Below are positions 1-64,000 of a stretch of DNA of 64,000 bases, in pieces. The notes beneath the pieces are model-generated. The model did no database searches. It was not told the origin of the DNA and saw nothing but the letters and a program-made list of their open reading frames with translations. Position numbers and translations under genes: made by a program. Every line of letters begins with the position of its first letter. Position 1 is the stretch's first letter. The DNA is from Chondrosia reniformis (taxonomy: Eukaryota > Porifera > Demospongiae > Chondrillida > Chondrillidae): positions 1,364,001 through 1,428,000 of the forward strand of contig OX359190.1 in NCBI GenBank assembly GCA_947172415.1, in the 5' to 3' direction.

Positions 1-1422
1 TGTTAAGTCTTCTTGTTCTTTGCATTTGAAGTGAGAAAGTAGAGGAAAGTGTTTCAAGTATTATCCGCTGTAGTTAAACTGTTTATTATCGCGTGCTACG
101 TAGGTATGTTAATTTCTCGTCCTGTGAATGTTCATGTGATTAGTTATAAGATGTTGGTAGTACAGAAATGTTGGTTGTAGACACGTTTAATAAACTATTT
201 TCTAACACAACGAGAGTTAACTGCTAGACACGGAAGCGTCCCAAGGCGAAGTCGGCCATTTTGTTTTAGTATTCAATAAGTCTTAGCCTAATTTTTGGGG
301 CGCTGTTGTTTTTGTCTGTTTTTAAAAAAGAAGCGAGTTGCCACGTTTTTAAATTATACAGTCTGTCTTGTTCAAAGTAAGTGAAAGGTAAACAGAAGTC
401 AAATGAATGTGTCAGTGAATGTTTAGAAGAGATGTCGGGTATTAACTGTATTAAACTTGGCTGAATTGACTGTTCTCTAAAGATGCTTCTTGCTAGTTTT
501 CCTAAAGCTAAGCATCACCAATAATATTGACCTACTGACTGAAATGTCAAAAGAATGTTTGTTTATAAACACAGACTGTCCCTTTGTGGGTAAACTATTG
601 AAAAGTAATTAATGTGAAGTAAGGCAATGACAATAATAAATGTGTAGCAATCACATGTAGCAATGGATCATCTAATTAATCAACACCCTATTCTACTCTT
701 ATTGATAAGAGTGTGATGGAAGATAAAGATCTGTATTTATGAACCTGTAAATGTTTTAATAAATAGTACAGCTACAGCCAAGTTGTGTTACATAACAAAG
801 CTGTCTTGAAAGAGCCTTCAGAAGTTGTATCTAAATAGAATGTAATTCACACTTTGGATGGCTATCCCCTCCTTAGCTGATAAGGAAAACCACAAGCTTT
901 ACCCTGTAAGAGTACTTATTGGCCATCTTTAAGTGGCAAAGGGGATACTTTGGTTTAATTATTGGCCTTCAATTCCTCCAGTTGTATCTCATTGTATTCC
1001 TCAGGAGACATGAGCTGATAAGGGTAACTCTAAGTATAATAATGTCATTCGGATTAAAGTCTTTCTATTACTGTGGCTTACCTCCGAACGATAGTAAAAC
1101 TGGCGTCTTTGAATACAGCGAATAACAGGTCGAACTGATAAAGAAAACATCATTTAGGACACTCCATAGAGGATGTTAAAGTAGTTTCTAGTTGATTACA
1201 TGTGAACTGTAGCAGGTGTTTGAGGAATAATAAACTGATAACCCTCGAATTAGGATAATGAAAAATTCTCCTTATTCATAGAATGACTTATTGGTGAGAA
1301 TAGTCAATACTTCAAATATGTGAAGTGTGTATTACATTATAAACACATGCATATTATGTTTAATTACACTCAATCTCAATTGTCCATGATAGCTACGTAT
1401 CTCTTCTTGGTATACTATGCAG
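1..1422 (+). other. Kelch to Roc-COR intron of G1 (3' part)
   Basis: This stretch aligns with the intron that follows each Kelch exon (compare 10684-11948, 22224-23458, 39330-40563, 53627-54840), so the Kelch exon of G1 should lie just left of the window. Positions about 861-1040 are specific to this copy; the other copies run straight from the sequence ending GGATGGCTA to the TTGGATTAAA stretch. The intron ends in a pyrimidine-rich tract and the acceptor CTATGCAG at 1415-1422. The small open frame at 919-1125 falls in the copy-specific insert and has no support as a gene. Confidence 0.75.
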
Positions 1423-3705
1423 GAGCCAAAGTGGTATGGTCAAGCCATAGAAAGACATGGCTCAGTTGAAGTGAGCATTAGTCGTGCAATCTTCACAGGA
1501 GGCTCGCGTGTTGGTAAAACCTCACTGAAGCACTACCTGCTCCACAACACAGCAAGAGAAGACAAAACTAGCACTGGAGTGCTGGAAGCTCCTGAAGTGG
1601 CCACCATAGCTGGGGAGCAAGATATTAGGACAGGATTTGAGGAGGAAGGCCAGGGGAAGGAAGAGGAGTATGATTTCATTAAAGGTTTAGCAGTTGGTTC
1701 TTCCTGGAAAGTTTTAACAGATGAAAAGCTAGGGCAGCTTATTTCAAAGATTAAAATTGAGGAAGGGGAGGTTTTTCCAGGCAGCACTCTAGAAACCCCA
1801 CCTGCCTCTCCTCCACAGGCTACATCTAATGATACCACTTTAGCTGGCGATATTGCCAAGACAACCGAGATAGCCAGTGAGACGACCAAGCCACCAACCG
1901 ACACCTCCATAACCCCTCCTCCTCCTAGCCATGATACCACTGAGGCTTTAGCAGTACAAGACCCACTGGAGCCGCTACAGAAAGCCAGGGACAGTTTCCT
2001 GCTAAAACACAATCTCTCCACTGAAGCAGAATTTGATGAAAAAAAGTGCACTTTCATTTACCTCCTGGACACAGGAGGCCAGCCCTCCTTTCAGAATGTC
2101 CTTCCACTCCTACTGGATTTTCCCTGCAACTTCTTACACATCTTTAAAGCTTCAGAGAGGTTGACCGATCCGTACATCAATGCTTACTGTCAAGATGGAG
2201 TCACTGAAGTGGAGAGCACCAACAGCCGTTCAACCTGGGAATTGATGAAGGAGTCCATTACAGCTGCCTACACAATGTCAATGAAGAGCAAGCGACAGTT
2301 GGAAGCATTTGACATGCCTAATGAGCCCAAACTTCGCATTTTCCTTGTTGGCACTCACCTTTCCCATCTTCCCGAAGATCCTGAAGCTAAGAGAGCTCTA
2401 CTGGACCACAACAAGAAGGTTCTAGAAGAAATGGACGACAAGCCATATGACAGCAACAGGGTATTCCCCCCAAAACAGGTTGTCTACAAAGGTGCTGGTA
2501 GCTACTTTGTAGTGGACAGTCAGCTACAGGGAGACAGCAAACTGAAGGAGCACACTTGTAAAGCTGTAAATGTTCTTCGCTCTCTACTTTCAGATGCCAA
2601 GAATCGATTATCATTGAAAGTTCCCAAAGTTTGGTTCTGCCTTCAGCTAATCACATCTAGCGTGGAAAAGAAGATGTGGAAGCTCACAGAACTGAAAGAG
2701 TTCTGCATCCAATGCCAATTTATCCAAGGTGTAGATGCTGATGGACAGCTCCTTGTACTGCTGAACCTGTTTCACAGTCTTGGGTTCTATGTGTACTTTG
2801 ACCTGAGTGAGTACAAAGAGCAGTGGATCTGTACAGATGCAACCTTTCTGTACAAGGAAATGTCCAAAGTGCTATCAGTCCAGTATGGCCCAAGTGAATC
2901 TTCAAGTCGAGAGCTGCGTATCTTTAAGAAAAGTGGAGAAATTCCTGAAGCAACTTCTAAAGATTTGTTCCAACAGCTAGGTATCAATGCTGATATTCCA
3001 ACAAGATGGCTCCTCGAGGTCCTGGTAAAAATAGGTATTGCAGCCAAAGTGACAAAGAAGGAGACACGCTACTTCATTCCAGCAGCCCTTCCTGAAAGGG
3101 AAAGTAATCTCCCCGAACCATCTGTGGCCACTTTGGCATTCACTTTCTCATTCCATTCAGCATTTGAATATCAGAGGTACACCTGCATACCAACTGGTCT
3201 GTTCCACAGACTGGCCGTGGACATTGCAAGCAACCGACAGGCTCTTGAGGATCAGCAGATCATGCAAGCATACATCAGTGTAAGCCAGTGGAGGTACTGT
3301 TTCAGTCAATCTGACAGTACACAATTCTATTTCTCCCAAGAGAATGCCCACATTGTCCTTTCCCAGAAGGGGGACCTCATTAAGCTCCAACTGCTGGTTC
3401 CTCAGTACGTTTCTCCGCTTGGTCTCTCTTTGACAGAGCTCTGCAGGTGTATCAGAATGGAAATGAAAGAGCGAATTGCTTTCATAAGCGAAGCTGTTTT
3501 TGGAAGTGAGTTTCTCACCCAAAAGGCTACTTTAGAGGATGGTGTCATTTGCAGTCACCAGAATTGTGAGGGATTCAGTTTGCATCTTCTGCGATTTGAA
3601 GGTGACAACCAGAGAACAGGTCTGTGTACCAGACTGAACAAGATGACTGGACTAACTCCAAGAGAGTCTGTTTGGGTTGCTAAGGAACAGGACAGCAACA
3701 CCAAT
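1423..3705 (+). CDS. G1 exon: Roc GTPase plus COR domain
   Basis: Single exon of 761 codons. Walker A/G1 GGSRVGKT is at exon residues 26-33 and G3 DTGGQ at 216-220 (the DxGGQ form typical of Roc). A VGTHLS segment at about 309-314 stands where Roc domains carry their G4 motif. A S/T/P/E-rich linker of well over 100 residues separates G1 and G3. COR begins near residue 400 (VPKVWFCLQL); its N-terminal winged-helix hallmarks are LFHSLGFYVYF and the YFIPAALPE strand near 550. The remainder, with GLFHRLAVDI, matches the C-terminal COR subdomain. The apparent ATG-CAG start at 1417 is the splice acceptor, so this is an internal exon. Confidence 0.85.
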
Positions 3706-4332
3706 GTAAGTTTGCATAATATTATGTATTCAACAAATTAGACCTTATTACAAGTGAAACATTTATAGACTGTATACTTTATATTCTAATCTTGATGCTA
3801 CTGACTCTATTTAATATGTTATTGTTATTCTTTGGACACAAGTAATTTATTGATTTTTATATTTTCTTCTGTATAGTTGAGCGTGGCTGGTGAAATGAAA
3901 GTTGATGGAGACAGGTTCCTTCTCTATAAAGACCAGTCTACCTGTACTGAAGGACCTGAAGTTGTTAGACAGCCAACACCATCTGCCAACTCGGGAGAGT
4001 GTGATGGTGAAGGAGGCAGTTGGAAGCAGACCTTACGGGCCAAACATTGGGTTTACCTTGTTGAAAACCTCGCCACTGGTAACATAGTCAATGAACTATA
4101 CCAGGGAGTGGGTGGAAAGCCACTAATTACAGACAAGGTGTACGATGAAATCAAAGCAGCAAAGAGCAGAGAAGAATCCAATGTAATCTTTCTCCGTCAC
4201 CTCCTGAGTACTGGTACAGAGGAGACATTGAAGCTGTTTTGTAAAGTGCTTCATGATACATCTATAAAGTATCCGGTACATGAAGAGATTCTGCAGAAAC
4301 TACAAGAGGACAAGCTTGTTTTCCATTTGTAA
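1423..4332 (+). CDS. G1: Kelch-Roc-COR-CARD gene, 3' part
   Basis: Two exons are visible, 1423-3705 (Roc-COR) and 3877-4332 (CARD-like), joined phase 0 to phase 0 through a GTAAGT donor and a TTCTGTATAG acceptor; together they encode 912 residues plus a stop. The upstream start exon and Kelch exon are outside the window. The tail ends soon after the CARD-like domain: following the shared codons for QEDK, the sequence diverges from G3 and runs into TAA at 4330-4332, so there is no Death domain. By analogy with DAPK1 and other Roco proteins, this is probably a cytoplasmic GTPase-switched scaffold whose death-fold tail recruits partners. That role is inference; the domains are read from motifs. 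Confidence 0.8.
3877..4332 (+). CDS. G1 terminal exon: CARD-like death-fold domain
   Basis: It starts directly after a TTCTTCTGTATAG acceptor in phase 0. A linker of about 50 residues is followed by a six-helix CARD-like pattern: WVYLVENL, IVNELYQGV, LITDKVYDEI, REESNVIFLRHLL, EETLKLFCKVL, VHEEILQKL. CARDs mediate homotypic recruitment in caspase and NF-kB signalling. The reading frame ends at TAA after a short copy-specific tail (KLVFHL) that replaces the G3 continuation. Confidence 0.72.
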   Translation: MSVAGEMKVDGDRFLLYKDQSTCTEGPEVVRQPTPSANSGECDGEGGSWKQTLRAKHWVYLVENLATGNIVNELYQGVGGKPLITDKVYDEIKAAKSREESNVIFLRHLLSTGTEETLKLFCKVLHDTSIKYPVHEEILQKLQEDKLVFHL

Positions 4333-4740
4333 TTAACTCTTTAGGTTTATGTACTATTTAGTACATTAATTATGTATATTTTTTATTATAATGTATTTTA
4401 TGTAAATGAACATTTTTGCAATATTTTATATAACAAAAATCAATCATGATTCTGGTAAAGAGCTGACATCACGATCACGATTTAAGTTAGATCAACGGTC
4501 TGAGAATTGGACAACTTTGCAAGGCATTCAAATTCAAGGCATTTGTAAATGTATTTTCTGAGAACTAAAATTTATTTACAAGGTTTTCTTTTTCTTTTTC
4601 AAACTTTTGGTTTAATTAGTGATGCATGGGAGTATTTTGCACATGGTGCACTTGAATACATATACAATAATAGTACTGATTAATGTCCTTGATTAATGTC
4701 TGTATAAATACACAGAAACTCTCCCTTCTGCCAGTTTAAG
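4333..4740. other. AT-rich intergenic stretch after G1
   Basis: No coding signal seen. The part from about 4485 (ATCAACGGTCTGAGAATTGG) is shared with the stretch after G2 at about 14860 but not with G3-G5. Copies 1 and 2 therefore share a 3' flank distinct from the others. Confidence 0.6.
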
Positions 4741-5005
4741 GTCTTGATGTAACACTTGTGTTATCGCTTATCTATAGAGAGGCGAAAATATATAGTTTGT
4801 AAATATGGTGGCGAGGTCCAGTTGAAAGAGATGTCTCAACGTAGTTTAGAACATAAAATGGATAAGTGCGACCACTGGTTAGTTGTAACACCTGATAATA
4901 TTGTAATGCAGGGCTGCATAGAGGGGACTGGGATTGATTTTGCCCCTAGACTTTTGGGAATATAGACAGCTTCGACACCCTCATTCCATTGCCTAAATTT
5001 TGAAA
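4741..5005 (+). pseudogene. Remnant of CEP70-like exon 1, internally deleted
   Basis: The 5' flank and first codons of the CEP70-like gene are recognisable (ATG at about 4858, MDKCDHW). After GACCACTGGT the sequence jumps into what is intron 3 in the other copies (TAGTTGTAACACCTG). The rest of exon 1, exons 2 and 3 and both introns are therefore deleted. The remnant of the CAGGGCTGCAT MITE follows from 4909 and is also cut short. Confidence 0.8.
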
Positions 5006-5025
5006 AGTTTAGTATAGTTGCCTGT

Positions 5026-5247
5026 CCATAGTGGTCGCCTGTCCATAGTGGTCGCCTGTCCATAGCGGTCGCCTGTCCATAGCGGTCGCCTGTCCATAGC
5101 GGTCGCCTGTCCATAGCGGTCGCCTGTCCATAGCGGTCGCCTGTCCATAGCGGTCGCCTGTCCATAGCGGTCGCCTGTCCATAGCGGTCGCCTGTCCATA
5201 GCGGTCGCCTGTCCATAGCGGTCGCCTGTCCATAGTGGTCGCTACAG
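5026..5247 (+). repeat. 17-bp minisatellite before AGMO exon A
   Basis: About thirteen units of the type GCCTGTCCATAGCGGTC, with a few GTGGTC variants at each end. The array ends some 20 bp before the AGMO exon A acceptor. Related arrays with fewer units lie at 16434 and 47806. The 17-bp period makes all three minus-strand frames open, which explains the spurious repetitive reading frames there. Confidence 0.92.
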
Positions 5248-6624
5248 GCTTAACTGTTTCCTGCAGAGATTAATATCCTTTGGGCCGCCCATCAAGCTCA
5301 TCATAGCAGTGAAGAGTACAACCTGAGTACTGCCCTCAGACAATCTTCATTACAAGGAGCCACTTCATGGGTAAGTGGAAGAGATTTCCAATGCCAGTAG
5401 AGCAAGACACACTTAAATTCTCCTTTTTTATTTCAATAAGATGTTCTACATTCCCTTGGCGGTTGCCATTCCTCCGTCAGTGTACCTGGTCCACAGACAG
5501 TTCAACCTCCTCTACCAGTTCTGGATCCACACAGAACTGGTGGGCAAGCTGGGTCCGTTGGAGTGGATCCTCAACACTCCTTCACACCATCGGGTGCACC
5601 ACGGACGCAATGCCTACTGCCTTGACAAGAACTATGGAGGCACTCTGATCATATTTGATCGCATTTTTGGTCAGTCTCCATTTTATTTGTTACCCAAACT
5701 TTACTGGCTCAGATAGTACAGTAACTAGTGTAGCTTAAGTCAGTCACTGAAGAAGACCCCCCAGGGTCAAAATTCCAATTCTAGAGAAGCAAATTGCTTC
5801 TCTAGACACTCAAAAGACTAAAGATGAACCATCTCAAAGATAGTACCTATAATAGACTTAGTGGAGTCCCAATAGAATTGTAATACCTGATACAGATTCT
5901 TTTAGAATGTTTCTTCTCTCTAACTTTTCCCTTCTCAGGCACCTTTGCTCCCAAGGATGAGCCTGTGGCTTATGGTCTAGTACATCCTGTGGAGTCCTTC
6001 AACACACTCTACGTTCAGTACTTTCACTACATACACATCTTAAAGACTGCTTGGAACATTGAGGGATTGAAAAATAAATTTAAAGTGTTCTTTTATGGTC
6101 CAGGATGGTTTGAGGGAGGCGGAAGACTGGGGGACTCTGGTCTTGTGCCACAGGTCAGTGTCTCCACAAGTCACATCTCTCATATCTAGTCTGGTAAACT
6201 TGTATGGTCTACCAACTGTATATGTATTTTGTAACGAGCGAAAAATGTCATATTTTTCAAAGGAGATATATTTGAAGTGACACTACATATATACTCTCTA
6301 CACCACATAATATGTGTCAAAGTACTTAAGTGACCATCCTAGAGAGGTTACACTGTATTTCATAAGGCTCATTTGAACATCTGTGAAAGATTACTTGGAC
6401 AATCTCTGTCAGCTTGTCTTATGTATAAAATCACCACTAATTAGCACAAGTGGAAACTAATTACTTTGGACAAAGATAATGAAGTATGTAGCCCCCCATA
6501 CAAGTACTAGTCTTGCCTAGCCAGACCACCTCCATATTTATATGATTGACTGCCAGACAGTGCCTTGTAGGTGTGACTTGCTCACCTGGTTTTGTGAGGC
6601 CCAAATTTCTAGTAAAGGAATAAT

Positions 6625-6665
6625 CCAATGAATAATAGTAGGGGACCTTAAATTGTATTCATTGG
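6625..6665. repeat. Short hairpin with CCAATGAATA ends
   Basis: Begins CCAATGAATA and ends TATTCATTGG, a perfect 10-bp inverted repeat around a ~21-bp loop. A related hairpin in opposite orientation is at 8484-8522, and equivalents occur in the other units. The two share the internal TTAA(A)TTGTATTCATTGG stretch. Possibly a minimal MITE. Confidence 0.6.
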
Positions 6666-6911
6666 TATCATAATGTTATTCATTTGATCAACAATTACCT
6701 TATATGGATGTCCTAAGGAATGTGGGACCTCACACAAAATCCAGTGTGGGATAACTGCCTGTGACCCTTATTAGCCCTCCTTTGTTACTACCTTGGTATC
6801 CATGGTGATGGTGAGTGTGCAATGAGAGGCTAGGCCTTGTATAGTTAATGGACCAGTTATGATAAGTGAAGTTGACTACCTACTCTAACTGGTATGAGGG
6901 GAGAACATGAA

Positions 6912-6989
6912 TGGAGCATTGCTGTGGCAATTGTAACTCATTGGTGGAGCACTGGTGCATGTCCTGGTTCAATTCCCAGCAATTGCTCC
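6912..6989 (+). repeat. tRNA-like / SINE-like element
   Basis: The B-box-like GGTTCAATTCC lies at 6966-6976 and an A-box-like TAACTCATTGGTGGAGC at about 6934. The two ends (GGAGCATTGCTG and CAGCAATTGCTCC) pair almost like an acceptor stem. It looks like a degenerate tRNA-derived sequence or SINE head inside an AGMO intron. No intact cloverleaf or anticodon loop was established. Confidence 0.5.
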
Positions 6990-7678
6990 TTACCTGTAAT
7001 TCCCCCAATTATGTATGATGTTTATCTGTAATTACTTGTGGTTTGCTTATCATGTGCTTTGATTACTCTCATGCATGTAGATCAAGTTTCCAGTCAAGAA
7101 GTATGATCCTGCTGTTCCAATGTGGATCAATGTGTACTGTCTGGTCCACTTTATGATAGTCCTCTTCTCCTTCCAGTATTTGGGAGGTGTCAGGGACAGA
7201 CTGGACTACTTTGTGTCTCTTGGTCTGGTTGTGTTTCTCATGTACGCACTCACCTGTTTTGGAATGATATTTGATCATCAGTAAGTTAATTGTCCAATCA
7301 GGTGGGAGCATACTATACTCTACATGCCAGCCCAACATTTCCACCATTTTCTCAAAGATTATTCCATCGAAAGATTGCCTGAATTGGTTTATTTCATATT
7401 TCATATAAACTCAAGATGTGTGTGGAGGGGAGATTGGAAAGATGCTGATGTTGTAGACATCCATTTTATTTATCTCTAGTAAACTGTCACCGCTTCTGGA
7501 GTTGTTCAGACTAGTTGTCATAGTAGCAGGTGATTCACTGTGTGCATGGTATGGTGTGATGGTGGGCCTGCCGGCCGCCCTCCACTGGGGACTGAGGAGT
7601 GGGTACATCATCTCCCTCCTAATCTGGATACGTGTCACAATGAAGAAAACTACCAGAGCAAAGATCAAGACAATGTAG

Positions 7679-8710
7679 TAACTGAAAACATTTTATTAAG
7701 CTAGCTAGGTGACTAAACAGTTCCTTATATACTGTATTGTATAGTTGCAGGTGAATGCATTCTTTATAATTATTTGTAATAGAAGGTTCATGGACATAAG
7801 AATAAGGTCGCCTTAGGACCTTTTCCATTTCCGCCACTGAAACTGCATGCTCCTAACATGCAGCGAGACTATACGAAAATCGCAGCTGTAGTCAAGAAAT
7901 GATGTCGCAGTTTTTTACCCTGTATACATGTTGTATATGTACCTAGTCTAGTGCTATATGTACCTATATAAATGTTATATCAATCAATTGTACTCTTTCT
8001 CATGTGAGATGTTTACAATATGTGTTTTATTGTAACATTTTCAATCCAGTTACATAACTCATTAAAACCTATTATATGTACAATGTAATACATGTTTCTA
8101 AATTGATTGAAATATTTACTGAAATACAAATTAAAAGGTAGGAGGTACCATATTGAATCATCAGATATAATGAGCATTACTGACTCCATGGTTGCCATGG
8201 TTACTGTTCTGTCTCTTTCCCAGGATCCACTTGCATGATTTTCACCTTTCTGACAGTTTTCTTTGTATCCAAACAAATATATGACAATACACAATTGCTC
8301 CCAGTTGGACCATCTGTCCTTGTTGACCTATAGTTGGGAGATTATCATCACAGTAATATTTACCAGTGGACCCAACACTGTAGCTATATAGCAAGTGATT
8401 CAGAAGTAGGTGTCATCTTTTAATTGGTACCAGCCACATTTGCACCCTGCAGGGAAGGAGAACAAATGAATAACATTATGACACCAATGAATACAATTAA
8501 GGGCTCTCATAATATTCATTGGATCAGTACTTCCTCATTAAGATCCTGTGGAATGTATATAGACATCACAAAACAATACCAGACCCTATCAGATAAGTAC
8601 ATGTGACCTCCACTGGCTGGAGAGACTACTATGTACTTGTATGTAGGCCTACCTACCTCACCTGATCCTTCAACCAAAGAAACACTAAAGGACCATGTGA
8701 CTAGATAATA
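7679..8710. other. Stretch between AGMO exon E and G2 promoter
   Basis: Conserved in all units. It holds a CCATGGTTGCCATGG palindrome at about 8186 and the hairpin 8484-8522. The minus-strand open frames here are short and unsupported. No gene seen. Confidence 0.55.
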
Positions 8711-8738
8711 CCGGAAGTGCATACGAACCGCCATTTTT
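8711..8738 (+). promoter_or_regulatory. ETS plus YY1-like promoter elements of G2
   Basis: CCGGAAGTG (8711-8719, consensus ETS site) is followed by CCGCCATTTTT (8728-8738; reverse strand AAAATGGCGG, YY1-like). They lie about 145-170 bp upstream of the start codon at 8881. The same pair stands before G3, G4 and G5. No TATA box was seen. Function is inferred from motif identity and position. Confidence 0.55.
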
Positions 8739-8880
8739 AAGTGCTACATCCGCTGAGATCAAAGAGATTACTGCAAATAGGCGTTGCTATAGTTGCAATC
8801 ACAGTTGTGATAGAAATTCCAGTGACACATTTCAGTTGTGTTCAGTTAGTTTTTCAGTTTTTCGTTTCTTCGTTTGCTCA

Positions 8881-8895
8881 ATGTCCGAAGATCAA
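8881..8895 (+). CDS. G2 exon 1: start exon, MSEDQ
   Basis: ATG TCC GAA GAT CAA followed by donor GTGAGT. Too short to detect by itself. It is chosen because the same ATG-donor arrangement recurs upstream of each Kelch exon and splices in phase 0 to the open Kelch exon. Confidence 0.6.
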
Positions 8896-11800
8896 GTGAG
8901 TTTATTCATTCATTCAGTTTCTCGTAGAAGTGGGCGTTACTATATAGACTCACAGTCGCTAACCTTTCACCGGTCAAAATGAGTTCAGTTTAATTTAGCG
9001 AACTACATGTTCTGCCAGTATATATGAAACTCGTTACAGCAAATAGTACCATTCAGCGCAGAAAATATCTAGTCAGGTCTTGTAGCGGATAATAGAAACT
9101 AGTTCAGTCTTTGAAATGCGTTCAACTCGTCAGATTGAAATAGTGGTATTACCCGAGAATTCTCTAACAGTCACACCTTTAGCTTTCAGAGACCCTTACC
9201 CAAAGTCTCTTTGTTTAGAATGCTGCGACACAGTTGGGTTATGCAAAACCTCGCTCAAACTAGCTAGCGAAATGCAACCTTGAGATTCGTAGGCTTCTAA
9301 GGAACACTTTAGAAAGCGAAGTATGCCGCTCATCCATATAGTGGCAGAATGTTTAACTGGTGCACGTTGAGGAGGTTCAGATTTATTAGACTATTAGACA
9401 GTAAACGCTGAAATGACTCTTTACATTCTGTTAAGTTGGACTTTGTACAAACAGACTGCATGATTTACAGACTGTAATAAACTGCTACTGAAAACTTACA
9501 TATCCGTGTGTGCTAATTTAGAGTTTCCAAGTAGACACGCTTCAATCAGTAAATGTTTCTTATCTCAATTAGATCTTTCGTAGTGACCTCCTCAGAGCTG
9601 GAGGAGGTCATTTTCTCAACTCCACCAATATCTCCAAAATGTTGTTTGGAGCATCCGATGCTAAAGCACTTGCACATCTTCCAAGTGTATTCGTCTATGG
9701 AGGATTATATCATACAGGAGGATCATATCATTATAGAACATCTGAACAGGTTCAGGTTTACAATGTTAATAACACCAAATGGTCAACGCTACCTCGACCT
9801 CCTCATTCTGAGAGTGGAGCAGCCATCATAGGAAACCAGTTTACTTTAATAGGAGGTGAAAAGACTCTTCGCATTCCTACAAACGATCTAGTGACGTGGA
9901 CAGGCAAAGAATGGAAAGTACTATATCCTCCAATGCACACCGCCCGATCCAGACCAGGTGTTCTTGCTATTGGAGACTTAGTAATTGTCTCTGGAGGAGA
10001 AGACACAATTGAATTCCTGGATGTTAACAAAAGAATATGGATACAGTCGAATCTGAAACTTCCTGGACCATTATCAGATCACCACATGTCATTGTGTCGT
10101 GAATACATTTACATCTACTGGTACTACTGGGGTGGATATTTTTGGAGAATGAATAAGAAGAATTTTATGGCTTCACTTACAACAAATGATGAACATCACT
10201 GGGAACAGCTCGAGAATGCACCAGAGGGCAGTTCACTATTACAATACAGCACACTACCAGTCGTAGTAGGTCCAAAAGGAATCTTCATTTTCGAGAAGAA
10301 GAAGTGGACACGAATTAGTGAAGAAACGTCTTATCACTACCCTTGTACGGCTTCCCTCAACGGAACTACGTTTCTCACCTTTGGAGGAGAACGTCAGACA
10401 AGAGCTGTACAGTACGACATTGCAGTTAAGGTTAGTAAACTCATTTAAATATTACAAGTCTTGTTAACATTCGTTGCGCGCTTCGCGTGAACTTTCTCCT
10501 TCAAATAGAAACATTAGAAGGTTTTATTTCCTTCGTTAGAGTCACCTAACTTGTGCGCTCAGTGTACACGAAGTGCGTGTCAATGTTAACAAGACTTGTA
10601 TTGCTTTAATAATGTTCTTGTAAGAGTGTGTTCTACGAACGCTCTCACGAGTTTAAGTGTTAACTTGTTTCCACTAATGAAGACTGTTAAGTCTTCTTGT
10701 TCTTTGCATTTGAAGTGAGAAAGTAGAGGAAAGCGTTTCAAGTATTATCCGCTGTAGTTAAACTGTTTATTATCGCGTACTACGTATACGTACGTATGTA
10801 TGTTAATTTATCGTCCTGTGAATGTTCGTGTGATTAGTTATAAGATGTTGGTAGTATAGAAATGTTAGTTGTAGACACGTTTAATAAACTACTTTCTAAC
10901 ACAACGATAGTTAACTGCTAGGCACGGAAGCGTCCCAAGGCGAAGTCGGCCATTTTGTTTTAGTATTCAATAAGTCTTAGCCTAATTTTTGGGCGCTGTT
11001 GTTTTTGTCTGTTTTTAAAAAAGATGCGAGTTGCCACGTTTTTAAATTATACAGTCTGTCTTGTTTAAAGTAAGTGAAAGGTAAACAGAAGTCAAATGAA
11101 TGTGTCAGTGAATGTTTAGAAGAGATGTCGGGTATTAACTGTATTATACTTGGCTGAATTGACTGTTCTCTAAAGATGCTTCTTGCTAGTTTTCCTAAAG
11201 CTAAGCATCACCAATAATATTGACTTACTGACTGAAATGTCAAAAGAATGTTTGTTTATAAACACAGACTGTCCCTTTGTGAGTAAACTATTGAAAAGTA
11301 ATTAATGTGAAGTTAGGCAATGACAATAATAAATGTGTAGCATTCACATGTAGCAATGGATCATCTAATTAATCAATACCCTATTCTACTCTTATTGATA
11401 AGAGTGTGATGGAAGATAAAGATCTGTATTTATGAACCTGTAAATGTTTTAATAAATAGTACAGCTACAGCCAAGTTGTGTTACATAACAAAGCTGTCTT
11501 GAAAGAGCCTTCAGAAGTTGTATCTAAATAGAATGTAATTCACACTTTGGATGGCTAAAGTAATTTGGATTAAAATTTTCCTGTTACTGTGACAATGGCT
11601 TACCTCCAAACGATAGTAAAACTGGCGTCTTTGAGTACAGCGAATAACAGGTCGAATTGATAAAGAAAACACCATTTAGGACACTCCATAGAGGACGTTA
11701 AAGTAGTTTCTAGTTGATCACATGTGAACTGTAGCAGGCGTTTGAGGAATAATAAACTGATAACCCTCAAATTAGGATAATGAAAAATTGAAACTGCTTA

Positions 11801-14800
11801 TTCATAGAATGACTTATTGGTGAGAATAGTCAATACTTCAAATATGTGAAGTGTGTATTACATTATAAACATATGCATATTATGTTTAATTACACTCAAT
11901 CTCAATTGTCCATGATAGCTACGTATCTCTTCTTGGTATACTATGCAGGAGCCAAAGTGGTATGGTCAAGCCATAGAAAGGCATGGCTCAGTTGAAGTGA
12001 GCATTAGTCGTGCAATCTTCACAGGAGGCTCGCGTGTTGGTAAAACCTCACTGAAGCACTACCTGCTCCACAACACAGCAAGAGAAGACAAAACTAGCAC
12101 TGGAGTGCTGGAAGCTCCTGAAGTGGCCACCATTGCTGGGGAGCAAGATATTAGGACAGGATTTGAGGAGGAAGGCCAGGGGAAGGAAGAGGAGTATGAT
12201 TTCATTAAAGGTTTAGCAGTTGGTTCTTCCTGGAAAGTTTTAACAGATGAAAAGCTAGGGCAGCTTATTTCAAAGATTAAAATGGAGGAAAGGGAGGTTT
12301 TTCCAGGCAGCACTCTAGAAACCCCACCTGCCTCTCCTCCACAGGCTACATCTAATGATACCACTTTAGCTGGCGATATTGCCAAGACAACCGAGATAGC
12401 CAGTGAGACGACCAAGCCACCAACCGACACCTCCATAACCCCTCCTCCTCCTAGCCATGATACCACTGAGGCTTTAGCAGTACAAGACCCACTGGAGCTG
12501 CTACAGAAAGCCAGGGACAGTTTCCTGCTAAAACACAATCTCTCCACTGAAGCAGAATTTGATGAAGAGAAGTGTACGTTCATTTACCTCCTGGACACAG
12601 GAGGCCAGCCCTCCTTTCAGAATGTCCTTCCACTCCTACTGGATTTTCCCTGCAACTTCTTACACATCTTTAAAGCTTCAGAGAGGTTGACCGATCCGTA
12701 CATCAATGCTTACTGTCAAGATGGAGTCACTGAAGTGGAGAGCACCAACAGCCGTTCAACCTGGGAATTGATGAAGGAGTCCATTACAGCTGCCTACACA
12801 ATGTCAATGAAGAGCAAGCGACAGTTGGAAGCATTTGACATGCCTAATGAGCCCAAACTTCGCATTTTCCTTGTTGGCACTCACCTTTCCCTTCTTCCCA
12901 AGGATCCTGAAGCTAAGAGAGCTCTACTGGACCACAACAGGAAGGTTCTAAAGGAAATGGACAACAAGCCCTATGACAGCAGCAGGGTATTCCCCCCAAA
13001 AGAGGTTGCCTACGAAGGTGCTGGTAGCTACTTTGTAGTGGACAGTCAGCTACAGGGAGACAGCCAACTGAAGGAGCACACTCGTAAAGCTGTAAATGTT
13101 CTTCGCTCTCTACTTTCAGATGCCAATAATCAATTAACACTGAAAGTTCCCAAAGTTTGGTTTTGCCTGCAACTAATCACATCTATCGCGAAAAAGAAGA
13201 TGTGGAAGTTCAAAGAAGTGAAAGAGTTTTGCATCCGATGCCAATTTATCCAAGGTGTAGATGCTGATGGACAGTTCCTTGTCCTGCTGAACCTGTTTCA
13301 CAGTCTTGGGTTCTATGTGTACTTTGATCTGAGTGAGTACAAAGAGCAGTGGATCTGTACAGATGCGACCTTTCTGTACAAGGAAATGTCCAAAGTGCTA
13401 TCGGTCCAGTATGGCCCAAGTGAATCTTCAAGTCCAGAGCTACGTAACTTAAGGAAAAGTGGAGAAATTCCTGAAGCAACTTCTGAAGATTTGCTTCGAC
13501 AGCTAGGCGTCAATGCTGATATTCCAACAAGATGGCTCCTGGAGGTCCTGGTTAAAATAGGTATTGCATCCAAAGTGACAAAGAAGAAGACACGCTACTT
13601 CATTCCAGCAGCCCTTCCTGAAAGGGAAATTAATCTCCCTGAACCATCTGTGGCCACTTTGGCATTCACTTTCTCATTCCATTCAGCATTTGAATATCAG
13701 AGGTACACCTGCATACCAACTGGTCTGTTCCACAGACTGGCCGTAGACATTGCAAGCAACCGACAGGCTCTTGAAGATCAGCAGATCAAGCAAGCATACA
13801 TCAGTGGAAGCCAGTGGGAGTACTGTCCCAGTCAATCTGACAGTACACAATTCTATTTCTCTCAAGACAATGCCCACATTGTCCTTTCCCAGAAGGAGGA
13901 CCTCATTCAGCTCCAACTGCTGGTTCCAGAAGACTTTCCTCAGCTTGGTCTCTCTTTGACTGAGCTCTGCAGGTGTATCAGAACGGAAGTAAAAGAGCGA
14001 ATTGCTTTCGTAAGTAAAGCCATTTTTGGAAGAGAGTTTTTAGCCCAAAGGGCTACTTTAGAGGATGGTGTCATTTGCCGTTACTGTGAGGGCTCCACTT
14101 TGCATCTTCTGCGATTTAAAGATGGCAACCAGAGAAAGGGTCTGTGTACGGGACGGAACAAAACGACTGTACTATCTCCAAGAGAGTCTGTTTGGGTTGC
14201 TAAGGAACAGGACAGCAACACCAATGTAAGTTTGCATAATATTATGTATTCAACAAAATAGTCCCTTATCACGAATGTAACAATTATTGACTGTATATTT
14301 TACATTCTAATCTTGCTGCTACTGACTCTATTTAATATGTTATTATTATTATTCTTTGGACACAAGTCATTTATTGATTTTTATATCTTCTGTATAGTTG
14401 AGTGTGGCTGGTAAAGTGAAATTTGATGGAGACCAGTTCCTTCTCTATAAAGACCAGACTACCTGTACTGGAGTACCTGAAGTTGTTGGACAGCCAACAC
14501 CATCTGCCAACTCGGGAGAGTGTGATGGTGAAGGAGGCAGTTGGAAGCAGACCTTACGGGCCAAACACTGGGTTTACCTTGTTGAAAACCTCGCCATTGG
14601 TAACATAGTCAATGAACTGTACCAGGGAGTGGGTGGAAAGCCACTAATTACAGACAAGGTGTACGATGAAATCAAAGCAGCAAAGAGCAGAGAAGAATCC
14701 AATGTAATCTTTCTCCGTCACCTCCTGAGTACTGGTACAGAGGAGACATTGAGGCTGTTTTGTAAAGTGCTTCAAGATACATCTGTAAAGTATCCGGTAC

Positions 14801-14829
14801 ACGAAGAGATTCTCCAGAAACTGCAATAG
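8881..14829 (+). CDS. G2: Kelch-Roc-COR-CARD gene
   Basis: Four exons: 8881-8895 (MSEDQ), 9573-10430 (Kelch), 11949-14225 (Roc-COR) and 14398-14829 (CARD-like with stop). All junctions are phase 0 with good GT-AG sites (GTGAGT, GTTAGT, GTAAGT donors), giving 1193 residues. It ends at TAG (14827-14829) because a 6-bp insertion (TAGCAA-like) interrupts the codons for KLQEDK present in G3. No Death domain exon follows. The Roc-COR exon is a mosaic: its 5' part is nearly identical to G1 and its 3' part to G5. Probable role as for G1; a regulated death-fold scaffold with a Kelch sensor is inference. Confidence 0.8.
8896..9572. other. G2 intron 1
   Basis: A 0.68-kb intron between start exon and Kelch exon, highly similar in G3-G5. 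It contains a minus-strand open frame of about 65 codons in some copies that is not preserved in all. I see no gene in it. Confidence 0.55.
9573..10430 (+). CDS. G2 exon 2: Kelch beta-propeller
   Basis: 286 codons after the CTCAATTAG acceptor. The ATG at 9639 is internal, because the 22 upstream codons (IFRSDLLRAGGGHF...) are open in the same frame. Kelch hallmarks recur: VFVYGG, FTLIGG, LVIVSGG, LTFGG, each followed downstream by a W (NTKWSTL, GKEWKVL, NKRIWIQ, EHHWEQL, KKWTRI), as expected for a propeller of five or six blades. Relative to its paralogues this copy has the longest first loop (LYHTGGSYHYRTSEQ) and a shortened VSGG-EDTIEF loop. Kelch propellers usually bind protein ligands. 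The exon ends AVK before GTTAGT. Confidence 0.82.
10453..10600. repeat. 148-bp inverted-repeat element in Kelch-Roc intron
   Basis: Ends TACAAGTCTTGTTAACA and TGTTAACAAGACTTGTA form a perfect 17-bp terminal inverted repeat. It starts about 22 bp after the Kelch donor. The same element, same length, sits at the same place in G3, G4 and G5. MITE or structured intronic RNA. Confidence 0.75.
10601..11948. other. Remainder of G2 intron 2
   Basis: Contains a second imperfect hairpin at about 10617-10651 (CTTGTAAGAGTGT / ACGCTCTCACGAG) and GAAGACT-GTTA-AGTCTTC at about 10679-10696. No coding signal. It is nearly identical to the matching G3 intron. Confidence 0.6.
11949..14225 (+). CDS. G2 exon 3: Roc GTPase plus COR domain
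   Basis: 759 codons, two fewer than G1. Walker A, DTGGQ, VGTHLS and the COR hallmarks are all present. The 5' part shares G1-specific residues (QATSNDTT in the linker). From about 12885 on it shares G5-specific ones (LDHNRKVLKEMDNKPYD, EDLLRQLGVNADI, VPEDFPQLGL, FVSKAIFG) and lacks the SHQN stretch near the end. Confidence 0.85.
14398..14829 (+). CDS. G2 exon 4: CARD-like domain, early stop
   Basis: 143 codons and stop. CARD-like helices as in G1. The frame closes at KLQ-stop: where G3 reads CTGCAAGAGGAC, this copy reads CTGCAATAGCAAGAGGAC, a 6-bp in-frame duplication that creates TAG. The core domain is complete, so the protein may still be functional. Confidence 0.72.
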   Translation: MSVAGKVKFDGDQFLLYKDQTTCTGVPEVVGQPTPSANSGECDGEGGSWKQTLRAKHWVYLVENLAIGNIVNELYQGVGGKPLITDKVYDEIKAAKSREESNVIFLRHLLSTGTEETLRLFCKVLQDTSVKYPVHEEILQKLQ

Positions 14830-15230
14830 CAAGAGGACAAGCAACTTTCACTTCAATCAACGGTCTGAGAATTGGACAACTTTGCATCGATAATTCAAGG
14901 CATTTGTAAATGTATTTTCTGAGAACTACAATTTATTTAACAAGGTTTTCTTTTTCTTTTTGAAACTTTTGGTTTAGTGATGCATGGAAGTATTTTGCAC
15001 ATGGTGCACTTGATTATAAAATAATAAAAAGTACTAATCAATGTCCTTGATTAATGTATGTATAATATTATACACACAGAAACTCTCCATTCAGCTGCAG
15101 CCAGTTTAAGGTCTTGATGTAACACTTGTGTTATCGCTTATCTATAGAGAGGCGAAAATATATAGTTTGTAAATATGGTGGCAAGGGGTCCAGTTGAAAG
15201 AGATGTCTCAACGTAGTTGTAGAACATAAA
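14830..15230. other. Intergenic stretch, G2 to CEP70-like fragment
   Basis: Shares the 1/2-type 3' flank (ATCAACGGTCTGAGAATTGG) and then the CEP70-like 5' flank (GTCTTGATGTAACACTTGTG). No gene seen. Confidence 0.55.
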
Positions 15231-15959
15231 ATGGATAAGTGCGACCACTGGTCCGTTGTCAATCATCGATTAGAGGAAGCTGGCTACAGTGCAGTGAAGA
15301 TCAAACCAGTCGACCTGAATAACCTTCCTTCAGAAGGTAGACTGACTGCAAGTGTTTTGTGTATTTATTGTGTAGCGAGTCCAATGAAGTATGAACCGCG
15401 CTTGTAATGTCTCTGAATACAGATGCTACCGTTTTGGACAGTTTGGCGGCTACCTCACTGCGTGCGACTGTGCTGTGCCTTCTGGACGATATCAGCACTG
15501 GTAATGCATCCTTACTTGATAAAATACGCCAGAAAGACGCAGAGATTGAGCAACTGGTAGAGAAGGGGAAATTTTATGTGAATCTTTACAAAAAGAGAGA
15601 CCATGTTTAAGGCAACGTGGAGAAGAGTATAACCCTGCATGTTGATGTAAGTGTTAACGAAGGTGATCAGTCAAAATTTGAATATTTTTTCTGTTCCAAA
15701 TTCCATATCAAATTTAGAGTTACTTTTTTGTAGCTTTGAATCCCACCTCTATGGTTGCCTAGGAAACACACCAATTCCAACTATCACAGCAGCTCTGTAT
15801 GTACGTACATACGTGTAGCTTGCCTAACAAGTTGTTTGTGAAGTGTTTGGTGTTTGATGTCAATTCTTATGTGTAGGATTCAGTAGTGCAAGCCCTAAGG
15901 AGCAGAGTTGCTGAGCTAGAATATTCTAATGCAAAATTAAAGCTTGATCTACAGAACAG
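15231..15959 (+). pseudogene. CEP70: CEP70-like exons 1-3, frameshifted copy
   Basis: Exon 1 15231-15336 (MDKCDHWSVVNHRLEEAGY), exon 2 15423-15646, exon 3 15877-15959 (DSVVQALRSRVAELEY, coiled coil). Relative to the copy at 46790, exon 2 lacks about 10 bp after QLVEK and shifts frame to an early stop. The rest of the gene is missing: intron 3 runs into a minisatellite and AGMO exon A. Confidence 0.8.
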
Positions 15960-15995
15960 GTAAGTTGTTTTGTAACACCTGATAATATTGGAATG

Positions 15996-16150
15996 CAGGG
16001 CTGCATATAGGGGGGGACTGGGATTGATTTTGCCCTCTAGACTTTTGGAAAGTTAAAATAAACTGCTTTGACACCCTCATACCATTGCCCCCCTAAATTT
16101 TGAAATTTTCATTTTGCCCCCTCTGGCCCCAAGTTCTGCATGCAGCCCTG
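15996..16150. mobile_element. MITE with CAGGGCTGCAT ends (hAT-like)
   Basis: Starts CAGGGCTGCAT and ends ATGCAGCCCTG. The flanks are GAATG on the left and TAATG on the right, a mutated form of the TAATG duplication seen at 28414. No coding capacity. Confidence 0.6.
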
Positions 16151-16433
16151 TAATGTAAGCATATTATTATTCGTAAGTATTGACTTTGTGGGGCAAAGTC
16201 AAAAAGCTGTTTCAGAGAAAGTCAGCAACAGTGCAGTCTGATGTCTCTCCCATATTATTATTTGTATGTAAACAAGTACAGATTGAAGTGTTGCTTCAAC
16301 TGACAAACACTTTATGACAGTTAAACTTTGTAATCTTTATCATAATATGCAATCTACTGATCAGTCCCGATTAGAAGAAACAGCTGTCTATGGCTAGATT
16401 CTCATTTTATAACAGTTTAGATAGTACTTAGAC

Positions 16434-16556
16434 TTCGCCTGTCTATGGTGGTCGCCTGTCTATGGCGGTCGCCTGTCTATGGCGGTCGCCTGTCTATGGC
16501 GGTCGCCTGTCTATGGCGGTCGCCTGTTTATAGTGGTCACCTGTCTAAAGTGGTCA
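16434..16556 (+). repeat. 17-bp minisatellite before AGMO exon A, copy 2
   Basis: About seven units of GCCTGTCTATGGCGGTC. Same position and period as the array at 5026, with a different unit sequence and fewer units. Confidence 0.9.
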
Positions 16557-16581
16557 CTACAAGCTTAACTGTTTCCTGCAG

Positions 16582-19211
16582 AGATTAATATCCTTTGGGC
16601 CGCCCATCAAGCTCATCATAGCAGTGAAGAGTACAACCTGAGTACTGCCCTCAGACAATCTTCATTACAAGGAGCCACTTCATGGGTAAGTGGAAGAGAT
16701 TTCCAATGCCAGTAGAGCAAGACACACTTAAATTCTTCTTTTTTATTTCAATAAGATGTTCTACATTCCCTTAGCAGTTGCCATTCCTCCGTCAGTGTAC
16801 CTGGTCCACAGACAGTTCAACCTCCTCTACCAGTTCTGGATCCACACGGAACTGGTGGGCAAGCTAGGACCATTGGAGTGGATCCTCAACACTCCCTCGC
16901 ACCATCGGGTGCACCACGGACGCAATGCCTACTGCCTTGACAAGAACTATGGAGGCACTCTGATCATATTTGATCGCATTTTTGGTCAGTCTCCATTTTA
17001 TTTGTTACCCAAACTTTACTGGCTCGGATAGTATAGTAACTAGTGTACTGCTCAAAAGACTAAAGATGAACCATCTCAAAGATAGTACCTATAGTGGAGT
17101 CCCAACCGTTGTTCATTAAGATGATTCACATATCTGGCCATGGTTTGGTCCCATGGAGGCCGGATAACCGAGGTTCTACTGTTGTTGCAAATTGCTTCTC
17201 TATACGCTCAAAAGACTAAAGATGAACCATCTCAAAGATAGTACCTATAATAGACTTAGTGGAGTCGCAATAGAATTGTGATACCTGATGCCGATTCTTT
17301 TAGAATGTTTCTTCTCTCTAAATTTTCCCTTCTCAGGCACCTTTGCTCCCGAGGATGAGCCAGTGGCTTATGGTCTAGTACATCCAGTGGGGTCCTTCAA
17401 CACACTCTACGTTCAGTACTTTCACTACGTACACATCTTAAAGACTGCTTGGAACATTGAGGGATTGAAAAATAAGTTTAAAGTGTTCTTTTACGGTCCA
17501 GGATGGTTTGAGGGAGGCGGAAGACTGGGAGACTCTGGTCTTGTGCCACAGGTCAGTGTCTCCACAAGTCACATCTCTCATATCTAGTCTGGTAAACTTG
17601 TATGATCTACCAACTGTATATGTATTTTGTAACGAGCAAATAATGTCATATTTTTCAAAGGAGATATATTTGAAGTGGCCACTATATATACTCTAGCTCT
17701 ACACCATGCACATAATATGTGTCAAAGTACTTAAGTGACCATCCTAGAGAGGTTACACCGTATTTCATAAGGCTCATTTAAACATCTGTGAAAGATTACT
17801 TGGGCAATCTCTGTCAGCTTGTCTTATGTATAGAATCACCACTAATTAGCACAAGTGGAAACTAATTACTTTGGACAAAGATAATGGAGTATGTAGCCCC
17901 CCATACAAGTACTAGTCTTGCCTAGCCAGACCACCTCCATATTTATATAATTGACTCTCAGACAGTGTCTTGTAGGTGTGACTTTCTCATCTGGTTTTGT
18001 GAGGCCAAAATTTCTACTAAAGGGATAATCCAATGAATAATAGTAAGGGACCTTAAATTGTATTCATTGGTATCATAATGTTATTCATTTGATCAACAAT
18101 TACCTTATATGGATGTCCTAAGGAATGTGGGACCTCACACAAAATCCAGTGTAGGATAACTGCCTGTGACCCTTATTAGCCCTCCTTTGTTACTACCTTG
18201 GTATCCATGGTGATGGTGATTGTGCAATGAGAGGCTAGACCTTGTATAGTTAATGGACCAGTTCTGATAAGTGAAGTTGACTACCTTCTCTAACTGGTGT
18301 GAGGGAGAACATGAATGGAGCATTGCTGTGGCAATTGTAACTCATTAGTGGAGCACTGGTGCATGTCCTGGTTCAATTCCCAGCAATTACTCCTTACTTG
18401 TAATTCCCCCAATTATGAATGATGTTTATCTGTAATTACTTGTGGTTTGCTTATCATGTGCTTTGATTACTCTCATGCATGTAGATCAAGTTTCCAGTCA
18501 AGAAGTATGATCCTGCTGTTCCAATGTGGATCAACGTGTACTGTCTGGTCCACTTTATGGTAGTCCTCTTCTCCTTCCAGTATTTGGGAGGTGTCAGGGG
18601 CAGACTGGACTACTTTGTGTCTCTTGGTCTGGTTGTGTTTCTCATGTACGCACTCACCTGTTTTGGAATGATATTTGATCATCAGTAAGTTAATTGTCCA
18701 ATCAGGTGGGAGCATACTATACTCTACATGCCAGCCCAACATTTCCACCATTTTCTCAAGGTTTGATAGTCTATGAATCATTATTTGTTTATTATCATTA
18801 GTCCCTTGTGGTTAGTGAGGAGAAAGTGTTTGATGGATATGTACAATATTCTACACATGACAGCCCAACATTTCCACCATTTTCTCAAAGACTATTCCAT
18901 CAAAAGATTGCCTGAATTGGTCTATTTCATATTTCATATAAACTCAAGATGTGTGTGGAGGGGAGATTGGAAAGATGCTGATATTGTAGACATCCATTTT
19001 ATTTATCTCTAGTAAACTGTCACCGCTTCTGGAGTTGTTCAGACTAGTTGTCACAGTAGCAGGTGATTCACTGTGTGCATGGTATGGTGTGATGGTGGGC
19101 CTGCCGGCTGCCCTCCACTGGGGACTGAGGAGTGGGTACATCATCTCCCTCCTAATCTGGATACGTGTCACAATGAAGAATGCTACCAGAGCAAAGATCA
19201 AGACAATGTAG
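16582..19211 (+). pseudogene. AGMO: AGMO 3' half, copy 2 (exons A-E)
   Basis: Exons A 16582-16685, B 16756-16984, C 17337-17551, D 18485-18684, E 19013-19211. All are open and phase-consistent, with HQAHHSSE and HHRVHH intact. The B-C intron carries an extra repeat fragment (17100-17190, GGCCGGATAACCGAGG) absent from copy 1. As in copy 1, no N-terminal exons are present. Upstream CEP70-like exon 3 ends with two codon bases while exon A needs one, so a CEP70-AGMO splice would be out of frame. Confidence 0.8.
18317..18394 (+). repeat. tRNA-like / SINE-like element, copy 2
   Basis: Counterpart of 6912-6989, with the B-box-like GGTTCAATTCC retained and a mutated 3' stem (CAGCAATTACTCC). Confidence 0.45.
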
Positions 19212-20221
19212 TAACTGAAAACATTTTATTAAGCTAGCTAGGTGACTAAACAGTTCCTTATATACTGTATTGTATAGTTGCAGGTGAATGCATTCTTTAT
19301 AATTATTTGTAATAGAAGGTTCATGGACATAAGAATAAGGTCGCCCTAGGACCTTTTCCATTTCCGCCACTGAAACTGCATGCTCCTAACATGCAGCGAG
19401 ACTATACGAAAATCGCAGCTGTAGTCAAGAAATGATGTCGCAGTTTTTTACCCTGTATACATGTTGTATATGTACCTAGTCTAGTGCCATATGTACCTAT
19501 ATAAATGTTGTATCAATCAATTGTACTCTTTCTCATGTGAGATGTTTACAATATGTGTTTTATTGTAACATTTTCAATCCAGTTACATAACTCATTAAAA
19601 CCTATTATATGTACAATGTAATACATGTTTCTAAATTGATTGAAATATACAAATTAAAAGGTAGGAGGTACCATATTGAATCATCAGATATAATGAGCAT
19701 TACTGACTCCATGGTTGCCATGGTTACTGTTCTGTCTCTTTCCCAGGATCCACTTGCATGATTTTCACCTTTCTGACAGTTTTCTTTGTATCCAAACAAA
19801 TATATGACAATACACAATTGCTCCCAGTTGGACCATCTGTCCTTGTTGACCTATAGTTGGGAGATCATCATCACAGTCATATTTACCAGTGGACCCAACA
19901 CTGCAGCTATATAGCAAGTGATTCATCTTTTAATTGGTACCAGCCACATTTGCACCCTGCAGGGAAGGAGAACAAATGAATAACATTATGACACCAATGA
20001 ATACAATTTAAGGGCTCTCATAATATTCATTGGATCAGTACTTCCTCATTAAGATCCTGTGGAATGTATATAGACATCACAAAACAATACCAGACCCCAT
20101 TAGATCAGTACATGTGACTTCCACTGGCTGGAGAGACTACTATGTACTTGTATGTAGGCCTACCTACCTCACCTGATCCTTCAACCAAAGAAACACTAAA
20201 GGACCATGTGACTAGATAATA
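19212..20221. other. Stretch between AGMO copy 2 and G3 promoter
   Basis: Paralogue of 7679-8710 with the same CCATGG palindrome and CCAATGAATA hairpin. No gene seen. Confidence 0.5.
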
Positions 20222-20249
20222 CCGGAAGTGCATACGAACCGCCATTTTT
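20222..20249 (+). promoter_or_regulatory. ETS plus YY1-like promoter elements of G3
   Basis: CCGGAAGTG at 20222-20230 and CCGCCATTTTT at 20239-20249, about 145-170 bp upstream of the ATG at 20392. Confidence 0.55.
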
Positions 20250-20391
20250 AAGTGCTACATCCGCTGAGATCAAAGAGATTACTGCAAATAGGCGTTGCTA
20301 TAGTTGCAATCACAGTTGTGATAGATTTTCCAGTGACAAGTTTCAGTTGTGTTCAGTTAGTTTTTCAGTTTTTCGTTTCTTCGTTAGCTCC

Positions 20392-20406
20392 ATGTCCAAA
20401 GATAAA
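20392..20406 (+). CDS. G3 exon 1: start exon, MSKDK
   Basis: ATG TCC AAA GAT AAA before GTGAGT. Same arrangement as the G2 start exon. Confidence 0.6.
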
Positions 20407-23400
20407 GTGAGTTTATTTATTCATTCAGTTTCTCGTAGAAGTGGGCGTTACTATATAGACTCACAGTCGCTAACCTTTCACCGGTCAAAATGAGTTCAGT
20501 TTAATTTAGCGAACTACATGTTCTGCCAGTGTAAATGAAACTCGTTACAGCAAATAGTACCATTCAGCGCATAAAATATCTAGTCAGGTCTTGTAGCGGA
20601 TAATAGAAACTAGTTCAGTCTTTGAAATGCGTCCAACTCGTCAGATTGAAATAGTGGTATTACCCGAGAATTCTCTAACAGTCACACCTTTAGCTTTCAG
20701 AGACCCTTGCCCAAAGTCTCTTTGTTTAGAATGCTGCGACACAGTTGGGTTATGCAAAACCTCGCTCAAACTAGCTAGCGAATTGCAACCTTGAAATTCG
20801 TAGGCTTCTAAGGAACAGTTTAGAAAGCGAAGTACGCCGCTCATCCATATAGTGGCAGAATGTTTAACTGGTGCGCGTTGAGGAGGTAAAGATTTAATAG
20901 ACTATTAGACAGTAAACGCTGAAATGACTCTTTACATTCTGTTAAGTTGGACTTTGTACAAACAGACTGCATGATTTACAGACTGTAACTCAAAGGTTTC
21001 TTGTAATAAACTGCTACTGAAAACTTACATATCCGTGTGTGCTAATTTATAGAGAGTTTCCAAGCAGACACGCTTCAATCAGTAAATGTTTCTTATCTCA
21101 ATTAGATCTTTCGCAGTGACCTCCTCAGAGCTGAAGGAGGTCATTTTCTCAACTCCACCAATATCCCCAAAATGTTGTTTGGAGCATCCCATGCTAAAGC
21201 ACTTGCACATCTTCCAAGTGTATTCGTCTATGGAGGATTATATGGAGGAACATCTGAACAGGTTCAGGTTTACAATGTTAATAACACTAAATGGTCAACA
21301 CTACCTCGACCTCCTCATTCTGAGAGTGGAGCAGCCATCATAGGAAACCAGTTTACTTTAATAGGAGGTGAAAACACTCGTGGCATTCCTACAAACGATC
21401 TAGTGACGTGGACAGGCAAAGAATGGAAAATACTATATCCTTCAATGCACACCGCCCGATCCAGACCAGGTGTTCTTGCATTTGGAGACTTAGTAATTGT
21501 CTCTGGAGGAGTAGGAGCAGATGGCAGTGTAGACACAATTGAATTTCTGGATATTAACAAAAGAATATGGATACAGTCGAATCTGAAACCTCCTCTACCA
21601 TCATACAATCACCACATGTTGGCATTGTGTGGTGAATACATTTACATCTACTACTACTGGGACAATGGATATTTTTGGAGAATGAATAAGAAGAATTTTA
21701 TGGCTTCACTTACAACAAATGATGAACATCACTGGGAACAACTCGAGAATGCACCAGGGGGCAGTTCACTATTACAATACAGCACCCTACCAGTCCTAGT
21801 AGGTCCAAGAGGAATCTTCATTTTCGAGAAGAAGAAGTGGACACGAATTAGTGAAGAAACGTCTTATCACTTCACTTGTACGGCTTCCCTCAACGGAACT
21901 ACATTTCTCACTTTTGGAGGAAGTGAAGGAGACTTTCAGACAAGAGCTGTACAGTACGATATTGCAGTTAAGGTTAGTAAACTTATTTAAGTATTACAAG
22001 TCTTGTTAACATTCGTTGCGCGCTTCGCGTACACTTTCTCCTTCAAATAGAAACATTAGAAGGTTTTATTTCCTTCGTTAGAGTCACCTAACTTGTGCGC
22101 TCAGTGTACACGAAGCGCGTGTCAATGTTAACAAGACTTGTATTGCTTTAATGTTCTCGTAAGAGTGTGTTCTACGAACGCTCTCACGAGTTTAAGTGTT
22201 AACTTGTTTCCACTAATGAAGACTGTTAAGTCTTCTTGTTCTTTGCATTTGAAGTGAGAAAGTAGAGGAAAGCGTTTCAAGTATTATCCGCTGTAGTTAA
22301 ACTGTTTATTATCGCGTACTACGTACGTACGTATGTATGTTAATTTATCGTCCTGTGAATGTTCGTGTGATTAGTTATAAGATGTTGGTAGTATAGAAAT
22401 GTTGGTTGTAGACACGTTTAATAAACTACTTTCTAACACAACGATAGTTAACTGCTAGGCACGGAAGCGTCCCAAGGCGAAGTCGGCCATTTTGTTTTAG
22501 TATTCAATAAGTCTTAGCCTAATTTTTGGGCGCTGTTGTTTTTGTCTGTTATTAAAAAGAAGAGAGTTGCCACGTTTTTAAATTATACAGTCTATCTTGT
22601 TCAAAGTAAGTGAAAGGTAAACAGAAGTCAAATGAATGTGTCAGTGAATGTTTAGAAGAGATGTCGGGTATTAACTGTATTATACTTGGCTGAATTGACT
22701 GTTCTCTAAAGATGCTTCTTGCTAGTTTTCCTAAAGCTAAGCATCACCAATAATATTGACTTACTGACTGAAATGTCAAAAGAATGTTTGTTTATAAACA
22801 CAGACTGTCCCTTTGTGAGTAAACTATTGAAAAGTAATTAATGTGAAGTTAGGCAATGACAATAATAAATGTGTAGCATTCACATGTAGCAATGGATCAT
22901 CTAATTAATCAATACCCTATTCTACTCTTATTGATAAGAGTGTGATGGAAGATAAAGATCTGTATTTATGAACCTGTAAATGTTTTAATAAATAGTACAG
23001 CTACAGCCAAGTTGTGTTACATAACAAAGCTGTCTTGAAAGAGCCTTCAGAAGTTGTATCTAAATAGAATGTAATTCACACTTTGGATGGCTAAAGTAAT
23101 TTGGATTAAAATTTTCCTGTTACTGTGACAATGGCTTACCTCCAAACGATAGTAAAACTGGCGTCTTTGAGTACAGCGAATAACAGGTCGAATTGATAAA
23201 GAAAACACCATTTAGGACACTCCATAGAGGACGTTAAAGTAGTTTCTAGTTGATCACATGTGAACTGTAGCAGGCGTTTGAGGAATAATAAACTGATAAC
23301 CCTCGAATTAGGATAAACTGCTTATTCATAGAATGACTTATGGGTGAGAATAGTCAATACTTCAAATATGTTAAGTGTGTATTACATTGTAAACACATAT

Positions 23401-26400
23401 TACACTTAATCTTAAATGTCTATGATAGCTATACATATCTCTTCTATATCCCATGCAGGGGCCAAAGTGGTATGGCGAAGCCATAGAAAGACATGGTTCA
23501 GTTGAAGTTAACATTAGCCGTGCAATCCTCACAGGAGGCTCGCGTGTTGGTAAAACTTCACTGAAGCACTACCTGCTCCACAACACAGCAAGAGAAGACA
23601 AAACTAGCACTGGAGTGCTGGAAGCTCCTGAAGTGGCCACCATTGCTGGGGAGCAAGCTATTAGGACAGGATTTGAGGAGGAAGGCCAGGGGAAGGAAGA
23701 GGAGTATGATTTCATTAAATGTTTTGCAGCTGGTTCTTCCTGGAAAGTTTTAACAGATGAAAAGCTAGGTCAGCTTATTTCAAAGATTAAAATGGAGGAA
23801 AGGGAGGTCTTTCCTGGCAGCACTCTAGAGACCCCACCTGCCTCTCTTCCACAGGCTACATCTGATGATACCACTTTAGCTGGTGATATTGCCAAGACAA
23901 CCGAGGTAGCCAGTGAGACGACCAAGCCACCAACCAACACCTCCATAACCCCTCCTACTCCTAGCCATGATACCACTGAGGCTTTAGCAGTACAAGACCC
24001 ACTGGAGCTGCTACAGCAAGCCAGGGACAGCTTCCTGCAGAAGCACAATCTCTCCACTGAAGCAGAATTTGATGAAAAAGAATGCACGTTTATTTACCTC
24101 CTGGACACAGGAGGCCAGCCCTCCTTTCAGAATGTCATTCCACTCCTACTGGACTTTCCCTGCAACTTCTTGCACGTCTTTAAAGCTTCAGAGAAGTTGA
24201 CAGATCCGTACATTAATGCATACTGTCAAGATGGAGTCACTGAAGTGGAGAGTGCCAACAGCCATTCAACCTGGGAATTGATGAAGGAGTCCATTACAGC
24301 TGCCTACACAATGTCAATGAAGAGCAAGCGGCAGTTGGAAGCATTTGACATGCCTAATGAGCCCCAACTTCGCATTTTCCTTGTTGGCACTCACCTTTCC
24401 CTTCTTCCTAAAGATCCTGAAGCTAAGAGAGCTCTACTGGACCACAATAAGAAGATTCTAGAAGAAATGGACGACAAGCCATATGACAGCAGCAGGGTAT
24501 TCCCCCCAAAAGAGGTTGCCTACAAAGGTGCTGGTAGCTACTTTGTAGTGGACAGTCAGCTACAGGGAGACAGCAAACTGAAGGAGCACACTCGTAAAGC
24601 TGTAAATGTTCTTCGCTCTCTACTTTCAGATACCAAGAATCGATTAACACTGAAAGTCCCCAAAGTTTGGTTCTGCCTGCAACTAATCACATCTAGCGTG
24701 AAAAAGAAGATGTGGAAGCTCACAGAACTGAAAGAGTTCTGCATCCAATGCCAATTTATCCAAGGTGTAGATGCTGATGGACAGCTCCTTGTCCTGCTGA
24801 ACCTGTTTCACAGTCTTGGGTTCTATGTGTACTTTGACCTGAGTGAGTACAAAGAGCAGTGGATCTGTACAGATGCGACCTTTCTGTACAAGGAAATGTC
24901 CAAAGTGCTATCAGTCCAGTATGGCCCAAGTGAATCTTCAAGTCCAGAGCTACGTAATCTCAAGAAAAGTGGAGAAATTCCTGAAGCAACCTCTGAAGAT
25001 TTGTTCCAACAGCTAGGCATTGATGCTGATATTCCAACAAGATGGCTCCTGGAGGTCCTGGTAAAAGTTGGTATTGCAGCCAAAGAGACAAAGGAGACAC
25101 ACTACTTCATTCCAGCAGCCCTTCCTGAAAGGGAAATTAATCTCCCCGAACCATCTGTGGCCACTTTGGGATTCACTTTCTCATTCCATTCAGCATTTAA
25201 ATATCAGAGGTATACCTGCATACCAACTGGTCTATTCCACAGACTGGCCGTGGACATTGCAAGCAACCGACAGGCTCTTGAAGATCAGCAGATCATGCAA
25301 GCATGCATCAGTGGAAGCCGGTGGAAGTACTGTCACAATCAATCTGACAGTACACAATTCTATTTCTCCCAAGAAAATGCCCACATTGTCCTTTCCCAGA
25401 AGGAGGACCTCATTCAGCTCCAACTGCTGGTTCCTCAGTACGTTTCTCAGCTTGGTATCTCTTTGACTGAGCTCTGCAGGTGTATCAAAACGGAAGTAAA
25501 AGAGCGAATTGCTTTTATAAGCGAAGCTGTTTTCGGAAGTGAGTTTCTCACCCAAAAGGCTACTTTAGAGGATGGTGTCATCTGCCATCACCAGAATTGT
25601 GAGGGATCCAGTTTGCATCTTCTGCGATTTGAAGGTGACAACCAGAGAACAGGTCTGTGTACCAGACTGAACAAGATGACTGGACTAACTCCAAGAGAGT
25701 CTGTTTGGGTTGCTAAGGAACAGGACGGCAACACCAATGTAAGTTTGCATAATATTATGTATTGAACAAAATAGACCTTATTATGAGTGTAACAATTATT
25801 GACTGTATATTTTACATACTAATCTTGCTGCTACTGACTCTATATGTTATTGTTATTCTTTGGACACAAGTAATTTATTGATTTCATATCTTCTTCCGTA
25901 TAGTTGAGCGTGGCTGGTAAAGTGGAATTTGATGGAGACCAGTTCCTTCTCTATAAAGACCAGTCTACCTGTACTGGAGGACCTGAAGTTGTTAGACAGC
26001 CAACACCATCTGCCAACTCGGGAGAGTGTGATGGTGAGGGAGGCAGTTGGAAGCAGACCTTACAGACCAAACACTGGGTTTTCCTTGTGAAAACCCTCAC
26101 CACTGGCAACATAGTCAACGAACTATACCAGGGAGTGGGTGGAAAGCCACTAATTACAGACAAGGTGTACGATGAAATCAAAGCAGCAAAGAGCAGAGAA
26201 GAATCCAATGTAATCTTTCTCCGTCACCTCCTGAGTACTGGTACAGAGGAGACATTGAGGCTGTTTTGTAAAGTGCTTCAAGATACATCTATAAAGTGTC
26301 CCGTACATGAAGAGATTCTGCAGAAACTGCAAGAGGACAAGCAACTATTACTAGTAGATGGTGAGTTTTAAACAGATAATATATGTAGATTGCTATATAA

Positions 26401-26552
26401 CAGATGTACAAAGTAATGTGTTCAATTTATTGTACCTGTAACGTTTACATTGTCACCATTTTGTATGATTCATAGGTCCTTGTGAACCAGACAAATCAAA
26501 ACAAGCCATGGACACCAACCTACCAATACCAGTTACACCAGTTGGTAATTAA
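20392..26552 (+). CDS. G3: Kelch-Roc-COR-CARD gene, Death exon lost
   Basis: Exons 20392-20406 (MSKDK), 21106-21972 (Kelch), 23459-25738 (Roc-COR), 25904-26360 (CARD-like), 26476-26544 (linker GPCEPDKSKQAMD...). Phases are 0,0,0,1,1. In G4 and G5 the linker exon is followed by a Death-domain exon. Here it is deleted, and reading past the GTAATT gives V-G-N-stop at 26552 (1231 residues). An alternative is splicing from the phase-1 linker donor to CEP70-like exon 2 at 27029, which is phase-compatible. The CARD is complete. Function inferred as for G1. Confidence 0.77.
20407..21105. other. G3 intron 1
   Basis: Paralogue of 8896-9572. It includes a minus-strand open frame at 20641-20844 that I do not accept as a gene. 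Confidence 0.55.
21106..21972 (+). CDS. G3 exon 2: Kelch beta-propeller
   Basis: 289 codons, the longest of the four. Scaffold as in G2. Loop differences: first loop shortened to LYGGTSEQ, second loop ENTRGIPTND, third loop extended to VSGGVGADGSVDTIEF, PSYNHHML in place of PLSDHHMS, YYYWDNGYFW, and a longer final loop FGGSEGDFQTRAVQY. All length changes keep the frame. Confidence 0.82.
21995..22142. repeat. 148-bp inverted-repeat element, G3
   Basis: Same 17-bp terminal inverted repeat and same length as at 10453. Confidence 0.75.
22143..23458. other. Remainder of G3 intron 2
   Basis: Very similar to the G2 intron over most of its length. Its last ~150 bp instead match G4, with acceptor TATCCCATGCAG. 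No gene seen. Confidence 0.55.
23459..25738 (+). CDS. G3 exon 3: Roc GTPase plus COR domain
   Basis: 760 codons. Walker A GGSRVGKT, DTGGQ and VGTHLS are conserved. It shares KCFA(A/V)GSS, LQKHNLSTEAEF and DEKECTF with G4. A small in-frame loss gives KETKETHYF where the others read KVTKKKTRYF. Confidence 0.85.
25904..26360 (+). CDS. G3 exon 4: CARD-like domain
   Basis: 152 codons plus one base. It keeps the continuation QEDKQLLLVDG and a GTGAGT donor lost in G1 and G2, so it represents the unbroken form of this exon. Confidence 0.72.
26476..26544 (+). CDS. G3 exon 5: linker exon
   Basis: 69 bp, phase 1 in and out, encoding GPCEPDKSKQAMDTNLPIPV and a few more residues. Paralogous exons lie at 45258 (G4) and 61480 (G5), where the next exon is the Death domain. 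Confidence 0.7.
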
Positions 26553-27205
26553 ACAAGTTTTTTTTATCTTTTTTATAAAGTATGTAATTTGTTGTTTTGA
26601 ATAAGAAAGAATACTCCATCTACCTCAAAGCTGAGTAATCAGTAATCTTTGTACATCTCTCTGTTGGCATATATCATTGGATGTAGGTGTCCATCGATCT
26701 ACAATTCCCTGCAGCAGTTTAAGGTCTTGATGTAACACTTGTGTTATCGCTTAGCTGAGAGAGACGAAAAATAGTTTGTAAATATGGTGTCAAGATACAA
26801 CTGAAAGAGATGTCTCAACGTAGTTGAGAACATAAAATGGATAAGTGCGACCACTGGTCCGTTGTCAATCATCGATTAGAGGAAGCTGGCTACAGTGCAG
26901 TGAAGATCAAACCAGTCGACCTGAATAACCTTCCTTCAGAAGGTAGACTGACTGCAAGTGTTTTGTGTATTTAGTGTGTGGCGAGTCCAATGAGGTATGA
27001 ACCGCGCTTGTAATGTCTCTGAATACAGATGCTACCGTTTTGGACAGTTTGGCGGCTACCTCACTGCGTGCGACTGTGCTGTGCCTTCTGGACGATATCA
27101 GCACTGGTAATGCATCCTTACTTGATAAAATACACCAGAAAGACGCAGAGATTGAGCAACTGGTAGAGAAGGCGAATAATCTAGAAATTTTATGGAGAGA
27201 CCATG

Positions 27206-28026
27206 AAAAATCTAAGATACCATTTTCCTACATGCTATATGCCTATTCTGTAAAAAGAGCCTATAGGGGAACTAAACCTAAAGAGAGCTTTAGATGAAGA
27301 TACAGTAGTCTTTTCTTCCTTCTTTTCCCTTCTTTCATCTTCTTCTCCACTGGGTCAGACAGCCGTTTCTGGGAATTCCACCCTTCATCAGTGATCCTGG
27401 GAGTCTTTGTCTTTTTCTTTATCTTGATCTTCTGTGAATCCTTGGCTCACTATGCTAAATCTAGGGGCCTTATATACACTATTTTGGCGCCAAAAGTTGA
27501 ATAAGGTGTTAACTAAGACACATGATGAAATTTAATTTTATGAAAGGAATGTAGGTCCAATTAACTTTTATGAATTAATTATAAATCTATTAGTAATCTT
27601 GCTTGTACAGATAAAACAGACTCAGCATAACTATAGACACAAGTAGGACATATTACGTAAGTCTACCCTTAGGTCTTCTAGTAGTAACATTTCTTTGGAG
27701 GTGGGGTAACACAATATGGGGTAACACAAGACAGTCCTTAAGCATACTAGCTACTTTTTGCTTATACTTGATTCTAACTAGAGGCTGCCGGGATAGGAAG
27801 GTTTTAAAGGTTGATTTTAGCTTAAAGTATTTGTAACCCTGCTTAATAAGCCTACTGCATAACTGCAAACTTTTAGCCTGAAAACTGGAGAAGTCACTAC
27901 ATATTCTAGAATACCTAATTAGTTGTGAAATAAAAACACCATATGCTGGGGTATTAGGAATATTACTATCTAAATGGGGGAAATTTACTATATCAAAGTT
28001 AAAGTCCTCTCGCTGTATCCTCTCTC
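27206..28026 (-). mobile_element. 5'-truncated retroelement fragment in CEP70-like exon 2
   Basis: Flanked by the 5-bp duplication CCATG (27201-27205 and 28027-28031). The minus-strand frame 28030-27653 contains PAYGVFISQLIRYSR, a motif I recognise from C-terminal regions of metazoan retroelement polymerases, followed by about 450 bp of 3' untranslated sequence down to TTAGATTTTTCAT. Pieces of that 3' end occur again at 31846, 32752, 34285 and 60281. The exact family (non-LTR or Penelope-like) was not determined. Confidence 0.62.
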
Positions 28027-28413
28027 CCATGTATAAGGCAATGTGGAGAAGAGTATAACCCTGTTGATGTAAGTGTTAACGAAGGTGATCAGTCAAAATT
28101 TGAGTAATTTTTCTGTTCCAAATTCCATATCAAATTTAGAGTTACATTTTGTAGCTTTTTAATCCCACCTCTATGGTTGCCTAGGAAACACACCAATTCC
28201 AACTATCACAGCAGCTCTGTATGTACATACGTGTAGCTTCCCTAACAAGTTGTTTGTGAAGTGTTTGTTGTTTGATGTCAATTCTTATGTGTAGGACTCA
28301 GTAGTGCAAGCCCTAAGGAGCAGAATTGCTGAGCTAGAATATTCTAATGCAAAATTAAAGCTTGACCTACAGAACAGGTAAGTTGTTTTGTAACACCTGA
28401 TAATATTGTAATG

Positions 28414-28568
28414 CAGGGCTGCATAGAGGGGGCTAGGATTGATTTTCCCCCCCCAGACTTTTGGAAAGTTAAAATAAACTGCTTCAACACCCTCATACCA
28501 TTGCCCCCTAAATTTTGTGAATTTTCATTTTGCCCTCCCCCTGGCTCCAAGTTCTGCATGCTGCCCTG
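28414..28568. mobile_element. MITE with CAGGGCTGCAT ends and TAATG duplication
   Basis: Terminal CAGGGCTGCAT and its near inverse (ATGCTGCCCTG), flanked on both sides by TAATG. CAGGG-type termini fit the hAT superfamily, although hAT duplications are usually 8 bp. Lies in CEP70-like intron 3; also at 4909 (partial), 15996, 47364 and 63564. Confidence 0.65.
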
Positions 28569-29321
28569 TAATGTAAGCATATTATTATTTGTATGTAAAC
28601 AAGTACAGATTGAAGTGTTACTTCAACTAACAAAGACTTTATGACAGTTAAACTTCATAATCTTTATCATAATATGCAATCTACTGATCAGTCCTGATTA
28701 GAAGAAACAGCTATCTCTGGCTTGATTTTCATTTTATAACAGTTTACCATCCAATCAACAGGAACAATATGATACATTTTACATGGTTTTACTTGAAATT
28801 GTGTTTTACAGGCCTCAGCGTAAGGAATGGAAAGAAACCCAATCTAAAATTAAAGATTTGGAATTGGAACTAGAAGAGACAAAGTAAATCTAGATCCCAT
28901 TGCCTCATCATCATGTTATTCAGGATGTGAAATAAATAAATGAATATTTCCCCTTTTAACTGTGAAGCAGTTACCCTCATATTATAATGTACTCCACCAG
29001 ATATACGTACTCTTGTACCTCCTTTGGCTCCGGATCTCATAGCTTACTAGTAAATTATCAAGGTGTGAGAAAAGGATTATTTACACATATTATGAGGATA
29101 AAGAGCTAAATTTTATTATAACAGGAAACAGGTGGGTGTTATCAATTGTACAGAGACCCTTTGACTCATCTAATGAGATCTAAAACTTATACGTAGCTTT
29201 CCAAGTGGTTGGTTATTCTATAATACGTACATCAGTATTAAAACCTTTAAATGACCCAGATCACCCTAATTGACCCTTTTCCTGTACATACATAGTTACT
29301 TTATTGACTTGCGTACTTGTC

Positions 29322-29537
29322 TCATATCCTCCTCCTCTCACTAATGTAGAGTGAAGTGCCTAGTCGTGTCATATCCTCCTCGTCTCACTAATGTTGAGTT
29401 AAGTGCCTAGTTGTGTCATATCCTCCTCGTCTCACTAATGTAGAGTGAAGTGCCTAGTCGTGTCATATCCTTCTCGTCTCACTAATGTAGAGTGAAGTGC
29501 CTAGTCGTGTCATATCCTCCTCGTCTCACTAATGTAG
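29322..29537 (+). repeat. 47-bp repeat carrying a splice acceptor
   Basis: Five units, starting at 29322, 29369, 29416, 29463 and 29510. Each contains CTCACTAATGTAGAGTGAAG, i.e. the acceptor and first bases of CEP70-like exon 5 (or a close variant). Only the last copy leads into the open exon. Confidence 0.9.
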
Positions 29538-29695
29538 AGTGAAGCTACTCTCAGAAGAAGAGAGATATAATGCATTGTCTGAAAGTTTACATCGGATATG
29601 TTCCTTAGTAGAGGCTACTTCCTTTGAGGTTGCCATGGAAACTGTATGTAGATATCAAGGTAGACTTAAGATAGCAGAAAACATGGAAAAGGTAT

Positions 29696-30252
29696 GTTAT
29701 CCATCCATTCACTCATCCATCCATCCACCCATCCACTCATCCATCCATTCACCAATTTATCCATCCATCCATCCACCCATCCACTCATCCATCCATCCAC
29801 TCATGCATTCACTCATCCACTCATCCACCCACCTATCCATCCACCCATCCATCCATCCACCCATTCATCCATCCATCCATCCACCCATCCATCCACCCAT
29901 CCACTCATCCATCCATCTACTCATCCATCCATCCACCCATCCATCCACCCATCCATCCACCCATCCACTCATCCATCCATCCACTCATCCATCCACCCAT
30001 CCACTCATCCATCCACCCATCCACTCATCCATCCACCCATCCACTCATCCATCCATCCACCCATCCATCCATCCATCCACTCATCCATCCATCCACCCAT
30101 CCATCCATCCATCCATCCACTCATTGACTCATCCATCCATCCACTCATCCATCCACCCATCCATCCATCCATCTATCCAACCATCCATTCACTCATCCAT
30201 TCACTCATCCATCCACCCATCCATCCATCCATCCATCCACTCATCTGCTCAT
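29696..30252 (+). repeat. CATC-based minisatellite in CEP70-like intron 5
   Basis: About 550 bp of CATCCATCCACC/CATCCACTCATC-type repeats beginning a few bases after the exon 5 donor GTATGT. It keeps long frames open (repeats of IHPS) that are not genes. Confidence 0.95.
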
Positions 30253-30942
30253 CCAATCTTAATATTCTGTCAGTTCATTGGATCAGTGATAGACATTGTC
30301 AACCATTCCACTGCACCTCATCCTCCTAATTTGGAATCTGTTGCCATGGCACCACCTCATTATCCTTGGTGTCATGTGACTTGGAGTCATGTGATCCCAG
30401 TGCTATCCTATTGGTTGAAGCAGTTTGAAGGTTTAAAAGTTAGTTGCTATGCATGTTCCAATAATTTAACAGGACCATTCCTAACCTGTGAGAGGAGAAC
30501 ACTACCTTATGGCAATGAGTTCAAAGGCAATATTCTGGTACTGCTCTATCAAAGGAATAAACTGGGAAGCCATTCGTTGGCTTGTATACATTTATGTAGC
30601 AACGTGGAATTCTTAACTCATTCTCCACTCTCTTCCTTATCAGAGGGTATCAGTTGTGTAGGCGAAGAGCAGATCTGACAGATGACAAGCCATCACTGTA
30701 ATAGTGTTATTTGACAGTTTGCATGATTCCTTATTATCAGGGTCTTAAACTGGAATGTTATCTCGATATTATTATGCATCATTGTGATCCTTCTAGTCTT
30801 ATCTGTATGTGTCGTTTTGCAGGAGTTATACGGTGTCTTCTGTGATGTGGTTGGAAGTGTTGACATTGACCTGGAATGCCTTTCCTGTCAAGATTTGACA
30901 GCACTACTAAAAACCTGGCTGGGCCAAGGATCTCACAGGAAG

Positions 30943-31035
30943 GTAGGAGGGAGGTAGGAGGAAGGTAGGAGGGAGGTGGGAGGGAGGTAGGAGGGAGGTG
31001 GGAGAGAGGTGGGAGGGAGGTAGGAGAGGGTGTTG
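30943..31035 (+). repeat. GTAGGAGGGAG repeat starting at a splice donor
   Basis: Purine-rich array that starts with the donor of CEP70-like exon 6 (AGGAAG then GTAGGAGG) and repeats that junction several times with GTGGGAGG variants. Confidence 0.85.
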
Positions 31036-31845
31036 ACAGTAAAGACTTAATGATCTACGTTGTTCATATAATGGTTTATCACAGTATATACTGCATTGGT
31101 GTACTAAAGTTGTGCAACATTTTCAAATTGTCTAGTTATTTGAAATATTCTATCATATAACTATAAAGATGAGTATTTACAGTATTTTACTCATCTTGAT
31201 TTTTTTAATAATAATATAATAATTAAATACTATACATAAATAAGGTAGATGAAAAACTAAACATTGAAAATAAAATACAGTATCAACATAAAATTAACAT
31301 TTACAATCATGCAGTGAGTGAAATAGTGAAATAATATTATAAGTGTAGGTACACGCAACTTGCATTTTTGTATATATATACGTAGAGCTCTGCTGTTTTC
31401 CTTCACTTGGATAGGACTTGTGCCTCTCTCATCTTGAATCATATTACTTCTTAAAGTGGAATCATTTTTATATATGTACATATATGCATATACGTATATT
31501 ACTTGAAAAACCATTTTCAAACCTTTTACTATACATAAATAGTTCATCCATATCATACGTATTGTACGTACGTGCCAACATATTAGACATACGTGCACAG
31601 TTAGTGAAATGAGTGGGTGGATTATGCATTCTTTTGTTAATATCGTAATTAATTGGTTTAGATACATAATTTAAGTCATAATTCTGATCATTCCTCCATT
31701 AATTGATAAACTATTGTATATATAGCAGGTATTTAAAGCTCTCTACAAATGTAATTTGACTAGATCAAGTATGTATACACAGATCTGCAATTCACATACA
31801 TACTCTATATAGGCACATATATATATATATATACGTACATGTATC

Positions 31846-31940
31846 TTCATCCAAAGCTCTCTTCAGGTTTAGTTCCCCTATAGGCTCTTTTACAGAATAG
31901 GCATAGCATGTAGGAAAATGGTATATTAGATTTTTCATGT
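31846..31940 (+). mobile_element. Retroelement 3'-end fragment
   Basis: Reverse complement of the sequence starting at 27203 (ATGAAAAATCTAAG ... GAGAGCTTTAGATGAAGATAC), so the element's sense strand is + here. Confidence 0.6.
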
Positions 31941-32751
31941 ACACATTGTGTGTGAGTATATTATATAATATAATGTACTACCCTTTGATAGTGTATTAAA
32001 TAATAATTTATTTTACATCAAGTCAGTTTATTTATATATATATTATATACGTATATAGTACATGTTATCATAGTAAGCATAATAAATGAATGAACTAGTA
32101 GAAGTACTATGTGTTGAGAGTGTCCATCACTGAGGTGTAGTTTCCTCTTTGAATGGCCACTGACATTCTGGAGAGGAAACCATTTCTCACTCTCTTTCCC
32201 CGGAGGCCTGCTCAATCCTTCTGTGTAATTAGTTAATCAGCGATCCTGGGAGTCTTTGTCTTTTTTTCTTTATCTTGATCCTCTGTGAATCCATGTGAAC
32301 CATGTATACATTGTGTGTGAGTATATTACGTATATAATATAATGAACATACCCTTTAATAGTATATTAATTAGTTAATTAGTAAGGGAAATAATTAGCTT
32401 TTGCATCTTGTAACTTTATAGTAAAACCCCAGTATACTGTGTAATACTGAGGTGCATGAGGAATGCAGGAGGGGGTGCAAAGAAATTCTAAGTTTTTTCT
32501 ATCAGATTACAAGAATGATAAATTGTTGATTATCTAGAGTAAAAATTTTGTCTTGAAAAACATTTGCATTTCTAAAGACTTCAACAAGTGTTGGACTTTT
32601 GAATGTAGCAATGACATCATTCCTGAAATGTAACAAGTGTTTTTTTTTTTTTTCATTTCACCTGCATGGCCTCATCCTGTCCTCTTTAAAGAAAACCATA
32701 TACTGATTGAACTAGCTTACTATACCTTTATAACTTGTCAAACCCAATCTA

Positions 32752-32990
32752 TGAAAAATCTAAGATACCATTTTCCCACATGCTATATGCCTATTCTGTA
32801 AAAGAGCCTATAGGGGAACTAAACCTGAAGAGAGCTTTTGGATGAGGATACAGGAGTCTTTTCTTCCTTCTTTTCCCTTCTTTCATCTTCTTCTCCCCTG
32901 GGTCAGACAGCTGTTTCTGGGAATTCCACCCTTCATCAGTGATCCTGGGATCTTTGTCTTTTCTTTATCTTGATCTTCTGTGAATCCTTG
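32752..32990 (-). mobile_element. Retroelement 3'-end fragment
   Basis: Same orientation as the 27206 insertion, from TGAAAAATCTAAGATACC through TCAGTGATCCTGGGA and TATCTTGATCTTCTGTGAATCC. Non-coding. Confidence 0.65.
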
Positions 32991-33215
32991 GATCCTATGT
33001 ACACTTTGACTTTACAGGCCAGGGATGCATATGTAATAATACTTTGATTTGATAAGTGTGTAGAATATGCTGCTTCAGGAGGCCAAATAGATGTTTCAAC
33101 TGAAATTGATTCTTTTTGAAAGGTCAAATAGTCATTTCTCAGCCAGTATCGTTTAGCCTAGTGAATGTATAAGTGGCCATTTTGAACAGATTTCTACATC
33201 CCATTTGTATTGTTC

Positions 33216-33480
33216 TAGCCCAGGGCTGTTCTACAGAGCATTGTTGTTCTTAAATATTAAGCCAGAGCTGTTTTACAGAGCATTGTTGTTCTTAAATATT
33301 AAGCCAGGGCTGTTCTACAGAGCATTGTTGTTAAATATTAATCCAGGGCTGTTCTACAGAGCATTGTTGTTAAATATTAAGCCAGGGCTGTTCTACAGAG
33401 CATTGTTGTTAAATATTAATCCAGGGCTGTTCTACAGAGCATTGTTGTTAAATATTAAGCCAGGGCTGTTTTACAGAGGA
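33216..33480 (+). repeat. ~38-43-bp tandem repeat before CEP70-like exon 7
   Basis: Seven units of the type CAGGGCTGTTCTACAGAGCA plus TTGTTGTTAAATATTAA. The first two units carry an extra TTCT. It ends about 50 bp before the exon 7 acceptor. Confidence 0.9.
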
Positions 33481-33531
33481 GTGTTGTTCTTAATAGTTTC
33501 TAATTTAATTTCCTTTATTTGTTGTTCCCAG

Positions 33532-33691
33532 GTAGCTAAGGATGCTTCTATACCGGCCATGGTGACCCACTTCCAGAAGCTGTTTGATGTGGCAGAATTG
33601 AGTGGTGTATTCCCAAAGATGAATGAAGTGTACACATCCTTGTCAAAGTATAAGAATGTTGTAAGATCCATTCAAGAGGCCCTTCAAATAG
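33532..33691 (+). CDS. CEP70: CEP70-like exon 7 (diagnostic segment)
   Basis: Encodes VTHFQKLFDVAELSGVFPKM, then NEVYTSL and SIQEALQI. This is the segment by which I identify the gene: vertebrate CEP70 has SHFQKLFDV and RMNEVYTRL at the matching place. The exon is open with phase 0 entry and phase 1 exit. Confidence 0.8.
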
Positions 33692-34216
33692 GTACATACT
33701 GTATGTCAATATAATGGCATCCCAGTGCCAGATACAGGCAGTCACTGGTATGGGTTGTGAGATGGTCTTCATGCTCTTTGATGTAATTTTACTCACTGTG
33801 GTATTTTGAAACATGACATTTTGTTAAATTGAGCATAATTTACAGCTTTAAGATAACAAGTGTAATATGATCTATATGCCATACATACCTACACATATAG
33901 TTTCAATGTAAGTTCCATTATGTATATAATATTATATAAAACATCATTTTTCTATAGATATTGTTAATATGCAGACTATGAAAATAATCTGCTTCTTTTG
34001 TTTTTCCCTCTTCATGATATTTCAGGATGATTATATAAAAACTTGTGGTTTGATTATCACTTAAATTAGTCATATACCACATGTACATTCTACTTTGTCG
34101 ACAGAATCCTCTTCAGTGAATGTTTTGCTCTCGCATGTTGACAAGTTAGTCACAGCTCAGGAAAGCAGATTTTGGTTGAGAGTTGACCAAAAGTTTGGCT
34201 ACAAGTCACCAGATGA

Positions 34217-34782
34217 GTAAGTTGCCTATGAATAATCTAACACACAATTTTTCTCACATATGCTACATCTACGTATTTGAGAATAAAGGCCTATAGGGAA
34301 CTAAACCTAAAGAGAGCTTTGGATGAGGATACAAGAGTTTTCTCCTTCTACTTCTCTTCTTCTCAACTGGGCTATGCACATGTAAAGTGTTTCATCTTCA
34401 TGTGAAGGAAATTGCTGACACTGCAAAAAGAAGTGGAGTTTACACACATGCACAGACTATGTAAACTCCTAGGTTCACTAACATTTACAACCTCTTGAGT
34501 TTACAGAAATTCCAAAACTTAAAAGTTGTTGAACTAAATGAACATGTTGTTTATGAAATGTTATAATCATCAGATATAGCAATTAAGGAAATGTCACATA
34601 TTTACAATAAATTGGGACCTCTATTTTATGGCTGTTTTTAAGTGCTCACCTACTGGGTTGGTTATTTAGTGTGGCTTTCACTAAAGTAGACATTTTATAC
34701 AGATTTTCTTGTAACAGTGAATTCTGAATATACCACTCATCATACACCATTTTAATGTGTTTCCAATCTTGTCCTTTTCAAG
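34217..34782. other. Stretch between CEP70-like exon 8 and orphan exon
   Basis: Carries a short retroelement 3'-end piece (34285-34372, CTATAGGGAACTAAACCTAA). Further CEP70 exons were looked for and not recognised. Confidence 0.5.
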
Positions 34783-35699
34783 GTGTGTTAATTGGAATAT
34801 TTGCCTGTTTCATATGCAAATGGAGACAAAACAGAAATGACAAGCAAGGCTTTGGAGATTCATACACTGGCTACCATTCCTCCTCCAACGGAAACAACAA
34901 ATCTGCAAATGGATCAGTTCCAAATGGTGTTCAAAAGCCCAACAATGCCTTTGATGATGGAGGGGAGAATGCCCCAATTAGTGTAAAAGGGAGTAACCAG
35001 ACTATAGAAAACAAAGATGAAAAGCCTCCACTCTTAAATTTGAACCTAAAAACTGACAATGAGACTGGCTTGTTGAGGAAACCGGCAGATCTCCAAAACT
35101 CATCAGATAGTGCAGTGTCCCTCCCTACTGACCTCAACCTTGCAGAGAGCTCTTGTGGGACTCCTGAGACACCCATCACCAACTGGGAGTATGACAAGTT
35201 TAAGGACAACCTTCAACAGTCACCAGATAAAAACTATAAAATGGGAGTTGCTCCAATGTCTCAAACTTCAGACTATCCTGATATAGTCATTGGGAGGGAA
35301 AAGCCCTTCTCAAATCCGTCTCAAAACTCCCCTACTTTCAGTCCAGTACGAGATATTAAGAGGGAAAGTACCCTCTCCCAAGGCTCCACCCACTATATAA
35401 GATATTCATCACCTCGTGATCAGAGATGTGATAGTTATTTGTCTCAGCAATTACCTCCAACACCAGAAGGGTTTTCCCCTAGGGAAACTAAAAGAGACAG
35501 TAGACTGTCCCAAGGCTCTCTCAACTTTGTCCTGGGGTCCATCAATGAGAAGGATGTGAGACGTTCCAACACACCTTCCACCATCCGCAGCACCTCCTCC
35601 AAACCAGAGGTGTCAAGAAGATGGTCGACTACCTCTGGTCAACCCTTCATCATTGGGCACAGTCAGACCAGTTTGACTAAAACTGATATATCGTTTTGA
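34783..35699 (+). CDS. Orphan terminal exon: membrane protein cytoplasmic tail
   Basis: About 305 codons after the acceptor CCTTTTCAAG, entered with one codon base carried over. It starts with a short hydrophobic stretch (VLIGIFACFIC) then a basic stop-transfer-like KWRQNRND, followed by a long S/T/P/N-rich tail with no known domain. Two similar motifs occur in the tail: KRESTLSQGS and KRDSRLSQGS, each followed by a hydrophobic-aromatic patch. This looks like the C-terminus of a type I membrane protein. Upstream exons were not recognised, and CEP70-like exon 8 has the wrong phase to join it. Family unknown. Confidence 0.6.
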
Positions 35700-35957
35700 C
35701 TGCTAAAGGTCTCGCTCCATACATAGTAATGACATCATGTGAAATGTATATATTATACAGTATCTAGTGCCATATGTACCTATATATACATGTTGTATCA
35801 ATTGTCTTTCTCATGTTTACAATATTATGTGTTTAATTGTCAATCCAGTTACATAAGATTGTCTGAATTGGTTTATTTCATATTTCATATAAACTCAAGA
35901 TATGTGTGGAGGGGAGATTGGAAAGATGTTGTAGACATCCATTTTATTTATCTCTAG

Positions 35958-36156
35958 TAAACTGTCGCCGCTTCTGGAGTTGTTCAGACTAGTTGTCATG
36001 GTAGCAGGTGATTCACTGTGTGCATGGTATGGTGTGATGGTGGGCCTGCCGGCTGCCCTCCACTGGGGACTGAGGAGTGGGTGCATCATCTCCCTCCTAA
36101 TCTGGATACGTGTCACAATGAAGAATACTACCAGAGCAAAGATCAAGACAATGTAG
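35958..36156 (+). pseudogene. AGMO: AGMO last exon (E) alone, copy 3
   Basis: The terminal exon with its ATCTCTAG acceptor and stop TAG is intact, preceded only by part of intron D-E (from about 35862). Exons A-D are absent; the orphan membrane-protein exon lies directly upstream. Without partner exons it cannot make AGMO. Confidence 0.8.
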
Positions 36157-36393
36157 TAACTGAAAACATTTTATTAAGCTAGCTAGGTGACTAAACAGTT
36201 CCTCATATACTGTATTGTATAGTTGCAGGTGAATGCATTCTTTATAATTATGTGTAATAGAAGGTTCATAGACATAAGAATAAGGTCGCCTTAGGACCTT
36301 TTCCATTTCCGCCACTGAAACTGCATGCTCCAAACATGCAACGAAACTATACGAAAATCGCAGCTGTAGTCAAGGAATGCTGTCGCTGTTTTT

Positions 36394-36738
36394 TACACAA
36401 AAGTCTAAAATGATACGTTATACAAAAGTCTAAAATGATACGTTATACAAAAGTCTAAAATGATATGTTATACAAAAGTCTAAAATGATATGTTATACAA
36501 AAGTCTGAAATGCTATGTTACAACGTAGCATTTCAGACTTTCTAGTTGATTTGTGTAACGTAGCATTTCAGACTTTCTAGATGATTTGTGTAACGTCAAC
36601 TAGAAAGTCTAAAATAATACATTACACAAAAGTCTAAAATGATACGTTATACAAAAGTCTAAAATGATACGTTATACAAAAGTCTAAAATAATACATTAC
36701 ACAAAAGTCTAAAATGATACGTTATACAAAAGTCTAAA
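36394..36738. repeat. 25-bp satellite-like array with internal inversion
   Basis: Units of ACAAAAGTCTAAAATGATACGTTAT repeat on both sides of a central inverted segment containing two ~37-bp copies with CGTAGCATTTCAGACTTTC. The array can therefore fold back on itself. It replaces the sequence found at 7915-8095 in unit 1. Confidence 0.88.
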
Positions 36739-37368
36739 ACAATGTAATACATGTTTCTAAATTGATTGAAATATTTACTGAAATACAAATTAAAAGGTAG
36801 GAGGTACCATATTGAATCATCAGATTAAATGAGCATTACTGACTCCATGGTTGCCATGGTTACTGTTCTGTCTCTTTCCCAGGATCCACTTGCATGATTT
36901 TCACCTTTCTGACAGTTTTCTTTGTATCCAAACAAATATATGACAATACACAATTGCTCCCAGTTGGACCATCTGTCCTTGTTGACCTATAGTTGGGAGA
37001 TCATCATCACAGTCATTTACCAGTGGACCCAACACTGTAGCTATATAGCAAGTGATTCAGAAGTAGGTGTCATCTTTTAATTGGTACCAGCCACATTTGC
37101 ACCCTGCAGGGAAGGAGAACAAATGAATAACATTATGACACCAATGAATACAATTTAAGGGCTCTCATAATATTCATTGGATCAGTACTTCCTCATTAAG
37201 ATCCTGTGGAATGTATATAGACATCACAAAACAATACCAGACCCTATTAGATCAGTACATGTGACCTCCACTGGCTGGAGAGACTACTATGTACTTGTAT
37301 GTAGGCATACCTACCTCACCTGATCCTTCAACCAAAGCAACACTAAAGGACCAGGTGACTAGATAATA
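36739..37368. other. Upstream region of G4
   Basis: Paralogue of the 3' part of 7679-8710. Palindrome and CCAATGAATA hairpin present, no gene seen. Confidence 0.5.
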
Positions 37369-37396
37369 CCGGAAGTGCATCCGAACCGCCATTTTT
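37369..37396 (+). promoter_or_regulatory. ETS plus YY1-like promoter elements of G4
   Basis: CCGGAAGTG at 37369-37377 and CCGCCATTTTT at 37386-37396, about 135-165 bp upstream of the ATG at 37532. Confidence 0.55.
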
Positions 37397-37531
37397 GAGT
37401 GCTACACGCTGAGATCAAAGAGATTACCGCCACTACATATAGGTGTTGCTATAGTTGCAATCACAGTTGTGATAGTGCAATACAAGTGAAGTTTCAGTTT
37501 TTCATCTCTTCTTTTGTTTATTGAATTGTCA

Positions 37532-37549
37532 ATGTCGGCCATAGATAAA
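37532..37549 (+). CDS. G4 exon 1: start exon, MSAIDK
   Basis: ATG followed by five codons and GTGAGT. One codon longer than in G2 and G3 and identical to G5. Confidence 0.6.
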
Positions 37550-40500
37550 GTGAGTTTATTTATTCATTCAGTTTCTCGTAGAAGTGGGTGTTACTACATA
37601 GACTCGCAGTCGCTAACCTTTCAACGGTCAAAATGAGTTCAGTTTAATTTAGCGAACTACATGTTCTGCCAGTGTATATGAAACTCGTTACAGCAAATAG
37701 TACCATTCAGCGCAGAAAATATCTAGTCAGGTCTTGTAGCAAATAATAGAAACTAGTTCAGTCTTTGAAATGCGTCCAACTCGTCAGATTGAAATAGTGG
37801 TATTACCCGAGAATTCTCTAACAGTCACACCTTTAGCTTTCAGAGACCCTTGCCCAAAGTCTCTTTGTTTAGAATGCTGCGACACAGTTGGGTTATGCAA
37901 AACCTCGCTCAAACTAGCTAGCGAATTGCAACCTTGAAATTCGTAGGCTTCTAAGGAACAGTTTAGAAAGCGAAGTACGCCGCTCGTCCATATAGTGGCA
38001 GAATGTTTAACTGGTGCACGTTGAGGAGGTTAAGATTTAATAGACTATTAGACAGTGAACGCTGAAATGACTCTTTACATTCTGTTAAGTTGGACTTTGT
38101 ACAAACAGACTGCATGATTTACAGACTGTAACTCAAAGGTTTCTTGTAATAAACTGCTACTGAAAACTTGCATATCCGTGTGTGCTAATTTATAGAGTTA
38201 CCAAGCAGACACGCTTCAATCAGTAAATGTTTCTTATCTCAATTAGATCTTTCGCAGTGACCTCCTCAGAGCTGGAGGAGGTCATTTTCTGAAAACCACA
38301 AATATCCCGGAAATGTTAACTGCAGTATCCTTTTCTAAAGCACTTGCACATCTTCCAAGTGTATTCGTCTATGGTGGCATTGAGAAACAGGTTCAGGTTT
38401 ACAATGTTAAGAACACTAAATGGTCAACACTCCGTCGACCTCCTCATTCTGAGAGTGGAGCAGCCATCATAGGAAACCAGTTTACTTTAATAGGAGGTAG
38501 AGACACTCATCGCAGAACTACAAACGATCTAGTGACGTGGACAGGCAAAGAATGGAAAGTACTATATCCTCCAATGCACACCGCCCGATCCTGGCCAGGT
38601 GTTCTTGCATTCGGAGACTTAATAATTGTCTTTGGAGGAGTAGGAGCATATGGCAGTGTAGACACAATTGAATTCCTGGATATTAACAAAAGAATATGGA
38701 TACAGTCGAATCTGAAACTTCCTGGATCATTAACAGGACACTACATGGCATTGTGTGGTGAATACATTTACATCTACGACTGGAATGGATATTTTTGGAG
38801 AATGAATACGAAGAATTTTATGGCTTCACTTACAACAAATGATGAACATCACTGGGAACGGCTCGAGAATGCACCAGGGAGTTCACTATTACAATACAGC
38901 ACCATACCAGTCGTAGTAGGTCCAGATGGAATCTTCATTTTCGAGAAGAAGAAGTGGACACGAATTAGTGAAGAATCGTCTTATCACTTCACTTGTACGG
39001 CTTCCCTCAACGGAACTACATTTCTCACCTTTGGAGGAGGAGATCAGACAAGAGCTGTACAGTACGATATTGCAGTTAAGGTTAGTAAACTTATTTAATT
39101 ATTACAAGTCTTGTTAACATTCGTTGCGCGCTTCGCGTGCACTTTCTCCTTCAAATAGAAACATTAGAAGGTTTTATTTCCTTCGTTAGAGTCACCTAAC
39201 TTGTGCGCTCAGTGTACACGAAGCGCGTGTCAATGTTAACAAAACTTGTATTGCTTTAATATTCTCGTAAGAGTGTGTTCTACGAACGCTCTCACGAGTT
39301 TAAGTGTTAACTTGTTTCCACTAATGAAGACTGTTAAGTCTTCTTGTTCTTTGCATTTGAAGTGAGAAAGTAGAGGAAAGCGTTTCAAGTATTATCCGCT
39401 GTAGTTAAACTGTTTATTATCGCGTGCTACGTACGCACGTATATTAATTTCTCGTCCTGTGAACGTTCGTGTGATTAGATAGTTATAAGATGTTGGTAGT
39501 ACAGAAATGTTGGTTGTAGACACGTTTAATAAACTACTTTCTAACAGAAACGAGAGTTAACTGCTAGGCACGGAAGCGTCCCAAGGCGAAGTCGGCCATT
39601 TTGTTTTAGTTTTCAATAAGTCTAATTTTTGGGGCGCCGTTGTTTTTGTCTGTTATTAAAAAGAAGAGAGTTGCCACGTTTTTAAATTATATACAGTTTG
39701 TCTTGTTCAAAGTAAGTGAAAGGTAAACAGAAGTCAAATGAATGTGTCAGTGAATGTTTAGAAGAGATGTCGGTATTGACTGTATTACTTGGCTGAATTG
39801 ACTGTTTTCTAAAGATGCTTCTTGCTAGTTTTCCTAAAGCTAAGCATCATAAATAATATTGACCTACTGACTGGATTGTCAAAAGAGTGTTTGTTTATAA
39901 ACACAGACTGTCCCTTTGTGGGTAAACTATTGAAAAGTAATTAATGTGAAGTGTTAGGCAATGACAATACTCAATGTGTAGCATTCACATGTAGCAATGG
40001 ATCATCTAATTAATCAAGACCCTATTCTACTCTTATTGATAAGAGTGTGATGGAAGATAAAGATCTGTATTTATGAACCTGTAAATGTTTTAACAAATAG
40101 TACAGCTACAGCCAAGTTGTGTTACATAATAAAGCTGTCTTGAAAGAGCCTTCAGAAGTTGTATCTAAATAGAATGTAATTCACACTTTGGATGGCTAAA
40201 GTAATTTGGATTAAAATTTTCCTGTTACTGTGACAATGGCTTACCTCCAAACGATAGTAAAAGTGGTGTCTTTGAATACAGCGAATAACAGGTTGAATTG
40301 ATAAAGAAAACACCATTTAGGACACTCCATAGAGGACGTTAAAGTAGTTTCTAGTTGATCACATGTGAACTGTAGCAGGCGTTTGAGGAATAATAAACTG
40401 ATAACCCTCGAATTAGGATAAACTGCTTATTCATAGAATGACTTATTGGTGAGAATAGTCAATACTTCAAATATGTTAAGTGTGTATTACATTGTAAACA

Positions 40501-43500
40501 CATATTACACTTAATCTTAAATGTCTATGATAGCTATACATATCTCTTCTATATCCCATGCAGGGGCCAAAGTGGTATGGTGAAGCCATAGAAAGGCATG
40601 GCTCAGTTGAAGTGAACATTAGCCGTGCAATCTTTACAGGAGGCTCGCGTGTTGGTAAAACCTCGCTGAAGCACTACCTGCTCCACAACACAGCAAGAGA
40701 AGACAAAACTAGCACTGGAGTGCTGGAAGCTCCTGAAGTGGCCACCATTGCTGGGGAACAAACTATTAGGACAGGATCTGAGGAGGAAGGCCAGGGGAAG
40801 GAAGAGGAGTATGATTTCATTAAATGTTTTGCAGTTGGTTCTTCCTGGAAAGTTTTAACAGATGAAAAGCTAGGGCAGCTAATTTCAAAGATTAAAATGG
40901 AGGAAAGGGAGGTCTTTCCGGGCGGCACTCTAGAGACCCCACCTGCCCCTCTTCCACAGACTACATCTGATGATACCACTTTAGCTGGTGATATTGCCAA
41001 GACAACCGAGATAGCCAGTGAGACGACCAAGCTACCAACCAACACCTCCATAACCCCTCCTCCTCCTAGCCATGATACCACTGAGGCTTTAGCAGTACAA
41101 GACCCACTGGAGCTGCTACAGCAAGCCAGGGACAGCTTCCTGCAGAAGCACAATCTCTCCACTGAAGCAGAATTTGATGAAAAGGAGTGTACATTTATTT
41201 ACCTCCTGGACACAGGAGGCCAGCCCTCCTTTCAGAATGTCATTCCACTCCTACTGGACTTTCCCTGCAACTTCTTGCACGTCTTTAAAGCTTCAGAGAG
41301 GTTGACAGATCCGTACATTAATGCATACTGTCAAGATGGAGTCACTGAAGTGGAGAGTGCCAACAGCCGTTCAACCTGGGAATTGATGAAGGAGTCCATT
41401 ACAGCTGCCTACACAATGTCAATGAAGAGCAAGCGGCAGTTGGAAGCATTTGACATGCCTAATGAGCCCCAACTTCGCATTTTCCTTGTTGGCACTCACC
41501 TTTCCCTTCTTCCTAAAGATCCTGAAGCTGAGAGAGTTCTACTGGACCACAACAAGAAGGTTTTAGCAGAAATGGACAACAAGCCATATGACAGCAGCAG
41601 GGTATTCCCCCCAAAAGAGGTTGCCTACAAAGGTGCTGGTAGCTACTTTGTAGTGGACAGTCAGCTACAGGGAGACAGCAAACTGAAGGAGCACACTCGT
41701 AAAGCTGTAAATGTTCTTCGCTCTCTACTTTCAGATGCCAAGAATCGATTAACATTGAAAGTCCCCAAAGTTTGGTTCTGCCTGCAACTAATCACATCTA
41801 TCGCAGAAAAGAAGATGTGGAAGTTCACAGAACTGAAAGAGTTCTGTATCCAATGCCAATTTATCCAAGGTGTGGATGCTGATGGACAGCTCCTTGTACT
41901 GCTGAACCTGTTTCACAGCCTTGGGTTCTATGTGTACTTTGAGCTGAGTGAGTACAAGGAGCAGTGGATCTGTACAGATGCGACCTTTCTGTACAAGGAA
42001 ATGTCCAAAGTGCTATCGGTCCAGTATAGCCCAAGTGAATCTTCAAGTCCAGAGGTACGTAACTTAAAGAAAAGTGGAGAAATTCCTGAAACAACCTCTG
42101 AAGATTTGTTCCAACAGCTAGGTATCAATGCTGATATTCCAACAAAATGGCTCCTGGAGGTCCTGGTAAAAATAGGTATTGCAGCCAAAGTGACAAAGAA
42201 GAAGACACGCTACTTCATTCCAGCAGCCCTTCCTGAAAGGGGAATTAATCTTCCCGAACCATCTGTGGCCACTTTGGGATTCACTTTCTCATTCCATTCA
42301 GCATTTGAATATCAGAGGTACACCTGCATACCAACTGGTCTGTTTCACAGACTGGCCGTGGACATTGCAAGCAACCGACAGACACTTGAGGATCAGCAGA
42401 TCATGCAAGCATACATCAGTGGAAGCCAGTGGAGGTACTGTCATGATCAATCTGACAGTACACAATTCTATTTCTCCCAAGAGAATGCCCACATTGTCCT
42501 TTCCCAGAAGGGGGACCTCATTCAGCTCCAACTGCTGGTTCCTCAATACGTTTCTCAGCTTGATCTCTCTTTGACAGAGCTCTGCAGGTGTATCAGAATG
42601 GAAGTGAAAGAGCGAATTGCTTTTAGAAGCGAAGCTGTTTTCGGAAGTGAGTTTCTCACCCAAAAGGCTACTTTAGAGGATGGTGTCATTTGCAGTCACC
42701 AGAATTGTGAGGGATTCAGTTTGCATCTTCTGCGATTTGAAGGTGACAACCAAAGAACAGGTCTGTGTACCAGACTGAACAAGGTGACTGGACTATCTCC
42801 AAGAGAGTCTGTTTGGGTTGCTAAGGAACAGGACAGCAACACCAATGTAAGTTTCATAATATTATATTATTATTATAGACCTTATTACAAGTGTAACAAT
42901 TATTGACTCTATTTAATATGTTATTATTGTTATTCTTCACAAGTAAATTATGATTTTCATATCTTCTTTCTGTATAGTTGAGTGTGGCTGGTAAAGTGGA
43001 ATTTGATGGAGACCAGTTCCTTCTCTATAAAGACCAGTCTACCTGTACTGGAGGACCTGAAGTTGTTAGACAGCCAACACCATCTGACAACTTGGGAGAG
43101 TGTGATGGTGAGTGTATATTCACTAACACAGCTGTTGTGTAACATTTTCAGTTTATTGCATAATGATTTATATGAATTCATGTATTCATATGTAGATGCC
43201 AGTTGTGAATGGAGAAAGGTTATACAACTCCATCATTGGGTCTACCTGGTGGAGAATCTCTGTATCAAAGAGATTGCCAACCAACTCTTGCAAGGAGTGG
43301 ATGGAACACAGCTAATTACAGATGACATTTATCAGAGGATCAATCATGCTGTAACCAAGAAAGATGCAAATGAAATCTTCTTGGAACACTTCAGAAGTAA
43401 AACACTTTCCAGTGTTGATATTTTCTGCAAGATCCTCCGACAAACCTCAAGAGACTATGAAGTACATGAAGAAGTGGCTGACAGGCTGGAAGGGGACACC

Positions 43501-45712
43501 AGAATATGGGTAGGTCCTTACACTCCAGAATATGGATAGATCCTTACACTTCAGAATATGGGTAGGTCCTTACACTTCAGATTATGGGTAGGTCCTTACA
43601 CTTCAGAATATGGGTAGGTCCTTACACTTCAGAATATGGGTAGGTCCTTACACTTCAGAATATGGGTAGTTCCTTACACTTCAGAATATGGGTAGTTCCT
43701 TACACTTCAGAATATGGGTAGTTCCTTACACTTCAGAATATGGGTAGTTCCTTACACTTCAGAATATGGGTAGGTCCTTACACTTCAGAATATGGGTAGG
43801 TCCTTACACTTCAGAATATGGGTAGGTCCTTACACTTCAGAATATGGGTAGGTCCTTACACTTCAGAGGTACACTTTAGCACACATATTTTTCCTCTTCT
43901 TGATATTTGTCGGTGATTACTTGTGGTTTGATTGTCACTTTGATCTCACATGTGTGCTGTTATGTGTCTTCCTATATTATCTATTCTCTATTTATCATTT
44001 TACTGCATTAGGGAGATCAGCCTTTGAGATCAAGAAAATCAAGTGAGTTTTAAACAGATATACATGTACGTATAGGTTGCTATATGACAGATGTACAAAG
44101 TAATATGTTCAATTTATAGTACCTACGGTACAGGTCAAAAGAAACTTGGCGATTTCCGCAAGGGTTTGTACGGGAATCCGCAAATTTTCTGCGTACTGCT
44201 GTACAGCCACCTGCGGTTTGCCATATCAGCATCTGCGGGTATCGTCAGCGATGTTTGTAAACAAACGAACAATACGTACGTACGTAGGGTGTCGATAGGG
44301 AAGCCATGCAATCTACGAAGAAGATACGTACGTACGTATGTCGAGCATTTCAATCTTTACCTACGTATAAGTATCGTCAGAATCTAATAATACGAAAGTA
44401 TGTAGACAACAATAAAATAATTAGAGTATTCAAAACAGTTTGTTTTGTTGTATAGATTCTTTCAATTGCTATAATTTTTAAAATATTGGATGCTGACCCT
44501 TTACTTTGGAGATGGAGAGACACAATTCTTTCTCTTTGATACTTAGTTAATGGCATAGTATATTACTGGAAACTCATACGTATTATTTATTATCATTTTT
44601 ATTCATTATTTATGTACGTATGTAAATCGCCAATCAAAACTCTACGATAAAACACTGAGGTCCGCTGAAAGAATCTGTGAAAATCCTCAGAATTCGTATA
44701 GATTCACAAATTAACACCTATATTCTGAGGATTTTCACAGATTCCTTCGGCGGACCTCAGTGTTTTATCGTAGAGTTTTGATTGGCGAATTAAATAATAT
44801 GAGTATCCTGTAATATCCTATAAATATTTGTACATGCATTTGGACGTTATGAATCATTGCGATTAGAAGAAGCGATTAGGAGCGAGATGGCAAGCAAAAT
44901 TATGGTAGAATGGATCGAAGGAAGGGGAGCTGGCAAAAGATCGTATGTAACAAGAAACAGTATCAAAGAAGGAACTGTAGCTCCTGGAAAAACTGTTAGC
45001 GTGATTTGGGGAAAGTCAAGACTACGAATTGTAATCGTCATTATATACCATGTACGCATATATATACGTACATATGTATACGCTAATTTCCGCACTTGCA
45101 ACTTTCCTCAGTTGCTCTCTCAAAAACCCTCAGACAGCTGCGTGGCCAACTGCAGACGGTGGCATTGTCCAACAGCGGAAAAATGCAAAAATCGCCAAGT
45201 TTCTTTTGACCTGTACCGTATAACGTTTACATTGTCACCATTTTGTATGATTCATAGGATCCTGTGAACCAGACAAATCAAAACAAGCCATGGACACCAA
45301 CCTACCAATGCCAGTTACACCAGTTGGTAAGTAGGAATGCAATTTACTTTGTTTGTGGATGCGTCCAAAACTCACAGTCTCGCATTCTTTAGACACACGC
45401 ATTCATTTTCCAATGTACAGTATTACATTTGGTATGTATAATATACATGTATCTGTAGCTGAGGACAGCTTGCAACAGAGAGTGACTCCTGGCCAACTTC
45501 AAGATGTAGCTGATTCTGAAGCTGTCACCAGGTGGAAGCCAGTGTGCCGACGTTTAGGAGTGAGAAGGGACATCATTGTGGAGGCAGAAAAAGCTAGTTC
45601 AAACGATCTATCTGAAGCCTTTTTCACAGCCTTGGAGTCATGGCATGACGAACAAGGAGATAAAGCTACAGTTTCTGTCCTTGTTGAAGCACTGGAGAAG
45701 AGTGGATTTTAA
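37532..45712 (+). CDS. G4: Kelch-Roc-COR-CARD-Death gene
   Basis: Exons 37532-37549 (MSAIDK), 38247-39080 (Kelch), 40564-42846 (Roc-COR), 42978-43107, 43196-43509 (CARD-like type 2), 44012-44042, 45258-45326, 45459-45712 (Death). Phases agree at every junction, giving 1310 residues. The first CARD of G1-G3 and G5 is missing: the linker exon splices after GECD to the type 2 CARD. The Death exon has one extra T near 45707-45710 compared with G5 and stops eight residues early. A ~1.1-kb inverted-repeat transposon sits in the intron before exon 7. A sensor-GTPase-adaptor role is inferred from the domains. Confidence 0.78.
37550..38246. other. G4 intron 1
   Basis: Paralogue of 8896-9572, no gene seen. 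The minus-strand frame present in G3 has lost its ATG here. Confidence 0.5.
38247..39080 (+). CDS. G4 exon 2: Kelch beta-propeller
   Basis: 278 codons. Loop variants: VYGGIEKQ (shortest first loop), GGRDTHRRTTND, VFGGVGAYGSVDTIEF, PGSLTGHYMA, YIYIYDWNGYFW, APGSSL and FGGGDQTRAV. Scaffold residues match the other copies. Confidence 0.82.
39103..39250. repeat. 148-bp inverted-repeat element, G4
   Basis: Same element as at 10453, with one mismatch in the right arm (AAAACTTGTA). Confidence 0.7.
39251..40563. other. Remainder of G4 intron 2
   Basis: Paralogue of the other Kelch-Roc introns, ending in acceptor TATCCCATGCAG. No gene seen. Confidence 0.55.
40564..42846 (+). CDS. G4 exon 3: Roc GTPase plus COR domain
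   Basis: 761 codons with all GTPase and COR hallmarks. The most similar paralogue by eye is G3 in the 5' half and G1 toward the 3' end (SHQNCEGFSLHLLRFEGDN). Confidence 0.85.
42978..43107 (+). CDS. G4 exon 4: linker only
   Basis: Encodes LSVAGKVEFDGDQFLLYKDQ and on to GECD, then a GTGAGT donor. In the other genes the same codons continue without an intron into CARD type 1, so this copy has exchanged the downstream part. Confidence 0.7.
43196..43509 (+). CDS. G4 exon 5: CARD-like domain, type 2
   Basis: 104 codons, phase 1 in, phase 0 out. CARD-like helices: WVYLVENLCIKEIANQLLQG, LITDDIYQRI, DANEIFLEHF, VDIFCKILRQT, HEEVADRLEGD. Clearly related to CARD type 1 but a separate module. The donor GG-GTAGGT at its end is the seed of the following minisatellite. 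Confidence 0.72.
43499..43866 (+). repeat. 26-bp minisatellite amplifying a splice donor
   Basis: About fourteen units of CAGAATATGG-GTAGGTCCTTACACTT. The first unit is the end of the CARD type 2 exon plus its donor; all later units reproduce the junction. Reading through gives a stop within about ten codons. Confidence 0.92.
44012..44042 (+). CDS. G4 exon 6: 31-bp micro-exon
   Basis: GDQPLRSRKS plus one base, between TGCATTAG and GTGAGT. Identical in G5 (61329). It converts phase 0 to the phase 1 required by the next exon, which supports its reality. Confidence 0.65.
44126..45218. mobile_element. Inverted-repeat DNA transposon with TA flanks
   Basis: Terminal inverted repeats of about 29 bp: it begins CGGTACAGGTCAAAAGAAAC and ends with the reverse complement. 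It is flanked by TA on both sides and absent at the matching place in G5 (61430-61445), so the empty site is visible. TA duplication suggests a Tc1/mariner-type mobilisation. The internal + frame (44857-45267) does not resemble a transposase, so the element is non-autonomous. Confidence 0.8.
44628..44787. repeat. Large palindrome nested in the transposon
   Basis: Arms of about 65-70 bp, beginning CGCCAATCAAAACTCTACGA and ending with its inverse, nearly perfect, around a short spacer. Possibly a second MITE inserted into the first. Confidence 0.75.
45258..45326 (+). CDS. G4 exon 7: linker exon
   Basis: Encodes SCEPDKSKQAMDTNLPMPV and flanking residues, phase 1 in and out. Confidence 0.68.
45459..45712 (+). 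CDS. G4 exon 8: Death domain, frameshifted end
   Basis: After the CTGTAG acceptor it encodes a Death-domain pattern: LQDVADSEAVTRWKPVCRRL, GVRRDIIVEAE, AFFTALESWHDEQ, ATVSVLVEALEKSGF. The conserved W and the L..W of helices 2 and 5 are present. An extra T (GGATTTTAA for GGATTTAA) ends the protein before NEVAKSLK. The six helices are mostly retained. Confidence 0.78.
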
Positions 45713-46597
45713 TGAAGTGGCCAAATCACTCAAGTAGTACGTGTTAGGCTAATAATAATGCAGCTCCTAGATAGAAGGTTGACATTACAGTACCAATAAT
45801 TACAAAACAATACAACTGGTGTCTTTTACTAATCTCTTTTTATATGACTATTTGGTAGATAATTAACGTGCAACCACTTAAATTACTTTTTTCTTCTTAA
45901 GTACAGTGTCCAGACCCGTATATACATATGTCTATGATCATTGCATGAGATTATAGTATTCCCAGATACAGATGTAATGTATTTACATATATATGTATTT
46001 CAATACTTAATTCATTTGTTTATATACGTAGGTTGCCTACAGTGAAATGGATTTCAACATTGATCTTATCTTCGTAGATCCACTGTGTGTTCATGCGTAC
46101 TTCATTAACCATTTTCACTATATATATATTCACAAATTTGTATTAATACTGTCGTCAGTATAATTAAACCAGTTTTTTTAACTTTTTTATAAAGTATGTA
46201 ATTTGTGAATAAGAAAGACTACTCCATGTGTTTGCTCTACGTCAAAGCTTAGTAATCAGTAATCTTTGTACACCTCTCTGTTGACATACGTCATTGGATG
46301 TAGGTGTCGATCAATCTAACAATTTTCCTTTGGAATCATCTGTTTTGATATCTCTTCATTTATTAGATATATATAATTATAAGCACAGTTTTTAACTTTT
46401 AGTTTCAAATTGTTAATTTATGTATACATTTAATGTCCTTGATTAATAAGTTCGTAAGGCAGTGTATCCCTGCAGCAGTTTAAGGTCTTGATGTAACACT
46501 TGTGTTATCGCTTATCTGAGAGAGACGAAAAATAGTTTGTAAATATGGTGTCAAGATACAACTGAAAGAGATGTCTCAACGTAGTTTAGAACATAAA
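45713..46597. other. Stretch between G4 and CEP70-like copy 4
   Basis: AT-rich 3' flank shared with 61964-62802. No gene seen. Confidence 0.55.
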
Positions 46598-47327
46598 ATG
46601 GATAAGTGCGACCACTGGTCCGTTGTCAATCATCGATTAGAGGAAGCTGGCTACAGTGCAGTGAAGATCAAACCAGTTGACCTGTATAGCCTTCCTTCAG
46701 AAGGTAGACTGACTACAAGCGTTTTGTGTATTTAGTGTGTAGCGAGTCCAATGAAGTATGAACCGCGCTTGTAATGTCTCTGAATACAGATGCTACCGTT
46801 TTGGACAGTTTGGCGGCTACCTCACTGCGTGCGACTGTGCTGTGCCTTCTTGACGATATCAGCACTGGTAATGCAGCCTTACTTGATAAAATGCGCCAGA
46901 AAGACGCAGAGATTGAGCAACTGGTAGAGAAGGCGAATAAGCTGGAAATTTTATGTGAATCTTTACAAAAAGAGAGACTATGTATAAGGCAACGTGGAGA
47001 AGAGTATAACCCTGTTGATGTAAGTGTTAACGAAGGTGATCAGTCAAAATTTGAGTATTTTTTCTGTTCCACATTCCATATCAACTTTAGAGTTACTTTT
47101 TGTAGCTTTGAATCCCACCTCTGTGGTTGCCTAGGAAACCCACCAATTCCAACTATCACAGCAGCTCTGTATGTACATACGTGTAGCTTGCCTAACAAGT
47201 TGTTTGTGAAGTGTTTGGTGTTTGATGTCAATTCTTATGTGTAGGACTCAGTAGTGTAAGCCCTAAGGAGCAGAATTGCTGAGCTAGAATATTCTAATGC
47301 AAAATTAAAGCTTGATCTACAGAACAG
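46598..47327 (+). pseudogene. CEP70: CEP70-like exons 1-3, nonsense copy
   Basis: Exons 46598-46703, 46790-47019, 47245-47327. Exon 2 is fully open (76 codons, coiled coil KDAEIEQLVEKANKLE). Exon 3 reads GAC TCA GTA GTG TAA, where the other copies have CAA, so it is terminated. The remainder of the gene is replaced by AGMO. Confidence 0.82.
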
Positions 47328-47363
47328 GTAAGTTGTTTTGTAACACCTGACAATATTGGAATG

Positions 47364-47517
47364 CAGGGCTGCATAGAGGGGGGGACTGGGATTGATTTTG
47401 CCCCTAGACTTTTGGAAAGTTAAAATAAACTGCTTTGACACCCTCATACCATTGCCCCCCTAAATTTTGAAATTTTCATTTTGCCCCCTCTGGCCCTAAG
47501 TTCTGCATGCAGCCCTG
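47364..47517. mobile_element. MITE with CAGGGCTGCAT ends, copy 4
   Basis: Counterpart of 28414-28568. Left flank mutated to GAATG. Confidence 0.6.
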
Positions 47518-47805
47518 TAATGTAAGCATATTATTATTTGTAAGTATTGACTTTGTGGGGCAAAGTCAAAAAGCTGTTTCAGAGAAAGTCAACAACAGTG
47601 CAGTCTGATGTCTCTCCCATATTATTATTTGTATGTAAACAAGTACAGATTGAAGTGTTACTTCAACTGACAAACACTTTATGACAGTTAAACTTTGTAA
47701 TCTTTATCATAATATGCAATCTACTGATCAGTCCCGATTAGAAGAAACAGCTGTCTATGGCTAGATTCTCATTTTATAACAGTTTAGATAGTACCTAGAC
47801 TTCGC

Positions 47806-47976
47806 CTGTCTATGGTGGTCGCCTGTCTATGGCGGTTGCCTGTCTATGGCGGTCGCCTGTCTATGGCGGTCGCCTGTCTATGGCGGTCGCCTGTCTATGG
47901 CGGTCGCCTGTCTATGGCGGTCGCCTGTCTATGGCGGTCGCCTGTCTATGGCGGTCGCCTGTCTATGGCGGTCACT
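47806..47976 (+). repeat. 17-bp minisatellite before AGMO exon A, copy 4
   Basis: About ten units of GCCTGTCTATGGCGGTC. Confidence 0.9.
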
Positions 47977-47999
47977 AGAAGCTTAACTGTTTCCTGCAG

Positions 48000-50620
48000 A
48001 GATTAATATCCTTTGGGCCGCCCATCAAGCTCATCATAGCAGTGAAGAGTACAACCTGAGTACTGCCCTCAGACAATCTTCATTACAAGGAGCCACTTCA
48101 TGGGTAAGTGGAAGAGATTTCCAATGCCAGTAGAGCAAGACACACTTAAATTCTTCTTTTTTATTTCAATAAGATGTTCTACATTCCCTTGGCAGTTGCC
48201 ATTCCTCCGTCAGTGTACCTGGTCCACAGACAGTTCAACCTCCTCTACCAGTTCTGGATCCACACGGAACTGGTGGGCAAGCTAGGACCATTGGAGTGGA
48301 TCCTCAACACTCCCTCGCACCATCGGGTGCACCACAGACGCAATGCCTACTGCCTTGACAAGAACTATGGAGGCACTCTGATCATATTTGCATTTTTGGT
48401 CAGTCGCCATTTTATTTGTTACCCAAACTTTACTGGCTCGGATAGTATAGTAACTAGTGTATAACTAGCTCAAAAGACTAAAGATGAACCATCTCAAAGA
48501 TAATACCTATAGTGGAGTCCCAACCGTTGTTCATTAAGATGATTCACATATCTGGCCATGGTTTGGTCCCATTGAGGCCGGATAACCGAGGTTCTACTGT
48601 TGTTGCAAATTGCTTCTCTATACACTCAAAAGACTAAAGATGAACCATCTCAAAGATAGTACCTATAATAGACTTAGTGGAGTCGCTATAGAATTGTGAT
48701 ACCTGATACAGATTCTTTTAGAATGTTTCTTCTCTTTAACTTTTCCCTTCTCAGGCACCTTTGCTCCCGAGGACGAGCCAGTGGCTTATGGTCTAGTGCA
48801 TCCAGTGGAGTCCTTCAACACACTCTACGTTCAGTACTTTCACTACATACACATCTTAAAGACTGCTTGGAACATTGAGGGATTGAAAAACAAGTTTAAA
48901 GTGTTCTTTTACGGTCCAGGATGGTTTGAGGGAGGCGGAAGACTGGGGGACTCTGGTCTTGTGCCACAGGTCAGTGTCTCCACAAGTCACATCTCTCATA
49001 TCTAGTCTGGTAAACTTGTATGGTCTACCAACTGTATTTGTATTTTGTAACGAGCGAATAATGTCATATTTTTCAAAGGAAATATATTTGAAGTGGCCAC
49101 TATATATACTCTCTACACCACATAATATGTGTCTAAGTACTTAAGTGACCATCCTAGAGAGGTACACTGTATTTCATAAGGCTCATTTGAACATCTGTGA
49201 AAGATTACTTGGACAATCTCTGTCAGTTTGTCTTATGTATAGAATCACCACTAATTAGCACAAGTGGAAACTAATTACTTTGGACAAAGATAATGAAGTA
49301 TGTAGTCCCCCATACAAGTACTAGTCTTGCCTAGCCAGACCACCTCCATATTTATATGATTGACTGCCAGACAGTGCCTTGTAGGTGTGACTTGCTCACC
49401 TGGTTTTGTGAGGCCCAAATTTCTAGTAAAGGAATAATCCAATGAATAATAGTAGGAGACCTTAAATTGTATTCATTGGTATCATAATGTTATTCATTTG
49501 ATCAACAATTACCTTATATGGATGTCCTAAGGAATGTGGGACCTCACACAAAATTCAGTGTAGGATAACTGCTGGTGACCCTTATTAGCCCTCCTTTGTT
49601 ACTACCTTGGTATCCATGGTGATGGTGATTGTGCAATGAGAGGCTAGGCCTTGTATAGTTAATGGACCAGTTCTGATAAGTGAAGTTGACTACCTACTCT
49701 AACTGGTATGAGGGGAGGACATGAATGGAGCATTGCTGTGGCAATTGTAACTCATTGGTGGAGCATTGGTGCATGTCCTGGTTCAATTCCCAGCAATTGG
49801 TCATTATACCACCTGTAATTCCCCCAATTATGTATGATGTTTATCTGTAATTACTTGTGGTTTGCTTATCATGTGCTTTGATTACTCTCATGCATGTAGA
49901 TCAAGTTTCCAGTCAAGAAGTATGATCCTGCTGTTCCAATGTGGATCAACCTGTACTGTCTGGTCCACTTTATGGTAGTCCTCTTCTCCTTCCAGTATTT
50001 GGGAGGTGTCAGGGACAGACTGGACTACTTTGTGTCTCTTGGTCTGGTTGTGTTTCTCATGTACGCACTCACCTGTTTTGGAATGATATTTGATCATCAG
50101 TAAGTTAATTGTCCAATCAGGTGGGAGCATACTATACTCTACATGCTAGCCCAACATTTCCACTATTTTCTAAGGTTTGATAGCCTATATTATTTGTTTA
50201 CTATCATTAGCCCCTTGTGGTTAGTGGGGAGAAAGTGTTTAATGGATACATACAATATTCTACACATGACAGCCCAACATTTCCACCATTTTCTCAAAGA
50301 CTATTCCATCAAAAGATTGTCTGAATTGGTTTATTTCATATTTCATATAAACTCAAGATGTGTGTGGAGGGGAGTTTGGAAAGATGCTGATGTTGTAGAC
50401 ATCCATTTTATTTATCTCTAGTAAACTGTCACCGCTTCTGGAGTTATTCAGACTAGTTGTCACAGTAGCAGGTGATTCACTGTGTGCATGGTATGGTGTG
50501 ATGGTGGGCCTGCCGGCTGCCCTCCACTGGGGACTGAGGAGTGGGTACATCATCTCCCTCCTAATCTGGATACGTGTCACAATGAAGAATGCTACCAGAG
50601 CAAAGATCAAGACAATGTAG
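48000..50620 (+). pseudogene. AGMO: AGMO 3' half, copy 4, frameshifted
   Basis: Exons A 48000-48103, B 48174-48398, C 48755-48969, D 49900-50099, E 50422-50620. Exon B lacks the 4 bp ATCG found in copies 1 and 2 (ATATTTG-CATTTTTG) and is out of frame at its end. The residue after the HHRVHH box is R in place of G. As elsewhere, no N-terminal exons. Confidence 0.83.
49727..49803 (+). repeat. tRNA-like / SINE-like element, copy 4
   Basis: Counterpart of 6912-6989 with GGTTCAATTCC intact and a diverged 3' end. Confidence 0.42.
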
Positions 50621-51652
50621 TAACTGAAAACATTTTATTAAGCTAGCTAGGTGACTAAACAGTTCCTTATATACTGTATTGTATAGTTGCAGGTGAATGC
50701 ATTCTTTATAATTATTTGTAATAGAAGGTTCATGGACATATGAATAAGGTCGCCTTAGGACCTTTTCCATTTCTGCTGCTGAAACTGCCTGCATGCTCCG
50801 AACATGCAACGAAACTATACGAAAATCGCAGCTGTAGTCAAGGAATGCTGTCGCTGTTTTTAACCTGTATACATGTTGTATACGTACCTATATATAGCTA
50901 GTCTAGTGCTATAGGTACCTATATATACATGTTGTATCAATCAATTGTACTCTTTCTTATGTGAGATGTTTACAATATGTGTTTTATTGTAACATTTTCA
51001 ATCCAGTTACATAACTCATTAAAACCTATTATATGTACAATGTAATACATGTTTCTAAATTGATAGAAATACAAATTAAAAGGTAGGAGGTACCATATTG
51101 AATCATCAGATATAATGAACATTATATTACTGACTCCATGGTTACCATGGTTACTGTTCTGTCTCTTTCCCAGGATCCACTTGCATGATTTTCTCCAGTT
51201 TTCTTTGTATCCAAACAAATATATAAGCATACACAATTACTCCCAGTTGGACCATCTCTCCTTGTTGACCTATAGGCGGGAGAACATCCTCACAGTCATA
51301 TTTACCAGTGGACCCAACACTGTTGCTATATAGCAAGTGATTTAGAAGTAGATGTCATCCTTTAATTGGCACCAGCCACACTTGCACCCTGCAGGGAAGG
51401 AGAACAAATGAATAACATTATGACACCAATGAATACAATTTAAGGGCTCTCATAATGTTATTCATTGGATTAGTACTTCCTCATTAAGATCCTATGGAAT
51501 GTAGACATCACAAAACAATACCAGACTCTATCAGATCAGTACATGTGACCTCCACTGGCTGGAGAGACTACTATGTACTTGTATGTAGGCCTACCTACCT
51601 CACCTGATCCTTCAACCAAAGCAACACTAAAGGACCAGGTGACTAGATAATA
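50621..51652. other. Stretch between AGMO copy 4 and G5 promoter
   Basis: Paralogue of 7679-8710. The 5' part has several small indels. No gene seen. Confidence 0.5.
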
Positions 51653-51680
51653 CCGGAAGTGCATCCGAACCGCCATTTTT
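51653..51680 (+). promoter_or_regulatory. ETS plus YY1-like promoter elements of G5
   Basis: CCGGAAGTG at 51653-51661 and CCGCCATTTTT at 51670-51680, about 135-165 bp upstream of the ATG at 51816. Confidence 0.55.
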
Positions 51681-51815
51681 GAGTGCTACACGCTGAGATC
51701 AAAGAGATTACCGCCCCTACATATAGGTGTTGCTATAGTTGCAATCGCAGTTGTGATAGTGCAATACAAGTGAAGTTTCAGTTTTTCATCTCTTCTTTTG
51801 TTTATTGAATTGTCA

Positions 51816-51833
51816 ATGTCGGCCATAGATAAA
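51816..51833 (+). CDS. G5 exon 1: start exon, MSAIDK
   Basis: Same as the G4 start exon; donor GTGAGT. Confidence 0.6.
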
Positions 51834-54800
51834 GTGAGTTTATTTATTCATTCAGTTTCTCGTAGAAGTGGGTGTTACTACATAGACTCGCAGTCGCTAA
51901 CCTTTCACCGGTCAAAATGAGTTCAGTCTAATTTAGCAAACTACATGTTCTGCCAGTATATATGAAACTCGTTACAGCAAATAGTACCATTCAGCGCAGA
52001 AAATATCTAGTCAGGTCTTGTAGCGGATAATAGAAACTAGTTCAGTCTTTGAAATGCGTCCAACTCGTCAGATTGAAATAGTGGTATTACCCGAGAGTTC
52101 TAGAGCAGTCACACCTTTAGCTTTCAGAGAAACTTGCCCAAAGTCTCTTTGTTTAGAATGCTGCGACACAGTTGGGTTATGCAAAACCTCGCTCAAACTA
52201 GCTAGCGAAATGCAACCTTGAAATTCGTAGGCTTCTAAGGAACACTTTAGAAAGCGAAGTACGCCGCTCATCCATATAGTGGCAGAATGTTTAACTGGTG
52301 CACGTTGAGGAGGTTCAGATTTAATAGACTATTAGACAGTAAACGCTGAAATGACTCTTTACATTCTGTTAAGTTGGACTTTGTACAAACAGACTGCATG
52401 ATTTACAGACTGTAACTCAAAGGTTTCTTGTAATAAACTGCTACTGAAAACTTACATATCCGTGTGTGCTAATTTATAGAGAGTTTCCAAGCAGACACGC
52501 TTCAATCAGTAAATGTTTCTTATCTCAATTAGATCTTTCGCAGTGACCTCCTCAGAGCTGGAGGAGGTCATTTTCTGAAATCCCGGAATATCCCGGAAAT
52601 GTTAACTGCAACATCCTTTACTAAAGCACTTGCATATCATCAAAGTGTCTTCGTCTATGGCGGAACATCTGAAAAGGTTCAAGATTACGATGTTAAGAAC
52701 ACTAAATGGTCAAGACTACCTCGACCTCCTCATTATCACAATGGAGCAGCCATCATAGGGGACCAGTTTACTTTAATAGGAGGTGAAGACACTCATCGCA
52801 TTCCTACAAACAATCTAGTGACGTGGACAGACAAAGAATGGAAAGTACTATATCCTCCAATGCACACCGCCCGAGCCTTTCCAAGTGTTCTTGCATTTGA
52901 AGACTTAGTAATTGTCTCTGGAGGAATAGGAGCAGATGGCAAAGAAGTAGACACAATTGAATTCCTGGATGTTAACAAAAGAATATGGATACAGTCGAAT
53001 CTGAAACTTCCTGAACCATTATCAGATCACCACATGGCATTGTGTGGTGAATACATTTACATCTACTACATTGGATCTTTTTGGAGAATGAATAAGAAGA
53101 ATTTTATGGCTTCACTTACAACAAATGATGAACATCACTGGGAAGAGCTCGAGGATGCACCAGAGGCAAGTTCACTATTACAATACAGCACACTACCAGT
53201 CATAGTAGGTCCAAAAGGAATCTTCATTTTCGAGAAGAAGAAGTGGACACGAATTAGTGAAGAAACGTCTTATCACAACAATTGTACGGCTTCCCTCAAC
53301 GGAACTACATTTCTCACATTTGGAGTACATCGGACAAGAGCTGTACAGTACGACATTGCAGTTAAGGTTAGTAAACTCATTTAAGTATTACAAGTCTTGT
53401 TAATATTCGTTGCGCGCTTCGCGTACACTTTCTCCTTCAAATAGAAACATTAGAAGGTTTTATTTCCTTCGTTAGAGTCACCTAACTTGTGCGCTCAGTG
53501 TACACGAAGCGCGTGTCAATGTTAACAAGACTTGTATTGCTCTAATGTTCACGTAAGAGTGTGTTCTACGAACGCTCTCACGAGTTTAAGTGTTAACTTG
53601 TTTCTACTAACGAAGACTGTTAAGTCTTCTTGTTCTTTGCATTTGAAGTGAGAAAGTAGAGGAAAGCGTTTCAAGTATTATCCGCTGTAGTTAAACTGTT
53701 TATTATCGCGTGCTACTCACGTACGTATGTTTATTTCTCGTCCTGTGAACGTTCGTGTGATTAGTTATAAGATGTTGGTAGTACAGAAATGTTGGTTGTA
53801 GACACGTTTAATAAACTATTTTCTAACACAACGAGAGTTAACTGCTAGGCACGGAAGCGTCCCAAGGCGAAGTCCGCCATTTTGTTTTTAGTATTCAATT
53901 AGTCTTAGCCTAATTTTTTGGGGCGCCGTTGTTTTTGTCTGTTATTAAAAAAGAAGAGAGTTGCCACGTTTTTAAATTATACAATCTGTCTTGTTCAAAG
54001 TAAGTGAAAGGTAACAGAAGTCAAATGAATGTGTCAGTGAATGTTTAGAAGAGATGTCGGGTATTGACTGTATTACTTGGCTGAATTGACTGTTCTCTAA
54101 AGATGCTTCTTGCTAGTTTCCTAAAGCTAAGCATCACCAATAATATTGACCTACCGACTGAATTGTCAAAAGAATGTTTGTTTATAAACACAGACTGTCC
54201 CTTTGTGGGTAAACTATTGATAAGTAATTAATGTGAAGTGTTAGGCAATGACAATACTCAATGTGTAGCATTCACATATAGCAATAATAATCAAGACCCC
54301 ATTCTACTCTTATTGATAAGAGTGTCATGGAAGATAAGATCTGTATTTATGAACCTGTAAATGTTTTAGTAAATAGTACATCTACAGCCAAGTTGTGTTA
54401 CATAACAAAGCTGTCTTAAAAGAGCCTTCAGAAGTTGTATCTAAATAGAATGTAATTCACACTTTGGATGGCTAATGTAATGTGGATTAAAATTTTCCTA
54501 TTTCTGTGACAATGGCTTACCTCCAAACGATAGTAAAACTGGCGTCTTTGAATAGAGCGAATAACAATTGGAACTGATAAAGAAAACACCATTTAGGACA
54601 CTCCATAGAGGACGTTAAAGTAGTTTCTAGTTGATCACATGTGAACTGTAGCAGGCGTTTGAGGAATAATAAACTGATTACCCTCAAATTAGGATAATGA
54701 AAAATTGAAACTCCTTATTCATAGAATGATTTATTGGTGAGAATAATCAATACTTCAAATATGTTAAGTGTGCATTACATTGTAAACACATGCAATTGTC

Positions 54801-57800
54801 CATGATAGCTACGTATCTCTTCTTGGTATACCCCATGCAGGAACCAAAGTGGTATGGTGAAGCCATAGAAGGACATGGTTCAGTTGAAGTGAACATTAGC
54901 CGTGCAATCTTCACAGGAGGCTCGCGTGTTGGTAAAACCTCACTGAAGCACTACCTGCTCCACAACACAGCAAGAGAAGACAAAACTAGCACTGGAGTGC
55001 TGGAAGGTCCTGAAGTGGCCACCATTGCTGGGGAGCAAGATATTAGGACAGGATTTGAGGAGGAAGGCCAGGGGAAGGAAGAGGAGTATGATTTCATTAA
55101 AGGTTTAGCAGTTGGTTCTTCCTGGAAAGTTTTAACAGATGAAAAGCTAGGGCAGCTTATTTCAAAGATTAAAATGGAGGAAAGGGAGGTTTTTCCAGGC
55201 AGCACTCTAGAGCCCCCACCTGCCTCTCCTCCACAGGCTACATCTGATGATACCACTTTAGCTGGCGATATTGCCAAGACAACCGAGGTAGCCATTGAGA
55301 CGACCAAGCCACCAACCGACACCTCCATAACCCCTCCTCCTCCTAGCCATGATACCACTGAGGCTTTAGCAGTACAAGACCCACTGGAGCTGCTAGAGCA
55401 AGCCAGGGACAGCTTCCTGCAGAAGCACAATCTCTCCACTGAAGCAGAATTTGATGAAAAGGAGTGCACGTTCATTTACCTCCTGGACACAGGAGGCCAG
55501 CCCTCCTTTCAGAATGTCATTCCACTCCTACTGGACTTTCCCTGCAACTTCTTACACATCTTTAAAGCTTCAGAGAGGTTGACCGATCCGTACATCAATG
55601 CTTACTGTCAAGATGGAGTCACTGAAGTGGAGAGCACCAACAGCCGTTCAACCTGGGAATTGATGAAGGAGTCCATTACAGCTGCCTACACAATGTCCAT
55701 GAAGAGCAAGCGACAGTTGGAAGCATTTGACATGCCTAATGAGCCCCAACTTCGCATTTTCCTTGTTGGCACTCACCTTTCCCTTCTTCCTAAGGATCCT
55801 GAAGCTAAGAGAGCTCTACTGGACCACAACAGGAAGGTTCTAAAGGAAATGGACAACAAGCCCTATGACAGCAACAGGGTATTCCCCCCAAAAGAGGTTG
55901 CCTACGAAGGTGCTGGTAGCTACTTTGTAGTGGACAGTCAGCTACAGGGAGACAGCCAACTGAAGGAGCACACTCGTAAAGCTGTAAATGTTCTTCGCTC
56001 TCTACTTTCAGATGCCAATAATCGATTAACACTGAAAGTTCCCAAAGTTTGGTTCTGCCTGCAACTAATCACATCTATCGCAGAAAAGAAGATGTGGAAG
56101 TTCAAAGAAGTGAAAGAGTTTTGCATCCGATACCAATTTATCCAAGGTGTAGATGCTGATGGACAGTTCCTTGTCCTCCTGAACCTGTTTCACAGCCTAG
56201 GGTTCTATGTGTACTTTGATCTGAGTGAGTACAAAGAACAGTGGATCTGTACAGATGCGACCTTTCTGTACAAGGAAATGTCCAAAGTGCTATCGGTCCA
56301 GTATGGCCCAAGTGAATCTTCAAGTCCAGAGCTACGTAACTTAAGGAAAAGTGGAGAAATTCCTGAAGCAACTTCTGAAGATTTGCTTCGACAGCTAGGC
56401 GTCAATGCTGATATTCCAACAAGATGGCTCCTGGAGGTCCTGGTAAAAATAGGTATTGCATCCAAAGTGACAAAGAAGAAGACACGCTACTTCATTCCAG
56501 CAGCCCTTCCTGAAAGGGAAATTAATCTCCCTGAACCATCTGTGGCCACTTTGGCATTCACTTTCTCATTCCATTCAGCATTTGAATATCAGAGGTACAC
56601 CTGCATACCAACTGGTCTATTCCACAGACTGGCCGTGGACATTGCAAGCAACCGACAGGCTCTTGAAGATCAGCAGATCAAGCAAGCATACATCATTGGA
56701 AGCCAGTGGAGGTACTGTCCCAGTCAATCTGACAGTACACAATTCTATTTCTCTCAAGACAATGCCCACATTGTCCTTTCCCAGAAGGAGGACCTCATTC
56801 AGCTCCAACTGCTGGTTCCAGAAGACTTTCCTCAGCTTGGTCTCTCTTTGACTGAGCTCTGCAGGTGTATCAGAACGGAAGTAAAAGAGCGAATTGCTTT
56901 CGTAAGTAAAGCCATTTTTGGAAGCGAGTTTTTAGCCCAAAAGGCTACTTTAGAGGATGGTGTCATTTGCCGTTACTGTGAGGGCTCCACTTTGCATCTT
57001 CTGCAATTTAAAGATGGCAACCAGAGAAAGGGTCTGTGTACGGGACGGAACAAAACGACTGTACTATCTCCAAGAGAGTCTGTTTGGGTTGCTAAGGAAC
57101 AGGACAGCAACACCAATGTAAGTTTGCATAATATTATGTATTCAACAAATAGATATTATCACAAATGTAATGTAACATTTATTGATTGTATATTTTACAT
57201 TCTAATCTTGCTGCTACTGACTCTATTTAATATGTTATTATTGTTATTATTTGGACACAAGTAATTTATTGATTTTTATATCTTCTGTATAGTTGAGTGT
57301 GGCTGGTAAAGTGAAATTTGATGGAGACCAGTTCCTTCTCTATAAAGACCAGACTACCTGTACTGGAGGACCTGAAGTTGTTGGACAGCCAACACCATCT
57401 GCCAACTCGGGAGAGTGTGATGGTGAAGGAGGCAGTTGGAAGCAGACCTTACGGGCCAAACACTGGGTTTACCTTGTTGAAAACCTCGCCACTGGTAACA
57501 TAGTCAATGAACTGTACCAGGGAGTGGGTGGAAAGCCACTAATTACAGACAAGGTGTACGATGAAATCAAAGCAGCAAAGAGCAGAGAAGAATCCAATGT
57601 AATCTTTCTCCGTCACCTCCTGAGTACTGGTACAGAGGAGACATTGAAGCTGTTTTGTAAAGTGCTTCAAGATACATCTGTAAAGTATCCGGTACATGAA
57701 GAGATTCTCCTTCTTCTTTCAAGTGTTGATATTTTCTGTAAGATCCTCCGACAAACCTCAAGAGACTATGAGGTACATGAAGAAGTGGCTGACAGACTGG

Positions 57801-60800
57801 AAGGGGACACCAGAATATGGGTAGGTCCTTACACTTCAGAATATGGGTAGGTCCTTACACTTCAGAATATGGTAGGTCCTTACACTTCAGAATATGGTAG
57901 GTCCTTCAGGTACACTTTTAGCATACATATTTTTGATGTTTGTTGGTGATTACTTGTGGTTTGATTATCACTTTAATCTCACATGCTGTTATGTACCTTC
58001 CTGTGAATGTTCAAAAGTGTATTACTTGGCTGAATTGACTGTTCTCTAAAGATGCTTCTTGCTAGTTTCCTAAAGCTAAGCATCACCAATATTATTGACC
58101 TACTGACTGAATTGTCAAAGAATGTTTGTTTATAAAGACAGACGGTCCCTTTGTGGGTAAACTATTGTTTATTGTCAATCTTTTAAGGTAATGTAAGAAA
58201 GTGTTAAAACTACATTGTCATTTAGGAGTTACTTAATATTATGTATCAATTGCTTTGTTAGAGTTCTCTAGTGTCTGGTTCTGAGTCACTGGATCCAAAA
58301 GAACCTGGTGAATCCTCCTCTCATGAACTCACTACTGGTAAAAGTTCTTCCCATGGTGCAAGAGACAATTATATTAAAGGTAAGTAAGGAATGAAAGGTG
58401 CCTAGTGTTACAAACTGCATTATGTACATATGTGTGCAATACATTAATTATTTACGTATCTCTACAGTGTATGGGTCCTAAATAATCTCTTATGTATGAG
58501 TACTGCATGCTTCTGTTACATTGTCTAATTCACAGAGCATGAAGAACAACTAGACCAGCTGTGTTGGATCCCATTTGGGATACAGTCTCTTCAAGTAGAC
58601 CAAACTGGAGGAAGGTTCAGTTTGGAACCAGATGGGGACACACTGGTGGAGAGTGACGTCACTCATCTGGAGGTACCAGAGGGAGCTGTTTGTGAGAAGA
58701 GGAAGGTGCAGATTAGATATGGTATTATAATGGATGGACCTCTGGTGGCACCAGATGGTTATAAACTGGCCAGCCCCGTGGTGTACATCCACTACAACAG
58801 TAAAGACATCAAGAGTCCCATCACCCTCCACCTTCCTCACTGGAGCGCAGATGGTGACAAAGTAAAGATGATGGTGGCACCTCATTCTCCTGTGAATAAA
58901 GAGTTCACATTTGAAGACTATGAAGGGACAGGTAATGGCAGGGATTTCCTCCTCACTGGACACTGCACCCTCTTTACTAAAGCTTCACGTTTAAATGATC
59001 CATCTGTGTATCTGGCTTCTGCTTGGAAGTGGGAGTCAAAGGATACTAGTATAACCACACGAATAGCTGCTACTTACAAACATAATGTTTGGATCCAGGT
59101 TTGTGTTTTCTTTTTATAGAAATGTTTTCTAGTTTTACTTAACTTATGTGCATCCTCTAGATATTAGAAAAGCATTGGACAGTTTTTAGCAGAGTTGAAC
59201 AGTCTTGTCAATTCAAATTTTTGGAAGGGGGAGAAACATTGAAGTGTAAGCTGGAGCCTGGTTGCCATGGTGTAATTACTGGACCTTCACAGGTTAGTAG
59301 TACACAGGATTCCATATACTGTACAACTACATGTAATAGTTTAAAATGGATGTGTTTTGAGGAATTTCAATGACTATTGCTGTATGGTGTACGTATATAA
59401 CTTAAAAGGAGTAAATAAATGTATTATCATCCAAATTTAACTAATATTAATTCCCTTAATAGAATAAGGATTCTTCTAACTGCCTCAAACTTATCATGTA
59501 GTTGGACCATCTTTCGACTTGCAGAGCATCTAAAGATGCTTTGCTTTATTTTTGCTATAATAAATTAATATTTAGGTTGACCTGCCTTAAAATACACTGA
59601 AATCTCCATTTGAAGGACACCTTGAATATGCTGGTCATTTACCTAAAGGATTTGTAATCTACATACGTAAATCATTTTGCTTCTAATTTAGTCTGTCCTT
59701 TAAGGTGAATTGTATGTATAGCCCTCTTATTATACATACGTATGTAGTTAAAGAGGTCACCAACTAAGATATACAAAATTCACATTAGGAATGCAAAACT
59801 TATACTTTTGAAAATTTTGAGTGTATACGTCTTCCTTTAGAATGTGATATAACTAGCAACATGCATGTGTTTCCGTTCGCTTATTTAGTATCATGGATTG
59901 GCCTTGTATTGTGTATACAGATTGAGAAGGAAGATATTGTGTATCAAATTGGAAATAAAGAGAAATTAAAAGATGACTTTAAAGCGAATATGTATCCCCC
60001 ATTTCTCACTCTTGTACCAAATTGTGGGTCCATTTCTAAAGATCCACCTTATGAAAATATGTCTCTACAAGGAGTTACATCTATTGACAGTTTCAGTTTT
60101 CATTGTAATCTTTCTACAAATATAAAAGGTAAGTTGTAATTTGTTTGATCTGTCAATTAGTTTCTCTTAAAATCTACATCTGTTGCATATAGGTTTAACC
60201 TTCAAGGATGATTCAGGAGCTAAAGCTCTAACAAGACATCAGCAAGGTATCCTATATACGTATGTGAAATATATAATACGCCATTTTCCTACATGCTATG
60301 CCTATGCTTTGGATGAATCTCTTTCTTCTTCTGCTCCACTGGGCCAGACAGCTGTTTCTAGGAATTCCACCCTTCATCATTGGCCCTGGGAATCTTTGTC
60401 TTTTTCTTGTTATTTATCTTGGTCATGCATTCTTCAATGCGTTTATTGACCCTATTCTCTACCTGGGGGTCCTGCAATGCATAACTATACAATTCATGCA
60501 TGTACGTAAGTAGAATTTAAAGGCAATTTAAAGATAGCAACGGTGAGTGCATATTCACTAACACATCTGTTGCATAACATTTTAAGTTTATTACATAATG
60601 ATTTATATGTCTTTGTGTATTCATATGTAGATGCCAGTTGTGAATGGAGAACGGTAATACAACTCCATCATAGGGTCTACCTGCTGGAGAATCTCTGTAT
60701 CAAAGAGATTACCAACCAACTCTTGCAAGGAGTGGATGGAACACAGCTAATTACAGATGACATTTATCAGAGGATCAATCATGCTGTAACCAAGAAAGAT

Positions 60801-61963
60801 GCAAATGAAATCTTCTTGGAACATTTGAGAAGTAAAACACTTTCCAGTGTTGATATTTTCTGTGAGATCCTCCGACAAACCTCAAGAGACTATGAGGTAC
60901 ATAAAGAAGTGGCTGACAGACTGGAAGGGGACACCAGAATATGGGTAGGTCCTTACACTTCAGAATATGGGTAGGTCCTTACACTTCAGAATATGGGTAG
61001 GTCCTTACCCTTCAGAATATGGGTAGGTCCTTACACTTCAGAATATGGTAGGTCCTTACCCTTCAGAATATGGTAGGTCCTTACACTTCAGAATATGGGT
61101 AGGTCCTTACACTTCAGAATATGGTAGGTCCTTATATACTTCAGAATATGGGTAGGTCCTTACACTTCAGAATATGGGTAGGTCCTTATATATTTCAGAA
61201 TATGGCACACATATTTTTCCTTCTCATGATGTTTGTCGGTGATTACTGGTTTGTTTATCACTTTGATCTCACATGTGTGCTGTTATGTACCTTCCTATAT
61301 TATCTCTATTTATTATTTAATGCATTAGGGAGATCAGCCTTTGAGATCAAGAAAATCAAGTGAGTTTTAAACAGATATACATGTACGTATAGGTTGCTAT
61401 ATGACAGATGTACAAAGTAATGTGTTCAATTTATAGTACCTGTAACGTTTACATTGTCACCATTTTGTACGATTCATAGGATCCTGTGAACCAGACAAAT
61501 CAAAACAAGCCATGGACACCAACCTACCAATGCCAGTTACACCAGTTGGTAAGGAGGAAAGCAATTTACTTTACTTTGTTTGTGGATGCGTCCAAAACTC
61601 ACATTCTCACATTCTTTGGACACATGCATTCATTTTCCAATGTACAGTGTTACATTTGGTATGTATAATATACATGTATCTGTAGCTGAGGACAGCTTGC
61701 AACAGAGAGTGACTATTTGCCAACTTCAAGATGTAGCTGATTCTGAAGCTGTCACCAGGTGGAAACCAGTGTGCAGACGTTTAGGAGTTAGAAGGGACAT
61801 CTTTGCAGAGGCAGAAAAAGCTAATTCAAACGATCCATCTGAAGCCTTTGTCACAGCCTTGGAGTCATGGCATGATGAACAAGGAGATAAAGCTACAGTT
61901 TCTGTCCTTGTTGAAGCACTGGAGAAGAGTGGATTTAATGAAGTGGCCAAATCACTCAAGTAG
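51816..61963 (+). CDS. G5: Kelch-Roc-COR-CARD-ZU5-CARD-Death gene
   Basis: Thirteen exons: 51816-51833, 52533-53366 (Kelch), 54841-57117 (Roc-COR), 57293-57820 (CARD), 58262-58379, 58536-59098 (ZU5), 59161-59292, 59921-60128, 60193-60246, 60631-60944 (CARD type 2), 61329-61359, 61480-61548, 61686-61963 (Death, stop). Every junction is phase-consistent and the sum is 5424 bp, exactly 1808 codons with stop. Known relatives share parts: DAPK1 (Roc-COR-Death), PIDD1 and UNC5 (ZU5-Death), but I know of no described protein with this full order. Expected to be cytoplasmic: no signal peptide or membrane segment was seen. Activity and partners are unknown. Confidence 0.8.
51834..52532. other. G5 intron 1
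   Basis: Paralogue of 8896-9572. No gene seen. Confidence 0.5.
52533..53366 (+). CDS. G5 exon 2: Kelch beta-propeller
   Basis: 278 codons. The most divergent loops of the set: VYGGTSEKVQDYD, PPHYHNGAA for PPHSESGAA, GGEDTHRIPTNN, SGGIGADGKEVDTIEF, ARAFPSVLAFED, YIYIYYIGSFW, APEASSL, SYHNNCTA and FGVHRTRAV, in which even the final GG doublet is replaced. Confidence 0.82.
53389..53536. repeat. 148-bp inverted-repeat element, G5
   Basis: Same element as at 10453. One change in the left arm (TTAATATT). Confidence 0.72.
53537..54840. other. Remainder of G5 intron 2
   Basis: Paralogue of the other Kelch-Roc introns, ending in acceptor TACCCCATGCAG. A part of it (about 54070-54210) recurs at 58017-58168. 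Confidence 0.55.
54841..57117 (+). CDS. G5 exon 3: Roc GTPase plus COR domain
   Basis: 759 codons, with P-loop GGSRVGKT, DTGGQ, VGTHLS and COR hallmarks intact. The 3' two-thirds are nearly identical to G2. The frame stays open upstream and downstream of the exon by chance; splice sites define its limits. Confidence 0.85.
57293..57820 (+). CDS. G5 exon 4: chimeric CARD type 1 / type 2
   Basis: 176 codons. CARD type 1 runs normally to VKYPVHEEIL and then joins (about 57712) the last third of CARD type 2 (SSVDIFCKILRQT ... ADRLEGDTRIW). The last two helices of the fold are thus present twice. The donor GG-GTAGGT is that of CARD type 2. Confidence 0.75.
57811..57907 (+). repeat. 26-bp splice-donor minisatellite, short array
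   Basis: Three to four units of the CAGAATATGG-GTAGGTCC repeat, following the chimeric CARD exon. Confidence 0.85.
58017..58168 (+). repeat. Relocated piece of Kelch-Roc intron
   Basis: From TATTACTTGGCTGAATTGAC to GGGTAAACTATTG the sequence repeats part of the intron upstream of the Roc exon (54068-54219). It is now inside the intron after the CARD exon. Confidence 0.85.
58262..58379 (+). CDS. G5 exon 5: S/E-rich linker
   Basis: 39 codons plus one base, SSLVSGSESLDPKEPGESSS and on. Acceptor CTTTGTTAG, donor GTAAGT. Low-complexity; no domain. Confidence 0.65.
58536..59098 (+). CDS. G5 exon 6: ZU5 domain
   Basis: 187 codons. ZU5 hallmarks in order: TGGRFSL, a segment ending VTHLEVPEGAV, KVQIRYGIIMDG, KLASPVVYIH, ITLHLPHWS. 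ZU5 domains occur in ankyrins, UNC5 and PIDD1, where they pack against UPA and Death domains and control them. Not found in G1-G4 in this window. Confidence 0.8.
59161..59292 (+). CDS. G5 exon 7: conserved region after ZU5
   Basis: 44 codons, phase 0 both ends (EKHWTVFSRVEQSCQFKF, then CKLEPGCHGVITGPSQ). Position suggests a UPA-like or family-specific domain; not identified. Confidence 0.65.
59293..59920. other. G5 intron 7
   Basis: AT-rich, no repeat recognised and no exon seen. Confidence 0.55.
59921..60128 (+). CDS. G5 exon 8: conserved region continued
   Basis: 69 codons plus one base (IEKEDIVYQIGNKEKLKDDF, then YPPFLTLVP), acceptor TATACAG, donor GTAAGT. Same unidentified region as exon 7. 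Confidence 0.65.
60193..60246 (+). CDS. G5 exon 9: short linker
   Basis: 54 bp, phase 1 in and out (LTFKDDSGAKALTRHQQ). Donor GTATCC is weaker than the others. Confidence 0.55.
60281..60430 (-). mobile_element. Degenerate retroelement 3'-end fragment
   Basis: CCATTTTCCTACATGCTATG, then the TCTTCTGCTCCACTGGGCCA and GACAGCTGTTTCT parts, matches the 3' region of the 27206 element with internal loss. Lies in G5 intron 9. Confidence 0.6.
60631..60944 (+). CDS. G5 exon 10: CARD-like domain, type 2
   Basis: 104 codons, paralogue of 43196-43509 with a few substitutions (HHRVYLLENL, EILRQT, HKEVADRL). Phase 1 in, 0 out. Confidence 0.72.
60935..61206 (+). repeat. 26-bp splice-donor minisatellite, G5 second array
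   Basis: About ten units of CAGAATATGG-GTAGGTCCTTACACTT with one-base losses and a TATATACTT variant. It starts at the exon 10 donor. Confidence 0.9.
61329..61359 (+). CDS. G5 exon 11: 31-bp micro-exon
   Basis: GDQPLRSRKS plus one base. Identical to the G4 micro-exon. Confidence 0.65.
61480..61548 (+). CDS. G5 exon 12: linker exon
   Basis: SCEPDKSKQAMDTNLPMPV region, phase 1 in and out. Confidence 0.68.
61686..61963 (+). CDS. G5 exon 13: Death domain and stop
   Basis: 92 codons with stop. Death-domain pattern LQDVADSEAVTRWKPVCRRL, GVRRDIFAEAE, AFVTALESWHDEQ, TVSVLVEALEKSGF, ending NEVAKSLK-stop. It is the unbroken version of the exon that is frameshifted in G4 and deleted in G3. Confidence 0.8.
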
Positions 61964-62802
61964 TACGTGTTAGGCTAATAATAATACAGTTCCTAGATAG
62001 AAGGTTCACATTACAGTACCAATAAATACAATACAATACAACTGGTATCTTTTACTAATCTCTTTTTATATGACTATTTGGTAGATAATTAACGTGCAAC
62101 CACTTAAATTACTTATTTCTTCTTATGCACAGTGTCCAGACCTGTACATACATATGTCTATGATCACTGCATGAGATTATAGTATTCCCAGATACAGATG
62201 TAATGTATGTACATATATATGTATTTCAATACTTTTATTTGTTTATATACGTAGGTTGCCTGCAGTGAAATGGATTTCAACATTGATCTTATCTTCATAG
62301 ATCCACTGTGTGTTCATGCGTACTTCATTAACCATTTTCATTGTATATATTCAAAACTGTCGTCAGTATAATTAAACCAGTTTTTTAACTTTTTTATAAA
62401 GTATGTAATTTGTTGTTTTGAATCAGAAAGTTTGCTCTATGTCAAAGCTGAGCAATCAGTAATCTTTGTACATCTCTCTATTGGCATACATCATTGGATG
62501 TAGGTATCGATCAATTTAGCAATTTTCCTTAGGGATCATCTGGTTTGATATCTCTTCATTAATTAGATTTACCACACAGTTTTCAATTTTTAGTCTCAAA
62601 TTGTTAATTTATGTAAATATAATTAATGTCCTTGATTAATAAGTCCGTAAGGCACTGTATCCCTGCAGCAGTTTAAGGTCTTGATGTAACACTTGTGTTA
62701 TCGATTATCTATAGAGGCGAAAAGCGTTTGTAAATATGGTGGCGAGGGGTCCAGTTGAAAGAGATGTCTCAATGTCTCGCTCATTGTAGTTTAGAACATA
62801 AA
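61964..62802. other. Stretch between G5 and CEP70-like copy 5
   Basis: AT-rich flank shared with 45713-46597, no gene seen. Confidence 0.55.
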
Positions 62803-63527
62803 ATGGATAAGTGCGACCACTGGTCCGTTGTCAATCATCGATTAGAGGAAGCTGGCTACAGTGCAGTGAAGATCAAACCAATCGACCTGAATAACCTTCC
62901 TTCAGAAGGTAGACTGACTACAAGTGTTTGTGTATTTAGTGTGTAGCGAGTCCAATGAGGTATGAACCGCGCTTGTAATGTCTCTGAATACAGATGCTAC
63001 CGTTTTGGACAGTTTGGCGGCTACCTCACTGCGTGCGACTGTGCTGTGCCTTCTGGACGATATCAGCACTGGTAATGCATCCTTACTTGATAAAATGCGC
63101 CAGAAAGACGCAGAGATTGAGCAACTGGTAGAGAAGGCGAATAAACTGGAAATTTTATGTGAATCTTTACAAAAAGAGAGACCATGTATAAGGCAACGTG
63201 GAGAAGAGTATAACCCTGTTGATGTAAGTGTTAACGAAGGTGATCAGTCAAAGGTATTTTTTCTGTTCCAAATTCCATATCAAATTTAGAGTTACTTTTT
63301 TGTAGCTTTGAATCCCACCTCTATGGTTGCCTAGGAAACACACCAATTCCAACTATCACAGCAGCTCTGTATGTACATACGTGTAGCTTCCCTAACAAGT
63401 TGTTTGTGAAGTGTTTGGTGTTTGATGTCAATTCTTATGTGTAGGACTCAGTAGTGCAAGCCCTAAGGAGCAGAGTTGCTGAGCTAGAATATTCTAATGC
63501 AAAATTAAAGCTTGACCTACAGAACAG
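62803..63527 (+). CDS. CEP70: CEP70-like exons 1-3, open copy, 3' end outside window
   Basis: Exons 62803-62908, 62994-63223 and 63445-63527 are all open with consistent phases (1, 0, 2). They encode the N-terminal segment and coiled coil (LEILCESLQKERPCIRQRGE). The sequence up to the window end matches unit 4 up to the point where the 17-bp minisatellite begins, so AGMO rather than the rest of CEP70 probably follows. If so, this too is a truncated copy. Confidence 0.7.
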
Positions 63528-63563
63528 GTAAGTTGTTTTGTAACACCTGACAATATTGTAATG

Positions 63564-63715
63564 CAGGGCTGCATAGAGGGTAGGCTAGGATTGATTTTGC
63601 CCATAGACTTTTGGAAAGTTAAAATAAACTGCTTTGACACCCTCATACCATTGCCCCCCTAATTTTTGAAATTTCATTTTGCCCCCTCTGGCCCTAAGTT
63701 CTGCATGCAGCCCTG
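63564..63715. mobile_element. MITE with CAGGGCTGCAT ends, copy 5
   Basis: Counterpart of 28414-28568. TAATG flank present on both sides. Confidence 0.62.
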
Positions 63716-64000
63716 TAATGTAAGCATATTATTATTTGTAAGTATTGACTTTGTGGGGCAAAGTCAAAAAGCTGTTTCAGAGAAAGTCAGCAACAGTGCA
63801 GTCTGATGTCTCTCCCATATTATTATTTGTATGTAAACAAGTACAGATTGAAGTGTTGCTTCAACTGACAAACACTTTATGACAGTTAAACTTTGTAATC
63901 TTTATCATAATATGCAATCTACTGATCAGTCCCGATTAGAAGAAACAGCTGTCTATGGCTAGATTCTCATTTTATAACAGTTTAGATAGTACTTAGACTT
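63716..64000. other. CEP70-like intron 3 to window end
   Basis: Matches 47518-47803; ends just before the expected minisatellite. No exon seen. Confidence 0.6.

Follow-up and report, generated by a model that had tools for sequence, protein, structure and literature searches.

The closest known systems to the genes described here are the brown-algal LRR-Roco candidate immune receptors and the fungal NLRs with hypervariable WD40 propellers. The brown-algal LRR-ROC-COR proteins are candidate immune receptors in which positively selected sites are found on the ligand side of the sensor (PMC11378527, citing Zambounis et al. 2012). Regarding the fungal HNWD NLRs (het-d/het-e), their propeller is hypervariable, positive selection acts on its interaction surface and there is exchange among the members (PMC12222747, PMC4986451). 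Among the matches listed from the open-access PMC literature, we found no report of a sponge family such as the one analysed here.

We analysed a stretch of 64,000 nucleotides from the sponge Chondrosia reniformis (assembly GCA_947172415.1, contig OX359190.1, positions 1,364,001 to 1,428,000 of the forward strand), which is called the window in the following.

Layout of the gene array

The original prediction counted four complete genes and one partial gene, and this count agrees with our models: genes B to E are complete and gene A is partial in the window. The Kelch exon of gene A is found at C2:1362868-1363746, 1676 nt upstream of its Roc-COR exon. Each gene has the predicted order, with a tiny first exon followed by the Kelch exon, the Roc-COR exon and the CARD. 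Gene D has a Death exon in addition to the CARD, and gene E adds a ZU5, a second CARD and a Death. The ZU5 exon, the second CARD of gene E and the extent of the family in the genome go beyond what had been noticed before. The features are the following:

1423..3705, + strand: gene A (5' part beyond the window), Roc-COR exon; acceptor atgcag/GAG, donor AAT/gtaagt
3877..4332, + strand: gene A, CARD exon with stop; over 139 aa 93.5% identical in amino acids to the CARD of gene E (alignment A1)
8881..8895, + strand: gene B, exon 1 (MSEDQ); from ATG to the donor GTGAGT, phase 0
9573..10430, + strand: gene B, Kelch exon; Pfam Kelch, AF2 model with pLDDT 91.6
11949..14225, + strand: gene B, Roc-COR exon; phase 0 at both ends, matched by profile to Roc-COR proteins of solved structure
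14398..14829, + strand: gene B, CARD exon with stop; Pfam CARD 16.9 bits, sub-threshold
20392..20406, + strand: gene C, exon 1 (MSKDK); gene model
21106..21972, + strand: gene C, Kelch exon; gene model
23459..25738, + strand: gene C, Roc-COR exon; splice junctions, gene model
25904..26371, + strand: gene C, CARD exon with stop; gene model
37532..37549, + strand: gene D, exon 1 (MSAIDK); gene model
38247..39080, + strand: gene D, Kelch exon; gene model
40564..42846, + strand: gene D, Roc-COR exon; splice junctions, gene model
42978..43107, + strand: gene D, linker exon matching the 5' part of the CARD exon of other copies; phase 0 to 1
43196..43509, + strand: gene D, CARD exon of CARD-b type; Pfam CARD 18.8 bits, sub-threshold, phase 1 to 0
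44012..44042, + strand: gene D, linker exon; gene model
45258..45326, + strand: gene D, linker exon; gene model
45459..45712, + strand: gene D, Death exon, shorter at the 3' end than that of gene E; one TAA, gene model
51816..51833, + strand: gene E, exon 1 (MSAIDK); gene model
52533..53366, + strand: gene E, Kelch exon; gene model
54841..57117, + strand: gene E, Roc-COR exon; splice junctions, gene model
57293..57820, + strand: gene E, first CARD exon; Pfam CARD 17.9 bits, sub-threshold, gene model
58262..58379, + strand: gene E, linker exon; gene model
58536..59098, + strand: gene E, ZU5 exon; Pfam ZU5 24.7 bits, cut-off 21
59161..59292, + strand: gene E, exon after ZU5, at the UPA position; gene model, no UPA in Pfam
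59921..60128, + strand: gene E, exon after ZU5, at the UPA position; gene model, no UPA in Pfam
60193..60246, + strand: gene E, linker exon; gene model
60631..60944, + strand: gene E, second CARD exon; CARD 23.6 bits on the ORF alone, best CARD stretch of the joined protein
61329..61359, + strand: gene E, linker exon; gene model
61480..61548, + strand: gene E, linker exon; gene model
61686..61963, + strand: gene E, exon with Death and the stop codon; Death at 45.7 bits (ORF) and 40.1 bits (joined protein)

The model of gene E has 13 exons and 1807 aa without a frame break, that of gene B has 1193 aa and no internal stops, and the long models of D and E stay in frame through to the stop. After the CARD exon of gene C there is a non-coding remnant of a Death-side exon (alignment A1), and the first CARD exon of gene E is a mosaic whose 3' end matches the CARD-b exon.

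Regarding the 5' end, gene B starts at 8881 with ATGTCCGAAGATCAA followed by GTGAGT, which gives a first exon of 15 nt. Such a mini-exon was found in 25 of 30 Kelch loci (the four genes B to E of the window being included in the 30) and was lacking in the other 5. Its length was 9, 12, 15 or 18 nt, a multiple of 3 in 25/25, and the Kelch donor was GTTAGT in 28 of the 30 loci. Judging from this survey, the exon at 8881 is a better 5' end than the spacer exons (MDKCDHW/coiled coil; 46598, 46790 and 47245 in gene E), which we rejected as the start of the Kelch gene. An in-phase junction from these to the Kelch exon needs a second AG, which is lost in copy L019; a stop interrupts the spacer exons in E, those of D are split, those of C damaged, and B lacks most of them, and the genome matches of the spacer exons amount to just 24 rows (22 places).

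Kelch-Roc junction and pairing in the genome

The predicted intron boundaries 10430/11949, 21972/23459, 39080/40564 and 53366/54841 (genes B to E) are all GT..AG and in phase 0 on both sides, and the Kelch frame, when read through, ends in VSKLI-stop as had been claimed. The companion claim, that the Roc frame seems to start with MQ (ATGCAG/G), is true for the genes of the window but is not a general feature of the family. MQ was present in 10/10 near copies, namely those with the acceptor read, whereas of 16 further copies paired with a Kelch only 3 had ATGCAG at the junction. Seven of the 16 had TAG as the last codon before the Roc exon and kept the splice acceptor, which means that the Roc frame is closed there. 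Copy L049 has the same TAG-closed junction. The other 9 of the 16, as well as the near copies, have no stop in the short stretch that was read, and in them an in-frame Met could lie upstream of the Roc exon.

Among the matches listed, a Kelch exon lay upstream on the same strand within 10 kb of 67 of the 71 close Roc matches, compared with 1 of the 75 other Roc matches, and this single exception was a 63-residue Roc fragment with 83% identity and one stop. As a control, Kelch exons on the opposite strand within 7.4 kb upstream were found in 0/60 cases. Therefore, the Kelch-Roc pairing is not due to chance. The gap between both exons ranged from 613 to 7341 nt in 59 pairs. Again among the matches listed, 38 of 104 related Kelch exons had no close Roc downstream and 4 of the 71 close Roc matches had no Kelch; copy L059 is one of these 4 and thus says little about the fusion.

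These counts come from genome searches in which the best 136 of 207 candidates were scored with Kelch, the best 60 of 208 with Roc, 150 of 151 with a Roc piece and the best 150 of 193 with CARD. From the 137 Kelch rows 3 second pieces were dropped, leaving 104 close and 30 distant rows, and 13 second pieces of Roc matches were dropped before counting pairs. In the opposite-strand control, 91 of 150 CARD, 13 of 59 Death and 4 of 46 ZU5 rows were entered. A scan of viral contigs found no relative.

Taken as bare frames, Kelch and Roc-COR could be separate adjoining genes, and both the ATG at the Roc acceptor of the near copies and the stop of the Kelch frame past the donor look like it. Nevertheless, two genes would hardly be expected to show so few ATGCAG junctions in the further copies, a TAG at the junction in 7/16 and in L049, a conserved order and strand and phase 0 on both sides in four genes, and this explanation is scarcely credible. 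The phases, the order kept in 67/71, the Roc frame closed in 7/16 and the in-frame models of D and E thus make the one-protein Kelch-Roc-COR-death-fold architecture in a local array well supported, and the Kelch and Roc-COR exons would be spliced together in vivo.

Roc-COR switch and output end

A single window sequence reached 16.1 bits with Pfam Roc (cut-off 27) and 21.3 bits with COR-A (cut-off 35.3), both below the cut-off. The array-only profile A3, compared with the PDB, matched no Roc-COR structure, its best match being Ypt7 (E 0.47). The Roco assignment comes from the wider profile A4, three rows of which (P0094, P0095 and P0097) already carried a COR annotation; positions 333-662 of A4 align to 4wnr, 3dpu, 6hlu, 8r4b and LRRK1. 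The Roc model matched 18/29 members of A4 (E<=0.05), the match falling in an extra N-terminal GTPase in P0064 and P0093, and COR-A matched 12/29, with P0095 at 48.9 bits above the cut-off of 35.3. As in Roco proteins, the Roc carries a P-loop and a G3 motif (GGSRVGKTS and DTGGQ, in each of the five rows of A3 that come from the window) and is followed directly by COR in the same protein. G4 is THLS in 13/13 rows of A3, whereas the consensus of the wider alignment is THxD. The canonical guanine-specific G4 is therefore absent from A3, although it is a trait of active Roc and does not define the family, and guanine binding may be altered. Roc-COR may bind GTP and switch as a dimer; the AF2 model of this module (pLDDT 31.1) was too poor for use.

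Regarding the output end, the CARD of four exons taken alone scored 16.9-23.6 bits (Pfam cut-off 23.9), with sub-threshold scores for the CARD exons of B and D and for the first CARD exon of E. The proposed HMM search of joined proteins, run on that of gene E, gave both CARD and Death above the cut-off: 30.7 bits for CARD, with its best stretch in the second CARD exon, and 40.1 for Death (45.7 on the ORF; cut-off 22.6). ZU5 scored 24.7 bits on the ORF and 20.1 in the joined protein, around its cut-off of 21. Exons 81-91% identical to this ZU5 exon are found on other chromosomes. Proteins of the PIDD/UNC5 type have ZU5 followed by Death, with a UPA in between in the PIDD type, and an H-F-S/P cleavage motif. 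Gene E may resemble them in having ZU5 then Death, but it has Kelch-Roc-COR in front and its joined protein has no Pfam match to UPA; the cleavage motif is absent from its ZU5 exon. Pfam gave no match to NACHT or NB-ARC in the exons or in the joined gene E protein, and therefore we do not file these genes as NLRs, though they may work like them. The CARD/Death end probably signals through death-fold contacts.

Variable propeller face, proposed role and related systems

The Kelch exon encodes a six-bladed Kelch propeller (Pfam Kelch_1 25.8 bits, cut-off 20.1), and the VIA-align rows for its model are Kelch domains and Kelch designs, among the matches listed. By pairwise counting (NG86, which is not a likelihood test, and with recombination present), pooled dN/dS was 2.06 in the BC and DA loops vs 0.52 elsewhere in the Kelch exon, the loop classes being drawn from the DSSP string and the Kelch topology after the variable columns were known, so not blindly, and with a shift control run alongside. 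The contrast is smaller for coil residues alone (1.68 in DA/BC coil vs 0.85 in other coil). The whole Kelch exon gave 1.06 over 30 copies and 0.88 when the five window-side copies were taken, and Roc-COR gave about 0.4. We left out L013, which has a stop, five distant rows, and L009, L010, L023 and L038, which are the window's own genes again. There is also a recombination signal among the copies. The excess of amino-acid change is confined to one propeller face, the ligand face, which is the face by which KLHL20 binds its ligand, and this hypervariability of a Kelch propeller on one face only is new.

A relaxed or decaying tandem repeat, in which the copies are mostly non-functional and the Kelch changes reflect lost constraint, would account for the stops in 9/137 Kelch rows and 2/73 Roc rows, for the early end of the gene D Death and for the spacer deletions. 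However, relaxation raises dN/dS to 1 at most, and in this exon one face is at 2.06 while the rest is at 0.52; moreover Roc-COR stays near 0.4 and most rows have no stop, which makes decay very improbable. The variable face could also bind changing endogenous partners in a non-immune adaptor family, for example in targeting proteins for degradation or in regulating developmental cell death, since BTB-Kelch propellers bind substrates with the same face (PMC6720452) and there are structures of the LZTR1 Kelch with RAS-type GTPases bound to it (by the titles of 9mez, 9mf0 and 9mey). But Pfam found neither BTB nor another E3 domain in the joined gene E protein, only an exon of 3-6 residues precedes the Kelch in the models, and endogenous partners would rarely cause strong diversifying selection over dozens of paralogues. 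We consider such an adaptor role quite improbable.

The explanation that we prefer, and regard as probable, is a repertoire of cytosolic sensor-switch-death-fold receptors. Each unit would form a single cytosolic receptor whose six-bladed Kelch propeller binds a ligand through the face of the BC and DA loops. On binding, the Roc-COR GTPase would change its nucleotide or dimer state, and the switched module would expose or cluster the C-terminal CARD, accompanied in some copies by ZU5, a second CARD and Death. The exposed CARD would then recruit death-fold partners and lead to an inflammatory or cell-death-type response. The array would be the repertoire, its copies arising by tandem duplication and gene conversion, with diversifying selection acting mostly at the ligand face and exon shuffling exchanging the output end. 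The original prediction had likened the array to the logic of intracellular immune receptors; the face-restricted change and the recombination among copies speak for this logic, and the immune part of the claim keeps the standing of a suggestion.

The same array could serve allorecognition instead of defence, with Kelch faces that recognise polymorphic self markers carried by other sponges or cells, and with rejection driven by the death-fold end, like the fungal het genes. The face-restricted change, the recombination and the tandem copies, analysed here in one haplotype, fit this variant equally. Actually, het-d/het-e are NLRs whose hypervariable WD40 propellers recognise HET-C allelic variants (PMC12222747), and sponges are among the allo-incompatible animals (PMC8195603). 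Nevertheless, a repertoire of more than 60 genes would exceed the needs of a simple recognition system; allorecognition seems rather unlikely to us. The role would be an immune or non-self one, and the ligands may come from microbes, symbionts or other sponges.

Going further, and only tentatively, sponges may have evolved a large intracellular recognition repertoire of their own, with a Kelch that has a hypervariable face (two loops per blade) as sensor and Roc-COR replacing the ATPase of NLRs. Recombination between chromosomes would bring Kelch, GTPase, kinase and death-fold exons into new combinations, and the chromosome 2 array would be a main immune or allorecognition complex of the species analysed. 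In this reading Kelch occurs together with Roc-COR-CARD, next to CARD and kinase, next to a kinase, and near an AIG1-type GTPase.

The receptor repertoire that we propose is a concrete and testable candidate for the sponge's large variable intracellular recognition repertoire. It would build the plan of sensor, NTPase switch and death-fold from other parts, with Kelch for LRR/WD40 and Roc-COR for NACHT/NB-ARC, and it would place a Parkinson-related GTPase module (Roc-COR, as in LRRK2) in a receptor context under strong selection. The copies also amount to a natural set of Kelch variants, with most of their differences located on the ligand face.

Compared with the known systems, the sponge genes share with the brown-algal LRR-ROC-COR proteins a Roc-COR switch joined to a repeat sensor (PMC11378527). 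However, the algal sensor is an LRR whose repeats each occupy one shuffled exon, and no domain structure other than LRR-ROC-COR is reported there (PMC11378527), whereas in the sponge genes a single exon encodes the Kelch propeller and the output is CARD/ZU5/Death. The fungal HNWD proteins combine an NLR (STAND-type) switch with WD40 where the sponge has Roc-COR and Kelch, and their selection acts on four positions of near-identical repeats; in the sponge it acts on the BC and DA loops, and the blades are divergent. Among the animal Roco proteins, DAPK1 has Roc-COR and then Death, as the sponge genes do (PMC6320773), but with an N-terminal kinase and ankyrin repeats and without Kelch or CARD. 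The actiniarian NG1 and NG3 are Roc/COR proteins with immune-type domains (TIR, death) and in this they resemble the sponge genes, although their partners are LRR or kinase, and TIR (PMC5094078); the main text of that paper does not mention Kelch. Finally, the TRADD-N expansions of amphioxus and Amphimedon are lineage-specific in marine animals, likewise the sponge family, and those of amphioxus join a death-fold domain to variable WD40 propellers (PMC8195603), but at their centre stands the TRADD-N adaptor, and at that of the sponge family Roc-COR.

Exon structure of the array genes and their spacers

The genome searched comprised 117,379,552 bases in 15 contigs, the window being C2:1364001-1428000. 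All four complete genes (B, C, D and E) share a Kelch exon ending ..GCAGTTAAG/gttagt (slashes mark splice sites) and a Roc-COR exon that starts directly 3' of ..atgcag/, both in phase 0. The Roc-COR exon ends with AACACCAAT/gtaagt and the next exon opens tag/TTGAG, also in phase 0. The original prediction of a Kelch, Roc-COR and death-fold architecture joined in phase 0 is borne out, as these B-E junctions are in phase 0 and the models contain no internal stop. Its start at 8881 proved to be the first exon, of 15 nt. Such a mini first exon, ATGT[CG]../GT[AG]AGT, was present in 25 of 30 Kelch loci and in none of the other 5 (900 bases upstream scanned), with lengths of 9 nt (2 loci), 12 (1), 15 (15) and 18 (7), each a multiple of three.

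Gene models of the complete copies
Gene B: 1193 aa, no internal stop
Gene C: 1209 aa, no internal stop
Gene D: 1310 aa, 8 exons, no internal stop
Gene E: 1807 aa, 13 exons, no internal stop

Gene E has the order Kelch, Roc, COR, CARD, linker, ZU5, two exons at the UPA position, CARD, linkers and Death. The Pfam search of its joined protein, a check which the original prediction had proposed, found Death (40.1 bits) and CARD (30.7), with COR-A (19.0) and Roc (13.9) both sub-threshold; ZU5 scored 20.1, just below the cut-off of 21, and 24.7 on the ORF alone.

A 26-bp minisatellite lies at 43500-43867, 57811-57906 and 60935-61205. Since it begins at the CARD-exon donor ATATGG/GTAGGT, many of its units repeat a donor-like site, and alternative splice ends could arise there.

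Regarding the spacers, an exon set (MDKCDHW.. plus a coiled coil) was found 3' of the genes, at 46598-47327 with copies in C, D and F (the further copy at the window end; 62803-63527), and genome-wide in 24 rows at 22 places. In C, D and E it contains a stop or is disrupted, and in B most of it is gone; it is probably a separate gene in decay that was carried along. Between these exons and the Kelch exon there is a FA_hydroxylase fragment (Pfam 43.2 bits, cut-off 31; 47987-50620), which resembles the C-terminal half of alkylglycerol monooxygenase and has counterparts in the matching spacers of A, B, C and F. D lacks the stretch corresponding to about 47786-50310. In the extended spacer of D there is a long open frame at 34728-35699 (323 aa) with no Pfam match.

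Kelch and Roc-COR as one gene or two

In the near copies the Roc frame taken by itself could begin at ATG-CAG (10 of 10 acceptors read). A further 16 Kelch-paired copies, most of them more divergent, were examined: ATGCAG occurs in 3, and in 7 the junction codon is TAG, which closes the Roc frame at that point. Within the short stretch read, the remaining 9 leave room for an in-frame Met. TAG is likewise the junction codon at a further locus, L049. AG stands immediately 5' of the Roc exon in 15 of the 16 and one codon earlier in L071; an AG one codon earlier may also be the acceptor in use in L063 and L064.

A same-strand Kelch exon lies upstream in 59 of the 60 full-length Roc matches (best 60 of 208 candidates), with a gap of 613-7341 nt (median 1857, 59 pairs), and an opposite-strand one within 7.4 kb upstream in none of these 60. 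Ten of them have a same-strand Kelch exon within 7.4 kb downstream, as expected from array neighbours. Downstream we also found CARD in at least 59, Death in at least 11 and ZU5 in at least 2. With a shorter Roc query (150 of 151 candidates scored), 71 matches reached at least 82% identity over nearly the whole query, and 67 of these have a same-strand Kelch exon upstream, 66 distinct exons in all. Only one of 75 further Roc matches has Kelch upstream, and it is a fragment with a stop. We infer that Kelch and Roc-COR are spliced together in vivo as one gene.

The 75 further matches are on C10, C4, C6, C13, C3, C8 and other contigs, many of them clustered.

Variation of the Kelch face and exchange of modules

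In an alignment of 30 Kelch exons from a close clade, mean dN was 0.099 and dS 0.093 over the whole exon, a ratio of 1.06 (0.88 in the five window-side copies). The Roc-COR ratio was 0.40 in the five window copies and 0.37 in eleven. The AF2 model of Kelch is a confident propeller (pLDDT 91.6, pTM 0.90), close to the Kelch domains of LZTR1, NS1-BP and Keap1. Pooled dN/dS was 1.84 in the DA loops and 2.34 in the BC loops (together 2.06; column bootstrap 1.41-3.15), against 0.52 (0.35-0.81) outside them (AB 0.67, CD 0.68, strands and other 0.49). Furthermore, 34 of the 39 columns with entropy of at least 1.5 bits fall in BC or DA loops.

The loop classes were set after the variable columns had been seen, so controls were run. 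When the labels were shifted circularly (327 shifts), the observed ratio was reached only by shifts of 1 and 2 columns. Restricting the count to gap-free columns gave 1.81 in DA/BC vs 0.52, and restricting it to coil residues 1.68 in DA/BC vs 0.85 in other coil. The KLHL20 study describes a substrate surface formed by BC and DA loops, with the DAPK1 peptide contacting 6 of 6 DA and 5 of 6 BC loops (PMC6720452). In the most likely mode of action the sponge Kelch face would bind a ligand, Roc-COR would switch, and CARD or Death would then recruit partners, the copies differing chiefly in the ligand face.

In a compatibility test, incompatibility between adjacent sites was lower than in all 1000 permutations, which points to recombination or gene conversion among Kelch copies. 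The first CARD exon of gene E is mosaic, its end corresponding to the other CARD type, and in gene C a remnant of a Death-side exon persists 3' of the CARD stop. Full-length copies of the ZU5 exon of gene E (81-91% identity) occur on C11, C8, C7 and C10; C2 has four full-length ones, counting that of gene E, as well as a pair of fragments near 7.05 Mb and one 47% partial. Clusters of ZU5 exons 81-91% identical to that of gene E lie at C11:1.36-2.28 Mb and C8:2.61-2.69 Mb, and at L052, in a ZU5 cluster region, the downstream frame is similar.

Related Kelch exons also stand beside other domains, with each partner taken as a neighbouring frame.

Other partners of related Kelch exons
L047, C7:2.867 Mb: CARD and protein kinase (kinase 60.4 bits)
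L045 (with L044), C14:0.60-1.14 Mb: protein kinase (163.1 bits)
L042 and L043, C7:6.02-6.12 Mb: AIG1-type GTPase and a CARD-like frame (L042 29.6 bits; L043 23.7, cut-off 23.9)
L046: long EGD-type repeats

Apart from L046, these may be further Kelch receptor types. A block at C2:1.87-2.18 Mb (L051) holds 22 related Kelch exons without a close Roc; the one that was read is followed by a Death domain (31 bits).

Roc-COR membership and comparison with known systems

Single Roc-COR sequences stay under the Pfam cut-offs, and a PDB search with the array-only profile matched no Roc-COR structure. The wider 29-row alignment includes homologues; as three of its rows already carried a COR annotation, the profile is no independent evidence for the name. 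Its seven best PDB matches were 4wnr, 3dpu, 6hlu, 8r4b and three LRRK1 entries (E 3.1e-6 to 1.2e-4). We take the first four to be prokaryotic Roco proteins, 4wnr being listed as Leucine-rich-repeat protein and 8r4b as Rab family protein. The window genes keep the P-loop and G3, and their G4 is THLS, not THxD. Judged by its predicted domain content, the Kelch-Roc-COR-CARD protein is a Roco protein and not an NLR, though its working may be NLR-like. The interpretation given in the original prediction is partly supported: its receptor logic is strengthened, and the immune role proposed with it stays presumptive, as do GTPase switching, downstream signalling and the kind of ligand bound.

A Roco review counts the Kelch motif among the structures flanking Roc-COR in Dictyostelium and metazoan proteins of the LRR-Roc-COR-kinase group (PMC6320773), so the pairing is not unheard of. 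In the open-access literature searched we met no tandem Kelch-Roc-COR repertoire that combines a CARD output with a face under selection. The nearest analogues are the brown-algal LRR-Roco genes with their positively selected LRR sites (PMC11378527) and the fungal NLRs with their hypervariable propellers (PMC12222747, PMC4986451).
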